From an uncultured Clostridia bacterium (GTDB taxonomy: Bacteria > Bacillota > Clostridia > Oscillospirales > Oscillospiraceae), in assembly GCA_945877515.1 (NCBI GenBank), contig CAMCSE010000012.1, forward strand, positions 1 to 45,859: DNA of 45,859 nt, read 5' to 3'. Positions 1-45,859 of the stretch are shown here, piece after piece. The notes under the pieces are model-generated. The model saw only the letters and a program-made list of their open reading frames with translations. It did not search any database and was not told the DNA's origin. Numbering within the stretch: the stretch's first letter is position 1; each line of letters starts with the position of its first letter. The position numbers and the translations under genes were made by a program.

Positions 1-607
1 CCTTCAGCAGGAACACGCCCTTGCGGTTCAGGATGTCCATGATCTCCATCTTTTCATCCTGCGTCAGCCGATCCACCTCCACCGGGTAGTTGGCCACCAC
101 CTGCGAGACGATGCTGGCGGTGGCGCCGGCGATAGACGTGGGATAGCCGCTGCGCACCGGCGTCTCCACCGGGTCGTTGCTGTCAGCGATGAGCCGCGTG
201 CCGCTGGGCACGCCGCGCTTTTTGCCGCCGCCGCACAGCTCCATGACCCTCTGGCTCAGCTCCTCGTAGCGGCTGGCGTCAAAGTTGATGCACAGCAGGC
301 CGCTCAGCTCCCCGTGCCGTCCCTTGATGAACATGGAGTTGGAGCACATGGTCTTGCCCGTGGCGGACACGGACTCGAAGTTCAGCACATAGTTCTGCGT
401 CTCGTACAGATTGCCCGCCACGAATTCCAGCATCTTGTTGCTCAGGGGCGAGCCGATGTGCCGCCCCGTCAGCTCACCGTTGGCGATGGCGATGATCCGG
501 TTGGAGTCGTCCTCCAGCTCGTGGAGGGCGATCTCGTAATCGGGGCCCAGAACGTGCCCCAGAAAGTCTACGATCAGTGTGTATTGCCGTATCAGCTCCG
601 CATCCAT
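1..607 (-). CDS. YheO/DauR-like PAS-HTH transcriptional regulator (partial)
   Basis: The frame opens at ATG 605-607 behind a good site (AAGGAGAC, 5 nt spacing) and runs off the left edge after about 202 residues. The N-terminal part (start MDAELIRQY, then GPDYEIALHELED) has the look of the YheO-type PAS domain, a ligand-sensing fold. The last visible residues (MEIMDILNRKGVFLLK) match the beginning of the DauR-type helix-turn-helix that follows this PAS domain in the family. The DNA-binding helices lie outside the window. It sits 29 bp downstream of the acyl-CoA ligase on the same strand, so it is probably the last visible gene of that operon and may regulate it. Family assignment is from remembered motifs; the ligand is unknown. 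Confidence 0.75.
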   Translation of the reverse strand, partial: MDAELIRQYTLIVDFLGHVLGPDYEIALHELEDDSNRIIAIANGELTGRHIGSPLSNKMLEFVAGNLYETQNYVLNFESVSATGKTMCSNSMFIKGRHGELSGLLCINFDASRYEELSQRVMELCGGGKKRGVPSGTRLIADSNDPVETPVRSGYPTSIAGATASIVSQVVANYPVEVDRLTQDEKMEIMDILNRKGVFLLK

Positions 608-636
608 GGCAAGTCTCCTTTTCTCTGTTTATCGGT

Positions 637-2367
637 TCACGCCTGCTGCTCCGCCTGCGCCGCCAGCTTCGCCTTCTCCTCGTCCTCCAGCACGCGGTAG
701 GCCACCTTGCCCACCAGCGTCTTGGGCAGCTCGTCCCGGAACTCGATGTCGTAGGGCATGGCGTACTTGGCCACATGCTTGCGGCAGTAGTCCAGCAGCT
801 CTCGCTTGGTATTGTCATCGGCGGGAACGCCGGGCTTGAGCATCACAAAGGCCTTCACCTTCTGCATCTTATAGGGGTCGGGCACGCCGATGACGCAGCT
901 CATCTGCACGTCCTCGTGGGCGTCCAGAATGTTCTCCAGCTGACCGGGGTACACGTTGTAGCCGGAGGTGATGATCATGCGCTTGGCGCGTCCCTTGAAG
1001 TAGATGAAGCCCTGCTCGTCCATGCTGCCCAGATCGCCGGTGTACACCCATGTCATGCCGTCGGCATGCCTGCGCAGGGTGTGCGCCGTCTCCTCGGGGT
1101 TGTTCATGTACTCCTTCATGACGGTGGGGCCGGCCAGCAGGATCTCGCCCTCCTCGCCGTAGGGCAGCTCCTCGTCGGTGTCGGGCTTGACGATCTTGAT
1201 GTAGGTATCGGGGAAGGGCAGGCCGATGGAGCCCTCCTTGTAGATGTTGGTGGGCGTCAGGCAGCAGGCCGTCACCGTCTCGGTGGTGCCGTAGCCCTCC
1301 CGCACCTGAATGACCGCGTGGTGGTCATACAGGAACTTGTCGAACTTCTTCTTCAGCTCGATGGACAGGCTGTCGCCGCCGGAGAACACACCCTTCAGAC
1401 TGCTGAGGTCGGCGTCGTCCATGCTGGGCAGGCGCAGCAGCGCCTCGTACAGCGTGGGCACACCGGCGATGAAGTTGCACTTGTACTTGACGATCTGCTT
1501 GGCGTAGCTCTTGGCGGTGAACCGGGGGATCAGGATGCACCGGCCGCCCTGAGACAACATGGAGTGGACGCACACGCCCAGGCCGAAGCCGTGGAACAGG
1601 GGCATGGCCGCCAACATCTTGTCGCCGGGGCGGAACATGGGGTTGGTGGCGATGATCTGCTGCCCCAGCGCGTTGAAGTTGCCGTTGGTCAGCACGATGC
1701 CCTTGGTGGTGCCGGTGGTGCCGCCGGAGTACAATATCACGGCGGGATCGTCATAGCCACGCTCCACCCGGTAGTTCTTGTAGAAGCAGTAGCGGGACAT
1801 GTCCATGAATTCCTTCCAGCGGATCACGGGCGCGTCCTCGGGGATCTTCTGGATCTTCCGCCCCTCGGTGAGCATATAGCCCGCCCGGATGGTGCGGCTG
1901 AGGGCGTCCTTCACGGAGGCGATGATGATGTTGATGATGCCGGTGTTCTGGCGGATATGCTCGAACTTGTCGTAGAACTGATCCAGCGTGATGGCCGTGG
2001 TGGACTCGGAGGCGTTGAGATAGAACTCGATCTCCTTCTCCGCCGACAGGGGGTGGATCATATTGGCGATGCCGCCCACCAGATTCACCGCGTAGAACAT
2101 ATAGATGGCCTGCGGGCAGTTGGGCATGGCGATGGTGACCTTGTCGCCGGGGCGCACGCCCAGCGTTTTCAGGCTCTTGGCGCACTTTTCGATCTCCTGC
2201 ACCATCTTGCGGTAGGTGGTGGATTTGCCCATGAAATCAAAGGCGATGTTGTTGGGGTACATATCCGCCATGCGCTCCACGGCCTCGAACATGCTGCCCC
2301 GGAAATAGTCCAGGTGCATGGGCACGTCGCCCATATAGTCCTTCCACGGGGTCTTTACTTCACTCAT
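637..2367 (-). CDS. AMP-forming acyl-CoA synthetase / fatty-acid CoA ligase family
   Basis: A full-length (576 aa) member of the adenylate-forming superfamily, which activates a carboxylic acid with ATP to an acyl-AMP and transfers it to CoA. Visible core motifs are the Thr/Gly/Ser-rich P-loop (YSGGTTGTTKG), the A5 motif (EGYGTTETV), the A7/A8 hinge (YTGDLGSMDEQGF then KGRAKRMIITSGYNVYP) and the C-terminal catalytic lysine region (LPKTLVGKV). Nothing essential is missing. The start ATG 2365-2367 has an AGGAGG site and overlaps the end of the preceding E2-like gene by 8 bp, so the two are translationally coupled. The acid substrate cannot be told from sequence; a medium- or long-chain or aromatic acid is possible. 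Cytoplasmic. Confidence 0.9.
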   Translation of the reverse strand: MSEVKTPWKDYMGDVPMHLDYFRGSMFEAVERMADMYPNNIAFDFMGKSTTYRKMVQEIEKCAKSLKTLGVRPGDKVTIAMPNCPQAIYMFYAVNLVGGIANMIHPLSAEKEIEFYLNASESTTAITLDQFYDKFEHIRQNTGIINIIIASVKDALSRTIRAGYMLTEGRKIQKIPEDAPVIRWKEFMDMSRYCFYKNYRVERGYDDPAVILYSGGTTGTTKGIVLTNGNFNALGQQIIATNPMFRPGDKMLAAMPLFHGFGLGVCVHSMLSQGGRCILIPRFTAKSYAKQIVKYKCNFIAGVPTLYEALLRLPSMDDADLSSLKGVFSGGDSLSIELKKKFDKFLYDHHAVIQVREGYGTTETVTACCLTPTNIYKEGSIGLPFPDTYIKIVKPDTDEELPYGEEGEILLAGPTVMKEYMNNPEETAHTLRRHADGMTWVYTGDLGSMDEQGFIYFKGRAKRMIITSGYNVYPGQLENILDAHEDVQMSCVIGVPDPYKMQKVKAFVMLKPGVPADDNTKRELLDYCRKHVAKYAMPYDIEFRDELPKTLVGKVAYRVLEDEEKAKLAAQAEQQA

Positions 2368-3235
2368 ATCGTACCTCCTCGTTCATGGGCTTTTCCAGCT
2401 CCTCCGGGTGTGTCAGCAGATACTCCAGCAGCCGCACGGACTTGGAGTAGTAGTAGCCGTCCGCCAGCCGCTCGTCAATGGTCAGTCCCAGCTCCAGCGT
2501 CTCGCGCATGGACACGGTGCCGTCCTCGTTGATAAACGGCGATTTCTTTTTCTCGCCGATGATGCAGAACAGCGAGCAGGTGCCCCAGTTGGTCAGATGG
2601 TGATAGCCGCACTTGAGCTTGATGGAGCCCAGATTGGAGATGACCACGGAGCTGTAATAGGGGTCGGTGGCGATGAGATCCGCCGGTACCCAGCCGTGGC
2701 GATCCAGGAACATCAGGAACCGCACGATGGCCTTGCCCATCCACCGGGGCATCTTGTTGAACATATCCATGCCCGCGGTGGAGGCGTCCACCTTGTCGCT
2801 GCGGCACTCCGTCACCTGCTGGCGGATATAGGCGTGTACGTCCTCCACCGTGTCCTCCTCCCTGCCGTGCAGGAAGGCCAGTGCCTCGGCGCCCTTGTCG
2901 GAGAACTGCTTCTTCACCACAAAGGCCGCTGACACCTCGTTGCGCTGATAGAAATTGCTGTTGACGATGAACCGATTCAGCTTGGGGCGCAGGGTGATGG
3001 TCTTTTCCAGCGCCGCCACCACCAGATGGAACATGGTGTAGGGGAAGTCCTTCTCCTCCGCGTTCTTTTTGGCCAGATACGCGTTCATAGCCGTCAGGTC
3101 TACCTTGACGGAGATATACGCCTCGTTGTCGCACCGGTTGGGGTAGATGATGCCGGTGATGAAATGCAGGGAGTCCAGCTCCCGCAGCAGGCGGCCGTCC
3201 TTCCGGTCGCCCCGCCGCTTCTTATAGGTTTCCAT
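2360..3235 (-). CDS. 2-oxoacid dehydrogenase E2-like acyltransferase, catalytic-domain only
   Basis: The protein (291 aa from the ATG at 3233-3235, AGGAGA site 6 nt upstream) has the CAT/E2 acyltransferase fold: VVISNLGS, a GTCSLFCIIGEKK strand, and a C-terminal TIDERLADG segment aligned with the DHRxxDG active site of E2 enzymes. There is no lipoyl or subunit-binding domain, so it is not a normal E2. The catalytic His of HxxxDG is replaced by Glu here, which argues for a changed or lost acyltransferase activity. An upstream in-frame start at 3322 exists but has no ribosome site and lies in the AT-rich control region, so I reject it. Coupled to the acyl-CoA ligase, it may act on or bind the acyl-CoA product. 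Confidence 0.78.
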   Translation of the reverse strand: METYKKRRGDRKDGRLLRELDSLHFITGIIYPNRCDNEAYISVKVDLTAMNAYLAKKNAEEKDFPYTMFHLVVAALEKTITLRPKLNRFIVNSNFYQRNEVSAAFVVKKQFSDKGAEALAFLHGREEDTVEDVHAYIRQQVTECRSDKVDASTAGMDMFNKMPRWMGKAIVRFLMFLDRHGWVPADLIATDPYYSSVVISNLGSIKLKCGYHHLTNWGTCSLFCIIGEKKKSPFINEDGTVSMRETLELGLTIDERLADGYYYSKSVRLLEYLLTHPEELEKPMNEEVRYE

Positions 3236-3277
3236 GTGTTTCTCCTGTGTATCTAATATTATTTTACGCTTTTTACA

Positions 3278-3309
3278 AGTATATCTAATATGCCATATTA
3301 CGTTGACAA
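3278..3309 (-). promoter_or_regulatory. Promoter with palindromic operator in a long spacer (acyltransferase/ligase operon)
   Basis: On the minus strand there is a TTGTCA (3304-3309) and a TATACT (3278-3283) separated by 20 bp. The spacer holds a perfect 15-bp palindrome, TAATATGCCATATTA at 3286-3300 (7-bp arms, one central base). A 19-20 bp spacer with a dyad between -35 and -10 is the layout used by MerR-family activators; a repressor site is equally possible. Confidence 0.45.
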
Positions 3310-3583
3310 GACAACACGGCACCCTTCAATCGCTTATTATAACAGCCCCTTTTCTAAATTGCTACCCCTAATTTCTCACTTTACAGAAACCGTACAAAAA
3401 TGTAAGGCAGCGCCCTGCGCCTCTCCCCTGCCATTCCGAGCCAGTGGCCGTATCACCGGCGCGGGGATCCGTCCACCAAAAAGCGGATCGCCGCGCTGAC
3501 GGGACGTCGAGGACGCCGTCCCCTACGGGTTGTTCACCCCACAAAAACATGCGGCGTTCCGGATGGGCGCCGCGCGGAAAGCA
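3310..3583. other. Intergenic region with a possible dispersed repeat
   Basis: No gene is supported here. From about 3440 to 3560 the sequence is GC-rich and holds small dyads (GGGACG at 3500-3505 facing CGTCCC at 3516-3521). The wording resembles short intergenic repeats common in Oscillospiraceae genomes, from memory only. A 60-residue minus-strand frame in it has no ribosome site. Confidence 0.25.
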
Positions 3584-3608
3584 GCGGGAGGGGCACCGCC
3601 CCTCCCGC
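3584..3608 (-). terminator. Hairpin terminator of the threonine/serine exporter gene
   Basis: GCGGGAGGGGC (3584-3594), a 3-base loop, then GCCCCTCCCGC (3598-3608): an 11-bp perfect stem 22 bp past the stop codon. Only a short T run follows on the minus strand. Confidence 0.6.
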
Positions 3609-3629
3609 CTCCTGTTTTCGATCCTGCGC

Positions 3630-4844
3630 TTACCCGCGCCGCCGGTTGATCAGCCGGAACACCGTGGACACCAGCAGGATGCCCACCGCCAGCGAGCCGG
3701 CGATGCCCACCGTTTCCAGTCCCTTGCCCACGGCGGTCATCATCTCGCCATCCAACCCCAGGCTCATGGTGTAGTACACACCTGCGCCCGGCAGCATGGG
3801 CAGCGTGGCAATGACCAGATAGGGCGTGGCCGGGCATTTCCGCAGGCGCGCCATGACCTCGGCATACAGCGCCGCGAACACGGCAGCAAACAGGTTGGCG
3901 GCGTACACGTCGAAGCCCAGTGCGCACCACAGCAGATACAGCATCCACGCCGCCACGCCGCCGGCCACGCACAGCACCATGCCGCGCCCGTGGACGTTGA
4001 ACAGGATGCAGAAGCCGCAGCAGCCGATAAACACCGCGATGGCCTGCGCCCACGCCGGCCAGTTCACCGTGGCGGAGGCGGTCTGCCCGTACAGCCCCGC
4101 CGTCAGGTGCCACGCCGCCGCCGTGCCCAGCGCGATAGCCAGTGCCGTAAGGAACACCTGCACGATGCGGAAGATGCCGGAGTTGGTGTCGCCGTAGATG
4201 ATGTCCCGCATGGAGTTGGTGATGAGAAGTCCCGGCACAAGGATCATCAATGTGCCGATGATGGCCGCATCCGGGCTGTTCAGCCAGCCCAGCCCCGCCG
4301 CGGCGTAGGCCGGCAGCGCCATCAGACACGAGGCCAGTATGGTGCTGAAGAAGGGGTTGGCCTCCTGCTTGTCCATAAAGCGGGTCACCACCCCGATAAT
4401 AAGCCCCATCAGCCCCGCCCACAGGCAGTCCAGCAGGGTGCCGCCGAACACGAGGCAGAAGCCCAGACCCACCAGCAGATTCCCCAGATAGACCGCGGCT
4501 GCGGAGTAGCTCCGCCGCGCCGCCAGCGTCTGCTCCAGCCACGACATAGCCGTGTCCACCTCCGGCCTTTCCGCGCAGATGCGGCGGCTCAGCTCGTTGA
4601 GCTTTTCCAGTTTCTCCAGATCGTTGCCGTGGAAGCCGATGCGCCGCATGAGCATCAGCGGCTTGCCGTTGGCCGCCTCCAGACTGACGGACACGCAGTT
4701 GGGGATGGCGAACACCTCGCACTCCACGCCGTAGGCGCGGAGAATGCGGTGGATGGTGTCCTCCACCCGGAACGTCTCCGCCCCGGACATGGCCAGATGA
4801 TATCCCATAGTGACCGCCAGGTCGGTCAACAGATAGTAGTCCAT
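3630..4844 (-). CDS. Threonine/serine exporter, ThrE type (YjjP-YjjB fusion)
   Basis: A 404-residue inner-membrane protein joining the two halves that are separate in many bacteria: an N-terminal YjjP-like (DUF1212) domain (MGYHLAMSGAETFRVEDTI, then VFAIPNCVSVS) with several helices, and a C-terminal YjjB-like (DUF3815) domain with four or five further helices (LPMLPGAGVYYTMS near the end). The ThrE family exports threonine and serine by proton exchange. I chose ATG 4842-4844 (AGGAAA site) over an upstream frame opening at 4919, which would start inside the promoter. It is monocistronic, with its own promoter and terminator. Substrate preference cannot be read from sequence. Confidence 0.88.
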   Translation of the reverse strand: MDYYLLTDLAVTMGYHLAMSGAETFRVEDTIHRILRAYGVECEVFAIPNCVSVSLEAANGKPLMLMRRIGFHGNDLEKLEKLNELSRRICAERPEVDTAMSWLEQTLAARRSYSAAAVYLGNLLVGLGFCLVFGGTLLDCLWAGLMGLIIGVVTRFMDKQEANPFFSTILASCLMALPAYAAAGLGWLNSPDAAIIGTLMILVPGLLITNSMRDIIYGDTNSGIFRIVQVFLTALAIALGTAAAWHLTAGLYGQTASATVNWPAWAQAIAVFIGCCGFCILFNVHGRGMVLCVAGGVAAWMLYLLWCALGFDVYAANLFAAVFAALYAEVMARLRKCPATPYLVIATLPMLPGAGVYYTMSLGLDGEMMTAVGKGLETVGIAGSLAVGILLVSTVFRLINRRRG

Positions 4845-4897
4845 ACACGTTTCCTGCATTTCATTCGAGATCGGCGGCTCCCGCCGCCACGACCGAC

Positions 4898-4926
4898 AGT
4901 ATAGGCAGGGAGACGGCAATTGTCAA
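4898..4926 (-). promoter_or_regulatory. Sigma-A promoter of the exporter gene
   Basis: TTGACA (4921-4926 on the minus strand), a 17-bp spacer and TATACT (4898-4903). It is nearly consensus and leaves a leader of about 45 nt before the ATG at 4844. Confidence 0.85.
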
Positions 4927-5069
4927 CATGCGCGCTGTGGGGAGAATGTACAAATTTTGCGCGGCGCAGAGGCAGGATCGCGGGCACGTTTCTCCGCGCT
5001 CGGCTCCGGCGTGCTGAATCGCGCCGTCCGCGCATAGAATGGCACCAAAATCAGAAAGGAGCCTGTGCT

Positions 5070-5297
5070 ATGAGAAAGGTGAAGATCTTCCTGCTGCGGC
5101 GATGGTATGTGATGGGCGGCGCGGCGCTGCTGGCCGCCGCCGCGATCTTTTACGTCGTGAATTATCCGGCCTCCGTCAGCGCGGCAGCCGCCGCACGGCA
5201 GCTGCCCATCTACTCCGTGGAGCGCAGCCAGAAGGTGTGCTCCATCAGCTTCGACGCGGCGTGGGGTGATGCAAAGGTGCGGCAGCTCAGCATCTGA
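5070..5297 (+). pseudogene. Truncated sporulation polysaccharide deacetylase (PdaB-like)
   Basis: Only 75 residues remain. They form an N-terminal membrane anchor or signal (AALLAAAAIFYVVNYP), a short linker (LPIYSVERSQKVCSISFD) and the first catalytic motif of polysaccharide deacetylases, FDAAWGD. The frame then ends within a few codons, where about 250 residues with the metal-binding His residues should follow. A ribosome site (AAAGGAG) precedes ATG 5070. The break coincides with the terminator hairpin that ends the neighbouring convergent gene, which suggests the 3' part was deleted when that gene or its terminator arrived. As it stands the product cannot be an enzyme, though a short membrane peptide could still be made. 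Identification rests on a short stretch. Confidence 0.65.
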
Positions 5298-5310
5298 ACT
5301 GCCGCACCTT
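5274..5310. terminator. Hairpin terminator between convergent genes
   Basis: AAGGTGCGGCAG (5274-5285), a 13-base loop, then CTGCCGCACCTT (5299-5310): a perfect 12-bp stem followed on the plus strand by TTATTTC. It lies inside the last codons of the truncated deacetylase and just past the sulfatase-like gene, so it may serve both strands. Confidence 0.65.
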
Positions 5311-5318
5311 ATTTCATA

Positions 5319-7985
5319 TCATGCTTCGTTTCTGGAATTCAGCTCATAGGTGCACAGATAGAACAGGAACGAGGTCATCTGGTACCGGCTGATGTGGGTG
5401 TCATAGGCTGCCAGCAGCTCGCCCAGCTCGCTGTCACGGGTGGTGATGTCCGTCTGGTCGCACCAGAGCATGGCTCTGACGGTCTCGACGCTGAGCCGGG
5501 GATTTTCCCGCATGGCCTGCCGCGCCAGCTCCTGATCTACACGGGTGTCGACGCCGGACATGGCGGCGTAGCGATAGATCAGCAGGCAGGCCGCCTGGTA
5601 ATCCATGTCGTCGTCATAGGCCGTATGCAGATCGCCCTGACGGAGCAGCCCCGTTTGATACGCCCAGCACACGGCGTCGTAGTAGGGGCAGGCGGAGCCG
5701 TTGAATGTCTCGTTTTCATAGTCAGGCGGCAGGGCGGTGTTGTCCGTCTCCGGCCTTTGGGAGATGCGGTACAGCGCATCCACGAATTCGCCCACCTTTG
5801 CCGTGGCCTTTCCTCCAAAGGTGTTCGGCGTTTCCGGGTCTATATATCCGTTGCGGTACATATAGAGGACGCTGGCCTGGTTGAAAATGCCCGTGATGTC
5901 CGTAAACACCACTGTATCCTCCAGCGTGCCGCCGCTGGACGCCTTGCCGAAAACATGGGCGTAGTAGTCACTGTTGACGATGTTGCTGGACATCTGGAAC
6001 TTATTGTCCACATACAGCCGGTAGGCCTCCAGCTGCTCGTCAGAAATAACGATGCTCTCGTCGGCGGGGATCACCGTCTCCGTGCCGGCGTCATAGCGGA
6101 AGGATTTCGTCAGGAAGGACTTGTCCGACAGCACCGCCATATGTACGCCGTTGGACAGCACGTCGGTGCCCGCCAGCAGCCGGGAGTCGTAGTCCACGCC
6201 GAACAGGTTCAGCAGCGTGGGCAGGATGTCCGCCGTGGAGCAGTACTCGTCCACCACGATATTCTCGGACAGGCCGGGCACATAGCAGATGAAGCTGTTG
6301 CGGTACTTCTCAAAGGTAAGATCCATCTCCCGCCCTGCCAGCTCGTTGTACTCGTCCTCCGTCAGACCGTAGGGATAGTGGTCATTGGTCAGTACGATAC
6401 AGGTCTTATCGGCCACGCCCGCCTGCGCCAGCCGCTGCATCAGGTAGGTCAGCGCATTTTCCAGCTCCAGATTGCAGGCGATATACGCCTTCACCGGCTC
6501 GGAATAGGGCAGATCCTTCACCGCGTCGTGGTTCTTGGCGCTCATGGCGTTGTCCCAGTTGTACTGATAGTGGCCGCTGAAGGTCATGTAATAGGCGTGG
6601 AAGGGCTCCCTGCTGCTGAGGTAGTCGTCCACGGAGGCCTCCATCATCTCCAGATCGGAAGAGGGCCAGTCGATCTTTATATCCAGCCCGGAGTCCGCCG
6701 CCTTGAAGGTATAGCCCATGTTGGCGTGGGTGATGTTCCGGTTGTAGAAATCGCCGATATAGTCGTGATAGCCCCAGGTCTGGTAGCCCTTTTCCTTCAG
6801 GGCGTTGCCCAGGCAGAAGGGCAGATAGTTGGTGCCCGCCACGTTGAAGCTGGAATCCGTCTTGGTGCGGGACATGTCCGGATACAGTCCCATGCACATG
6901 GTGTACTCGCCGTTGGTGGTGACGGACTGGAACGTGCCGTAGTAGTTTTCAAAGATGATGCCCGTGTGGGACAGCTTGTACAGGGTGGGCGTCAGCTCCT
7001 CGCTGATGAACCAGGGGCAGAAGCTCTCGGCACAGATGGTGATCAGGTTGTAGTCCTGCAAAAGCCCGGTGTAGTTGTTCTTCCGGGTAGGGACCACCTG
7101 CGCCAGGTACTCATCCGTGGTCCTGCACATGATGTTATCCGCAGACTCCGCCAGCTTTGCAAAGTCGTTGCTCTCGATCACATTGTAGGAATTGCTGCTG
7201 TAGAGCCGTCTGGTGTTTGTACCCAGCGAGGACGGCGTGATGATGACGCTGCCGCTGCTGCCAAAGACCATGTAGCGAAGCTCCTGCACGGTGGTGGCCA
7301 GCATGCCCACGCTCTTATAGCTGCTGTCGGTAGAGGTGTTCACGTTGGTGAAGGCCTTGTAGACGGAGAACGACTTGTCCCGCCCGGCGTACATAATGCC
7401 CATCGTAGCCAGCAGCAGCGTCAGCAGGATGCCCAGCGTCGCCAGCGCCTGCCTCCACTTGAGCCGCACGGTCAGCACCCGGAGCTTGCGCAGAGCAAGG
7501 CAGAGGATCGTCACGATCAGCGGTACCAGCAGCAGAAGGATGGGAACGATGTTCTTGCCGATGCTGTACAGGATCTGCGAGTCGAAATTGGTGATGACGT
7601 TCCCGCCCATGCTCACCTGACTGATGGGCATGAAGTTGCCGAAAATGGCGTGGTACATCAGCTGCACCTCGGCAAACAGCACCTGCACGGCGACCAGAAG
7701 CACGCCCACGATCTGCCGGGCGATCTTGGGCAGGTGCGTGGTCAGCAGCGCGCAGACCGTGCCGCCCAGCAGTCCGAACAGCACCAGATAGACCGCCCGC
7801 CTGTCCAGCGAGCGATAGACGCACAGGTGCAGGCACAGCTCCACATAGACGCTGGCGCCGCAGAACAGCAGCAGGCTGCGGAGCCATTCCTGCCACAGGC
7901 CGCGGTGCGGGGCTCGCACCGCAGCAGATGTCTCATGGGGTGCCTGGGGTTGATTCGCTATCTCATTGGGTTTTGTCTTCAGCAT
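5319..7985 (-). CDS. LTA-synthase-like membrane sulfatase with C-terminal SLH-like region
   Basis: An 888-residue protein. Five N-terminal transmembrane helices (for example LLLFCGASVYVELCLHLCVY and IVPILLLLVPLIVTILCLAL) precede an extracellular alkaline-phosphatase-superfamily domain like LtaS and phosphoglycerol transferases. Visible active-site elements are the acidic ligand (ICAESFCPWF, about residue 320), the nucleophile segment TTNGEY (Thr) about 40 residues later, and VLTNDHYPYG for the metal. Such enzymes move phosphoglycerol or phosphoethanolamine groups to surface glycolipids. The unusual part is about 200 extra C-terminal residues with two stretches resembling surface-layer-homology repeats (MYRNGYIDPETPNTFGG and AVCWAYQTGLLRQGDL). 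The start ATG 7983-7985 has a GGAGA site. It has its own promoter and is not part of the large operon. Confidence 0.83.
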   Translation of the reverse strand: MLKTKPNEIANQPQAPHETSAAVRAPHRGLWQEWLRSLLLFCGASVYVELCLHLCVYRSLDRRAVYLVLFGLLGGTVCALLTTHLPKIARQIVGVLLVAVQVLFAEVQLMYHAIFGNFMPISQVSMGGNVITNFDSQILYSIGKNIVPILLLLVPLIVTILCLALRKLRVLTVRLKWRQALATLGILLTLLLATMGIMYAGRDKSFSVYKAFTNVNTSTDSSYKSVGMLATTVQELRYMVFGSSGSVIITPSSLGTNTRRLYSSNSYNVIESNDFAKLAESADNIMCRTTDEYLAQVVPTRKNNYTGLLQDYNLITICAESFCPWFISEELTPTLYKLSHTGIIFENYYGTFQSVTTNGEYTMCMGLYPDMSRTKTDSSFNVAGTNYLPFCLGNALKEKGYQTWGYHDYIGDFYNRNITHANMGYTFKAADSGLDIKIDWPSSDLEMMEASVDDYLSSREPFHAYYMTFSGHYQYNWDNAMSAKNHDAVKDLPYSEPVKAYIACNLELENALTYLMQRLAQAGVADKTCIVLTNDHYPYGLTEDEYNELAGREMDLTFEKYRNSFICYVPGLSENIVVDEYCSTADILPTLLNLFGVDYDSRLLAGTDVLSNGVHMAVLSDKSFLTKSFRYDAGTETVIPADESIVISDEQLEAYRLYVDNKFQMSSNIVNSDYYAHVFGKASSGGTLEDTVVFTDITGIFNQASVLYMYRNGYIDPETPNTFGGKATAKVGEFVDALYRISQRPETDNTALPPDYENETFNGSACPYYDAVCWAYQTGLLRQGDLHTAYDDDMDYQAACLLIYRYAAMSGVDTRVDQELARQAMRENPRLSVETVRAMLWCDQTDITTRDSELGELLAAYDTHISRYQMTSFLFYLCTYELNSRNEA

Positions 7986-8058
7986 ATATGTCTCCTGCCG
8001 CAGGCCTCTCTCAGGGGAAGGCGGCTGCGAAATCTGTCAAAATTTTGGCGCGGGGCAT

Positions 8059-8087
8059 ATCATACTGTAAATGTAAAGAAATTGCAA
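8059..8087 (-). promoter_or_regulatory. Promoter of the LTA-synthase-like gene
   Basis: TTGCAA (8082-8087), a 17-bp spacer and TATGAT (8059-8064) on the minus strand, about 70 nt upstream of the start codon. Confidence 0.6.
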
Positions 8088-8192
8088 TGATTTCTGTAAA
8101 AATTAAAGAAAGGTTCACAGTTGTTCTTTTGTCGCTTCCGGCGGCAAGCGGAACGAACCGGCCTGCCGATGGCGGCAGCAAAACAAAAAATT

Positions 8193-8203
8193 TGGTCATA
8201 CCA
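8193..8203. promoter_or_regulatory. FadR/GntR-type operator
   Basis: TGGTCATACCA is an exact match to TGGTNNNACCA, the dyad recognised by FadR-subfamily GntR regulators. It lies about 90 bp ahead of the regulator's probable true start, consistent with autoregulation. A possible -10, TAAAAT, follows about 20 bp further on. Confidence 0.6.
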
Positions 8204-8345
8204 TCGATTTACGAGAAAACTCCGTGTAAAATAGCAGTTAAGACCTGTGATGCCCCCTTGCGGCAGAACAGAAAGGATAAGGAATAATCGCCATGCATAT
8301 TGAAAAATTCAGCAGAACACCACGCCGCGCGTACCGGAGCTTATC

Positions 8346-9023
8346 ATGCAGGCACTGGTCAAGGCCATCGAGGACGGACATATCCGCGTGGGAGAGGAGC
8401 TGCCCTCTGAGCGCGATCTGGCCGGGATGCTGGGCGTCGGGCGCGGCTCTCTGCGGGAGTGTCTGGCGATTTTGGAATTCCTGGGCGCCATCGACGGGCG
8501 CGGCAACCGAAAGGTGCTGCTGCGGGACGCGGATTATATCCAGAAGGCGCGCACCTGGATCGAATGCTCCAACGAAATGGGCGGCACAGAGCCCTTCAAC
8601 GAGTTCCGCCGGGTGATCGAGGTGGGCATCGTGGGTCTGGCCTGCGAGCGCGCCACCGAGGAGGACATGGCCGCGCTCGACGTAGCGGTGACGCATCTGG
8701 ACGAGGATCCCTCCAATTATATGTACGACGTGGAGTTCCACGATGCGCCGGCGGTGGCCAGCCACAACTCCATGCTGGCCTCCACCATCCATCTGGTCAA
8801 CAACCTGATCGCGGATGTGCGCATCCGCTTCTGGGATCTGCCCAGCTATCACGAGCAGACCCAGCAGTCCCATCACGCCATTTATGAGGCGGTCAAGGAT
8901 CGGGACGCCGCCAGAGCGCAGCGGGAGATGATCCGGCATCTGAACATCGTCTCGCAATTTGCGCAGAACTACCCCGCCCGTGACCGGGGCGACGAGGAAG
9001 CGCCCGTACCGGAGCAGACGTAA
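8346..9023 (+). CDS. FadR-subfamily GntR transcriptional regulator (5' end probably frameshifted)
   Basis: The protein carries the GntR winged helix (GEELPSERDLAGMLGVGRGSLRECLAIL read in two parts: LPSERDLAGMLGVGRGSLRE, then a wing near GNRKVLLRD) and a C-terminal all-helical FCD-type ligand domain with spaced Asp/His residues (EFHDAPA, SHHAIYEAV). Such proteins repress transport or metabolic operons and release DNA on binding an organic acid. ATG 8346 is the only in-frame start, but it has no ribosome site and cuts the first helix short. An excellent site (AAGGATAAGGA) serves ATG 8293 in another frame (MHIEKFSRT), and RVPELIM precedes 8346 in the main frame. One base gained or lost near 8320-8335 would join them. 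It is therefore either a frameshifted gene or a sequence error. Confidence 0.82.
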   Translation: MQALVKAIEDGHIRVGEELPSERDLAGMLGVGRGSLRECLAILEFLGAIDGRGNRKVLLRDADYIQKARTWIECSNEMGGTEPFNEFRRVIEVGIVGLACERATEEDMAALDVAVTHLDEDPSNYMYDVEFHDAPAVASHNSMLASTIHLVNNLIADVRIRFWDLPSYHEQTQQSHHAIYEAVKDRDAARAQREMIRHLNIVSQFAQNYPARDRGDEEAPVPEQT

Positions 9024-9047
9024 AATGCAGATCATACCAACACAGAC

Positions 9048-9086
9048 GGAGGGCACACCTTTCAGGTGCGCCCTCCGCTTGCTTTT
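9048..9086 (+). terminator. Intrinsic terminator of the GntR regulator
   Basis: GGAGGGCACACCT (9048-9060), a 3-base loop, then AGGTGCGCCCTCC (9064-9076), with a single mismatch, followed by a T-rich tail to 9086. Confidence 0.75.
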
Positions 9087-9219
9087 GGTCAAAAGAGGTA
9101 AAGTACACAGTTATTATACATATTATACAACTTTTGACTGCAAATTTTGGCTTTTTCCCCGGATTGACGGAAGTGAAGTGACCCCAAAAAGTTAGACAAT
9201 ATTTCGAAGTAAAAATTGT

Positions 9220-9313
9220 TCAAGCAGCCAAACGGGCTTGCTGTCTGTGAATTGCAGGCGGCAAGCCCTTCAGTTTTGCCTTGATCCTGCGGTTGTTGTA
9301 GTAATCCAGATAT
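9220..9313 (-). pseudogene. IS3-family transposase orfB, last ~30 codons
   Basis: The minus strand reads DYYNNRRIKAKLKGLPP and ends at the TGA at 9220-9222. This is the typical C-terminus of IS3-group integrase-type transposases (DYYNNxRxxxKLKG). All DDE catalytic residues lie in the missing part, so it is inactive. Confidence 0.75.
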
Positions 9314-9800
9314 CCGGGATGACGATCCCGTTATCTTCCTGGAGCACAAGCTGCTGTACGCCAAGAAGGAGGAGATCCCCGAGGAGGAATACACCATTCC
9401 TCTGGGACAGGCCGCTGTCAAGCGGGAGGGCAAGGACATCTCCATCATCACATGGAGCCGCGAGGTGAACTTCGCCATGGAAGCCGCCGCGAAGCTGGCC
9501 GAGCAGGGCATCGAGGCCGAGGTGCTGGATCTGCGGACACCGGTGCCGCTGGATTGGGACGCCATCGTCAAGACCGTCTCCAAGACCCACAACGCCATCA
9601 TCGTCTCCGAGGAGGTCAAGCGCGGCAGCTTCGCCGGCGAGCTTTCCGCCCAGATCGGCGAGGAGCTGTTCGACGAGCTGGACGCCCCGGTGGAGCGCGT
9701 GTGCGGCCTGAATAAGTCCGGCAACACCGTCAGCTTCGAGGCGGAGAAGGTGCTGGTGGCCATCGGCCGCAAGGCCAACACCGCCGCGCTGGATCTCTTT
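9312..9800 (+). pseudogene. Chimeric fragment: pyruvate dehydrogenase E1-beta joined to E3
   Basis: One open frame holds about 134 residues of an E1-beta subunit (IRDDDPVIFLEHKLLY, then ITWSREVNFAMEAAAKL, ending near APVERVCGLN, the transketolase C-terminal domain). At about 9713 it switches in frame to about 29 residues of dihydrolipoamide dehydrogenase (FEAEKVLVAIGRKANT, the E3 motif before the FAD-binding ATG loop). In a normal operon the E2 gene lies between them, so E2 and most of both neighbours are missing. The fragment lacks a start, the thiamine-contact part of E1 and the redox centre of E3; it is not functional. It lies antisense inside the IS3 element. It could be real capture by a mobile element or an assembly join. 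Confidence 0.75.
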
Positions 9801-9869
9801 TTCCATGGTTTCTACAACCATTCTCTTGAATTCCGGCGTATATCGTTTGTTTGGTACTCCTTTTGGCAT
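9798..9869 (-). pseudogene. IS3-family transposase orfA, first ~24 codons
   Basis: From ATG 9867-9869 the minus strand reads MPKGVPNKRYTPEFKRMVVE, the N-terminus of an IS3-type helix-turn-helix OrfA, then breaks at the cargo junction near 9800. Confidence 0.75.
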
Positions 9870-9880
9870 AGCAAAACACC

Positions 9881-9929
9881 CCACTTGTTAGATAGTATAT
9901 CATACTGTCTAACAAATGGGGTGCAGTTC
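9881..9929. repeat. Imperfect palindrome next to the IS3 right end
   Basis: CACCCCACTTGTTAGATAGT and its near-complement around a short centre (from about 9878 to 9924) form a long imperfect hairpin. It contains two copies of the GTTAGA terminal motif face to face, so two IS ends may abut here. Confidence 0.45.
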
Positions 9930-10009
9930 ATTTCCGCAATCTGCCGGGAATCTCTTTACTACACCCTCAATGCTGCTATGTATTTCACGGAGGCTGCATG
10001 TTCGATTTG

Positions 10010-10066
10010 GGCGAAAATAGCCACTCTACGCCGGAAAAAGCCAAATGTAGCCGGAAATAAAAGCCA
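10010..10066 (-). repeat. Triple direct repeat, probable IS21-type terminus
   Basis: The plus strand carries three related units: GGCGAAAATAGCCA, GCCGGAAAAAGCCA and GCCGGAAATAAAAGCCA. Multiple short direct repeats just inside the ends are characteristic of IS21-family elements. No istA or istB sequence remains. A 20-codon frame (ATG 9998, with a GGAGG-like site) runs through it; I doubt that it is a gene. Confidence 0.4.
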
Positions 10067-10101
10067 CTACCGAAGCTCCACCGGGGACATCTTCAAGCGC
10101 T

Positions 10102-11430
10102 TCACCGTGTCACGAAAAAGGGGATCACACGCTCCGCTATGAGAACGTCGCCGCACTTCCAGCAGATCGTCACGCGGTAAGTGCCGGCAGGGACACGGGA
10201 GATGCCCTCCGCCGGAAGCAGCGTTAGGGTCTGCGTTGTCTGCGTTTCCGCGGCGTTGGCGGGACTGCTGCCCTCAGTCGCCGCATCTTCCCCTTCAACC
10301 GCCGTTGTCCATTCGATCTGGACCACTTTGTCTGCGCTGACATACTTAACGGTGGTCTGCGGTTGCTTCTGGGCTGTATTCTCTTGCTTCTCCGTCAGCA
10401 CAGGCTCTTCCACCCTTGCCAGCTGTTCCACGGCCGCCGTGACCTGCAGGCTTCCGCTGTTCCATGGCTGAATCTGCATGGAAGGCAGGCCATCCTCCGT
10501 ATATGTGACAGCCGCATGGCCGCTCCAGCTTTTCGCCGTCAGCGCAAGGGTATCGGTAAATACCTTTCCGTACTGGTCATTGGCGGTGAGCCGCAGCGTT
10601 CTGTCGTCATTCCCCGTAGTCGCCCTGCTCATATCCACCAACAGCGACCGGCTGCCCGCCTTCACCGGGATCGGTCTATCCTCACACAGCACCGAATAGC
10701 TGCCGCCATTGTCCGTGCTGAACCGTGTTCCTCTCGGGAAGTTCACATTGCCGCCGTCCAGCGTCATCTGCGCCGATGTGCACCCCTCCGGCAGAGTGTA
10801 CTGCACATAAAAGGGCTGCGTAACGTCATACTCCGTCATGCTGGCCTCATCGTTGAAAAGCACCGATTCTTCAGCGGATGGTCCACCCTCTTCCGCAGGA
10901 CAAAGCGTAAAGCACAGTATGCCGCCAAACCAGGTATCCGCCGCGCCCGCCAACTCCACATGGATGGGGAGCTTCACATCCACCGCACTTTTGGGCACAG
11001 TCTGCGCCGTCAGCTTCAAGGCCACAGTGATCTTGGCCACATCGTCGCTTACAGTATAGCTCGTCTGCGTCTCTGCCTGCAAATGCTTATTCACAGCGCC
11101 CAGCGTTACCGAGACAGGCTCTGCAGGCTGCGTTTCCGCCGTTTCCTCGGCCGTCGGCATCTGCAGCAGCTCTACCGGGCAGGTCATGTCAAACGTCACC
11201 GTCTTTATCTCCCCCTCCGTCGGACTCCAGTCCGCCAGCAGGAGCTGCGCTTTGTCATCGCGCAGCGCCAGGAGGTCACTGGTCAGTTCAGACGGTGACG
11301 CGGCATAGGACGCCTGCCACTGGGCGGTACGCAGGTAACGCGCCTGTGTCGGCATCAAAAGCAGCACCAGCAGCGCCGCCAATGTCAGCGCCGCTGCCGC
11401 GTATACAGTTGTCCGCAGTCCCTTTGTCAT
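10102..11430 (-). CDS. Single-pass secreted or membrane protein of the surface locus (last gene)
   Basis: About 442 residues from ATG 11428-11430, which overlaps the previous stop codon by 4 bp (ATGA coupling). The N-terminus has one hydrophobic helix (LTLAALLVLLLMPTQARY) that could be a signal or anchor of the SipW-substrate kind; the rest is predicted extracellular beta-rich sequence. There is a C-terminal Cys pair (TFD MTC near residue 100, ICWKCG near the end). I do not recognise a family. It shares its general plan (short positive N-terminus, one helix, an A-R-Y/F exit, then beta strands) with the gene just upstream. As the last gene of the operon it could be a minor subunit or anchoring component. 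No clear terminator follows; IS debris begins within 40 bp. Confidence 0.7.
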   Translation of the reverse strand: MTKGLRTTVYAAAALTLAALLVLLLMPTQARYLRTAQWQASYAASPSELTSDLLALRDDKAQLLLADWSPTEGEIKTVTFDMTCPVELLQMPTAEETAETQPAEPVSVTLGAVNKHLQAETQTSYTVSDDVAKITVALKLTAQTVPKSAVDVKLPIHVELAGAADTWFGGILCFTLCPAEEGGPSAEESVLFNDEASMTEYDVTQPFYVQYTLPEGCTSAQMTLDGGNVNFPRGTRFSTDNGGSYSVLCEDRPIPVKAGSRSLLVDMSRATTGNDDRTLRLTANDQYGKVFTDTLALTAKSWSGHAAVTYTEDGLPSMQIQPWNSGSLQVTAAVEQLARVEEPVLTEKQENTAQKQPQTTVKYVSADKVVQIEWTTAVEGEDAATEGSSPANAAETQTTQTLTLLPAEGISRVPAGTYRVTICWKCGDVLIAERVIPFFVTR

Positions 11431-12188
11431 TCGTTTCCCTTCTCGCCGCGCACGTCGGCGCATAGCCGCAGCAGCGCATCATAACGAACGTCCACATCAG
11501 CCCTGACCGCGACCATTATGGTCTTCTGCCACCGCTCACCGGCCTTGACCGTCCATGTCACTTCCGGCCCGACCTGCTCCTGTATCTCCCCTGCCTGCCC
11601 GTCTACCGTACTCTGCACAGACGTCACCGGGCAGAATCGGTAGCACCAGCCAGAGCCAAAGGAATACCACAGCGCCGATCCCTCCGGAATTGCCTCCGCA
11701 ACGCCGCGATACGTCACCAGCTTCGTTTCAGGCGCAGCATCCAGCGTGTCGTCCTGCGGCACTTCCGCTGTGTCCGCTGTGTCCACGCCCTCGACGCTCC
11801 CGTTTTCCGGTTCGGTAATGGGTGTGTCGGTCGGTTCTTCCACCGCCAGCGTGATGTCCAGTGCTTCCGGTGTCTCAATGCCCAGGCTGGCCAGCAGCGT
11901 CACGCCTACGGTCACGTCGCTTTTCTCCTGCGTACCGTCGTATTGCAGCAGGAATGTGCGTCTACAGCTGCCGTCGACCATCTGCCATGTATCACCAGTG
12001 TCCTGCGGCGCCAGCAGCTGCGGTTCCAGCCGCAGCGGTTCCAGCGGCCGGGCCTGAAGCTCTACCTCCTTTGAAACGGAGGACGAAAAACGCGCCCGCG
12101 CCGTGCCCAGGAGCAAAATGCCGCACGCCAGCAGCAGCACCGCCGCCAGACACAGCGCATATTGACTTGTCCCTGCCCGTTTTTTCAT
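11427..12188 (-). CDS. Single-pass secreted or membrane protein of the surface locus
   Basis: About 253 residues from ATG 12186-12188, with AGGGAG 12 nt ahead. A GTG at 12218 overlaps the preceding stop codon but has no ribosome site. One N-terminal helix (LCLAAVLLLACGILLLGTAR, followed by ARFSSSVS) is followed by an extracellular domain with an acidic, Thr/Glu-rich linker near residues 130-160 (EEPTDTPITEPENG). There are Cys residues in GSCRRTF and GWCYRFCP. No family recognised. Its overlap with both neighbours shows it is made together with them. By layout it resembles the next gene, and the two may be partners or ancient duplicates. Confidence 0.7.
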   Translation of the reverse strand: MKKRAGTSQYALCLAAVLLLACGILLLGTARARFSSSVSKEVELQARPLEPLRLEPQLLAPQDTGDTWQMVDGSCRRTFLLQYDGTQEKSDVTVGVTLLASLGIETPEALDITLAVEEPTDTPITEPENGSVEGVDTADTAEVPQDDTLDAAPETKLVTYRGVAEAIPEGSALWYSFGSGWCYRFCPVTSVQSTVDGQAGEIQEQVGPEVTWTVKAGERWQKTIMVAVRADVDVRYDALLRLCADVRGEKGNE

Positions 12189-12214
12189 GGATAGTTGCTT
12201 CTCCCTATGCTCTG

Positions 12215-14185
12215 TCACCCAATGGTAAATGATTGATTCTCCGAATCTGTGAAGTCGCTGTTTGCTCTCACAGCGTCCGCCTTTTCGCCCACAATCAGCA
12301 CACCCGGCAGATCTTTAGCCGCAGAAGATATGGTGCTGCCCGCAATGGTCATAGCGATCTCCTCCGCCCAGTCGTAATTGGCCTCCACATAGACGCCTGC
12401 ACCGGTGTCCAGCCAGCCGTTCCTGCTGGCCTTGACCTGCTCCGCCGTGGGGACAAAGCCGTCTTCCCGTGTACCGTTGACGATGCAGTTCCGGATCGTA
12501 ACCGTGCCGCCCTTGACGGCTATGCCGGTCATGCCCTCCACTGTGCTGTTCTGCACCAGCAGGCGGCTGCCCCGCTGGGGCTGGTAGATGCCGGCATACT
12601 TTCCCTTCACGGTGCTGTTGAGCACCTGAATATCCGTGCCGTAGCAATCGTCCGAGCCGTTGCCCAGAATACCGGCGAAGGTGCTCTCGATGGTGCAGTC
12701 CTCCACCAACAGCACCGTGCGGCTGCTGGACGCAGCGCCGTTGCCAAATACATGAACGCCCACCTGCTCGTCACCCACGGTCTTCAGCGTGCAGTTGCTG
12801 AGCCGCACCACGGAGACAGTGCCATTTTCGTTGCTTTCGTTCTTGTCGTCGATAAGCAGGCGTCCCTGAATGGTCACGCCGCTGAACGCCGCACTGCTGC
12901 CCACCAGCTGCACCGTCGTATCGCGGCTGCCGCCGTTGATCGTGCCGTTGAGCACCGTGATGCTGCTGCCCGGCGCACCCTTCAGCACCGGCTGCCCCAC
13001 CACATTGGTGGTCAGCTGCTTGCCGTTCAGGTCGATGATCACATCTTTATCCGCCGGGATGGTAACGGTGTCCTTCAATGTCATATCTCCGGCCAGTCGG
13101 ACGCTTTCACCCTGCTCCAGCGCCGCAGTCAATCTCTCCGCCTCGGTCACGTCCGCAATGCTCGTCCGCAGGTTCTGCCCGGCGATCTGAATGGTGGCCT
13201 TCGCGCCGCCCAGCAACGCGGCCACATCCTCGTATTCCTTTGTCTGCTCCTTAGTCAGCCCGATGGCGTTCCCCTGCTCGTCCTTCTGCTCCAACAGATA
13301 GCGGTATGTCCCGATGCGGGTATCCAATTCAGTGGCCGCGTCTATCTCTTCCTGTGTGCAGAGGTACAGCCACAATCCGGTTTTCTCATTATTGTCCGAT
13401 GTTCCCGTGATGTTCACGGCGTAATAGTTACCGTATTTCACTGCAGCCGCGCCCTTGTACCCATCAGCAGACAACACGCTCGTCACAAAACTGTCCGCCG
13501 TAGTAACACCGTCTGTTGTAAGGAGCTTGCCGTCCTGAAAGGTCGCACTGTCGTAGTCGTACTCCACCGGGCGGATATAGACCGGCGCTTCCACGTCCTT
13601 CCGCTTGCTCGCAGCAATCTGTTCTGCCGTGATAAGCTTATTATCCTTATCCAGCGTACCGTATACATAGTAGCCCAGCAGATCATAGACCCACTCACAG
13701 CGCACAGGGGCATCCGCCGCACTGTCCGCCGTCAGAAGCAGGGTGCTCTTGGGCATGACCCGGTAGGAATAACCGCCATAGGTGCTGAGGTAAACGCGGT
13801 CCGCCGTCTTGTCACTTTCCTTTGCCGCGGCAGGCACATAGAAGTAGATGCGCTTTTGCAGCTCCTCCGGCATGGAGGACTTGTCCACCGTCACCGTGAT
13901 CTGATTGATCTGCTCTCCGTCGTTGGTCACGGACAGCGCGGCGCAGGTGCTCTGTCCCGGTGCTAAGAGCAGCCCCGTGTCCAGCGCTTTGACCTGGCCC
14001 TCGAAGCCCCAGCTCTCCGTTTCAAAGACCAGCTCTGTGGTCTCCGCCACGTTGGTATACCAGGCCGTGGTCAGGGAATAGAGCAGCACGCCCAGCGTAG
14101 CCAGTGCCGCCAGAGCGAACAGGGCTTGCTTCCATATTTTTCCAAAGGAGGCTCTGCTGCGCTCCGCCAATTCTCTGTTACTCAT
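12215..14185 (-). CDS. SipW-substrate-like protein with parallel beta-helix
   Basis: A 656-residue protein. The N-terminal helix (ALFALAALATLGVLLYSLTT) is followed by AWYTNVAE, a variant of the TasA-type AWFT exit motif. An early domain (residues ~45-150) resembles the TasA-like fold, with TVTNDGEQINQITVTVD-type strands (here LSVTNDGEQINQITV). Residues ~380-600 are a right-handed parallel beta-helix: repeated turns such as VLNGTINGG, FSGVTIQGR, VRLSNCTLKT, LVEDCTIES and VLNSTVKGK. Such helices bind or cleave polysaccharides or serve as rods; no pectate-lyase catalytic set is evident. It overlaps the signal-peptidase gene upstream by 8 bp, suggesting it is the peptidase's direct client. Confidence 0.78.
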   Translation of the reverse strand: MSNRELAERSRASFGKIWKQALFALAALATLGVLLYSLTTAWYTNVAETTELVFETESWGFEGQVKALDTGLLLAPGQSTCAALSVTNDGEQINQITVTVDKSSMPEELQKRIYFYVPAAAKESDKTADRVYLSTYGGYSYRVMPKSTLLLTADSAADAPVRCEWVYDLLGYYVYGTLDKDNKLITAEQIAASKRKDVEAPVYIRPVEYDYDSATFQDGKLLTTDGVTTADSFVTSVLSADGYKGAAAVKYGNYYAVNITGTSDNNEKTGLWLYLCTQEEIDAATELDTRIGTYRYLLEQKDEQGNAIGLTKEQTKEYEDVAALLGGAKATIQIAGQNLRTSIADVTEAERLTAALEQGESVRLAGDMTLKDTVTIPADKDVIIDLNGKQLTTNVVGQPVLKGAPGSSITVLNGTINGGSRDTTVQLVGSSAAFSGVTIQGRLLIDDKNESNENGTVSVVRLSNCTLKTVGDEQVGVHVFGNGAASSSRTVLLVEDCTIESTFAGILGNGSDDCYGTDIQVLNSTVKGKYAGIYQPQRGSRLLVQNSTVEGMTGIAVKGGTVTIRNCIVNGTREDGFVPTAEQVKASRNGWLDTGAGVYVEANYDWAEEIAMTIAGSTISSAAKDLPGVLIVGEKADAVRANSDFTDSENQSFTIG

Positions 14186-14864
14186 GTTCGTTTTTCAGCT
14201 CCTCCAGGACCTCCGCCCGTACCTTGCGGTATATCTCTTCATATTCCTCCGGCGTCAGCTCAATGCCTTCATCCAAAGCCGCTGCCTCATCCATCTCCCT
14301 GGCCACCTCCTGCAGCTGGCGGCGGATGGAGTTGATGCTGCCCCGCAGAATCAGCGCGCCCAACAGCAGGATGGGGAACACGATACCGGCCAGAAACCCG
14401 ATCGATCCCCCGAGAAATCCTATCACCCTGGTCACACCGCCTTCCTTATCGGAATACCAAACCACCCTGCCAATGAGCTGTTGCTGCGTCACAGGCTTGC
14501 CGTCCACCACCGGGTTGGCATCACCCCGCGTTTCCAGCGTCACCGTGCCGTCCGACTGCGTGTGGATGTCGCTCACACGGTGGGTGATGATCTTCTCGCC
14601 ACTGAGATCCGCCAAGCGGAATACCACCACATCGCCCACGGCCACATCGTGAATGTCCGTGCTGCGGCACACGATCACAGCGTTTACCGGGATGGTGGGT
14701 TCCATACTGCCGGTGATCACCCGGAACAGGCTGTAGCCCATCACACTGGCATAGCCTCGTGCCGCCACCTGAAGCGCAACGGTGATACACAGCAGCACCG
14801 CCGCGCACAACACCGCCACGCTGGCAACGTCACCGACGCGGCGCTTCGTTGCTTTCGTTTCCAT
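14178..14864 (-). CDS. Signal peptidase I, SipW (ER) type, copy 2
   Basis: A 228-residue membrane peptidase. One N-terminal helix (VAVLCAAVLLCITVALQVAA), catalytic Ser53 in TGSMEPTIP and His95 in KIITHRVSD. His rather than Lys as general base marks the SipW/ER/archaeal class, which cleaves the special signal peptides of TasA-like proteins. A second helix near the C-terminus (GFLAGIVFPILLLGALIL) leads to a cytoplasmic, strongly charged helical tail of about 45 residues (ELTPEEYEEIYRKVRAEV). It starts 6 bp after the upstream TasA-like gene and overlaps the next, so it sits between its presumed substrates. Complete and likely active. Confidence 0.92.
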   Translation of the reverse strand: METKATKRRVGDVASVAVLCAAVLLCITVALQVAARGYASVMGYSLFRVITGSMEPTIPVNAVIVCRSTDIHDVAVGDVVVFRLADLSGEKIITHRVSDIHTQSDGTVTLETRGDANPVVDGKPVTQQQLIGRVVWYSDKEGGVTRVIGFLGGSIGFLAGIVFPILLLGALILRGSINSIRRQLQEVAREMDEAAALDEGIELTPEEYEEIYRKVRAEVLEELKNEHE

Positions 14865-14870
14865 AGTCTC

Positions 14871-16169
14871 TTATTTTACTGTGCTGCCCGCCAGCTCGAT
14901 ACGCATGGCAAAGCCGCTTACGGACGCGCCGCTGACGCAGTCCGCGTCCTGTCCCTCCAGCCATATAAACATCCGGATGCGCTGAGGCACATTGCGCTCC
15001 AGCGTCACGATGCTGTTGCTCTCGTTAGCCCCTGCTTTATCCATCCGCTCTAGCGTGGCTTGCAAAACAGTGTGGTCTTCTCCCATACTTGTATAGAGCC
15101 GGTCGGTGTTCTGAATAAATTGTCCTTTGTTCACATAGTCAGAGCGGCCAGCCAGGGTCTTATAGAGCTGAGCCTGTACGTCTGCCGCAGTCGCCGTATC
15201 CCCCGCCTGCTTCACACTGGCTGTAAGCAAGTCGTTGACCTTATTTTCCTCCCACTGACTGGCCATCTGCACACTGAGCTTGCCGCCCACCGGTATACCG
15301 GTAACGGAAGTGCCGTTCCGACCCAGCGGATAGGTGGCGATATAACCCGTTTCTCTCTGCACGGTATGGCTGCTGCCATTCGGCTCGTAGATGTGGAACG
15401 TATTGTAGGAGAAGGCAGGCTGCACCTGCTCTTCCGCCTTCTGATAGTCGCCCATCAGTTTGGTATAGCGCTGGTCGCCGCCGTCGGCAGCGTAAGCGGC
15501 CACACTGTCCGCAGCGGCGTTTTGGTTCACCAAAAAGCCTACGCGAAGGCTCTCGGACGCCGGGTACTCCGGCGTCTGCATGGCGAAGCCAGCTTTCGTT
15601 TCCACCACCTGGGGCAGATCCACCACATAGCTGCCCGCGCCGCTGGCATCGTCGCTGGTGGACACCCGCAGCTCGTAACGGCTGCCGGGGGACACCACCC
15701 AGAAGTCAACGTACAAATAACTCCCCTTGGCGGCTTTTTCATCGCCAGCCGACAGGTTGGCGTACGTCAACGTCTCGTCACACAAGAATTGATTATACGG
15801 CTTCAGATCTCCCGCTTTGGCCGTCCTCGCCAGCACCTCCGGGTCATTCTCCGTATAGTACACCGGCAGATACCAGCTCAGTCCGTCCGCCGTGGAGACC
15901 GGCGTCAGGCCGCTGTACGCATCGGTGTCCAGTAGATCGTCCAGCCGCAGCGTAGCGCCAAACGCGCCGGGGTAATGCTTCCCCTCGTCGTTCACCACAT
16001 CAGGTGCCAGCAGAATGGTGCTGCCGCCGCCCACGGCCACCTGGATGCCCTCAGCCACCGGACTGGTGGACGCGGTGAGCCAGGCGTAGGAGCTCATGAC
16101 GATCATGGCCATGGCACACAGAAGGGCGGCCGCCGTGCAAGCGATCTTTATGTATGCTTTTTTCTTCAC
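14871..16169 (-). CDS. TasA/camelysin-like secreted subunit (WLEGQD group)
   Basis: 432 residues from a GTG start (16167-16169) with a GGAGGGG site. The signal segment AMAMIVMSSYAWLTASTSP matches SipW-cognate signal peptides (hydrophobic core, then SxYAWxT). The mature part is beta-rich, with FHIYEPNGSS near residue 260 and MFIWLEGQDADC near the C-terminus. The latter two motifs recur in the 28361-29419 protein and, in altered form, at 33195-34361, defining a second subunit group within the locus. TasA-like proteins form extracellular fibres in Bacillus. Placement just before the SipW gene supports processing by it. Confidence 0.8.
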   Translation of the reverse strand: MKKKAYIKIACTAAALLCAMAMIVMSSYAWLTASTSPVAEGIQVAVGGGSTILLAPDVVNDEGKHYPGAFGATLRLDDLLDTDAYSGLTPVSTADGLSWYLPVYYTENDPEVLARTAKAGDLKPYNQFLCDETLTYANLSAGDEKAAKGSYLYVDFWVVSPGSRYELRVSTSDDASGAGSYVVDLPQVVETKAGFAMQTPEYPASESLRVGFLVNQNAAADSVAAYAADGGDQRYTKLMGDYQKAEEQVQPAFSYNTFHIYEPNGSSHTVQRETGYIATYPLGRNGTSVTGIPVGGKLSVQMASQWEENKVNDLLTASVKQAGDTATAADVQAQLYKTLAGRSDYVNKGQFIQNTDRLYTSMGEDHTVLQATLERMDKAGANESNSIVTLERNVPQRIRMFIWLEGQDADCVSGASVSGFAMRIELAGSTVK

Positions 16170-16204
16170 GGCCTGCCCCTCCCTTCCGCGTGTTCTGCGT
16201 AGTC

Positions 16205-17965
16205 TTATTTCTTCTTTCTTTTCTGCGCTTCGTCCAGCATCTCCTGCATGATCTGCATACGCAGAGCGTCCTCATCGATCGCATCATCGTCTGCCGCCAT
16301 CGCCGCATACTTAGCCTTGGTCTTAGACATCTTGTTCAGTGTCACCATGACTACAGAAATGACCAGGATCACCGATCCGATAATGATAGCCGCGGTTATG
16401 GCAAATTGCTTCCCCGTAACGCCCCAGCGGGAGCCGCGTCCGGTGATCTGATAAGCCGTCCCATTGGCATCTGTAAGCGTCGCATCCACACCGTAAGCCG
16501 CAGACAATGACTCCGGTATTACCGCGTTTTCCATGCCGACACCCTCCGCATTGATGCCCACATAGTATTTTGTCCGTTTACTTATGCTGGCCAGCGAGAA
16601 CCATGCGTAGCCCTCATCATCAACCACCGAGGTCTGCACGGCGTCCGTGCCCTGATAAAGCGTTGCATACTGGCGGGCATTGTCCACCTTTACGCCGACG
16701 GTCACATCAAAATCCGTATTGTCCGCGAAATCCACCCGAAACACCTGGTCACTCTCAATGCCGGCCTTCTCGGAGTCTGTTTCCGTCACAGACGCTCCCA
16801 GCTTATAAGATCCTGAGTAATCCTTGTCCGTGGCGTTGGCCGCGTCGATCTTCCAGCGAGAGCCGTCCTCCGCACGGATGGTAATGGTCGCATCTTCACC
16901 GCCAAAACGAGAGAGGTCTTTGCCCGAGATCTCCCCACTTTCCGGCTGAATGATGACCTCCAACACACCGTCCGCACCATCATCGCGCGCTTTATCCACG
17001 GTGTCCTTCAAATCTGACCACCCCTGCTTGTCCGTGATCGTGGCAGTAATGGTCGTTGTCTCTTTCCCGCCGTCGTTTTCTTTCTTGACGGAGATGGTAC
17101 TGCTCTTATTTTCAGAAACGGTGGTCTGCGCGCCGCGGCTTCCGCCGGTGGTCGTACTGCCGGCAGGCGGCGTTGTTGTCACACTGTCCGCGGAAAAGGA
17201 TGTATCGCCCTGCCGTATGCTCTCCAGCAGCGCATCCGCCACCGTCTGATCGCCGGAATCCGTATACACCGTATCAATGCTTTCACAGCCCTTGAACGCA
17301 TACTCTCCCGACGCGGAAATGGTAGACGAAAGCAAGACCTCCGTCAGCGCGGAGCAGCCGTAGAACGTCCACGTGGGCACTCCGGCCAACCGCGCCGACA
17401 GCGTCGCCCGCACCAGTCCCGTGCAATAGGCGAACACGGACACGCCCATGCTGCTTACCGATGCCGGCACTGTGATCGCCGCAAGAGATGCGCACCGGTA
17501 AAACGCCATGCTGCCGATGGTCGTAAGGGAATACGGCAGCGTCACGGCGGTCAGCTTCTCGCAGGCGCGGAACGCACACTCTCCGATCTCGGTCACGCCG
17601 CTGCCCAGGCGGACCGTCAGCAGCTCCGCACACTCGGCAAAGGCATAGTCGCCAACGCGGGTCACACTGTCCGGCAGCGTCACGGCAGTCAGCTCTTCGC
17701 ATCCATAAAATGCCAGATCGCCCACAGAGGTCAGCCCACCGGGCAATGACACAGCGGTGATCTGCTGCCGCAGATCATACCACGGTGACATCTCGCTCTC
17801 CGGAAAATCCGTCATCTCGCCGCTGCCGGTAATGGTCAGCGTCCCGCCGCTGAAGCTCCACTTCAGGTCATCGCCGCAGACGCCGCCCTCCTCCGCATAC
17901 GCGGGGAGGGTCAGCGTGAGCGTCAGCAGAAGGATTAGTAACGTTGCTATCCCGCTTCTTTTCAT
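16205..17965 (-). CDS. BspA-type leucine-rich-repeat membrane protein
   Basis: 586 residues from ATG 17963-17965 (GAGGAAG site), overlapping the previous gene by 4 bp; an upstream in-frame start at 18145 lies deep in that gene and is rejected. A signal peptide (LLILLLTLTLTLPAYA) is followed by seven 23-residue LRR_5 repeats (pattern LPxxVTxIGxxAFxxCxxL), residues ~85-240. A Ser/Thr/Gly linker, a ~250-residue beta-rich domain and a C-terminal helix (ITAAIIIGSVILVISVVMV) come next, ending in a 45-residue acidic/basic cytoplasmic tail finishing QKRKKK. BspA repeats bind host matrix proteins or other cells. The protein would sit in the membrane with the LRRs outside and the tail free to contact cytoplasmic partners. 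Confidence 0.85.
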   Translation of the reverse strand: MKRSGIATLLILLLTLTLTLPAYAEEGGVCGDDLKWSFSGGTLTITGSGEMTDFPESEMSPWYDLRQQITAVSLPGGLTSVGDLAFYGCEELTAVTLPDSVTRVGDYAFAECAELLTVRLGSGVTEIGECAFRACEKLTAVTLPYSLTTIGSMAFYRCASLAAITVPASVSSMGVSVFAYCTGLVRATLSARLAGVPTWTFYGCSALTEVLLSSTISASGEYAFKGCESIDTVYTDSGDQTVADALLESIRQGDTSFSADSVTTTPPAGSTTTGGSRGAQTTVSENKSSTISVKKENDGGKETTTITATITDKQGWSDLKDTVDKARDDGADGVLEVIIQPESGEISGKDLSRFGGEDATITIRAEDGSRWKIDAANATDKDYSGSYKLGASVTETDSEKAGIESDQVFRVDFADNTDFDVTVGVKVDNARQYATLYQGTDAVQTSVVDDEGYAWFSLASISKRTKYYVGINAEGVGMENAVIPESLSAAYGVDATLTDANGTAYQITGRGSRWGVTGKQFAITAAIIIGSVILVISVVMVTLNKMSKTKAKYAAMAADDDAIDEDALRMQIMQEMLDEAQKRKKK

Positions 17966-18729
17966 ACAGCTTCCTCGATTTCTCTTGCCGGCAACTTGCC
18001 AATTATGGCCAGCAGCATTTCTTTGATCGTAGGCTTCCTTCCATATATCTTCTGGAAGTGGAAAAACAGTATCACTATGCCGGTCGCACAAATTACGACC
18101 GTCCACAGGCGCGGTGCCGGAATCCAAAGGAAAAATGGTTTCCAATCAATCGGAATCTCTCGAAGCCATGCTGCTATGTAGCGAATAACGGCATACCAAA
18201 TCATATAGAGTTCCCAAAGCATTCCTTTCGCAATCCGTCTCTTTTCAAATCGGAGCAGTACGATCAATACGATTGTGTTTGCAATAATTTCAAACTCGCG
18301 GCAAGGAAAGTGAATGGCCTTTCCCGTGTCAGTAAAGAACAGGATAACACCCGTACAGCATCCTTGGAAGATACACGCGACCTTGGATAGAATGTGCAGA
18401 ACACATATGCCCGCAGCCGACATATCGCCGATCGTGCCGTAGTCCTTTTTCAATATTTTGGTCAGCAGCCAGATGCTGAGCAGGATCATGAGCGGAACGC
18501 CATACCAGCAGCCTCCACCCCAGTACCCCAATGCGATACGAGCTGTAACTCGGTCGCCTACATTCCCAAAAACAGCATGCACAGCATACAGCAGTATAAC
18601 CTGCCACAAGGCAAGGTCATAATACTTGCGCCGCAGCAGGCAGCATAGAAGAGCCGCCGCCATAGCGATTAGAACGTAGGAGTTCAGGTAATATACACGG
18701 ATGAATTCCAATACTTCAACAAAACTCAT
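17962..18729 (-). CDS. Lgt-like integral membrane protein
   Basis: About 255 residues, seven predicted helices. It resembles prolipoprotein diacylglyceryl transferase: GYWGGGCWYGVPL aligns with the HGG-type loop, SKVACIFQGCCTG with the GRxxCFxxGCCxG motif, and FPCREFEIIANTIVL with the PxQxYExxxN region, then YAVIRYIAAWLRE. The conserved His of the HGG loop is not visible, so activity is doubtful. I prefer ATG 18727-18729, since the AAGGAG site is only 2 nt from the alternative ATG at 18735. Lgt normally lipidates a Cys in a lipobox, but I see no convincing lipobox in this locus. It could modify another surface substrate or act as a chaperone; this is open. Confidence 0.72.
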   Translation of the reverse strand: MSFVEVLEFIRVYYLNSYVLIAMAAALLCCLLRRKYYDLALWQVILLYAVHAVFGNVGDRVTARIALGYWGGGCWYGVPLMILLSIWLLTKILKKDYGTIGDMSAAGICVLHILSKVACIFQGCCTGVILFFTDTGKAIHFPCREFEIIANTIVLIVLLRFEKRRIAKGMLWELYMIWYAVIRYIAAWLREIPIDWKPFFLWIPAPRLWTVVICATGIVILFFHFQKIYGRKPTIKEMLLAIIGKLPAREIEEAV

Positions 18730-18750
18730 GCCCATTGCTCCTTTTTTGTT

Positions 18751-18794
18751 TTTCCTATTGACATTCCGCCATACGGCGAAATATCAATAGGAAA
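18751..18794 (-). promoter_or_regulatory. Intercistronic hairpin before the Lgt-like gene
   Basis: TTTCCTATTGA (18751-18761) and TCAATAGGAAA (18784-18794) pair perfectly and enclose a smaller CGCC/GGCG stem. On the transcript it is followed by A-rich sequence and the AAGGAG of the Lgt-like gene, not a U-run, so a processing or stability element is more likely than a terminator. Confidence 0.6.
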
Positions 18795-18803
18795 TGCTGT
18801 TTA

Positions 18804-21800
18804 TTACCATGTCACAGCACCAGCATCACTGTTTTCCCTTGTACTTAGTTTGATTGTGATCGCCTGCTGAACGCTTAACTGATACTCCGTCGCACCCATC
18901 GCAATCTTTAGCGTGTCAATCGTATGCGGTGTGCCTCTCCATTGATCATTTCCTCGAGATCCATATTCCGCATCGTCTCCGCTATCTCCCTTAATCTTCC
19001 CATAGGGCATAGCTGTAGACTGCCCGGTTTTCTGATCAAATGTATACGTCTTTTTATAGGTGGTTCCTATGGCGTCACCAAGCGCACCAACGAACACAAC
19101 ATCTACTGTGCTGTTTTGGAAATATGTAGAATCAAGATTCTCCAGCACAATCTTTATTTGCGGATAATACCAATTGCTACTATCTCTTTGCCACCACACC
19201 GAAGCGCTATATGGAGATGCCTCCAATGCAACGTTTTCAGTTGTTGCAATCTGATTCCTGTCAAAATCTTTAACTTGCACAGCTGAACAGGAAGCTTGCC
19301 CTTTCTCCCAATAGTACTGCTTGATATAGAAAAGTTGCACATCGGGCGCACTCCACCTAACTTCGAACTGCGGGCACATCTCAGACGCACGCCCTCCATC
19401 CTTGTACTGCAGCGAAGCCTTTGCTCCCTGCGCAGTACTGGCTGTATACGGTTCACCGTCCAGCATAAATGTGACCGTGCAGGTTTCATAGGGGCCCGCC
19501 TGCTGGAAATTCAACGTGCCGATGTCATATACTGTGGCATCATTCTGGCGGCTGCTTCCTACCGCGTCCACGATAACCCCTGCACTGAGGTTACTCGCCG
19601 TATAACCGTAAGTATCCATCGACACCTTATCACTGTTGAGCCGATAAGCTACCTTCACAGCGCCGATCTCCGCTTGGATCGGCTCATGCTCGTAATCCTC
19701 AATGGTAACCGTCATGTCGTCTACGGGATGGTTGGTCATAAACGTCCCTGTGAATGCGTTTCCACCCGCATGACTCGTTCCAGCCAATGTGACACGAACA
19801 TAGTTCACCACTTTGGTTCGGATATGCTCCGCGCTCAGATCGATCGTCACACCTTCTTCGCCGTAGTACACCTTGTTGTAGTACACACCGTAGAGCGTGA
19901 TCGCCTCCAGCGACCACTCGCCCTCCTGCGAAACGTCCGCTGTATCCGGAATAGCAAATATCCACTCCGTTACAGTTTTCCCATCGCGCTCCGTTGTCTC
20001 GCCCATAGTGACCTGTGTCTTATCTTCAGCGGTGTTCTCCACAACAATGCGTTTCCCTGCCTGGTTCTTCAAGGTAGCTGTTATGTTCGACGCCGCATTG
20101 GAATACGCCAGCTCCACAGATACCACGCCGTTCTTATTCGGGCAGAACTGATATGTCTCTGTCGTACTGCCGTAGTAGGACACGTCATCCGGCGGCATAA
20201 CCTGAATATTGGGTGCAGAAGTAGCCGCCTTAATATCGCTGGTCTTGCCATCCGCCCTGACAGTTACCTTGGTAAAGCTATATGTGCCCGCAGTCGTAAT
20301 CAGGAAATCTCCGGTATAGCTTTCCGTCGCTTCATTCCATGCCAGCACAGCATCCAGGCCATCCTTATCACTGCCGGCTTTTCCGTAGTACAGATTAACA
20401 CCTGTAAGTTCTCTGATCTCATTACCGCTGTTGTCATAGATGCGGGTAGAGACATTCAGCGTCACAGAATCTGCTCCCAGCTTTGCCTTGTCGAACACAA
20501 ATCTGGTCGGCAGCGCATCTGCCTTGACTGTCTGGAGCTTCGCCAACGTATCAGCACTGGCGGAGATCGACGTGCTCGTTTTCAGTCCCAGCAGCAGTTC
20601 CAATGTGGGCTGCAAGCTTTCCTGTACTTCATAGAACTCGCCATCAAGGCTTACATATTTCATCGTAAAGATTCCCGATGTATTGAACGTTGCTGTCCCT
20701 TTCCACACTCCCTTATCCAACTTAAAGGTGACCATAACATTACGCCCCTCAGCGTCCTCAAACACACCCTTCAAGCTGTTGGGCATTTCTTCACTGGAAG
20801 AGAACCCCAAAGTCATATTCGTACTGAAGGACGAATTTGCCGTCATGATCTTCGCACGGTTCTTACCTGCGGGCAGTGCATCGCACGACAAGCTATTCAC
20901 ACTGCTGCCGCTCACTTTAACATAGACCGGCTCCTGATTCAGATCGTACTCTACACCGTCTACCCAAACTGTACGCAGCACATAGTTGCCCGGCTTATCA
21001 AAGATGATCTCACCGCTCCAATTTGCGCCGCCTCCCGCCAGCTGCACCTCATCCTGCTGTACGCCTTGCGTCGCACTGATAGCTCTGATAAATCTGACAT
21101 GGACATTTTTCGGAGTAACGCCGTCCACGACAACATGCAGTGTAGTCTTCGCCGCCTCATCCTTTTTATACTCAAAGCTATCCTTCGTCACGCTGGCCGT
21201 TACCGCGATTTTGTCATCCATCACCGGCTCGTATTCGACAGACTCGTTTGGATCATAGGGTTTATAAACCGTCTCTGTTGTCGTTCCCTCACTCCCATCC
21301 TCGTTTGTCGTCTTTGTTATCGTTGTGATCTTGGATGCCACATAACTGCCAAACTGGATATTCAGATTGCCCTGAATATCGCCGCTGGCCAGAACCATTT
21401 GGTTGCCCAGCTTTGTGCCGTCAAGGTATACAATAGCTGTAATGCGCGTAGCTGCATTTTTAACGAGCGCGGTCAAGGCATATACATCCTTTCCATCACT
21501 GCCTACGCCCAGACTGATTGCCTTGCTCTTGTCCAACGTCAATGGTACGGTCACTTTGCCGTTTTCGGCATAGTAATGCTCGGTATCCATGGTAGCTGCG
21601 CCTATAAGCTTGCCATCTGCATCAATAAAGGCCACACGCATAGATTCCAGCAGCTCAAGGAATCGGCTTTGATCCGTAGGATTCTTCGCGTAGAAAATAT
21701 AGCAGCTTCCTCCACCCTGTGTGGTACTGGTTCCCTCAATGGATTCGTAAGGCGCCATCTGTTCGTCGTCCCAGACTCTGTTCACACCCTCGTACCCTAC

Positions 21801-23663
21801 AACAATTTCTTTAGGAACAGAACGCTCTTTGTACTTCAGGTCCTGCGGAAGCTGTCCCCCGTTTGCCATTTTTATCTGTTCCTCAAAGTTCTCCTCCTCG
21901 CCATTCTCTGTGATCACATAGTATTTCCCATCATCTTTAAGGATAACAACCGCTTGCCCTTTCTTCCCTTCAACAGTGAATGTAGCCTCATACGTTGGAT
22001 ATTCTTTACCGTCGCTTCCAGTCATCGTAATCGGCTCTTGCACTGTCTTGGTAAGCACAGCCCCCTCCAATGTCAGGTATGCCCGAACTGGATCGGTAAC
22101 CGTGGTTGTCTTTCCATCCTCAGAGGTTGATGTTATCTGTTCAACGGTTGTCGGAGACCCCGCGTTGGTACGTAGCCACATATCCACCGCCAGTGCATAG
22201 GTGTCCTGCGCTGTCGGAGTGCCTCCTTTGAATGAATCCGGCTTCATATCCTGAATCGCCTGAAGATCTGTCTCCGCACTGCCCTTTCCCTCGGCGCTGG
22301 TCGACATTATTGCATTAAGAGAGTGTGTTCCCATAAACTTAACAGTGACCGTCACCGGTGCATTCATATCTGCGCCAGTGCGCTTTTCCAGCTTGTAGAG
22401 TGCTGAACCCTCATGCAAAACCGCAAAAAGCGATTTTTCGTTCATGAGTTCCAACGCTCTCGCCAGGCCCAAATTCTTAAGTTTCGTTCCGTTCAGCGTT
22501 ACCTCATTGATATCACAGAGCCAATTTACAAGGCCATTTATATTTTTCCAATAAACTGTGCCGCCATTCTGCTGATAATACGCCCAATACGCCAAGCTCT
22601 TGTCCTTTTCCTTTGCTGTTAAATCAGAGTAATCGCCCTTTTCACTGGTTTTAAGGTATCCTTGAAGATTCCTATATTCCCCGCAAAATTCGTCAAGGTT
22701 CGTAATTGTTTCCTTTACGCTTTTGTCAAGGCTGCCATCATTGTATGCCTGTACAAGCGTCTCCACCGTATACCCAGCGTCTTCCTCACCGGTCTGGATC
22801 ATGGTGATCATATTTACCATTTGTACATAACTCTCGCCCTCAACATTGATAACGTTATCTCTATAGTAGACTAGCATATTGTACAGATTTTGGATGTACC
22901 CAGACACATCCATATTGTTCAGATTCTGGCTCGAATCCGCTTTGCATGTTGCATAAGCTCCCATCAAGCCTTCCAGTGCGGGGACAAATGTTTTGCCTGG
23001 CTCGTTTGTTTTGTCGGTCATTTTGATATAGTTGTTTTTTGCTGTCGCCAGACTACTGCGAACCTCGGACGCCATTTCTCTGAAAGTCCCAGTGCCTTCC
23101 AAGTTCTCATACTGCACCGTAGAAATCGCTCTCACGCCTAAATGGTTATCGTCTGTATCTACAAGGAATTTCCCCGAAACCTTTTCAAAGTAGGTAAAGC
23201 GGAAATCATCATTTGTCACCATACCCGTCACACGACCATCCTCACCATAACCTACACCAAAGAGAGGGTTAGAGAGCAAGCCGGTAGTACCATTCAGCGC
23301 AGCCGGGCGCAACGTAACATTGGCCAAGCCATAAGAAGGATCTGACAAATTGACAAGGTTTCCCCATGTGGTGTTGGCCCTTACCATATTGCTGTCCGCA
23401 CCTGTGGAATCTCCTGCCGCAGACCTGTCAGGAGCTGCTCCAGTGCCATTTGCCATGGCAATCTCGAGAGAGCCATTGGCTGCAACAGTAGTATCAATAC
23501 TGGAGACCTCCGGGCTGGCAGACAGTGTAATCCAAGCGTAGGTCGCAGAAGCCGCAGAAATGATGGCTATCGCAAGCATCATCGCGGCAGCAAATATCTT
23601 CTCTCTTTTTCTCGGCAGTTCATTTCTGTACTGTTCAATTCTCGCTGTGGTTTCAGCTTTCAT
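18804..23663 (-). CDS. Giant TasA-like surface protein with Ig-like repeats
   Basis: 1,619 residues from ATG 23661-23663 (GGGAGGT site). A SipW-type signal (IAIISAASATYAWITLSASP) is followed by a TasA-like head of about 780 residues. This head contains the same landmarks as the two smaller subunits (NGSLEIA, TTWGNLVNLS, DGRVTG, VRAIST, GGGSCYIF, MRVAFID, RITAIVYLDG, GNLNIQFGS), interrupted by an inserted, largely helical segment. The rest, to the C-terminus, is a chain of at least four or five Ig-like beta-sandwich repeats, each with the pattern WxGxxxFxxxGxYxxxxVxxDGxxY. No sortase motif or transmembrane tail is seen. A long stalk-like subunit or tip protein incorporated into a TasA-like fibre is a reasonable inference. 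Base composition is visibly more AT-rich than in the flanks. Confidence 0.82.
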   Translation of the reverse strand: MKAETTARIEQYRNELPRKREKIFAAAMMLAIAIISAASATYAWITLSASPEVSSIDTTVAANGSLEIAMANGTGAAPDRSAAGDSTGADSNMVRANTTWGNLVNLSDPSYGLANVTLRPAALNGTTGLLSNPLFGVGYGEDGRVTGMVTNDDFRFTYFEKVSGKFLVDTDDNHLGVRAISTVQYENLEGTGTFREMASEVRSSLATAKNNYIKMTDKTNEPGKTFVPALEGLMGAYATCKADSSQNLNNMDVSGYIQNLYNMLVYYRDNVINVEGESYVQMVNMITMIQTGEEDAGYTVETLVQAYNDGSLDKSVKETITNLDEFCGEYRNLQGYLKTSEKGDYSDLTAKEKDKSLAYWAYYQQNGGTVYWKNINGLVNWLCDINEVTLNGTKLKNLGLARALELMNEKSLFAVLHEGSALYKLEKRTGADMNAPVTVTVKFMGTHSLNAIMSTSAEGKGSAETDLQAIQDMKPDSFKGGTPTAQDTYALAVDMWLRTNAGSPTTVEQITSTSEDGKTTTVTDPVRAYLTLEGAVLTKTVQEPITMTGSDGKEYPTYEATFTVEGKKGQAVVILKDDGKYYVITENGEEENFEEQIKMANGGQLPQDLKYKERSVPKEIVVGYEGVNRVWDDEQMAPYESIEGTSTTQGGGSCYIFYAKNPTDQSRFLELLESMRVAFIDADGKLIGAATMDTEHYYAENGKVTVPLTLDKSKAISLGVGSDGKDVYALTALVKNAATRITAIVYLDGTKLGNQMVLASGDIQGNLNIQFGSYVASKITTITKTTNEDGSEGTTTETVYKPYDPNESVEYEPVMDDKIAVTASVTKDSFEYKKDEAAKTTLHVVVDGVTPKNVHVRFIRAISATQGVQQDEVQLAGGGANWSGEIIFDKPGNYVLRTVWVDGVEYDLNQEPVYVKVSGSSVNSLSCDALPAGKNRAKIMTANSSFSTNMTLGFSSSEEMPNSLKGVFEDAEGRNVMVTFKLDKGVWKGTATFNTSGIFTMKYVSLDGEFYEVQESLQPTLELLLGLKTSTSISASADTLAKLQTVKADALPTRFVFDKAKLGADSVTLNVSTRIYDNSGNEIRELTGVNLYYGKAGSDKDGLDAVLAWNEATESYTGDFLITTAGTYSFTKVTVRADGKTSDIKAATSAPNIQVMPPDDVSYYGSTTETYQFCPNKNGVVSVELAYSNAASNITATLKNQAGKRIVVENTAEDKTQVTMGETTERDGKTVTEWIFAIPDTADVSQEGEWSLEAITLYGVYYNKVYYGEEGVTIDLSAEHIRTKVVNYVRVTLAGTSHAGGNAFTGTFMTNHPVDDMTVTIEDYEHEPIQAEIGAVKVAYRLNSDKVSMDTYGYTASNLSAGVIVDAVGSSRQNDATVYDIGTLNFQQAGPYETCTVTFMLDGEPYTASTAQGAKASLQYKDGGRASEMCPQFEVRWSAPDVQLFYIKQYYWEKGQASCSAVQVKDFDRNQIATTENVALEASPYSASVWWQRDSSNWYYPQIKIVLENLDSTYFQNSTVDVVFVGALGDAIGTTYKKTYTFDQKTGQSTAMPYGKIKGDSGDDAEYGSRGNDQWRGTPHTIDTLKIAMGATEYQLSVQQAITIKLSTRENSDAGAVTW

Positions 23664-23777
23664 AACAGCTACCTCCCAGATGCGGTTTTCTGCTCATGCT
23701 CTCTCCCATGCGGCATTTCCCCGCGTAGCCAGCATCTGCCAGCGGATCATACGCCTGCTTTGTTCTATGTCGATCAC

Positions 23778-25625
23778 TCATAGCGCGTCTGCCCCCTTGC
23801 GCTGTTCTCTCCGCCGGCGGCGGGCTTCCTCGCGCTGTCTTGCGTCCTCCGCACGGCGTCGCTCGTCCTCCGCACGCAGGCGCAGCCTGCTCTCTCTGTT
23901 TTCAGTGAAAACGCCCACCTCATCCAGGTATGGCTGCAGGACGGCCATATCCCGCGCCATCTGCTCCTGCTGGGCGCGTTCCTCCGCCTCCTGCTGCTTC
24001 AGCAGTTCCTCGGCGCGGCGGGCTTCCTCTTCCTGCCGGCGGCGCTCCGCTTCCGCTTTCTTTTCCTGACGGATACGGTCCTTCTCCGCCTTTTCCTCCC
24101 GGAGCAGGCGCTCCTTTTCCTCCTGGCGGCGGCGCTCCATGCGCTCGGCAGCCTCCTGCTTACGCTGCTGCGTCTCCTCCAGCAGACGGGCTGCATCCGC
24201 AAAATCCTCCTGCTGCTTGACGGCCTTGGCCGCCTCTGCCGCCGCTTCCCGCTGGGACAAACGGTCGGCCAGTTCCTCGTTGAAGCGGCGCAGTTCCTTC
24301 TTCAAAAGGCCGCTGCGGCGGCGATCCTCGATCTCCCGCTCCATCTTCTCCTGCTGGAGGCGGGCCTCCTCTGCGGCCTTCTCCTGACGGATACGCTCCC
24401 GCTCGGCCTCCCGCTGCTGACGCAGACGCTCCTTCTCAGCGGCCTTCTCCGCCTTGATGCGTTCCTGCTCCGCCTTTTTCCGCTGTGCCTGCTCCTCCAC
24501 CAGACGGCGGCGCTCCGCCGCCTCCTCCTGCATGAGCTGTTGCTTTGTCAACTCCTCGATCAGCACCTTGCGGATCTCCACATCGGGGAGATCGTAGTCC
24601 TCGGTCAGCTCCTCCACGATCTGCTTGATGAATTTCGGCTTCAGTGTCTGATGCCGACCCTTGATCGCCGCAGGCACCTGCCGATCCTCCGGATCTTCCA
24701 GATAGCCCTTGAGAACCAGGTAGTTAAACATAATGTTGTGGTAGATGTCCTGCTGAAATCTCTCGTTGATCTCCGGCGCCTGCTCCACCACCTTGATGGT
24801 ATAGCCGATTTCGTCGTACTGCCGCAGAAACTCCATCAGCTTGACGATCTTCCTGTAGTTGGGGTTGCGCTTAAGCACATTGGTCTTGGTGATGGCACCC
24901 TTGACCCGGGGGGTCTTGCTGAGATCCCGGGCGAACTGGCTGCCCATAAACATGCCCAGCACCCGGTAGATACGGGAGATACGGCCGAAGACATCGGCGT
25001 TCTTATCGTCCGTATCCAGCATGCTCTCCACATTGCGGATGTGCAGATACATATCCATGTGCACATGCTCCGTGGCGCTGTCCATGTCCGAGCGCAGCTT
25101 CAGCTTGGCGCCGAACTCGTCGCTCATAGCGCCGAAGAGGGCGTCATGGCGGATCTTTACGAAGTGGTAGGCACTCTCCATGGCCGTATAGACCAGGCGG
25201 TTTTCATAGAGCGCCACCGAGTCCTCCCGGTACTTCTGCATCAGCCGGCTGGGCTGCACATTGCCGGTATGCTCGTCGAAGCCGTCGATCATGGAGGCGT
25301 GCTGGGCCAGATGCCGCACGGTGTCCGCGCCGGCCTTCTTGGCATTGGCCACGTTGACGATCAGCTCCTCCTCCTTGATGACATTCCGGGGCAGGGAGAT
25401 GATGTTCTGGAAGCCCTCCAGGGCCTCCTCGACGGCGTCCACCCAGGTCAGATCCACGGTCTTCTCCACCTTGCGGTTGGAGAACTGGAATTCGTTGTCC
25501 GCCTTGGAGATGCTGTCCATAAAGAACCGGTAGAACTCGCTGCTGCCCAGCGCACGCACCACACTGCGGACATATTTTTGATATAGGGGGTCTATCAGCG
25601 CTTTGCTCTTTCCTGCATCTGCCAT
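23778..25625 (-). CDS. DUF2357-like protein with long coiled coil (McrC-type partner without nuclease)
   Basis: 615 residues, no signal or membrane segment: cytoplasmic. The N-terminal ~340 residues contain TVRHLAQHASMI, PSRLMQKYREDS and YENRLVYTAMES, resembling the DUF2357 domain (PxRxL..ETxxxYENRFV) that precedes a PD-(D/E)xK nuclease in proteins paired with McrB-like ATPases. Here no nuclease motif follows. Instead, residues ~345-615 are an almost uninterrupted Glu/Arg/Lys/Ala-rich coiled coil. It is 11 bp downstream of the AAA+ gene, as McrC-type partners usually are. I infer a stable complex with the ATPase in which DNA cleavage has been replaced by a scaffold or rod. The DUF2357 match is motif-based and needs a profile search. 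Confidence 0.6.
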   Translation of the reverse strand: MADAGKSKALIDPLYQKYVRSVVRALGSSEFYRFFMDSISKADNEFQFSNRKVEKTVDLTWVDAVEEALEGFQNIISLPRNVIKEEELIVNVANAKKAGADTVRHLAQHASMIDGFDEHTGNVQPSRLMQKYREDSVALYENRLVYTAMESAYHFVKIRHDALFGAMSDEFGAKLKLRSDMDSATEHVHMDMYLHIRNVESMLDTDDKNADVFGRISRIYRVLGMFMGSQFARDLSKTPRVKGAITKTNVLKRNPNYRKIVKLMEFLRQYDEIGYTIKVVEQAPEINERFQQDIYHNIMFNYLVLKGYLEDPEDRQVPAAIKGRHQTLKPKFIKQIVEELTEDYDLPDVEIRKVLIEELTKQQLMQEEAAERRRLVEEQAQRKKAEQERIKAEKAAEKERLRQQREAERERIRQEKAAEEARLQQEKMEREIEDRRRSGLLKKELRRFNEELADRLSQREAAAEAAKAVKQQEDFADAARLLEETQQRKQEAAERMERRRQEEKERLLREEKAEKDRIRQEKKAEAERRRQEEEARRAEELLKQQEAEERAQQEQMARDMAVLQPYLDEVGVFTENRESRLRLRAEDERRRAEDARQREEARRRRREQRKGADAL

Positions 25626-25636
25626 GGCGTACCTCG

Positions 25637-27235
25637 TTAGTTATTCTTCTTCAGCTGCTCGATGTAATCCTTGCACACGGGCATCTTGTTCTTGCCGAAA
25701 AGCCGGTCCAGATAGTTGCTGCACTTGGTCAGCTCGTCCTTCATAAAGCCCAGGGACAGCGACTCGAACTTGCGCAGCACCTTCTTGGCCACGATGAAGT
25801 CCACCGCCTCCAACTCCGTTCCTCCGCAGGCCACAAAGCACGGCACAAAATCACCCACCTGCTTCATAATACGGTTGCCGAACGCCAAACGGAAATTCTT
25901 GATCAGGTATACATTGAACTCCTCCAGCTTGTCCAGCATGGCAGGATCCACCGGATACTTCTCCCTCGCCTCCGCAAAGAGGCTCTGCAGGTGGTCGGTA
26001 GTGACGTGCACCGCCTCCGCCGGCTCGCAGTCAAAGGCCTCGGCCCGGCTGTTGAGGTCGATGGGAATCGCACGGTCGTATACCTTATCCGCCACGGCGA
26101 AGGTGGAGTCATCGTTATTGATGGTACCCACAAACCACAGATTGTCGCTGATGGGGATGGTGCCGTTGCGGATGAGGCAGGGGTCATTGTCCCAGGTGGC
26201 GGTGACCATGTCGATGCGCTGTTCCTCCTTGCGGGGGATCTCCAGGATGGACAGCATCTCGGCGAAATAATACTCCACACGGGCGATGTTCATCTCATCG
26301 AGGATCACCAGATGGGGATCCCGGTAATAGTTCGCCTCATACACCGCCCGGAGGAAGTCCGTTTCGGTGTACTTCTTGGTGAACTCGTTGAAGTAGCCGT
26401 ACAGCTCCGTACGCTCGCGCCAAGAAGGCTGCACCGACACCAGACTGGTATCCACGCCCACGAATTTTCCGAAGGCATAGGGCAGCGATGTCTTACCGGT
26501 ACCGGAAATACCCTGCAGGATGATGATGCGGGCCGTGCCCATGGAAGCCACGAAGTAGCGCATCATGTCCAGGTCGTAGTACAGGTGCAGCTGGCTGGCA
26601 GCGTAGCGCCGGAATCTGTCGCAGAACTCCGGCAGCGTGATGTTGTTGTCATATACCGGCGGCACATACTGCGTCTTGTAGAAGTTGTCCACCGTGGTCA
26701 GACGGAAGAACCGGCTGGCGTTAGGGTCTACACAGGGGGATTTGAAGGTGTTGCGGTTGGGATTGAAGTTTTCGCCCTTCTCCTCGCCGTCCGCCTTCTC
26801 CTGCTCATTCTCCTCCGGCAGGTCGCCCAGCTCATCCAGAACCGCCTGCTTGTCGCCGCCCAGCTCCGCCACCTTCATGGCCAGCAGCTTGTCCTTTTCA
26901 TAGTTGGCCCGCAGCAGATCGCGCTGCAGCTGCCGAACCTGCTTGGTCATCTCGTCATACTTCTTCACCGGCACACGGAAGCGGAACAGCTTTTTGCAGA
27001 GCTTGATCAGGAGGATGATAAGCCCCACTGCAATAGCCACCAATACCAGTTCCGTGATGATCAGCATAACCCACTCCCCTGTGGAAAAGCTCCCGTTGTA
27101 CTCACGGATCAGCTTCAGCCTCATAGGAAAGTTGAACAAGTAGTTCACGAAATTAAAGAATGATGCGAATATATCGAGAAATGCGCGGAATACCCGTCCC
27201 ACGTCCTGATAAAAGTATTTCAAAAAGTTGTCCAT
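25637..27235 (-). CDS. Membrane-anchored McrB-like AAA+ ATPase
   Basis: 532 residues. An amphipathic N-terminus and one strong transmembrane helix (residues ~55-80, WVMLIITELVLVAIAVGLII) are followed by a coiled coil (~90-125) and a cytoplasmic AAA+ domain. That domain has Walker A GISGTGKT (242-249), VQPSWRERTELYGYFN, Walker B LVILDEMN (309-316), sensor/signature FVGTINNDDST (368-378) and VYDRAIPIDL. The LDEMN and GTINNDD motifs and the large insert after Walker B place it with McrB-type ATPases (some use GTP) rather than MoxR or ClpX. McrB works with McrC in DNA restriction; here the ATPase is tethered to the membrane and set among surface-protein genes. Motifs are intact, so activity is expected. 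ATG 27233-27235 follows AGGTGGG. Confidence 0.85.
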   Translation of the reverse strand: MDNFLKYFYQDVGRVFRAFLDIFASFFNFVNYLFNFPMRLKLIREYNGSFSTGEWVMLIITELVLVAIAVGLIILLIKLCKKLFRFRVPVKKYDEMTKQVRQLQRDLLRANYEKDKLLAMKVAELGGDKQAVLDELGDLPEENEQEKADGEEKGENFNPNRNTFKSPCVDPNASRFFRLTTVDNFYKTQYVPPVYDNNITLPEFCDRFRRYAASQLHLYYDLDMMRYFVASMGTARIIILQGISGTGKTSLPYAFGKFVGVDTSLVSVQPSWRERTELYGYFNEFTKKYTETDFLRAVYEANYYRDPHLVILDEMNIARVEYYFAEMLSILEIPRKEEQRIDMVTATWDNDPCLIRNGTIPISDNLWFVGTINNDDSTFAVADKVYDRAIPIDLNSRAEAFDCEPAEAVHVTTDHLQSLFAEAREKYPVDPAMLDKLEEFNVYLIKNFRLAFGNRIMKQVGDFVPCFVACGGTELEAVDFIVAKKVLRKFESLSLGFMKDELTKCSNYLDRLFGKNKMPVCKDYIEQLKKNN

Positions 27236-27305
27236 TTCCCACCTCTACTGCCCTCATCAGGACGTAGTAATCTTATTGCTGGTACGGTCAGGCTACATAC
27301 ACTGA

Positions 27306-28280
27306 TCACACATTCGCGTCTTCTTTAGCTTTGGCTTCCATCTCTGCTTTGATCTTGGCGCGGATCTCCGCCTCCATGGCAGCACGCTCCTCAGTCTCTT
27401 TCTTAGCCTTGGCCTCCGCTTCCATCTCTGCACGAATGCGCGCTTCCATCTCCTCGGCCGTTTCCTTCGGAGCGTTCTCGGTCGGAGTTTCCGGTGCTGC
27501 TGGTTGTGCCGGCATCGTTGCTGTCAGCTCTGCTCTGAGCTTCTCACGCAGCTCGTTTTCCAGGCGTTCTCTCTCGGCCTTCTTGGATTCCTCCAGCTTC
27601 CGCTTCTCGTCCTCCAGAATATCTTCGTTCTTACCGCGCTCCTGCTCATACTGGAGTTTGCTCTTGATGTTGTTGTACTCAAACAGCACGCGGAAGAACT
27701 GGATCAAATGATAGATAAAGAACAGTGCCACAGGCACTACCACTACAATCAGGAAGCCTGTGCTGGTCTGCAGGTAGTCAAATACTTTTCCCAGTCCGGC
27801 AATTTTCGCGCCATTATACTGACCCACGATCTCAGACTCATGCACCGTCAGAGAGTCCTCGATGGTGTTGTTATCACCCTTTGTCTGGAAGATCAGGTGA
27901 CCGCCGCCATCGTAGATCTGCGTAATCCTATGGGTATTCAATACGCGCTCACCGTCGATGACGGTCCAGTAAGTAATGATGTCTCCAATCGCCAGCTGGC
28001 TGGGATCTTTGACTGCCGAGTCAAAGATCATATCTCCGGAATTCAGCGTAGGATACATGGACTTCGTCTGAATGGACAGCATACGGATACCAAAGATGCT
28101 GGGCACACCGTTGCCGCTGGTGCTGACATAGCTGGTGTACGTACACAGCGCTGCCAGAACGATCGCTACCACCAGTACCACATTTACAATGGTATTTGCG
28201 ATACGCTTGCCTTTGCTCTGCTCCGGAATCTGCTCGGACATTTCTTCCACTGACTGAGTGTTATCAATCTTTTTCTTCAT
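27306..28280 (-). CDS. Signal peptidase I, SipW (ER) type, copy 1, with coiled-coil tail
   Basis: 324 residues from ATG 28278-28280 (GGGAGAAG site); an upstream in-frame start at 28364 overlaps the preceding gene and lacks a site. N-terminal helix (IVNVVLVVAIVLAALCTYTS), catalytic Ser74 in QTKSMYPTL and His117 in LNTHRITQIY: the Ser-His SipW class. A second helix (FLIVVVVPVALFFIYHLIQF) leads into an unusually long cytoplasmic tail (~120 residues), with a charged coiled coil, a Pro/Ala linker (TMPAQPAAPETPTE) and Glu/Lys/Ala repeats (RAEMEAEAKAKKETEER). Ordinary SipW proteins lack such a tail. It follows four TasA-like genes and precedes the AAA+ gene, so the tail may link secretion to the ATPase complex. 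Confidence 0.9.
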   Translation of the reverse strand: MKKKIDNTQSVEEMSEQIPEQSKGKRIANTIVNVVLVVAIVLAALCTYTSYVSTSGNGVPSIFGIRMLSIQTKSMYPTLNSGDMIFDSAVKDPSQLAIGDIITYWTVIDGERVLNTHRITQIYDGGGHLIFQTKGDNNTIEDSLTVHESEIVGQYNGAKIAGLGKVFDYLQTSTGFLIVVVVPVALFFIYHLIQFFRVLFEYNNIKSKLQYEQERGKNEDILEDEKRKLEESKKAERERLENELREKLRAELTATMPAQPAAPETPTENAPKETAEEMEARIRAEMEAEAKAKKETEERAAMEAEIRAKIKAEMEAKAKEDANV

Positions 28281-28360
28281 GGATCTTCTCCCTTCGATTG
28301 CTGCTTTTACGTTCATATTATCTGATAAACAGTCCAACCTGCACGCAGGCTGCCCGAAAA

Positions 28361-29419
28361 TCAACCCGGTATATCCACAAGTCCACCTTGCCCATCGTAA
28401 TCAGTGGCAAATTGGAGATTGGCTATGATCTGCGCTTCATCAATAAAATTGGTGCAGTCCATATCCTGTCCTTCCAGCCATATATACAGTTCTATGGCTG
28501 CGATCTCCCCCGGCTGCAATGTAAACAGTCTGGTAGGCGTGGTAAACCTTCCCAGTGACTTGATGGTAACACTTGACAGTACAGGCGACGCTTCGCTCCA
28601 CCTGGAAGCCGTCTGACGGATCAGATGTGCTGTGTCGATTAACGTGTCCTCCCCGTCGATGCTTTTCGTCTCCGCAACGTCCGACGTACTGGACGAGATA
28701 TGCGTATCGCAGTTGGGTTCGTAGATATAGAACTCCCCACTACCCCGTGCCGCACCTGTATCCGGAGATACCTTTGTTATCCGCAGCCCCAACCGAATCG
28801 ACGTCTCTGCGCCCTGACCGCCATCGTCGTGCAGCAGCGTCTGCTCATTCCACACAGGTGTGCCGATCACGTATGTTCCCGCCGTATTCTCACCGCCGTT
28901 TACTTCCACGGCTTCTCCCAACGACACCGTCACCGCACTGTCCGAACGGGCATAAAACGTGCCCTTGACATAGTAACCGTCTGCATCCTTGCGGTTGGCG
29001 TTCCTCTCGTCACTCAGCGTTTCATATTCGCCGGTCATACGCCCGTCCAAGCCGTACAGCATGGTTTTCAGCGTCTGCTCCTTCTGTGACCATGTGGCCG
29101 GCTTCAGCTGCGTCTCCACGCCCACGATCTCCTTGAAGTCCAGCACTGTTCCCCACTTGTCATCCGGCGCGTCATACGCAGAGGACAGCTCCAGTCCCGT
29201 CTGGCCGGATACGTAGATGTCCATATTGCTGACCCGCGGCGTCCGGCTGATGGACAGCCAGGTGTAGCTGGCCGCCACCAGCAGCGTCAGCAGTGCTATC
29301 AACAGGCAGATATAGAGCACCGTCCGCTGCTGCTTTTTTTGATTTCGTGTCAGTTCTTTCAACGCGCGATGATCCTTTCGTTTCCATTTCTCACGGCTTT
29401 CGTGCAAAATAGCTGTCAT
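28361..29419 (-). CDS. TasA-like secreted subunit (WLEGQD group)
   Basis: 352 residues. A highly basic N-terminus (~32 residues) leads to the helix YICLLIALLTLLVAASYTWL and the exit SYTWLSISRTP, a SipW-type signal. The mature domain is beta-rich, with FYIYEPNCD near residue 235, and LYIWLEGQDMDC near residue 315 matches the 14871-16169 protein. Both motifs contain Cys or acidic residues that might bind metal or form a disulfide. It lies directly before a SipW-type peptidase gene, and the two are 80 bp apart. A minor fibre subunit or adaptor is my guess. Confidence 0.78.
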   Translation of the reverse strand: MTAILHESREKWKRKDHRALKELTRNQKKQQRTVLYICLLIALLTLLVAASYTWLSISRTPRVSNMDIYVSGQTGLELSSAYDAPDDKWGTVLDFKEIVGVETQLKPATWSQKEQTLKTMLYGLDGRMTGEYETLSDERNANRKDADGYYVKGTFYARSDSAVTVSLGEAVEVNGGENTAGTYVIGTPVWNEQTLLHDDGGQGAETSIRLGLRITKVSPDTGAARGSGEFYIYEPNCDTHISSSTSDVAETKSIDGEDTLIDTAHLIRQTASRWSEASPVLSSVTIKSLGRFTTPTRLFTLQPGEIAAIELYIWLEGQDMDCTNFIDEAQIIANLQFATDYDGQGGLVDIPG

Positions 29420-29483
29420 CCAGCCCCCATGTAAACGGCCGAAGCGCTTCCGCCGCTCACATCCGGGTTGGTGCGGGGCTTCC

Positions 29484-29513
29484 TTCCCGCGCCGCCCGAA
29501 GGCGGCGCGGGAA
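29484..29513 (-). promoter_or_regulatory. Strong intercistronic hairpin with UUCG loop
   Basis: TTCCCGCGCCGCC (29484-29496) and GGCGGCGCGGGAA (29501-29513) form a perfect 13-bp GC stem. On the transcript the loop reads C(UUCG)G, an extra-stable tetraloop. No U-run follows. It comes right after the 29546-31849 subunit gene and could protect or partly terminate that message. Confidence 0.7.
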
Positions 29514-29545
29514 AGCCTTCTACTATCTCAACAACAATAAATGGA

Positions 29546-31849
29546 TCAGCCTCCGGTAGAAGTGTTTGTCAGTACCGTGCTGACATTTTCTGAGGTAATC
29601 AAATTATACTTCTCGCTGCCATCCGCTTTGTAATAAGGCTTGCTATCGCTGCCCTCATAGATAGTATAGCCAGCGTTTACCGTATACTCTGTTCCGCCAT
29701 ATGTATAGGTAGTACCTGCAGCCGCCTTCTGAGTATAAGTAACTTCCGGTGCATCCTTTGCCTTTTCACCACCATTTATCCGCATATTGGTGTTCTCCAT
29801 AGGCTTCAGATCGGCGTCACTGCTGAACTGCAGATTCAAACTACCCGTCATAGAGTTAGCTGCGTTGGCCACCATGGTATTGTCCACAATCTCACCATCA
29901 ATGTACACAATCGCGGTGATCTTCTTGGCGACATTCTGATTCAGGGCAGTAAGCACGGACTTGTCAGCTTCCTTTGCTCCCAGCGTAATGACGCCATCGT
30001 CCCCAACCGTGTACTTGTGCAGGTAAAGACCAGCTTTCAGGCCGTCCGTGCCTACTGGGTCACCGCCGCTATAGGTATCCACGCCATCCGCAGTTGTTGT
30101 CTTGGTAATATCGGCAGCTGCGATGCCCAGCACTGTATATTGTGGAAGATTATTCTCAATCTTTGTCTCCACGAATACAACGCGCATGGCACTCATCAGC
30201 GCACGCAGTTCATCTACGGAGAACACTGTCACATTGTTGGACTTGAACTGCATGTAAGAGCCTCCGCCCTGCGTATTGGCTGCAGTAGCATCGCTGTATA
30301 CACGCTGGACCTGCGCCGTCTGCAGCAGCAGATTACTGCCAGCCGCGTTGGTGCGGAATCCGAAGTCCAGTGCATAACCATAGGTGTCGCTGAGAACCGT
30401 GGTAGTTCCCGCACCGCCAACAGATGCTGCAGGCTCTTTATCCGTGTTAATCTTCTTCACCAGGCCATCAGCATCTACAGAAGTGGACATAGTAACATCC
30501 GCCGTAACTGTGAGATCGTTGTACGTTACCGTTACTTTAAAACCGGAAGCAGTATAATCACCCACCAGCTTGGCAATGTTTGCATAGATACCAGAGCCGT
30601 CAAGCATAACAATGTCGATTCTCTTATTTTCAGTATAATAGTTGATAATATCTTGCAAATTAGCCTTCGACGGATTCTTTATACCCGCAACTTTTGTATT
30701 CGTTTTGTCGATCAAACCGTTCATGATTGATCCGAACTCATCGTAAGTATACTCGGTCTTCGTCTGATTCTCCAGCAAGTTAGTAAGTTCACCACTCGCG
30801 GTCTTGATTACACCGTCATTGACATTCCACTGCGTCACTGCAGCCGCAGCACCATCAGGCATCTTGATTGCTGCCGTAGGTTCATCACCGCTCTTGGCAA
30901 ACGTCACATTGCTCAGTTCAGTAACCTTTGCTGCCTTGATTGCGTTCACCAGGCTATCTACTGCAGCATCACCGAGAGAGCCTGCGGCATTGCTGAGGTT
31001 ATACGCCAACACCGCCTGCTTGATTGCCTCACCGGCAGCATCATTGGCTGTCTGCAGAGCGTCGACCAGTTTCCGAAGTGTCTCGACATCTGTTCTCTTA
31101 AATGTTGCAGTTTCGTCCTGGATGTGCTGAACAAGGATATTGGCCAGTGTCTGACCATTGCTAGCCAGGGATGTGACTATGGTGTTTTTGGCCGTATTGC
31201 TGTTGCTGTTAATAGCATTGAGTGCATTTCGGTATGCGCTGAGCTGCTTAGTCACGCCGGAGCTAGTACCGAGTACACGCACGCCTGCGAAAGCATTCTC
31301 GCCCTGCGTATCTGCATAGACCCACGCAGAATTGTCCCACTTACCGCTGTACGTCGTCGTGTTCACCTCAATGACACGGCCATCATTGCCGTAAGACGGC
31401 GCAAGCAGCATCACACTGTTCACCGTATTACTGGCTTCGCCTTCGCCTTTCACAATATTCAGCTTGGCCGGGTTCAAAACAGCATTCGTCAAACCGTAAA
31501 CATTGGCACTCAGATCTACCAAGTTACCCCACTTCACATTGGCGGCTTCTACAGCTATCTTACTGTAAGAATCGCCAATCTCAGACTGCACGCCAAGGTC
31601 TTCCGCGGTACTATTGAAACTATCACCATTCAACAGCATCATTTCCAGGTTGCCGTTAGCGCCCACATTAGTTGTGATACCTTTGACTTCCGGTGCGGTG
31701 GATAACGTGAACCATGCATAGGTGGAAGACACCATCATGATGCTGGCCACCAACAGCATGGAAACGGCGGCGACCATTTTATTCCGAATTCCGGCGGGCA
31801 TAATGACTCTACGCTTTTTTTCTTCCCGATTCTTTTCGGTTTTCGTCAT
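29546..31849 (-). CDS. TasA/camelysin-like fibre subunit, long form
   Basis: 767 residues from ATG 31847-31849 (AAGGAG site). The signal region (MPAGIRNKMVAAVSMLLVAS, then IMMVSSTYAWFTLSTAPEVK) is almost identical to that of the next protein upstream. Shared landmarks follow: NGNLEMM, VKWGNLVDLS, NDGRVI, GVRVLGTS, YGYALDFGFRTN, GGGSYMQF, MRVVFVE, KKITAIVYIDG, GSLNLQFSS. Between GVRVLG and YGYALD lies a ~280-residue insert, mostly alpha-helical, absent from the short form. The C-terminal ~60 residues (EVTYTQKAAAGTTYTYGG onward) are also extra. TasA proteins assemble by donor-strand exchange after SipW cleavage; the same is plausible here but unproved. The strong hairpin just downstream suggests high expression. 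Confidence 0.85.
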   Translation of the reverse strand: MTKTEKNREEKKRRVIMPAGIRNKMVAAVSMLLVASIMMVSSTYAWFTLSTAPEVKGITTNVGANGNLEMMLLNGDSFNSTAEDLGVQSEIGDSYSKIAVEAANVKWGNLVDLSANVYGLTNAVLNPAKLNIVKGEGEASNTVNSVMLLAPSYGNDGRVIEVNTTTYSGKWDNSAWVYADTQGENAFAGVRVLGTSSGVTKQLSAYRNALNAINSNSNTAKNTIVTSLASNGQTLANILVQHIQDETATFKRTDVETLRKLVDALQTANDAAGEAIKQAVLAYNLSNAAGSLGDAAVDSLVNAIKAAKVTELSNVTFAKSGDEPTAAIKMPDGAAAAVTQWNVNDGVIKTASGELTNLLENQTKTEYTYDEFGSIMNGLIDKTNTKVAGIKNPSKANLQDIINYYTENKRIDIVMLDGSGIYANIAKLVGDYTASGFKVTVTYNDLTVTADVTMSTSVDADGLVKKINTDKEPAASVGGAGTTTVLSDTYGYALDFGFRTNAAGSNLLLQTAQVQRVYSDATAANTQGGGSYMQFKSNNVTVFSVDELRALMSAMRVVFVETKIENNLPQYTVLGIAAADITKTTTADGVDTYSGGDPVGTDGLKAGLYLHKYTVGDDGVITLGAKEADKSVLTALNQNVAKKITAIVYIDGEIVDNTMVANAANSMTGSLNLQFSSDADLKPMENTNMRINGGEKAKDAPEVTYTQKAAAGTTYTYGGTEYTVNAGYTIYEGSDSKPYYKADGSEKYNLITSENVSTVLTNTSTGG

Positions 31850-31906
31850 TTCTGTTTCTCCTTTCGAGATATTGCGTATTTATTCTCTCGCCAGAGAAAA
31901 CTTGTG

Positions 31907-33058
31907 TTATTCTCCCTTCAGCGGGGCGTTGGCCGCCGGATTCAGCGTCACATCTGTGCTGAATTGCAAGTTCAGCTTACCAGAGAGGGACATTGCTTCA
32001 GTCGCTGCCACCTCAGCATTGGTAACACTGCTGCCATCAAGCCACACAATAGCACTGATCTGGCACGCTGCGTTCTTCTTCATTGCATCCAACAATACCG
32101 CCTTATCCTGATCCAGCTTCGTTCCGTCAGCACCATACAGATACAGATTGGCCTTGTATTCTCCGTTTCCGTCAGCTGCCAAATTTTCAGGAACATCCAA
32201 CTTTGCTGTCCCAAGAATTGTGGGGTCAGGGGCAGGGGCAGGGCTCACCTTACCATAGTCTTTCACAAACGTAACTCTGATTGCACCCATTAGTCTCCTG
32301 ACTGCATCAGGCTTCAGCCCATTTGCTGTGAAGGACATATATGAACCACCGCCAAGCGTATCAGTATTCCCGGAGTCACTATAAATACGCTGTGTCTCGC
32401 CAGTTTGCAGCAGCAGCTTTCCATCAACAGCTGATGTAGTCGCTCCATCCGTCTTCAAATTCTGAGTGTTCAGACGCAGCGCAAGGTCTACAACATAGCC
32501 GTAGGTGCTGCTCACCACATCGCTATTCACTTCGCCAATGGCTCGCACGCCATAGCCCTCTGTACCGAACCTACTATCTTTATATGTGCGCAGTCCTATA
32601 TTATCTGCACTGACAGTGTCAATCCGCCCATCACCGCCATAGACCGGGATGGCCAGTGGACTACTACCGTTCCCATTAAAGACTCCGTCCGTCGTTGTAT
32701 TCAGCTGCGCAGGATACAGCTTAATACTACTCAAGCCATAGGTCACATCGCTCAAGTCAACCAAGTTGCCCCACTTCGTGTTACTGGTCTTGGCATCTGC
32801 TTTGGAGCCGACCGCACCTGCTTTAATGCCCGACAGCAAACCATCCGTCGGCATCAGCGCGATCTCCAAGCTGCCGTTGCCGGCCACCGTGGTGCTGATG
32901 TTCTTGACTTCCGGCGCTGTGGACAGCGTGAACCACGCGTAGGTGCTGCTGACCATCATGATCACGCCGACCATCAGCATGGAAGCGGCCGCCATCAGCT
33001 TACTGCGAATACCGGCAGGCATCAGGACTTTTTGCTTCTTCCGTTTTTCTTTTTCCAT
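31907..33058 (-). CDS. TasA/camelysin-like fibre subunit, short form
   Basis: 383 residues from ATG 33056-33058; a GTG two codons upstream lies too close to AAGGAG. A SipW-type signal (MVGVIMMVSSTYAWFTLSTA) precedes a domain with the shared landmarks NGSLEIA, TKWGNLVDLS, GDGRID, GVRAIGE, YGYVVDLALRLN, GGGSYMSF, IRVTFV, QISAIVWLDG and SGKLNLQFST. This is the minimal version of the subunit: the two larger paralogues have the same order with insertions. A probable promoter and a leader hairpin lie just upstream, so it may be transcribed independently of the main promoter and be the most abundant subunit. Confidence 0.85.
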   Translation of the reverse strand: MEKEKRKKQKVLMPAGIRSKLMAAASMLMVGVIMMVSSTYAWFTLSTAPEVKNISTTVAGNGSLEIALMPTDGLLSGIKAGAVGSKADAKTSNTKWGNLVDLSDVTYGLSSIKLYPAQLNTTTDGVFNGNGSSPLAIPVYGGDGRIDTVSADNIGLRTYKDSRFGTEGYGVRAIGEVNSDVVSSTYGYVVDLALRLNTQNLKTDGATTSAVDGKLLLQTGETQRIYSDSGNTDTLGGGSYMSFTANGLKPDAVRRLMGAIRVTFVKDYGKVSPAPAPDPTILGTAKLDVPENLAADGNGEYKANLYLYGADGTKLDQDKAVLLDAMKKNAACQISAIVWLDGSSVTNAEVAATEAMSLSGKLNLQFSTDVTLNPAANAPLKGE

Positions 33059-33078
33059 TCTCACGTACTCCTTTCGAG

Positions 33079-33112
33079 AGTTGTTATTGGCAGACAGTCG
33101 CCTGCCAAGCGC
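33079..33112 (-). promoter_or_regulatory. Small leader hairpin before the short fibre subunit
   Basis: TTGGCAG and CTGCCAA form a 7-bp stem around a 7-8 base loop in the 5' leader, at about 33088-33109, between the probable internal promoter and the AAGGAG site. Confidence 0.4.
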
Positions 33113-33122
33113 TATGGATCAT

Positions 33123-33152
33123 AATATATCAACAGCCATCCCCCAAGCTCAA
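33123..33152 (-). promoter_or_regulatory. Possible internal promoter of the fibre-subunit genes
   Basis: TTGAGC (33147-33152), an 18-bp spacer and TATATT (33123-33128) on the minus strand, in the largest gap (136 bp) of this half of the operon. Confidence 0.4.
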
Positions 33153-33194
33153 GTCTAAGCTCGTTGGTACCGGAATTTTATCAGTCGCAATGTC

Positions 33195-34361
33195 TCATGC
33201 TTGATCGCTGGAAAACAGCGCCTGCCACAGGCCTTTCCAGCCCTCAAAAATACCATCGTGGGTGTCCTTATCATCCGGCTCGCTCATCAGCCGGAAATCC
33301 ATTTCCACGCCCAGATGTCCGCCTATCATTTCGTCTGTCGCTTCGGGATCATCGCCCTCCAGCCAGAGAACGACCGTGTACTTATGTACCTCGTCGGGCG
33401 CTACATTCTCCTGCTTTCCGGAGGTAATACGGGTGTCCGTCTCAAACGCGTCAGGTATCACGCGCCAGTATGTGATCTGCCCCACGGTCTTTATTTCCCG
33501 GAACTGGTCGCTGCCTGCCGCTAATTCCCCAATACTGAGATTGGGATAACCCTTCGTGTCATCCCCCAGTGCCGGCAGCGCTTCCGGCTGTCCGTCAGCG
33601 GCCGCCTTTGCATAGAAGCGCATCTGTCCGTCCTCAAACACCATCGCCCAAGCCGCGCTGGAAAGGTTCTGTGTCTCCCGTGTGATGTTCATGCTCCAGT
33701 TATAGCCCACGGTGCTTTCACCCTCGTTCCGAAGGTAGAACGTATAGGCGAAATACAGATCGTTATGCTCACCGTCGATCTCATCCAGATTCAGCGGCAG
33801 CTGGCTGATGGACACGCACGGCACGTCCTGTGCGGGATTGGCAAACAGGTACGTTGTTGGGTTTTCAAAGCCCACCGTTTCAGACAAGGTAAAGCCCTCG
33901 CGGAACATATCGTCTGTCATGTTGATGGTGAAATGCCCGCGCATCCTCTGCACGCCCGCAAAAACCAGCATGACCGACAGAAACGCCGCCAGCGCACCCA
34001 GCAGCGCGCCCAACCAGTGCCGCCACAGCCAAAACAGGAATGGGTGCTTGTTTTTGTCAAAATACATTCCCAGCCCGGAGGCGGTCAGCTCAAACTCCTT
34101 TTTGGAGTAGATGTGCTGCTGTTTCATCTCCCGGCGGAGCTTCTTGCGCCCCGCCTTGATCTCCTGCACCTCATCCTCGGTCAGGACAACGTTGGCTCGA
34201 CTGTACTTGATAAGCCGTTTCTGTTTCCGTTCGCCGCCCGTGGGCGGCTTGTCCTCCGGCGGGCGCTCCATGGTTTTCGTCCGTCCGGAGCTCTCCACGG
34301 CGGCATCCTCGGCCGCCGCCCGTTTTATCTCCTCAGGTATGTGGTCAAATGGCGCAGCCAA
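33195..34361 (-). CDS. Type II membrane protein with TasA-like outer domain
   Basis: 388 residues from a probable TTG start (34359-34361) with a GGAGGG site about 12 nt ahead. About 115 cytoplasmic residues, highly charged, include RANVVLTEDEVQEIKAGRKK and FELTASGLGMYFDKNK. One membrane helix (LGALLGALAAFLSVMLVFAG) and an extracellular beta-rich domain follow. Near the C-terminus VVLWLEGDDPEATDEMIGG corresponds to the WLEGQD motif of the two secreted subunits. The signal has no SipW-type exit motif, so the protein probably stays in the membrane. A subunit-like head on a membrane anchor with a cytoplasmic arm fits a fibre base or assembly platform; this is inference. Confidence 0.72.
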   Translation of the reverse strand: MAAPFDHIPEEIKRAAAEDAAVESSGRTKTMERPPEDKPPTGGERKQKRLIKYSRANVVLTEDEVQEIKAGRKKLRREMKQQHIYSKKEFELTASGLGMYFDKNKHPFLFWLWRHWLGALLGALAAFLSVMLVFAGVQRMRGHFTINMTDDMFREGFTLSETVGFENPTTYLFANPAQDVPCVSISQLPLNLDEIDGEHNDLYFAYTFYLRNEGESTVGYNWSMNITRETQNLSSAAWAMVFEDGQMRFYAKAAADGQPEALPALGDDTKGYPNLSIGELAAGSDQFREIKTVGQITYWRVIPDAFETDTRITSGKQENVAPDEVHKYTVVLWLEGDDPEATDEMIGGHLGVEMDFRLMSEPDDKDTHDGIFEGWKGLWQALFSSDQA

Positions 34362-34392
34362 GGCCTGTCCGCCCTCCCTTCACTCCGCTGTC

Positions 34393-35850
34393 TCAGCGCT
34401 CCCGCACCAAACAGTCGCGGATCATTTCATCTTCGTCCACCGGCACGCCGGTCATGGGGCCGCTCATGGCGGCCACACCGCAGGCGGTCAGCCAGTCCAT
34501 CACGTCGGCGCTGTCGGCGCTCCCGCCCAGCAGCGTCATGCCGCTCTGTGCCAGCGCCATCATGGTGCCGGCTGTCTCCTGCTGCAGATACAGCTCACGC
34601 CGCAGCCGCAGATGGGTAAAGCCGATGGTCTGCACCTGCTCCAGAGGCAGCGCCGCCGGATCCCAGCCGTCCAGCACCAGTGTCAGGCCGCTGCGGATAT
34701 ACCGCCCCAGCAGCTCGCGTGCGCCCTTGCCCGCTGCCGCCACATATTCTGCCGGCACCGCCAGCCACAGCTCCGCCTTGTTCACCGGCTGGTCATCAAA
34801 CAGCGCGGCAAACTGCTGGAGATGGTTGGCGCGCCAGAAATCCGGCAGCAGGGGCATGAGGATGGCCTTCACGTCCAGCTGGCAGTTACGGATACGCAGC
34901 AGCGCGTCCGCCGCCTCGTACAGCAGATAGAACGACACATCCGCCGTCATCTCTGTCCGGTGCAGCACATCCGCCAGCGCGGCCATGTCCTCCGTTTCGC
35001 CGGGTCGCCCGGCGATGCCGCCGAACCACGGCACCGCCTCATACAGCACGGGCTTCCCGTCCCGCGCCGCCACCATGGGGCGGTAGTGCAGTCCCATGAC
35101 ACGATCCTTCCGCTTGTCCACCAGTGGGATGGTCTTTGGCAGCGTCATGGTGTAGTGTATGTACTTGCGGTACACATCCCGGCACTTGCTGCGGCAGCGG
35201 CGCAGCACCTCGATCAGTGCCGGATCCCAGAGGGTATCGCTGCCGGCGCACAGTGCGTCGAAGGCCTCGCCAAAAGGTTCTTCAGACTTCGTCTCGGCGG
35301 ACAGCCTGTCTAATTCCTTGGCCAGCCCCACGATGCGGGCGATGGGACTGATGTCCGTGCCCTGCCGTCCTTCGGGATAGCCGCTGCCGTCCCAGCGCTC
35401 CATGTGCTGCTGGCAGCTCTCCCGCTGCATCCGCCAGGGGATGTTGTCCGTTTCCAGCGTTTCCGCCGCACCGGTACGCCGCTCTTTGGCGGACAGCCCA
35501 CGCTCCTGGAGCGACGCGATCAGTTGGCGGCCGTCAGAAGTGTACTTCCGGTACACCGCCATTTCCTCCGCCGTAAAATCGCTGCGCCACAGCTGGTATT
35601 CCGGTGGCACCAGTGCCTTGCCCAGCTGGTGGTACATACCGCATTTATAGGCCACATCAGCGAACTGTCCATCCATTTCCTGCGCACCGTCAGGCGAGTC
35701 CTTCCCGTATCCATCGGCGCAGGCCTGCACAAACAGCACCTGCGTATAGGCCGCCACACGCACCGACTGCTGCCGCACGGCGGGGGCAAGTCCACGGAAC
35801 GCCTCGTCCCATGTCTCGTATTCCTTCCGTTTCCAGTTCTGTTCCGCCAC
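34393..35850 (-). CDS. Degenerate HD-GYP / EAL tandem protein
   Basis: 485 residues from GTG 35848-35850 (AAGGAG, 7 nt spacing); a longer frame to 35922 would run through the hairpin and is rejected. Residues ~20-225 follow an HD-GYP domain, but its metal ligands are altered: QSVRVA for HSxxVA, YHQLGKALVP for LHDIGKIGIP, and AKELD for the late ADVFD. ERWDGSGYPEG is kept. Residues ~255-470 follow an EAL domain: YRPMVAARDGKPVLYEAVP (EAV for EAL), VLDGWDP for the DDFGTG loop, HLRLRR for the K-x-D strand. Both halves probably lack c-di-GMP hydrolysis. A cytoplasmic c-di-GMP sensor or scaffold controlling surface assembly is the likely role. Confidence 0.68.
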   Translation of the reverse strand: MAEQNWKRKEYETWDEAFRGLAPAVRQQSVRVAAYTQVLFVQACADGYGKDSPDGAQEMDGQFADVAYKCGMYHQLGKALVPPEYQLWRSDFTAEEMAVYRKYTSDGRQLIASLQERGLSAKERRTGAAETLETDNIPWRMQRESCQQHMERWDGSGYPEGRQGTDISPIARIVGLAKELDRLSAETKSEEPFGEAFDALCAGSDTLWDPALIEVLRRCRSKCRDVYRKYIHYTMTLPKTIPLVDKRKDRVMGLHYRPMVAARDGKPVLYEAVPWFGGIAGRPGETEDMAALADVLHRTEMTADVSFYLLYEAADALLRIRNCQLDVKAILMPLLPDFWRANHLQQFAALFDDQPVNKAELWLAVPAEYVAAAGKGARELLGRYIRSGLTLVLDGWDPAALPLEQVQTIGFTHLRLRRELYLQQETAGTMMALAQSGMTLLGGSADSADVMDWLTACGVAAMSGPMTGVPVDEDEMIRDCLVRER

Positions 35851-35881
35851 TTCGTTACTCCTTCTCGCAAACACCCCTCTA

Positions 35882-35908
35882 CCCCAGCGCCCTAAAAGGG
35901 CGCTGGGG
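35882..35908 (-). promoter_or_regulatory. Intercistronic hairpin
   Basis: CCCCAGCGCCC (35882-35892), loop TAAAA, GGGCGCTGGGG (35898-35908): a perfect 11-bp stem between two operon genes, with no U-run on the transcript. Partial termination or message protection are both possible. Confidence 0.6.
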
Positions 35909-35939
35909 TGTCCATGCTTCAATTTTGCAGGCAGTCGCC

Positions 35940-36944
35940 TTACTCATCATCGGAGATGTCGTAATCCACCAGCGGGGTAGAATCCTTGCAGTTCCGCTTG
36001 CGGCGGTTCACGTTCTTGACGATCACAAAGGTCAGCACCAGGTTCACAGCGAAGCTGACGAAGAACAGGATCGGCCATACTCTGTGCGCCTTGATGTTGC
36101 AGAACTCACCGTTAGCGCTATTCTCCAGAATCTGCTGGATGATGCCGTTGATCTCGTCGGCCAGAGCGTTCACCGCGGCCTGGTCGCCGCTGCGGCGAAC
36201 CTCATCGGCGCGCTTGAGAGCGTCGGCCAGGGTCAGCCACAGGCTGTTGACCTTGTTGTCGCCGCCCATGGCATTGGCATCATTCAGTGCCTTATCCAGT
36301 GCGGAATAGTCGATCTTAGCCATGGAATTCAACACGTCTGTCAGCAGCTTCAGCGCCGCGTCGATGTCAGACTGCTTCTTGCTGCTCAGCGCTTCCTCTG
36401 CCTTGGCCAGAGCATCCTGCAGCGCATCCCACTGCTCCTTACTGTAATCATTGGGATTAAGGCTTTCGGCCTCCTTGATCTTCTTCTCCAGCTCCGTGGT
36501 GTCCACAACGCCGGTACCACCGCCGATGCCGTCAGGCGAGGAGTCCTTGTCACCCACCGTCACGGTCTTTACCACCGTCTGCGTACCGCTGTCGTTGCCG
36601 TTGGCGTCATAGGCGTTGTAGGTGAAGGTCACGGTGTACACATCGCCGAGCTTGGCGCTGGCCGGCGCACCCACGGTAGCGGTGACGGTCTTGGTGCCGC
36701 TGTTGTACAGGTAGAACTTGCCGCCGGAGGTGATGCCGCCGGACTCGCTGCTGCTGTAGCTGGCGGTGGCCCCGCCGCTGACGGCCACCGTGCCGTCGAT
36801 GCCGCCGTCGCCGCCTTGGGACAGGGACACGCGGATGCTGCTGCCGGGCTTCACCGTATACTCAGCGGCGAAGGCCATTGTGGTCAGTGCCAGGCAAGCG
36901 ATCAGCACAAGAAGCACTGCCAGACCCTTTTTGAATCCTTTCAT
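35940..36944 (-). CDS. FIVAR-like surface protein with C-terminal membrane anchor
   Basis: 334 residues from ATG 36942-36944. A signal peptide (LAVLLVLIACLALTTMAFA, cleavage before AEYTV) precedes a ~120-residue beta domain (Ig-like), then a helical segment (DYSKEQWDALQDALAKAEEA, then IDAALKLLTDVL) typical of the FIVAR module seen in cell-wall proteins. A C-terminal helix (PILFFVSFAVNLVLTFVIVK) and a short basic-then-acidic cytoplasmic tail (NRRKRNCK ... DYDISDDE) end it. It is a type I membrane protein with its outer part presumably near the dockerin protein made from the preceding gene. Hairpins flank the gene on both sides. Function unknown. Confidence 0.78.
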   Translation of the reverse strand: MKGFKKGLAVLLVLIACLALTTMAFAAEYTVKPGSSIRVSLSQGGDGGIDGTVAVSGGATASYSSSESGGITSGGKFYLYNSGTKTVTATVGAPASAKLGDVYTVTFTYNAYDANGNDSGTQTVVKTVTVGDKDSSPDGIGGGTGVVDTTELEKKIKEAESLNPNDYSKEQWDALQDALAKAEEALSSKKQSDIDAALKLLTDVLNSMAKIDYSALDKALNDANAMGGDNKVNSLWLTLADALKRADEVRRSGDQAAVNALADEINGIIQQILENSANGEFCNIKAHRVWPILFFVSFAVNLVLTFVIVKNVNRRKRNCKDSTPLVDYDISDDE

Positions 36945-36983
36945 ATTTTCCGTACCTCTCATTTCATTGTGATGCGGTGTGCC

Positions 36984-37013
36984 CGCGCCGGGCCGAAAGC
37001 GCGGCCCGGCGCG
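36984..37013 (-). promoter_or_regulatory. Very GC-rich intercistronic hairpin
   Basis: CGCGCCGGGCCG (36984-36995) and CGGCCCGGCGCG (37002-37013), a perfect 12-bp stem with a further outer stem GGTGTGCCC/GGGCACC. It lies between the dockerin gene and the next gene. The T-run is on the plus-strand side only, so it is not a clean terminator for the operon. Confidence 0.6.
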
Positions 37014-37052
37014 TGGTGGGCACCGCCGTTTTTACTGTGCGCAGAGCTTGGA

Positions 37053-40000
37053 TCAAACCGTGATCTTCAGTGCGGAGCGGTAGCCGCTCCAGTTCTGATA
37101 CTTCACTCTGTTCTTCACGGCGTCGCCGGCGTCCACCTTGCCGTTGCGGTTCATGTCCGCGGCCTCCAGGGCAACGCCGCTGAGGGTCGCTGTGCCGAAG
37201 TAGTGGTTGCGCATCTTCACAGCGTCACCGGAGTCGGTCTTGCCGTTGCAGTTGGTATCGCCCATGATGATAACAGTGTAGCTGCCTGCTCTGCTGCCGC
37301 TCACGTAGATGCTGGCACCGTTGGCCACCAGGCCAGAGGCCGTCAGACCGCTGTAGATAGTCACCTCGGCGCTGCTGTCATTGAAATACTTGCGTACCGC
37401 GGTCTGCAGCTGTTTGGCGTTGATGCCGGTAGGCTGGACATCCAGATAGATGTAGCTGCCGGTGTAGGAGCCACCGCCGCCACCGCCGCCGGAGCTGCCG
37501 GAGCGCTTCAGGGAGTAGGTGGTCATGGCGGTGCCCACGCTGCTTACAAGGCTGTAGCTGCTGCCCAGGGCGCTGTCCACAGCGCAGTCCCCGGCAGTTA
37601 CGGTGCCGTTCTCCACCACCAGCACGGAGCCGGACTTATCGAACACGAACTGGTGGCCGCCCATACGGACTTTATCCACGCCCATGAGGGTGTGCTTCTT
37701 GCTGCCCAGCTTGATGTCGGCGGTGAGGGACAGGTTGTGCAGCACGGTGACGGTGGTGTTCTTATCCGCCGCCGCCATGGCCGCGGCCAGGTCGTCGCCG
37801 TACACCGTCTTGCCGTTCTGCGTGTACTGGATGGCATACGCCGCCAGCGTGTAGATGTACGTGCCGGCTGTGGTGTTATCCGTCACCAGATGGAACGCGC
37901 CGTTCGCGGACTTCACGGTCAGTGCCGCATCGGAGGTCAGCTTGCTGCCGATGCCATCCAGCAGGAACGCATACCCGCCCTGGTTCAGCTTGCTGCCGTT
38001 CTTCACGGCCACGTCCTCTGTGATCGTCTCGTCTGCCGCCATGGTCACCGCGTCGTTGAAGATCAGCGTACCACCAGCTTCGTTGACCTTGGTCACCGCC
38101 TCTGTCAGCTGGTCAGCGGCAAAGCTGGTATGCTTGCCGTCCTTGTCGATGACCACGATAGCGCCTTCCTTGGCAAACAGCTCCAGCGTCAGCTTGGCGT
38201 TCTCCATGCTGACCACGCCGTTTACCTTCCAGTCTCCAGAAACCGTGGCCGTCTTGTTGAAGGTCTTGTCGGGCGCATACTCATAGATGCCGAATTCCTT
38301 CTCGAAGCCGGCCAGCGTTGCGCCGTTGCCGTTGATATTCAGCTGCTTCAGCAGCCAGCCCGCAGCCGCCATGCCGCCGCGGTAGGCCGTCAGGCTGTCG
38401 TAGCTTTCGCTGATAGCCTTATAGGTCTTGCTGTCCGTCCCGAAGCCCACGCTGATCGCCATCTGCAGGAAGTTCGTGCGCAGGCCCACAGTCTTCAGTG
38501 CCGCAAACACCTGCGCGCAGGTGACCTTCTCCATAGCGGTCTTCAGTGCCGCCGCATCGTTGTTGTTATAGAACGTCTCGACCGCGTTCTTCAACTCCGC
38601 CCGCAGGCTGTCACCGGCAGGCAGGCTGTTGGCTACGGTGATCGCCATCAGTGCCGCATAAACGGGCTTGTCGCTGATCTTAACGGTCACATGACCGCTG
38701 CCGCTGAGCTTTGCCTGCACGGTCTTGCCGCCCAGCTCCTGCGGGAGCGTGATTCGATCCAGGCTCAGGCTGGGCTTGTCGGCCGCATCGACCTCGATGA
38801 TCCCCGCCAGCTGCTCCAGCGCATTCTTCAGCTGCTCGTTGTTCTTCTCGCTGTCGCTGTTCAGGAACACATTCAGCGTCTGCCGCTTGGTCTTGCTGCT
38901 GTCTGTGCTGCCGGTAACACCGATGGCCAAATAATCGCCACTCTCGGCCTTATCCACCGTCACATCCCATGCCGTGGCGGTCAGCCTGTAACTGACCGCG
39001 GCGTTGTTGCTGCCGATGCTGTCCGCCAAATTCTGGAAATCCAGCAGCGCATCCAGTATGCTGCCGATCAGGTAGTTGACGCCGTCGTAATTGTCCTCAG
39101 CACCCTCGCCGTTGTAGCCCAGCATGTCATCCAGCAGATCATTGCCCACGGCATTGCTCACATGGAACTTTCCGTTCTGGAACAGAGTGGTGATGTCCTC
39201 AACAGCCGCGTTATACAGCGTATGGCCGTCCACGGTCACCTTCTGCGCCGTGCTGTAATAGTTCAGCAGCAGATCGGATGCCAGGTCGCCCGCCAGCGCC
39301 GCCACGGTGTACTTATCCGCATCCCGCAGAGACTGGGCCGTAGCCTTCAGCGTCACATTGATATTGCTGCCATTCACCTCGATGGTGTAGTACTGGTTGC
39401 TGACCAGGCCATTCTCCTCCATGGTGTAGCCATTACGGATCTCGCAGCCGGTGAGCTTGCTCTTTTTGTAAGAGCCGCCTGCCAGCACCATGTTCTGCAC
39501 CTTGCCGGTGACAGTGCCGCCGCCGTTGGTGTCCAAAATGCTGTCCACCACGAAGTTGTTTGCCTTATACTGCTCCGTGCCGATAATATCGCCGCTGAAC
39601 GTGTGGCCGCGGAGATCCACGTACACATACTTGCCGTTGATACGCAGCGTACCGCTGCAATCCTTCAGCAGCACCACGAGAGAGGTGTCTTTCTCGATGG
39701 TGGTATCCAGATCGGTCAGGAAGCTGACCCCGCCGGAGCCCACCACTATGGCCGCGTAATCCCCGGCAGGTGTCCGGCCGTCAAGTGTAACCGCCAGCTT
39801 ACCGCTCAGGGCATTCTCCGCAATGGCATTCTCCAGTGCTGTCTTGAGATTGTCACCCATCAGAGAAGTGATGCCATTTTCTCCCTTCACCGGGTAAGAG
39901 ACATCTGCATTGAACGTGGTAGCGTCACCACTCTTGCCAGACACGGTCGCCGCCTTCAGTACCGTACGGATAGTTCCGATGTACTTATCGTACAGCTCAG

Positions 40001-43000
40001 TATACCGGCTCACATCTGTGGTAATACCCAGTTTTGTCAGTGTGTTCTGAATGGTCGTGCCAGTAATGGCCTCATTCTCTAAGACCGGCTTGATCTTATC
40101 CGCAGCCAAAGTCTCCACACTGGCAAGGTTGAAGTTGGAAATATCATCAATACTACTCTCACCCAGTGCCAGCAGTCCCGTCAGGAACGCCTTGTACGCC
40201 TTGTCCGGCGCAGTGATGTCCACGTTGACTGTGCCATTATCCAGCCATGCGTTCACGCTATCCCGCGCCTTGGCCAGATTATCTCTCATCTTCTTGAGTG
40301 TGTCGGCACTCTTGTCGAAGTCTTCCAGCGTTACGCACAGGCTCAACTCCTTGCCGTCCAATACCAGGCCATCGCTGTCGGTGTTCAGCAGAACGCCACC
40401 CATAGTATCATCGGAAAGCGGCACGTAATAACCGCCCACCTGAATATAGCTCTTGTCGGAAACGGTAGTCACTCCCACCACGTCCGCCGTGCGGAGTCCG
40501 GAGTTTTCCTTGATGCCTCCGTTTTCATCCACGATCCCCAGCACAGTATCCATGCCAAATCCGCTATCCAGCAACGTATTCACCAACGCCTGGAGATAAA
40601 CCAGTTCATCGTCCCACAGCACACCACCGGACAGTTTTACCTCGCTGTACGTCATCAGCTCATTAGCCACGTCCGCCAGCATATTTTTCAGATTTGTCGC
40701 CGTAAATGTCGTGGTGTCGGGAGAAATACGCACCAGAATGGTCATCGCGCCATTTTTCTCCACGGGGATAAATGCCAGACTGAGGCAGGTCTTCCCATCT
40801 TCCGTATAAATTAGGCCACGCTTTGCAACTGCGGCGTTCAGCGCGTCTACCGTTTTCAAAACGGCTTCACGCCGAATATCGACCTTGCTGCGGGCGATGG
40901 TGATCGTCTCACCACGGAGCAGCCTTTGAACCTGCTCCGCACTAAAGCGATACTTGTTATTCTTGTCCGGAGAAACGGTTGTTCCATCTACGGTGTAGTC
41001 ATACCGGAAGCCATCCTCGCTGCACGGCGGCAGTTCGACCTCCGGGTCGTCCACGTAGAACTCTGCCGCAACACCCTCTATCGTCACCGAAACCTTCCTC
41101 GGCTCATAAACCACCGTGATGCTGCCACCGGCATATTCATCCCCTGCCTGAGGCAGAACGCCTGTATTCTCCTGCCGCTGATACATCGTCAGGTCCATGC
41201 CGCTGCCCGCTGTATTCAGCGCCGCATTCAGGGCGTTTTCCAGCGCTGTGATATCGCTTTGCGTCAGTTTGTGGGTATCCTGGCCCTCGTCCTTTTCAAA
41301 GCTCACACTCTGGCGATCGCTGCCAACTGTCTCACCGGCGCTGTTTTTGATCTCCACCGTGATGTTAGCCGCAATCTTACCAGGTGCTTCCACACTCAGA
41401 ATGGCAGAAAGCACAGGCTCTTTGGCAACAGTTGCGTACTGCGTTGTCTTGCCGATAGCCGCCACGACTTTCTCTGTCAGGCTCCGTAGACTCGGACTTG
41501 CTATGTTAACGCGGTCATCCACACCATCGAGCTTCCCGTTCACTTCACGGAGCTTAGTTTTGATTTTCTGCAGGTCGTTAAAGATTCCCTCGTCAGCCTC
41601 CTTGACCAACGCCTGAACACCTGCGTCCTCCAAAACTACATCTACCAGCTTACTGCACAGATCGTCCATCTCTCTGCGGATCACCGCCGCGTTTTTATAG
41701 TAGTAAGTCAGCTTTGCTGCATCGTCTGTCAGCGCGGCATACTCTCCGATGTACGGGAAAATAATCAACTGTTTGTTGATTACATTATTGGCATACACGT
41801 CTTTCCAAACCGCGACCGCCTCTGCGGATATATTGTGCTCCGTGTCGTTTACGATCTGCGTGTTGATCATGGAGAGCTTGTCATTTACCTTCGCCAGCTG
41901 TCCATATTGCCCGGCCAAATCACCCATAGCCTCCAGCTGCTGCTTCGCAGCAACTGTCAGCGTATACGGAAGGTTCAGAATTTCCGTCGTCTCTTCCGCT
42001 GTGTAGCCGAGGCTCTCCCAATCCAGCGTCAGCTCATACTGCACCAGCACTCTGTCAAAAGAGCCGGCGACCACTGCCGTGTATTTACCGGTCGCTTCCT
42101 CCAGCACAAACCGCACAGGAGTCCCTTCAGCACCGCCTGCTACGGGCGTAGCCGCCTTGGGCAGCCACATCAAGCCACTGCCTCCGCCAACGCCATATGT
42201 AGCCGCAGTCACAACACTGTTCTCCACATGCAGCAGCCCGCTCTCAGCGGAGGGTGTCCGCAGACGCTTTACGCCGGTATTCAGCGCGGTGTTGGTCAGA
42301 ATATCACCTGCGTAAGTATCGTCTTTGGCATAGTTTTCATAGAGCAGCTTGCCAAGGTTATGCTCCTCCCACGCCTTTCCTTCCACACGGCTGATGACTG
42401 TATTGCCGACCACGCGATACACGCTGCCCTCGTCATAGCTCACGCCATTTACCGTGTAGTCGTAGACATAGTCGCTTCCGCCGTGCAGTGGCAGCGTCAC
42501 ATTGTAGCCATAGGGCACCGGCAGTCTATTGCCATCGCCCACGTCGATATCAATAGCATCCTGCACCGTATACACGATAGTGTAGCTTGCGTCCGCACTC
42601 AACACGCTGCCCACGGTCTGCTCCACCTCGCGCTTGTAGTAAGCGCCCTCAGCCACAGCGTAGTCCTTCCAATCCTCGGCAGCCAGCGCCGCGCTCTCGA
42701 AGCCCTTATCCGCGATGGCCTTTTCTATCTGTGCTAATGTGGTATCCTTTTTCAGCGTCAGCTCGCTCGCAGTGCTGCGAATCTCCACCGGAGTCTTGTT
42801 GTCATACTGGTCCAGCGGAATGACTTTTGCCATGACCTGCACCGTCACCTTGTACTGGTTCACGTCCGCAGTAACCACGCTGGTCATTTTGCAGACGTTT
42901 TCTTCCACAGTGATATCAGAATCATGCAGCTTACTCTGACCATTCATCGCAGCAGATGCCAGATCATTTAAAGCTAGATACTGTTCTTTATTCAATGAAG

Positions 43001-44033
43001 CATTGACTACAGTCTGGTTCAACACCAGCCACGCATCCTCGATAACCGGCCGAATGCTTTCGCCGACTCTCCCCAGATACTCCAGTCCGGCTTTGACCGT
43101 CTTGGCATTTTCCTTTTGCTCGGCTGTAGCAGACCCCAAACCTATGATCGTCGTTGCCGCCCAATGCAGCGATCCAAACTCAGTGTCAGACAGCGCAACG
43201 ATATCCCGGTAATACTGCTCCGCCACGGCTTTCATCGTGACGCCTTCTTTTACCAGATACGCAGTCTTTCCCTCTTCATAGGCTGCATACTTGTTCAGTT
43301 CCACGCTGATGTCCAGATTTCCACTATTTCTGTCTATCTGCGCTTTCATGTCATCGATAGCATCTGCCGCATCGCCAACGACATCGATATGAGCGGTTCC
43401 AAAATCAATACCGTCGGTTCTCAGCTTATACAGCGCATCAAAATACTGTTCCAACAGATCTGAAGCGCCAGACTGACTATTCAGCGTCTCGATATTCTCC
43501 AGGCCCTTAGACAGCATATAGGGCGTGTTCAGCAGAAGATTCTGCGTACCTGTCGGCACAGAAATCGCTGCAGCATAATCTACCTCTACGCTATACGTAT
43601 TGCCTGCTTCACTGAACGATCCCACGTAATCCTGACCGTTCTTTTTCAACTTGACATGCTCATTGGTTATACTGCCTACAACAATACGTGCGCCCTCAGG
43701 CAGCCATGTGAATCCGTCTTTTGTGAAGCTCTTTGCTGTAATAGTAAGAGCTGTCTCATCTACGGTCACAATTTCATCCTGGCTGGCAGGTGCCGTATAT
43801 GTATACGTCTTCCCTGTCAGCAACCCCGACTCCAGCAGAGCTTTTTCGGCATCCGTCAGCTTGTCGGCATAAGCCTTGGCCACCAGTTCACCTGCTGTGA
43901 CCGTTTCCTTTCCGCCCGCGTTGACAGGCCGCTCCACCACCGCTGCCAGGCATTCTGTTACCGTGCTCAGCGCCATGACCAGCGCAAGCACCAATGCCAG
44001 CAGACGTTTTCCTGTGCGCTCATGTTTTTGCAT
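37053..44033 (-). CDS. Giant secreted protein with C-terminal dockerin
   Basis: About 2,326 residues from ATG 44031-44033. A signal peptide (LLALVLALVMALSTVTECLA) is followed by long beta-rich and helical modules. At least one module is repeated: FTWLPEGARIVVG, SVEVDYAA and LLLNTPYMLSKG early on, then LMWLPKAATPVAG, YELTLDWES and LNLPYTLTVAAK. A second repeated piece is YDYTVNGVSYDEG versus YDYTVDGTTVSPD. A Gly-rich linker (SGSSGGGGGGGSYTG) precedes a ~60-residue domain and two dockerin type I calcium loops, GDTNCNGKTDSGDA and ADMNRNGKVDAGDA. Dockerins plug into cohesins, but none is seen in this window. First gene of the operon; probably an adhesin or scaffold protein. Confidence 0.85.
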   Translation of the reverse strand: MQKHERTGKRLLALVLALVMALSTVTECLAAVVERPVNAGGKETVTAGELVAKAYADKLTDAEKALLESGLLTGKTYTYTAPASQDEIVTVDETALTITAKSFTKDGFTWLPEGARIVVGSITNEHVKLKKNGQDYVGSFSEAGNTYSVEVDYAAAISVPTGTQNLLLNTPYMLSKGLENIETLNSQSGASDLLEQYFDALYKLRTDGIDFGTAHIDVVGDAADAIDDMKAQIDRNSGNLDISVELNKYAAYEEGKTAYLVKEGVTMKAVAEQYYRDIVALSDTEFGSLHWAATTIIGLGSATAEQKENAKTVKAGLEYLGRVGESIRPVIEDAWLVLNQTVVNASLNKEQYLALNDLASAAMNGQSKLHDSDITVEENVCKMTSVVTADVNQYKVTVQVMAKVIPLDQYDNKTPVEIRSTASELTLKKDTTLAQIEKAIADKGFESAALAAEDWKDYAVAEGAYYKREVEQTVGSVLSADASYTIVYTVQDAIDIDVGDGNRLPVPYGYNVTLPLHGGSDYVYDYTVNGVSYDEGSVYRVVGNTVISRVEGKAWEEHNLGKLLYENYAKDDTYAGDILTNTALNTGVKRLRTPSAESGLLHVENSVVTAATYGVGGGSGLMWLPKAATPVAGGAEGTPVRFVLEEATGKYTAVVAGSFDRVLVQYELTLDWESLGYTAEETTEILNLPYTLTVAAKQQLEAMGDLAGQYGQLAKVNDKLSMINTQIVNDTEHNISAEAVAVWKDVYANNVINKQLIIFPYIGEYAALTDDAAKLTYYYKNAAVIRREMDDLCSKLVDVVLEDAGVQALVKEADEGIFNDLQKIKTKLREVNGKLDGVDDRVNIASPSLRSLTEKVVAAIGKTTQYATVAKEPVLSAILSVEAPGKIAANITVEIKNSAGETVGSDRQSVSFEKDEGQDTHKLTQSDITALENALNAALNTAGSGMDLTMYQRQENTGVLPQAGDEYAGGSITVVYEPRKVSVTIEGVAAEFYVDDPEVELPPCSEDGFRYDYTVDGTTVSPDKNNKYRFSAEQVQRLLRGETITIARSKVDIRREAVLKTVDALNAAVAKRGLIYTEDGKTCLSLAFIPVEKNGAMTILVRISPDTTTFTATNLKNMLADVANELMTYSEVKLSGGVLWDDELVYLQALVNTLLDSGFGMDTVLGIVDENGGIKENSGLRTADVVGVTTVSDKSYIQVGGYYVPLSDDTMGGVLLNTDSDGLVLDGKELSLCVTLEDFDKSADTLKKMRDNLAKARDSVNAWLDNGTVNVDITAPDKAYKAFLTGLLALGESSIDDISNFNLASVETLAADKIKPVLENEAITGTTIQNTLTKLGITTDVSRYTELYDKYIGTIRTVLKAATVSGKSGDATTFNADVSYPVKGENGITSLMGDNLKTALENAIAENALSGKLAVTLDGRTPAGDYAAIVVGSGGVSFLTDLDTTIEKDTSLVVLLKDCSGTLRINGKYVYVDLRGHTFSGDIIGTEQYKANNFVVDSILDTNGGGTVTGKVQNMVLAGGSYKKSKLTGCEIRNGYTMEENGLVSNQYYTIEVNGSNINVTLKATAQSLRDADKYTVAALAGDLASDLLLNYYSTAQKVTVDGHTLYNAAVEDITTLFQNGKFHVSNAVGNDLLDDMLGYNGEGAEDNYDGVNYLIGSILDALLDFQNLADSIGSNNAAVSYRLTATAWDVTVDKAESGDYLAIGVTGSTDSSKTKRQTLNVFLNSDSEKNNEQLKNALEQLAGIIEVDAADKPSLSLDRITLPQELGGKTVQAKLSGSGHVTVKISDKPVYAALMAITVANSLPAGDSLRAELKNAVETFYNNNDAAALKTAMEKVTCAQVFAALKTVGLRTNFLQMAISVGFGTDSKTYKAISESYDSLTAYRGGMAAAGWLLKQLNINGNGATLAGFEKEFGIYEYAPDKTFNKTATVSGDWKVNGVVSMENAKLTLELFAKEGAIVVIDKDGKHTSFAADQLTEAVTKVNEAGGTLIFNDAVTMAADETITEDVAVKNGSKLNQGGYAFLLDGIGSKLTSDAALTVKSANGAFHLVTDNTTAGTYIYTLAAYAIQYTQNGKTVYGDDLAAAMAAADKNTTVTVLHNLSLTADIKLGSKKHTLMGVDKVRMGGHQFVFDKSGSVLVVENGTVTAGDCAVDSALGSSYSLVSSVGTAMTTYSLKRSGSSGGGGGGGSYTGSYIYLDVQPTGINAKQLQTAVRKYFNDSSAEVTIYSGLTASGLVANGASIYVSGSRAGSYTVIIMGDTNCNGKTDSGDAVKMRNHYFGTATLSGVALEAADMNRNGKVDAGDAVKNRVKYQNWSGYRSALKITV

Positions 44034-44109
44034 CGAACTCCACACTCCTATCTTTGCTGATACTTACTATTCCAAAGCCTCCACGTTGACAGACGCGAAT
44101 ACGCTTTTG

Positions 44110-44143
44110 AAAACAAAAAACCGCCGCGGACATAGTCCACCCC
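44110..44143 (-). terminator. Possible leader attenuator of the surface operon
   Basis: In the ~245-nt leader the transcript forms GTGGAC-UAU-GUCCGC, extendable to CCGGGGTGGAC with GTCCGCGGCGG across a two-base internal mismatch, followed at once by UUUUUUGUUUU. It has the shape of an intrinsic terminator between promoter and first gene and would have to be overcome for expression. Confidence 0.5.
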
Positions 44144-44207
44144 GGGAGTTTCCTGCCGCACTGCCACTCACCCCCGCAAAGCCGCAGCGCACTATCGTCT
44201 ATATATC

Positions 44208-44263
44208 GGCAATTCGCACGTTTTTCTGTCTGCACACCTTCCCCAGTTTTCCCCAGAATTGCC
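44208..44263 (-). promoter_or_regulatory. Structured 5' leader stem of the surface operon
   Basis: GGCAATTC (44208-44215) and GAATTGCC (44256-44263) pair perfectly and enclose 40 nt containing two CCCCAG units. Together with the terminator-like hairpin downstream this resembles a regulatory leader. It does not match c-di-GMP-I, T-box or cobalamin consensus as I know them. Confidence 0.4.
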
Positions 44264-44284
44264 AAGTATCACCTTTTACCGCAT

Positions 44285-44313
44285 ATTATACATGAAGCGC
44301 AGTCACATTTCAA
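44285..44313 (-). promoter_or_regulatory. Main promoter of the 18-gene surface operon
   Basis: TTGAAA (44308-44313), a 17-bp spacer and TATAAT (44285-44290) on the minus strand. It shares TTGAAATG and TTCATnTATAATATGCG with the promoter at 45183-45211. A weak plus-strand candidate (TTGCCA at 44259, TATTAT at 44284) overlaps it and may serve the regulator gene at 44352. Confidence 0.8.
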
Positions 44314-44351
44314 CCTTATTTCATATTAAACTTGTGATAAGGAGTGATAAT

Positions 44352-44720
44352 ATGGTCGCAAGAACCAAACTGGAAATCGGACGCCGGCTTCGCCGCAGAC
44401 GAGAAAATGCCGGATACACCCGCTAGCGGCTGGGCGAACTCTGCTCACTTAGCCCCCGCTTTATTGCTAACATCGAACTTGGCAACTCCACGTTCAATCT
44501 GGACTCGCTGATGACCATCTGCCAGGTGCTCTCCTGCAGCAGCGACCATCTGCTGTTCGGCGCAAAGACCGGCGACGGCTCTCCCTGGGCAGATACCATT
44601 TCCCGTATTCACCAGTTCGACCCCCGCTATGAGCCGGAGATCAACAAGATCCTCCCGGCCATCGTGGAGCTTCTCATCAAATCTGAGATCTATCCCGACG
44701 ATTTACATAAGATCTCCTGA
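44352..44720 (+). pseudogene. XRE-family regulator interrupted by one in-frame TAG
   Basis: The frame starts at ATG 44352 behind AAGGAG and reads MVARTKLEIGRRLRRRREN. At codon 25 (44424-44426) a TAG occurs where CAG (Gln) is expected in YTRxRLGELCSLSPRFIANIE, the classic HTH_3 motif. The rest is intact to TGA 44718-44720, with about 50 residues after the DNA-binding domain (SRIHQFDPRYEPEINK), for 122 codons in all. A clean terminator follows. It is divergent from the 18-gene operon, the usual place for its regulator. Either it is freshly inactivated, the TAG is read through, or it is a sequencing error; translation from a later start would lose helix 1. Confidence 0.75.
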
Positions 44721-44739
44721 TCCTGCTTCCCTGCGCAAG

Positions 44740-44776
44740 GCAGACCGCAGTTTTCGTTCCGCTGTCTGCTTTTTTT
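44740..44776 (+). terminator. Intrinsic terminator of the XRE regulator gene
   Basis: GCAGAC (44740-44745) and GTCTGC (44764-44769), with further pairing inside, followed by seven T (44770-44776). Confidence 0.8.
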
Positions 44777-44787
44777 GCGGCCATTGG

Positions 44788-45120
44788 TCATCCGGACGCC
44801 TCCTCCTCTGCCCTTTGTGCCTCCAGCTGCCGCCGGAATTCCCCGAACACATCGTCCTCCGCCACCTGACGTGCCTTTACTGCGTCCTCAAACTTCCGGA
44901 AGTACCCCAGCCGCGTCCGCTCATTGCCGCAGTCACACCGGCACAGCCAGTAGTCATTCTGTGCCGCTCCATCCGGGGGCGGTACCCGGCGCTGCGCCGT
45001 CAGTCTCCTGAACCGCTGACCCGCAATATCCCCCTTTACCCCGCCGCGCGCGGTCATGTTCTCTTCCACTGTGTGCCCCTCATCCGTCAAATAATCCGCC
45101 GTCCGGCGAAACTTCTCCAT
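44788..45120 (-). CDS. Small AP2/Cys-motif DNA-binding-like protein
   Basis: 110 residues. DIAGQRFRRLTAQRR and YWLCRCDCGNE match the N-terminal signature of phage and integron-like proteins that carry AP2 or HNH domains. The next stretch (RLGYFRKFEDAVKARQVAED) looks like the second half of an AP2 domain (LGYFxTxEEAxxARxxAE). In the usual protein more residues lie between the two, so this copy seems internally shortened. The start ATG 45118-45120 has only a weak ribosome site. It is transcribed from its own promoter, which resembles that of the surface operon. Probably a DNA-binding protein of mobile-element origin; its target is unknown. Confidence 0.62.
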   Translation of the reverse strand: MEKFRRTADYLTDEGHTVEENMTARGGVKGDIAGQRFRRLTAQRRVPPPDGAAQNDYWLCRCDCGNERTRLGYFRKFEDAVKARQVAEDDVFGEFRRQLEAQRAEEEASG

Positions 45121-45182
45121 CCGTTATGTATCCGAAGCCGCAGCAGCCCTTGCCGCGCCCGGAAAAACACTTATCATCGCAT

Positions 45183-45211
45183 ATTATATATGAACAATTA
45201 TCTCATTTCAA
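45183..45211 (-). promoter_or_regulatory. Promoter of the AP2-like gene, twin of the operon promoter
   Basis: TTGAAA (45206-45211), a 17-bp spacer and TATAAT (45183-45188). It shares TTGAAATG and TTCATnTATAATATGCG with the main operon promoter, giving a leader of about 55-60 nt. Confidence 0.75.
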
Positions 45212-45279
45212 TAGTCACGCAGCCAAAACTTCACTTTATTGGCAACGATCTCCCTTGTTTTAACTCTTCTCTCCGCATA

Positions 45280-45331
45280 GAAATTGCAGGGTGCAGGTTT
45301 TCCGAAAGGCAAACCTGCACCCTGCAATTTC
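45280..45331. repeat. Perfect 21-bp inverted repeat
   Basis: Arms 45280-45300 and 45311-45331 are exact complements (core TTGCAGGGTGCAGG) around a 10-base centre. Neither side has a T-run of terminator type. It lies between the AP2-like promoter and the decayed IS1182 transposase and may be a MITE-like or barrier element. Confidence 0.7.
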
Positions 45332-45398
45332 ACAGCTTGTCAAAAAACTACCCAAGCACCCCTGTTTCTGGTATAATAAATGAAACGGGGGTGTCTTT

Positions 45399-45822
45399 AT
45401 GGAGAACTGGAGAAAAGATGCACGGCGGGAGCCAATCATCGTAGATTTGGAAGCGCTGGTACCAAAGGACCATCTGCTGCGGAAAATAGAAAAGGTCATG
45501 GATTATGAGTAGCTGTATGAACGGATAGGCCCGTATTACTGCCATGACAACGGCCGTCCCGGAGCAGATCCGGTTGTGCTCATAAAAATGGTACTCATTC
45601 AGCATTTGTTCGGAATACCGTCTCTGCGGCAGACCTACCGGGAAATTCAGGTGAATGTAGCATATCGGTGGTTTCTTGGGTATGGGCTGCTGGATAATAT
45701 TCCGCAACTTTGCGACGGTGAGCTATGCCTTCTGTCAGCGTTTCCCGGATGAGTTGACCAGTGAGATTTTTGAGCACATCCTCAACAAGGCATTGAATAA
45801 GGGAGGGAAACGGGCAAAATAG
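45399..45822 (+). pseudogene. IS1182-family transposase, decayed and truncated
   Basis: From ATG 45399 (an extended -10, TGGTATAAT, lies at 45369-45377) the frame reads PIIVDLEALVPKDHLLRKIE, NGRPGADPVVLIKMVLIQHL and NVAYRWFLGYGLLDNIPQ, the well-conserved N-terminus of IS1182-type DDE transposases. A TAG interrupts it at 45510-45512 (DYE-stop-LYERIG), and a +1 frameshift near 45706 is needed to continue as VSYAFCQRFPDELTSEIF. After about 140 codons the similarity stops and a TAG closes the frame. The family is normally about 450-550 residues, so the catalytic core is missing. Non-functional. Confidence 0.75.
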
Positions 45823-45859
45823 TCCTCCGTGGCGGCGTTTTCAGACCATGCCCTTATGA

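Follow-up and report, generated by a model that had tools for sequence, protein, structure and literature searches.

A putative SipW-processed surface-fibre operon around a membrane-anchored, McrBC-derived NTPase of the CoCoPALM type in an uncultured Clostridia bacterium

Why should an NTPase with the ancestry of a restriction enzyme be encoded in the midst of signal peptidases and exported proteins, and what might it contribute to a structure outside the cell? The locus that raises this question lies on a stretch of 45,859 nucleotides (the window), contig 12 in the 80.6% complete, 1.65 Mb draft genome of an uncultured Clostridia bacterium. Judged through the NTPase, its closest named relative is a Ruminococcaceae draft genome at 81% identity. 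An initial annotation of the letters alone had described eighteen co-directional genes behind one strong promoter, and both parts of that description hold, with 18 long open reading frames running on the minus strand from 44045 down to 10102. They are given here with the basis of each assignment.

44285..44313, minus strand: promoter-like site TTGAAA-17-TATAAT (consensus scan)
37053..44045, minus strand: g01, giant exported protein carrying a dockerin (ATG start probably at 44033; Pfam)
35940..36962, minus strand: g02, FIVAR-like, two hydrophobic helices and a short C-terminal tail (24.4 bits, below the Pfam cut-off of 29.2)
34393..35922, minus strand: g03, HD + EAL protein, apparently a degenerate c-di-GMP enzyme (Pfam and motifs by eye)
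33195..34361, minus strand: g04, single-helix membrane protein with a long N-terminal segment and a predicted beta ectodomain; characteristic partner of the NTPase (model, profile searches)
31907..33064, minus strand: g05, secreted subunit with an SSTYAWF-type N-terminus (profile comparison)
29546..31849, minus strand: g06, secreted subunit, paralogue of g05 (profile comparison)
28361..29419, minus strand: g07, secreted subunit of the core type, WLEGxDxxC motif (profile comparison)
27306..28364, minus strand: g08, SipW-type signal peptidase whose C-terminal tail is long and charged (likely start 28280; TIGR02228)
25637..27235, minus strand: g09, McrB-like (NxD) membrane-anchored NTPase (profile, motifs, tree)
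23778..25625, minus strand: g10, McrC-like DUF2357 domain and coiled coil, the latter read from sequence (no nuclease by Pfam)
18804..23663, minus strand: g11, giant secreted subunit whose N-terminal part, up to about residue 920, is a paralogue of g05/g06 (profile comparison)
17962..18735, minus strand: g12, Lgt-superfamily membrane protein (Pfam)
16205..18145, minus strand: g13, LRR_5 surface protein that ends in a membrane helix and a tail (start probably at 17965; Pfam)
14871..16169, minus strand: g14, secreted subunit, paralogue of g07 (profile comparison)
14178..14864, minus strand: g15, second SipW-type signal peptidase, with a tail (TIGR02228)
12215..14185, minus strand: g16, beta-helix exported protein (Pfam)
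11427..12218, minus strand: g17, exported protein with weak relatives only (homology searches)
10102..11463, minus strand: g18, exported protein (likely start 11430)

The promoter-like site (44313-44285, minus strand) matches the consensus at 11 of 12 positions. A second site of equal score lies farther upstream at 45211-45183, and a scan of 27000-45859 returned 22 sites with at least nine matches against a mean of 12.2 in shuffled sequence. The layout indicates that the 18-gene operon is real and that a near-consensus promoter precedes it. Between the mechanically called frames the intergenic gaps range from -184 to +130. Once the later starts of g08, g13 and g18, which follow RBS-like sequences as read from the letters, are taken into account, overlaps of 4-8 bp occur at 4 of 17 junctions (g12/g13, g15/g16, g16/g17 and g17/g18); such overlaps do exist, but to call them many, as was done at first, was generous. 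A candidate leader riboswitch was discarded (no Rfam match at E<=1; fold z -1.54, with 14 of 200 shuffles folding equally well), and an RNA family check of the leaders of six relatives found a tRNA alone.

Several of the domain assignments made by eye are borne out by curated models. The dockerin of g01 scores 28.1 bits against a cut-off of 22.9, and Pfam recovers LGT in g12, LRR_5 in g13 and a beta helix in g16. For the putative degenerate c-di-GMP protein g03, Pfam supports the HD and EAL domains, while the degeneracy is a reading by eye, with HQ at the HD position and EAV at the EAL position, where we take HD and EAL to be the expected residues. Both g08 and g15 pass the model of SipW-type peptidases, that is, signal peptidases of the archaeal/ER class (TIGR02228; 92.9 and 82.4 bits, cut-off 51.85), as had been claimed; on the Bacillus SipW equivalog model the two score 111.8 and 74.6 bits, below its cut-off of 190.

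When the family profile of g09 is compared with solved structures, McrB proteins are the only convincing relatives (E 2.6e-5 to 6e-5), and the Walker A (GISGTGKTS), Walker B (LDEMN) and NNDDST motifs show no variation among the 41 aligned homologues. The NNDD motif within the last, likewise invariant (41/41), would on its own fit the NxxD type equally well. The sister group carries NTDD and the outgroups NMDE, NIDE, NIDQ or NMDD (motif found in eight of ten); because the aspartate at position 3 is kept across family, sister and outgroups while positions 2 and 4 vary, g09 is assigned to the NxD type (N-x-D(D/E/Q)). Hydropathy places a membrane helix within the first 160 residues of the NTPase at all 80 loci examined (the best 80 of 450), and a coiled coil was read from its sequence. 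In a tree, the SipW-linked NTPases sampled form one clade (46/46, support 0.98) that adjoins sister sequences (57/57 together, support 0.735), a group in which membrane NTPases stand in tandem next to giant surface-type proteins. The idea that the membrane helix is unique to the SipW-linked form was ruled out by helices in 11 of 11 sister NTPases examined.

The supposed pair of McrB-like ATPases therefore stands for g09, but its second gene, g10, encodes an McrC-like DUF2357/coiled-coil protein. Searched at full length, g10 has no match in Pfam; residues 1-364 match DUF2357 (PF09823, the McrC N-domain) at 25.8 bits against a cut-off of 23.3, and DUF2357 is matched at E<=1 in 56 of 73 aligned g10 members. 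No PD-(D/E)xK or other nuclease was found in g10 by Pfam. Compared with solved structures, its predicted structure (pLDDT 85) finds a weak McrBC match at rank 6 (6hz4 chain M, E 0.26, prob 0.30), a chain that is probably McrC, to judge by its length. Profiles of g10, g04 and g07 gave nothing credible against the sequences of solved structures.

How firmly is this NTPase tied to its surroundings? Scanning with g09 gave 450 relatives, and at the best 80 loci a SipW lies within 10 kb of the NTPase in 77 (within 3.6 kb in 76), the three others having only 39-745 bp of upstream sequence; on this ground the two are not chance neighbours. The median distance to the nearest SipW is 212.5 bp, and of the SipWs at these loci 138 lie on the strand of the NTPase and 0 on the opposite one. 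The McrC-like gene adjoins the NTPase in 79/80 loci, the single miss being cut, and g07-kind or TasA-like genes are found nearby in 71/80 with loose iterated profiles. Among the 48 loci with 8 kb on both sides, SipW and the McrC-like gene are present in 48/48 and TasA-like genes in 44/48. In a family set of 150 genomes, nine carry a strong NTPase (three more have weak matches), each with an over-cut-off SipW within about 1.3 kb; over-cut-off SipWs occur anywhere in 26 of the 150. In a class set of 391 genomes, 42 have a g09-profile match and 15 what we class as the SipW-linked form, which spans ten families and has a SipW close by in 15/15 by a purpose-built profile. Seven loci of intermediate score lack a SipW in the stretches fetched, namely five with tandem NTPases, G361 and G250, the last of which is cut by the contig end and was left out of the tree (counted as linked, it would make the ratio 15/16); six more distant McrB-like loci likewise show none in the stretches fetched. 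The neighbourhood search that the initial annotation had proposed thus bears out its grouping, and the opposite arrangement, with the ATPase pair and the fibre genes usually apart, is not what is found.

A second partner is the membrane protein g04. Strong matches to it (E<1e-20) occur in 14 of the 15 class genomes with a SipW-linked NTPase and in 0 of the 376 others, and, in the family set, in 8 of 9 NTPase genomes and 0 of 141 others (Fisher 8e-25 and 2e-12, respectively, statistics that ignore phylogeny). The linked genomes G396 and G072 have weak g04 matches only, and weak matches over the membrane-helix region (E 8e-4 to 9e-6) appear in G312, G453 and G462, which have no linked NTPase. 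In two of the 14 strong genomes (G500, G314) the frame is interrupted by stops; in some drafts (G129, G148, G057, G500) g04 lies on a separate contig, and its distance to the NTPase is 37 kb in G314 and 16 kb in G036. On these distributions the g04 family is as specific as the NTPase/McrC-like pair. In the g04 model (pLDDT 83) the membrane segment forms a single long helix, and the ectodomain is a beta structure. Its top PDB match, on which the check for a TasA-superfamily fold rests, is the bundling pilus of P. calidifontis (7ueg), a weak one (prob 0.82, E 3.5e-3, TM 0.35 by target and 0.19 by query length, rmsd 13 A); nothing matches at E 0.001, and unrelated beta-sandwich proteins come after it. 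To our knowledge, no NTPase is known for archaeal bundling pili.

The secreted subunits fall into two tight groups by profile comparison, g05/g06/g11 and g07/g14, which are joined at 97-98% probability, g07 over 116-289 columns and g14 over the signal region only (47-54 columns); g04 is joined to g07 through a C-terminal 45-residue WxEGxD segment at 92% probability. They had been called TasA/camelysin-like, a label that the curated models do not support, neither camelysin (PF12389) nor the SipW-dependent signal (TIGR04088) being matched by the window proteins or in the window genome. Elsewhere, two of the 29 homologues of the subunits match TIGR04088 (best E 0.0055), a single place on the contig that carries the NTPase in G129 attains its cut-off together with its neighbours, and PF12389 is above cut-off somewhere in one of 14 carrier genomes (G540). 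No TapA match was found among the window proteins. TasA-family membership falls short of being shown, as the window subunits fit no curated TasA or camelysin model; that the subunit system works like TasA is nevertheless the favoured reading of its sequences.

The tails of the peptidases differ with their neighbourhood. Measured as the residues after the last membrane helix, the C-terminal tail of SipWs less than 600 bp before an NTPase has a median of 66 residues (n=59), against 21 for unlinked SipWs (n=19, from 17 loci); two of the 59 exceed 200, one of them a fused frame, and the median without both is 64. An extension of g10 of at least 60 residues, a cut chosen after the values were known and with L016 and L091 dropped, is present in 53 of 67 loci counted. 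In the 14 without it, the nearest SipW tail has a median of 15 against 63, and the N-terminal segment of g04 is 12-39 residues long (seven measured) against a median of 57. This difference between classes is confounded by clade, since seven of the 14 short loci are labelled Tenericutes, Bacilli(ales) or Erysipelotrichaceae. Across all loci the g10 extension does not correlate significantly with the nearest SipW tail (rho 0.21, p 0.09), the longest SipW tail (rho 0.07, p 0.58) or the g04 segment (rho 0.25, p 0.08), and these p values, too, ignore phylogeny. The length pattern would fit an interaction of the three parts. A C-terminal docking motif shared by SipW, LRR and FIVAR proteins was also considered and failed among relatives, candidates being found in 22/26 tailed SipWs and 0/38 other tailed proteins of the near group, and in 4/90 SipWs and 5/301 others of the far group.

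Is such a system already known? The initial annotation knew of none with this set, a statement that is not supported, as the association of NTPase, McrC homologue and signal peptidase has been named CoCoPALM in one paragraph of section 7 of Bell et al. 2024 (PMC11090510; preprint PMC10542128). That paragraph describes an NxD McrB-like NTPase with an N-terminal membrane helix and an FtsB-like coiled coil, a DUF2357 McrC homologue that usually has a coiled coil, and signal-peptidase genes alongside, the peptidases being called likely pilus assembly factors (PMC11090510). The g09/g10 pair with its signal peptidases fits this type by the NxD motif of the NTPase, the DUF2357 partner with coiled coil and the signal peptidase (77/80 loci), and the predicted membrane helix and coiled coil of g09 may correspond to the FtsB-like part; the novelty here is limited accordingly. 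Beyond the CoCoPALM passages, what appears new is the SipW type of the peptidases, the cargo families, g04 as a partner, the pattern of tail lengths and the sister group; 'TasA' occurs 0 times in the main text of PMC11090510, and its CoCoPALM passages name no g04-type partner. Among open-access titles on SipW or TasA with Clostridia, Ruminococcus, McrB, camelysin or AAA+ none concerns this system, and there is none for PDC-M26, a defence candidate discussed below. The tapA-sipW-tasA operon of Bacillus subtilis, whose TasA fibres are described as assembled by donor-strand exchange, resembles the window in its SipW-type peptidase beside secreted subunits and a base or nucleating protein, but it is a three-gene operon without an NTPase, whereas the window has an NTPase and many more subunits (PMC9674648). 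The window differs further in its subunits, which fail the TasA/camelysin models, and in g04, with its membrane helix and long N-terminal segment. With McrBC type IV restriction, g09 and g10 share the AAA+ core and the DUF2357 domain; the membrane helix of g09, a g10 without nuclease by Pfam and the surface-gene context set them apart.

What, then, might the NTPase do? Patchy presence and varying accessory genes would suit a mobile surface island whose neighbouring genes are inherited together but serve separate functions, yet we hold this to be highly improbable in view of the linkage at 77/80 loci, the close spacing, the one-strand arrangement and the strong g04 matches in 14 of the 15 linked genomes, which come from ten families. 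The same patchiness (9/150 and 15/391 genomes), together with the McrB/McrC ancestry, might instead speak for anti-phage defence, with the pair sensing infection at the envelope, perhaps via the fibre, and serving as, or setting off, a defence module that travels with fibre genes; the PADLOC candidate model PDC-M26A indeed matches g09 (E 2.1e-41) and 41/41 aligned homologues at E<=0.01. Against this, neither g10 nor any other gene of the window has, by Pfam, a nuclease or another kind of effector domain, PADLOC has no match for seven other window proteins examined, and the NTPase is tied to SipW across families, so that defence seems improbable to us. That the NTPase belongs to the export or fibre system is, on the contrary, very probable. 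Within such a system it might serve regulation or quality control, extracting misfolded or uncleaved subunits or shutting off the SipWs without driving fibre growth. AAA+ rings commonly pull on substrates, and the SipW tails are long where they are NTPase-linked. Donor-strand assembly of TasA is moreover explained without an NTPase, 'ATP' occurring 0 times in the main text of the account (PMC9674648). The specific co-occurrence of g04 favours a role at the base, and we consider quality control somewhat unlikely; no sequence result here separates it from assembly.

The reading that we prefer on balance puts a membrane NTPase of the CoCoPALM type, derived from McrBC, at the centre of an operon for surface fibres with SipW-processed subunits; the NTPase would gate processing or addition of subunits at a base formed by g04. 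The linkage of the genes, their domains, the co-occurrence of g04 with the NTPase and the longer SipW tails are observed, and from them we infer topology, complex and fibre, as well as the use of energy and its direction, as follows. N-terminal helices would insert the secreted subunits g05-g07, g11 and g14, which the tailed SipWs g08 and g15 would release. g04 would stay in the membrane, its TasA-superfamily-like ectodomain outside and its N-terminus in the cytoplasm, as a likely fibre base or nucleator, the job of TapA in Bacillus. g09 may form an AAA+ ring on the cytoplasmic face, anchored by its N-terminal helix, with g10 as its McrC-like activator, and the coiled coil of g10 may bundle with the SipW tails and the cytoplasmic segment of g04, such that the processing of subunits, or their addition at the base, would be gated by hydrolysis of NTP. 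Powering or gating of assembly through these contacts is the best single mechanism, and its standing ranges from tentative to slightly favoured according to how much is claimed. A stronger form, in which a McrBC-derived motor drives or gates strand exchange outside the cell through g04 and the SipW tails, as the first NTP-driven machine for TasA-like fibres, is put forward tentatively and with some doubt. Export by SipW itself would be independent of the NTPase, as among the 47 SipW places above cut-off in the family set only 16 adjoin one (counted by eye).

The conserved core suggests that cytoplasmic energy serves to build or gate some of the surface fibres of bacteria. If this reading is true, some TasA-like fibres would be under energetic control, the motor would supply energy to fibre growth outside the cell, where an energy source is otherwise absent, and a restriction-system NTPase would have been reused for surface building; McrBC machinery would then have been taken up repeatedly for building the bacterial surface, as the tandem NTPases of the sister group, next to giant surface-type proteins, would show. 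CoCoPALM would gain a concrete cargo and a third component.

The 18 genes do not form a single unit across relatives; g04, g08, g09, g10, a second SipW and g07-kind subunits recur widely. Recurrence was scored by single-sequence search (E<1e-10) at 15 near and 65 far loci, with flanks of 10 kb that limit how absences are read. At the far loci, g08 is matched in 60, g10 in 64, a g15-type SipW in 55 and g04 in 41 (g09 in 65 by design), where the g08 and g15 searches may match the same genes. g03, g05, g06 and g11 are found in 13-15 of the 15 near loci and in 0/65 far ones; g12, g13, g17 and g18 occur within the flanks of at most 2/15 near relatives (g12, g17 and g18 in at most 1/15), with weak g17 matches in five near loci. 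Linkage of the core, made up of NTPase, putative activator, putative membrane base and SipW, extends over many Clostridia as well as some Bacilli. Among the carriers is a cultured strain, Ruminococcus bromii 5AMG, whose compact set reads subunit, g04, subunit, tailed SipW, NTPase and McrC-coiled coil, followed by four exported proteins with AWF/SWF-like signals by eye, the last cut at the locus end. In Anaerosporobacter faecicola the order is g04, subunit, SipW, NTPase, McrC-like gene and SipW.

The gene for the McrB-like membrane NTPase of the operon, g09, is recognised by a model used in defence annotation:

25637-27235, minus strand: g09, match to PADLOC PDC-M26A

Since PDC-M26A, a PADLOC candidate defence model, matches all 41 of the 41 aligned g09 sequences, surface-fibre loci carrying a g09-type NTPase may be mislabelled by defence annotation. 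In a sister group of NTPases, found at loci L125-L128 and L131 (class genomes G504, G508, G344, G526 and G490), a McrC-like gene sits between two membrane-anchored McrB-like NTPases, and no SipW-type signal peptidase was found in the stretch around them. A gene for a giant membrane/surface-type protein comes after this set in all five; the L127 giant carries a transglutaminase domain, the other four giants are related to it, and a small membrane protein, related among loci, is also present in three of the five.

Within the operon, two domains are joined in one product:

34393-35922, minus strand: g03, HD-GYP-like and EAL-like domains in a single protein

It lacks a membrane helix, and the catalytic motifs of both domains look altered (HQ and EAV, read by eye). 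Among the best 80 of 450 loci with g09 relatives, 13 of the 15 near ones and 0 of the 65 far ones give a g03 hit at E<1e-10.

Three features lie upstream of g01, the first operon gene:

44044-44282, minus strand: leader from the operon promoter to g01, ~240 nt
44352-44720, plus strand: divergent XRE-type helix-turn-helix gene, recognised by eye
45183-45211, minus strand: second promoter-like site, from the promoter scan

The leader had no Rfam match and contains a terminator-like hairpin (44140-44126). An in-frame TAG stands at codon 25 of the XRE-type gene, which lies upstream of the operon promoter: either the regulator is broken or the draft genome is in error here. The second promoter-like site, ~0.9 kb upstream of the operon promoter, is identical to it in hexamers and score.
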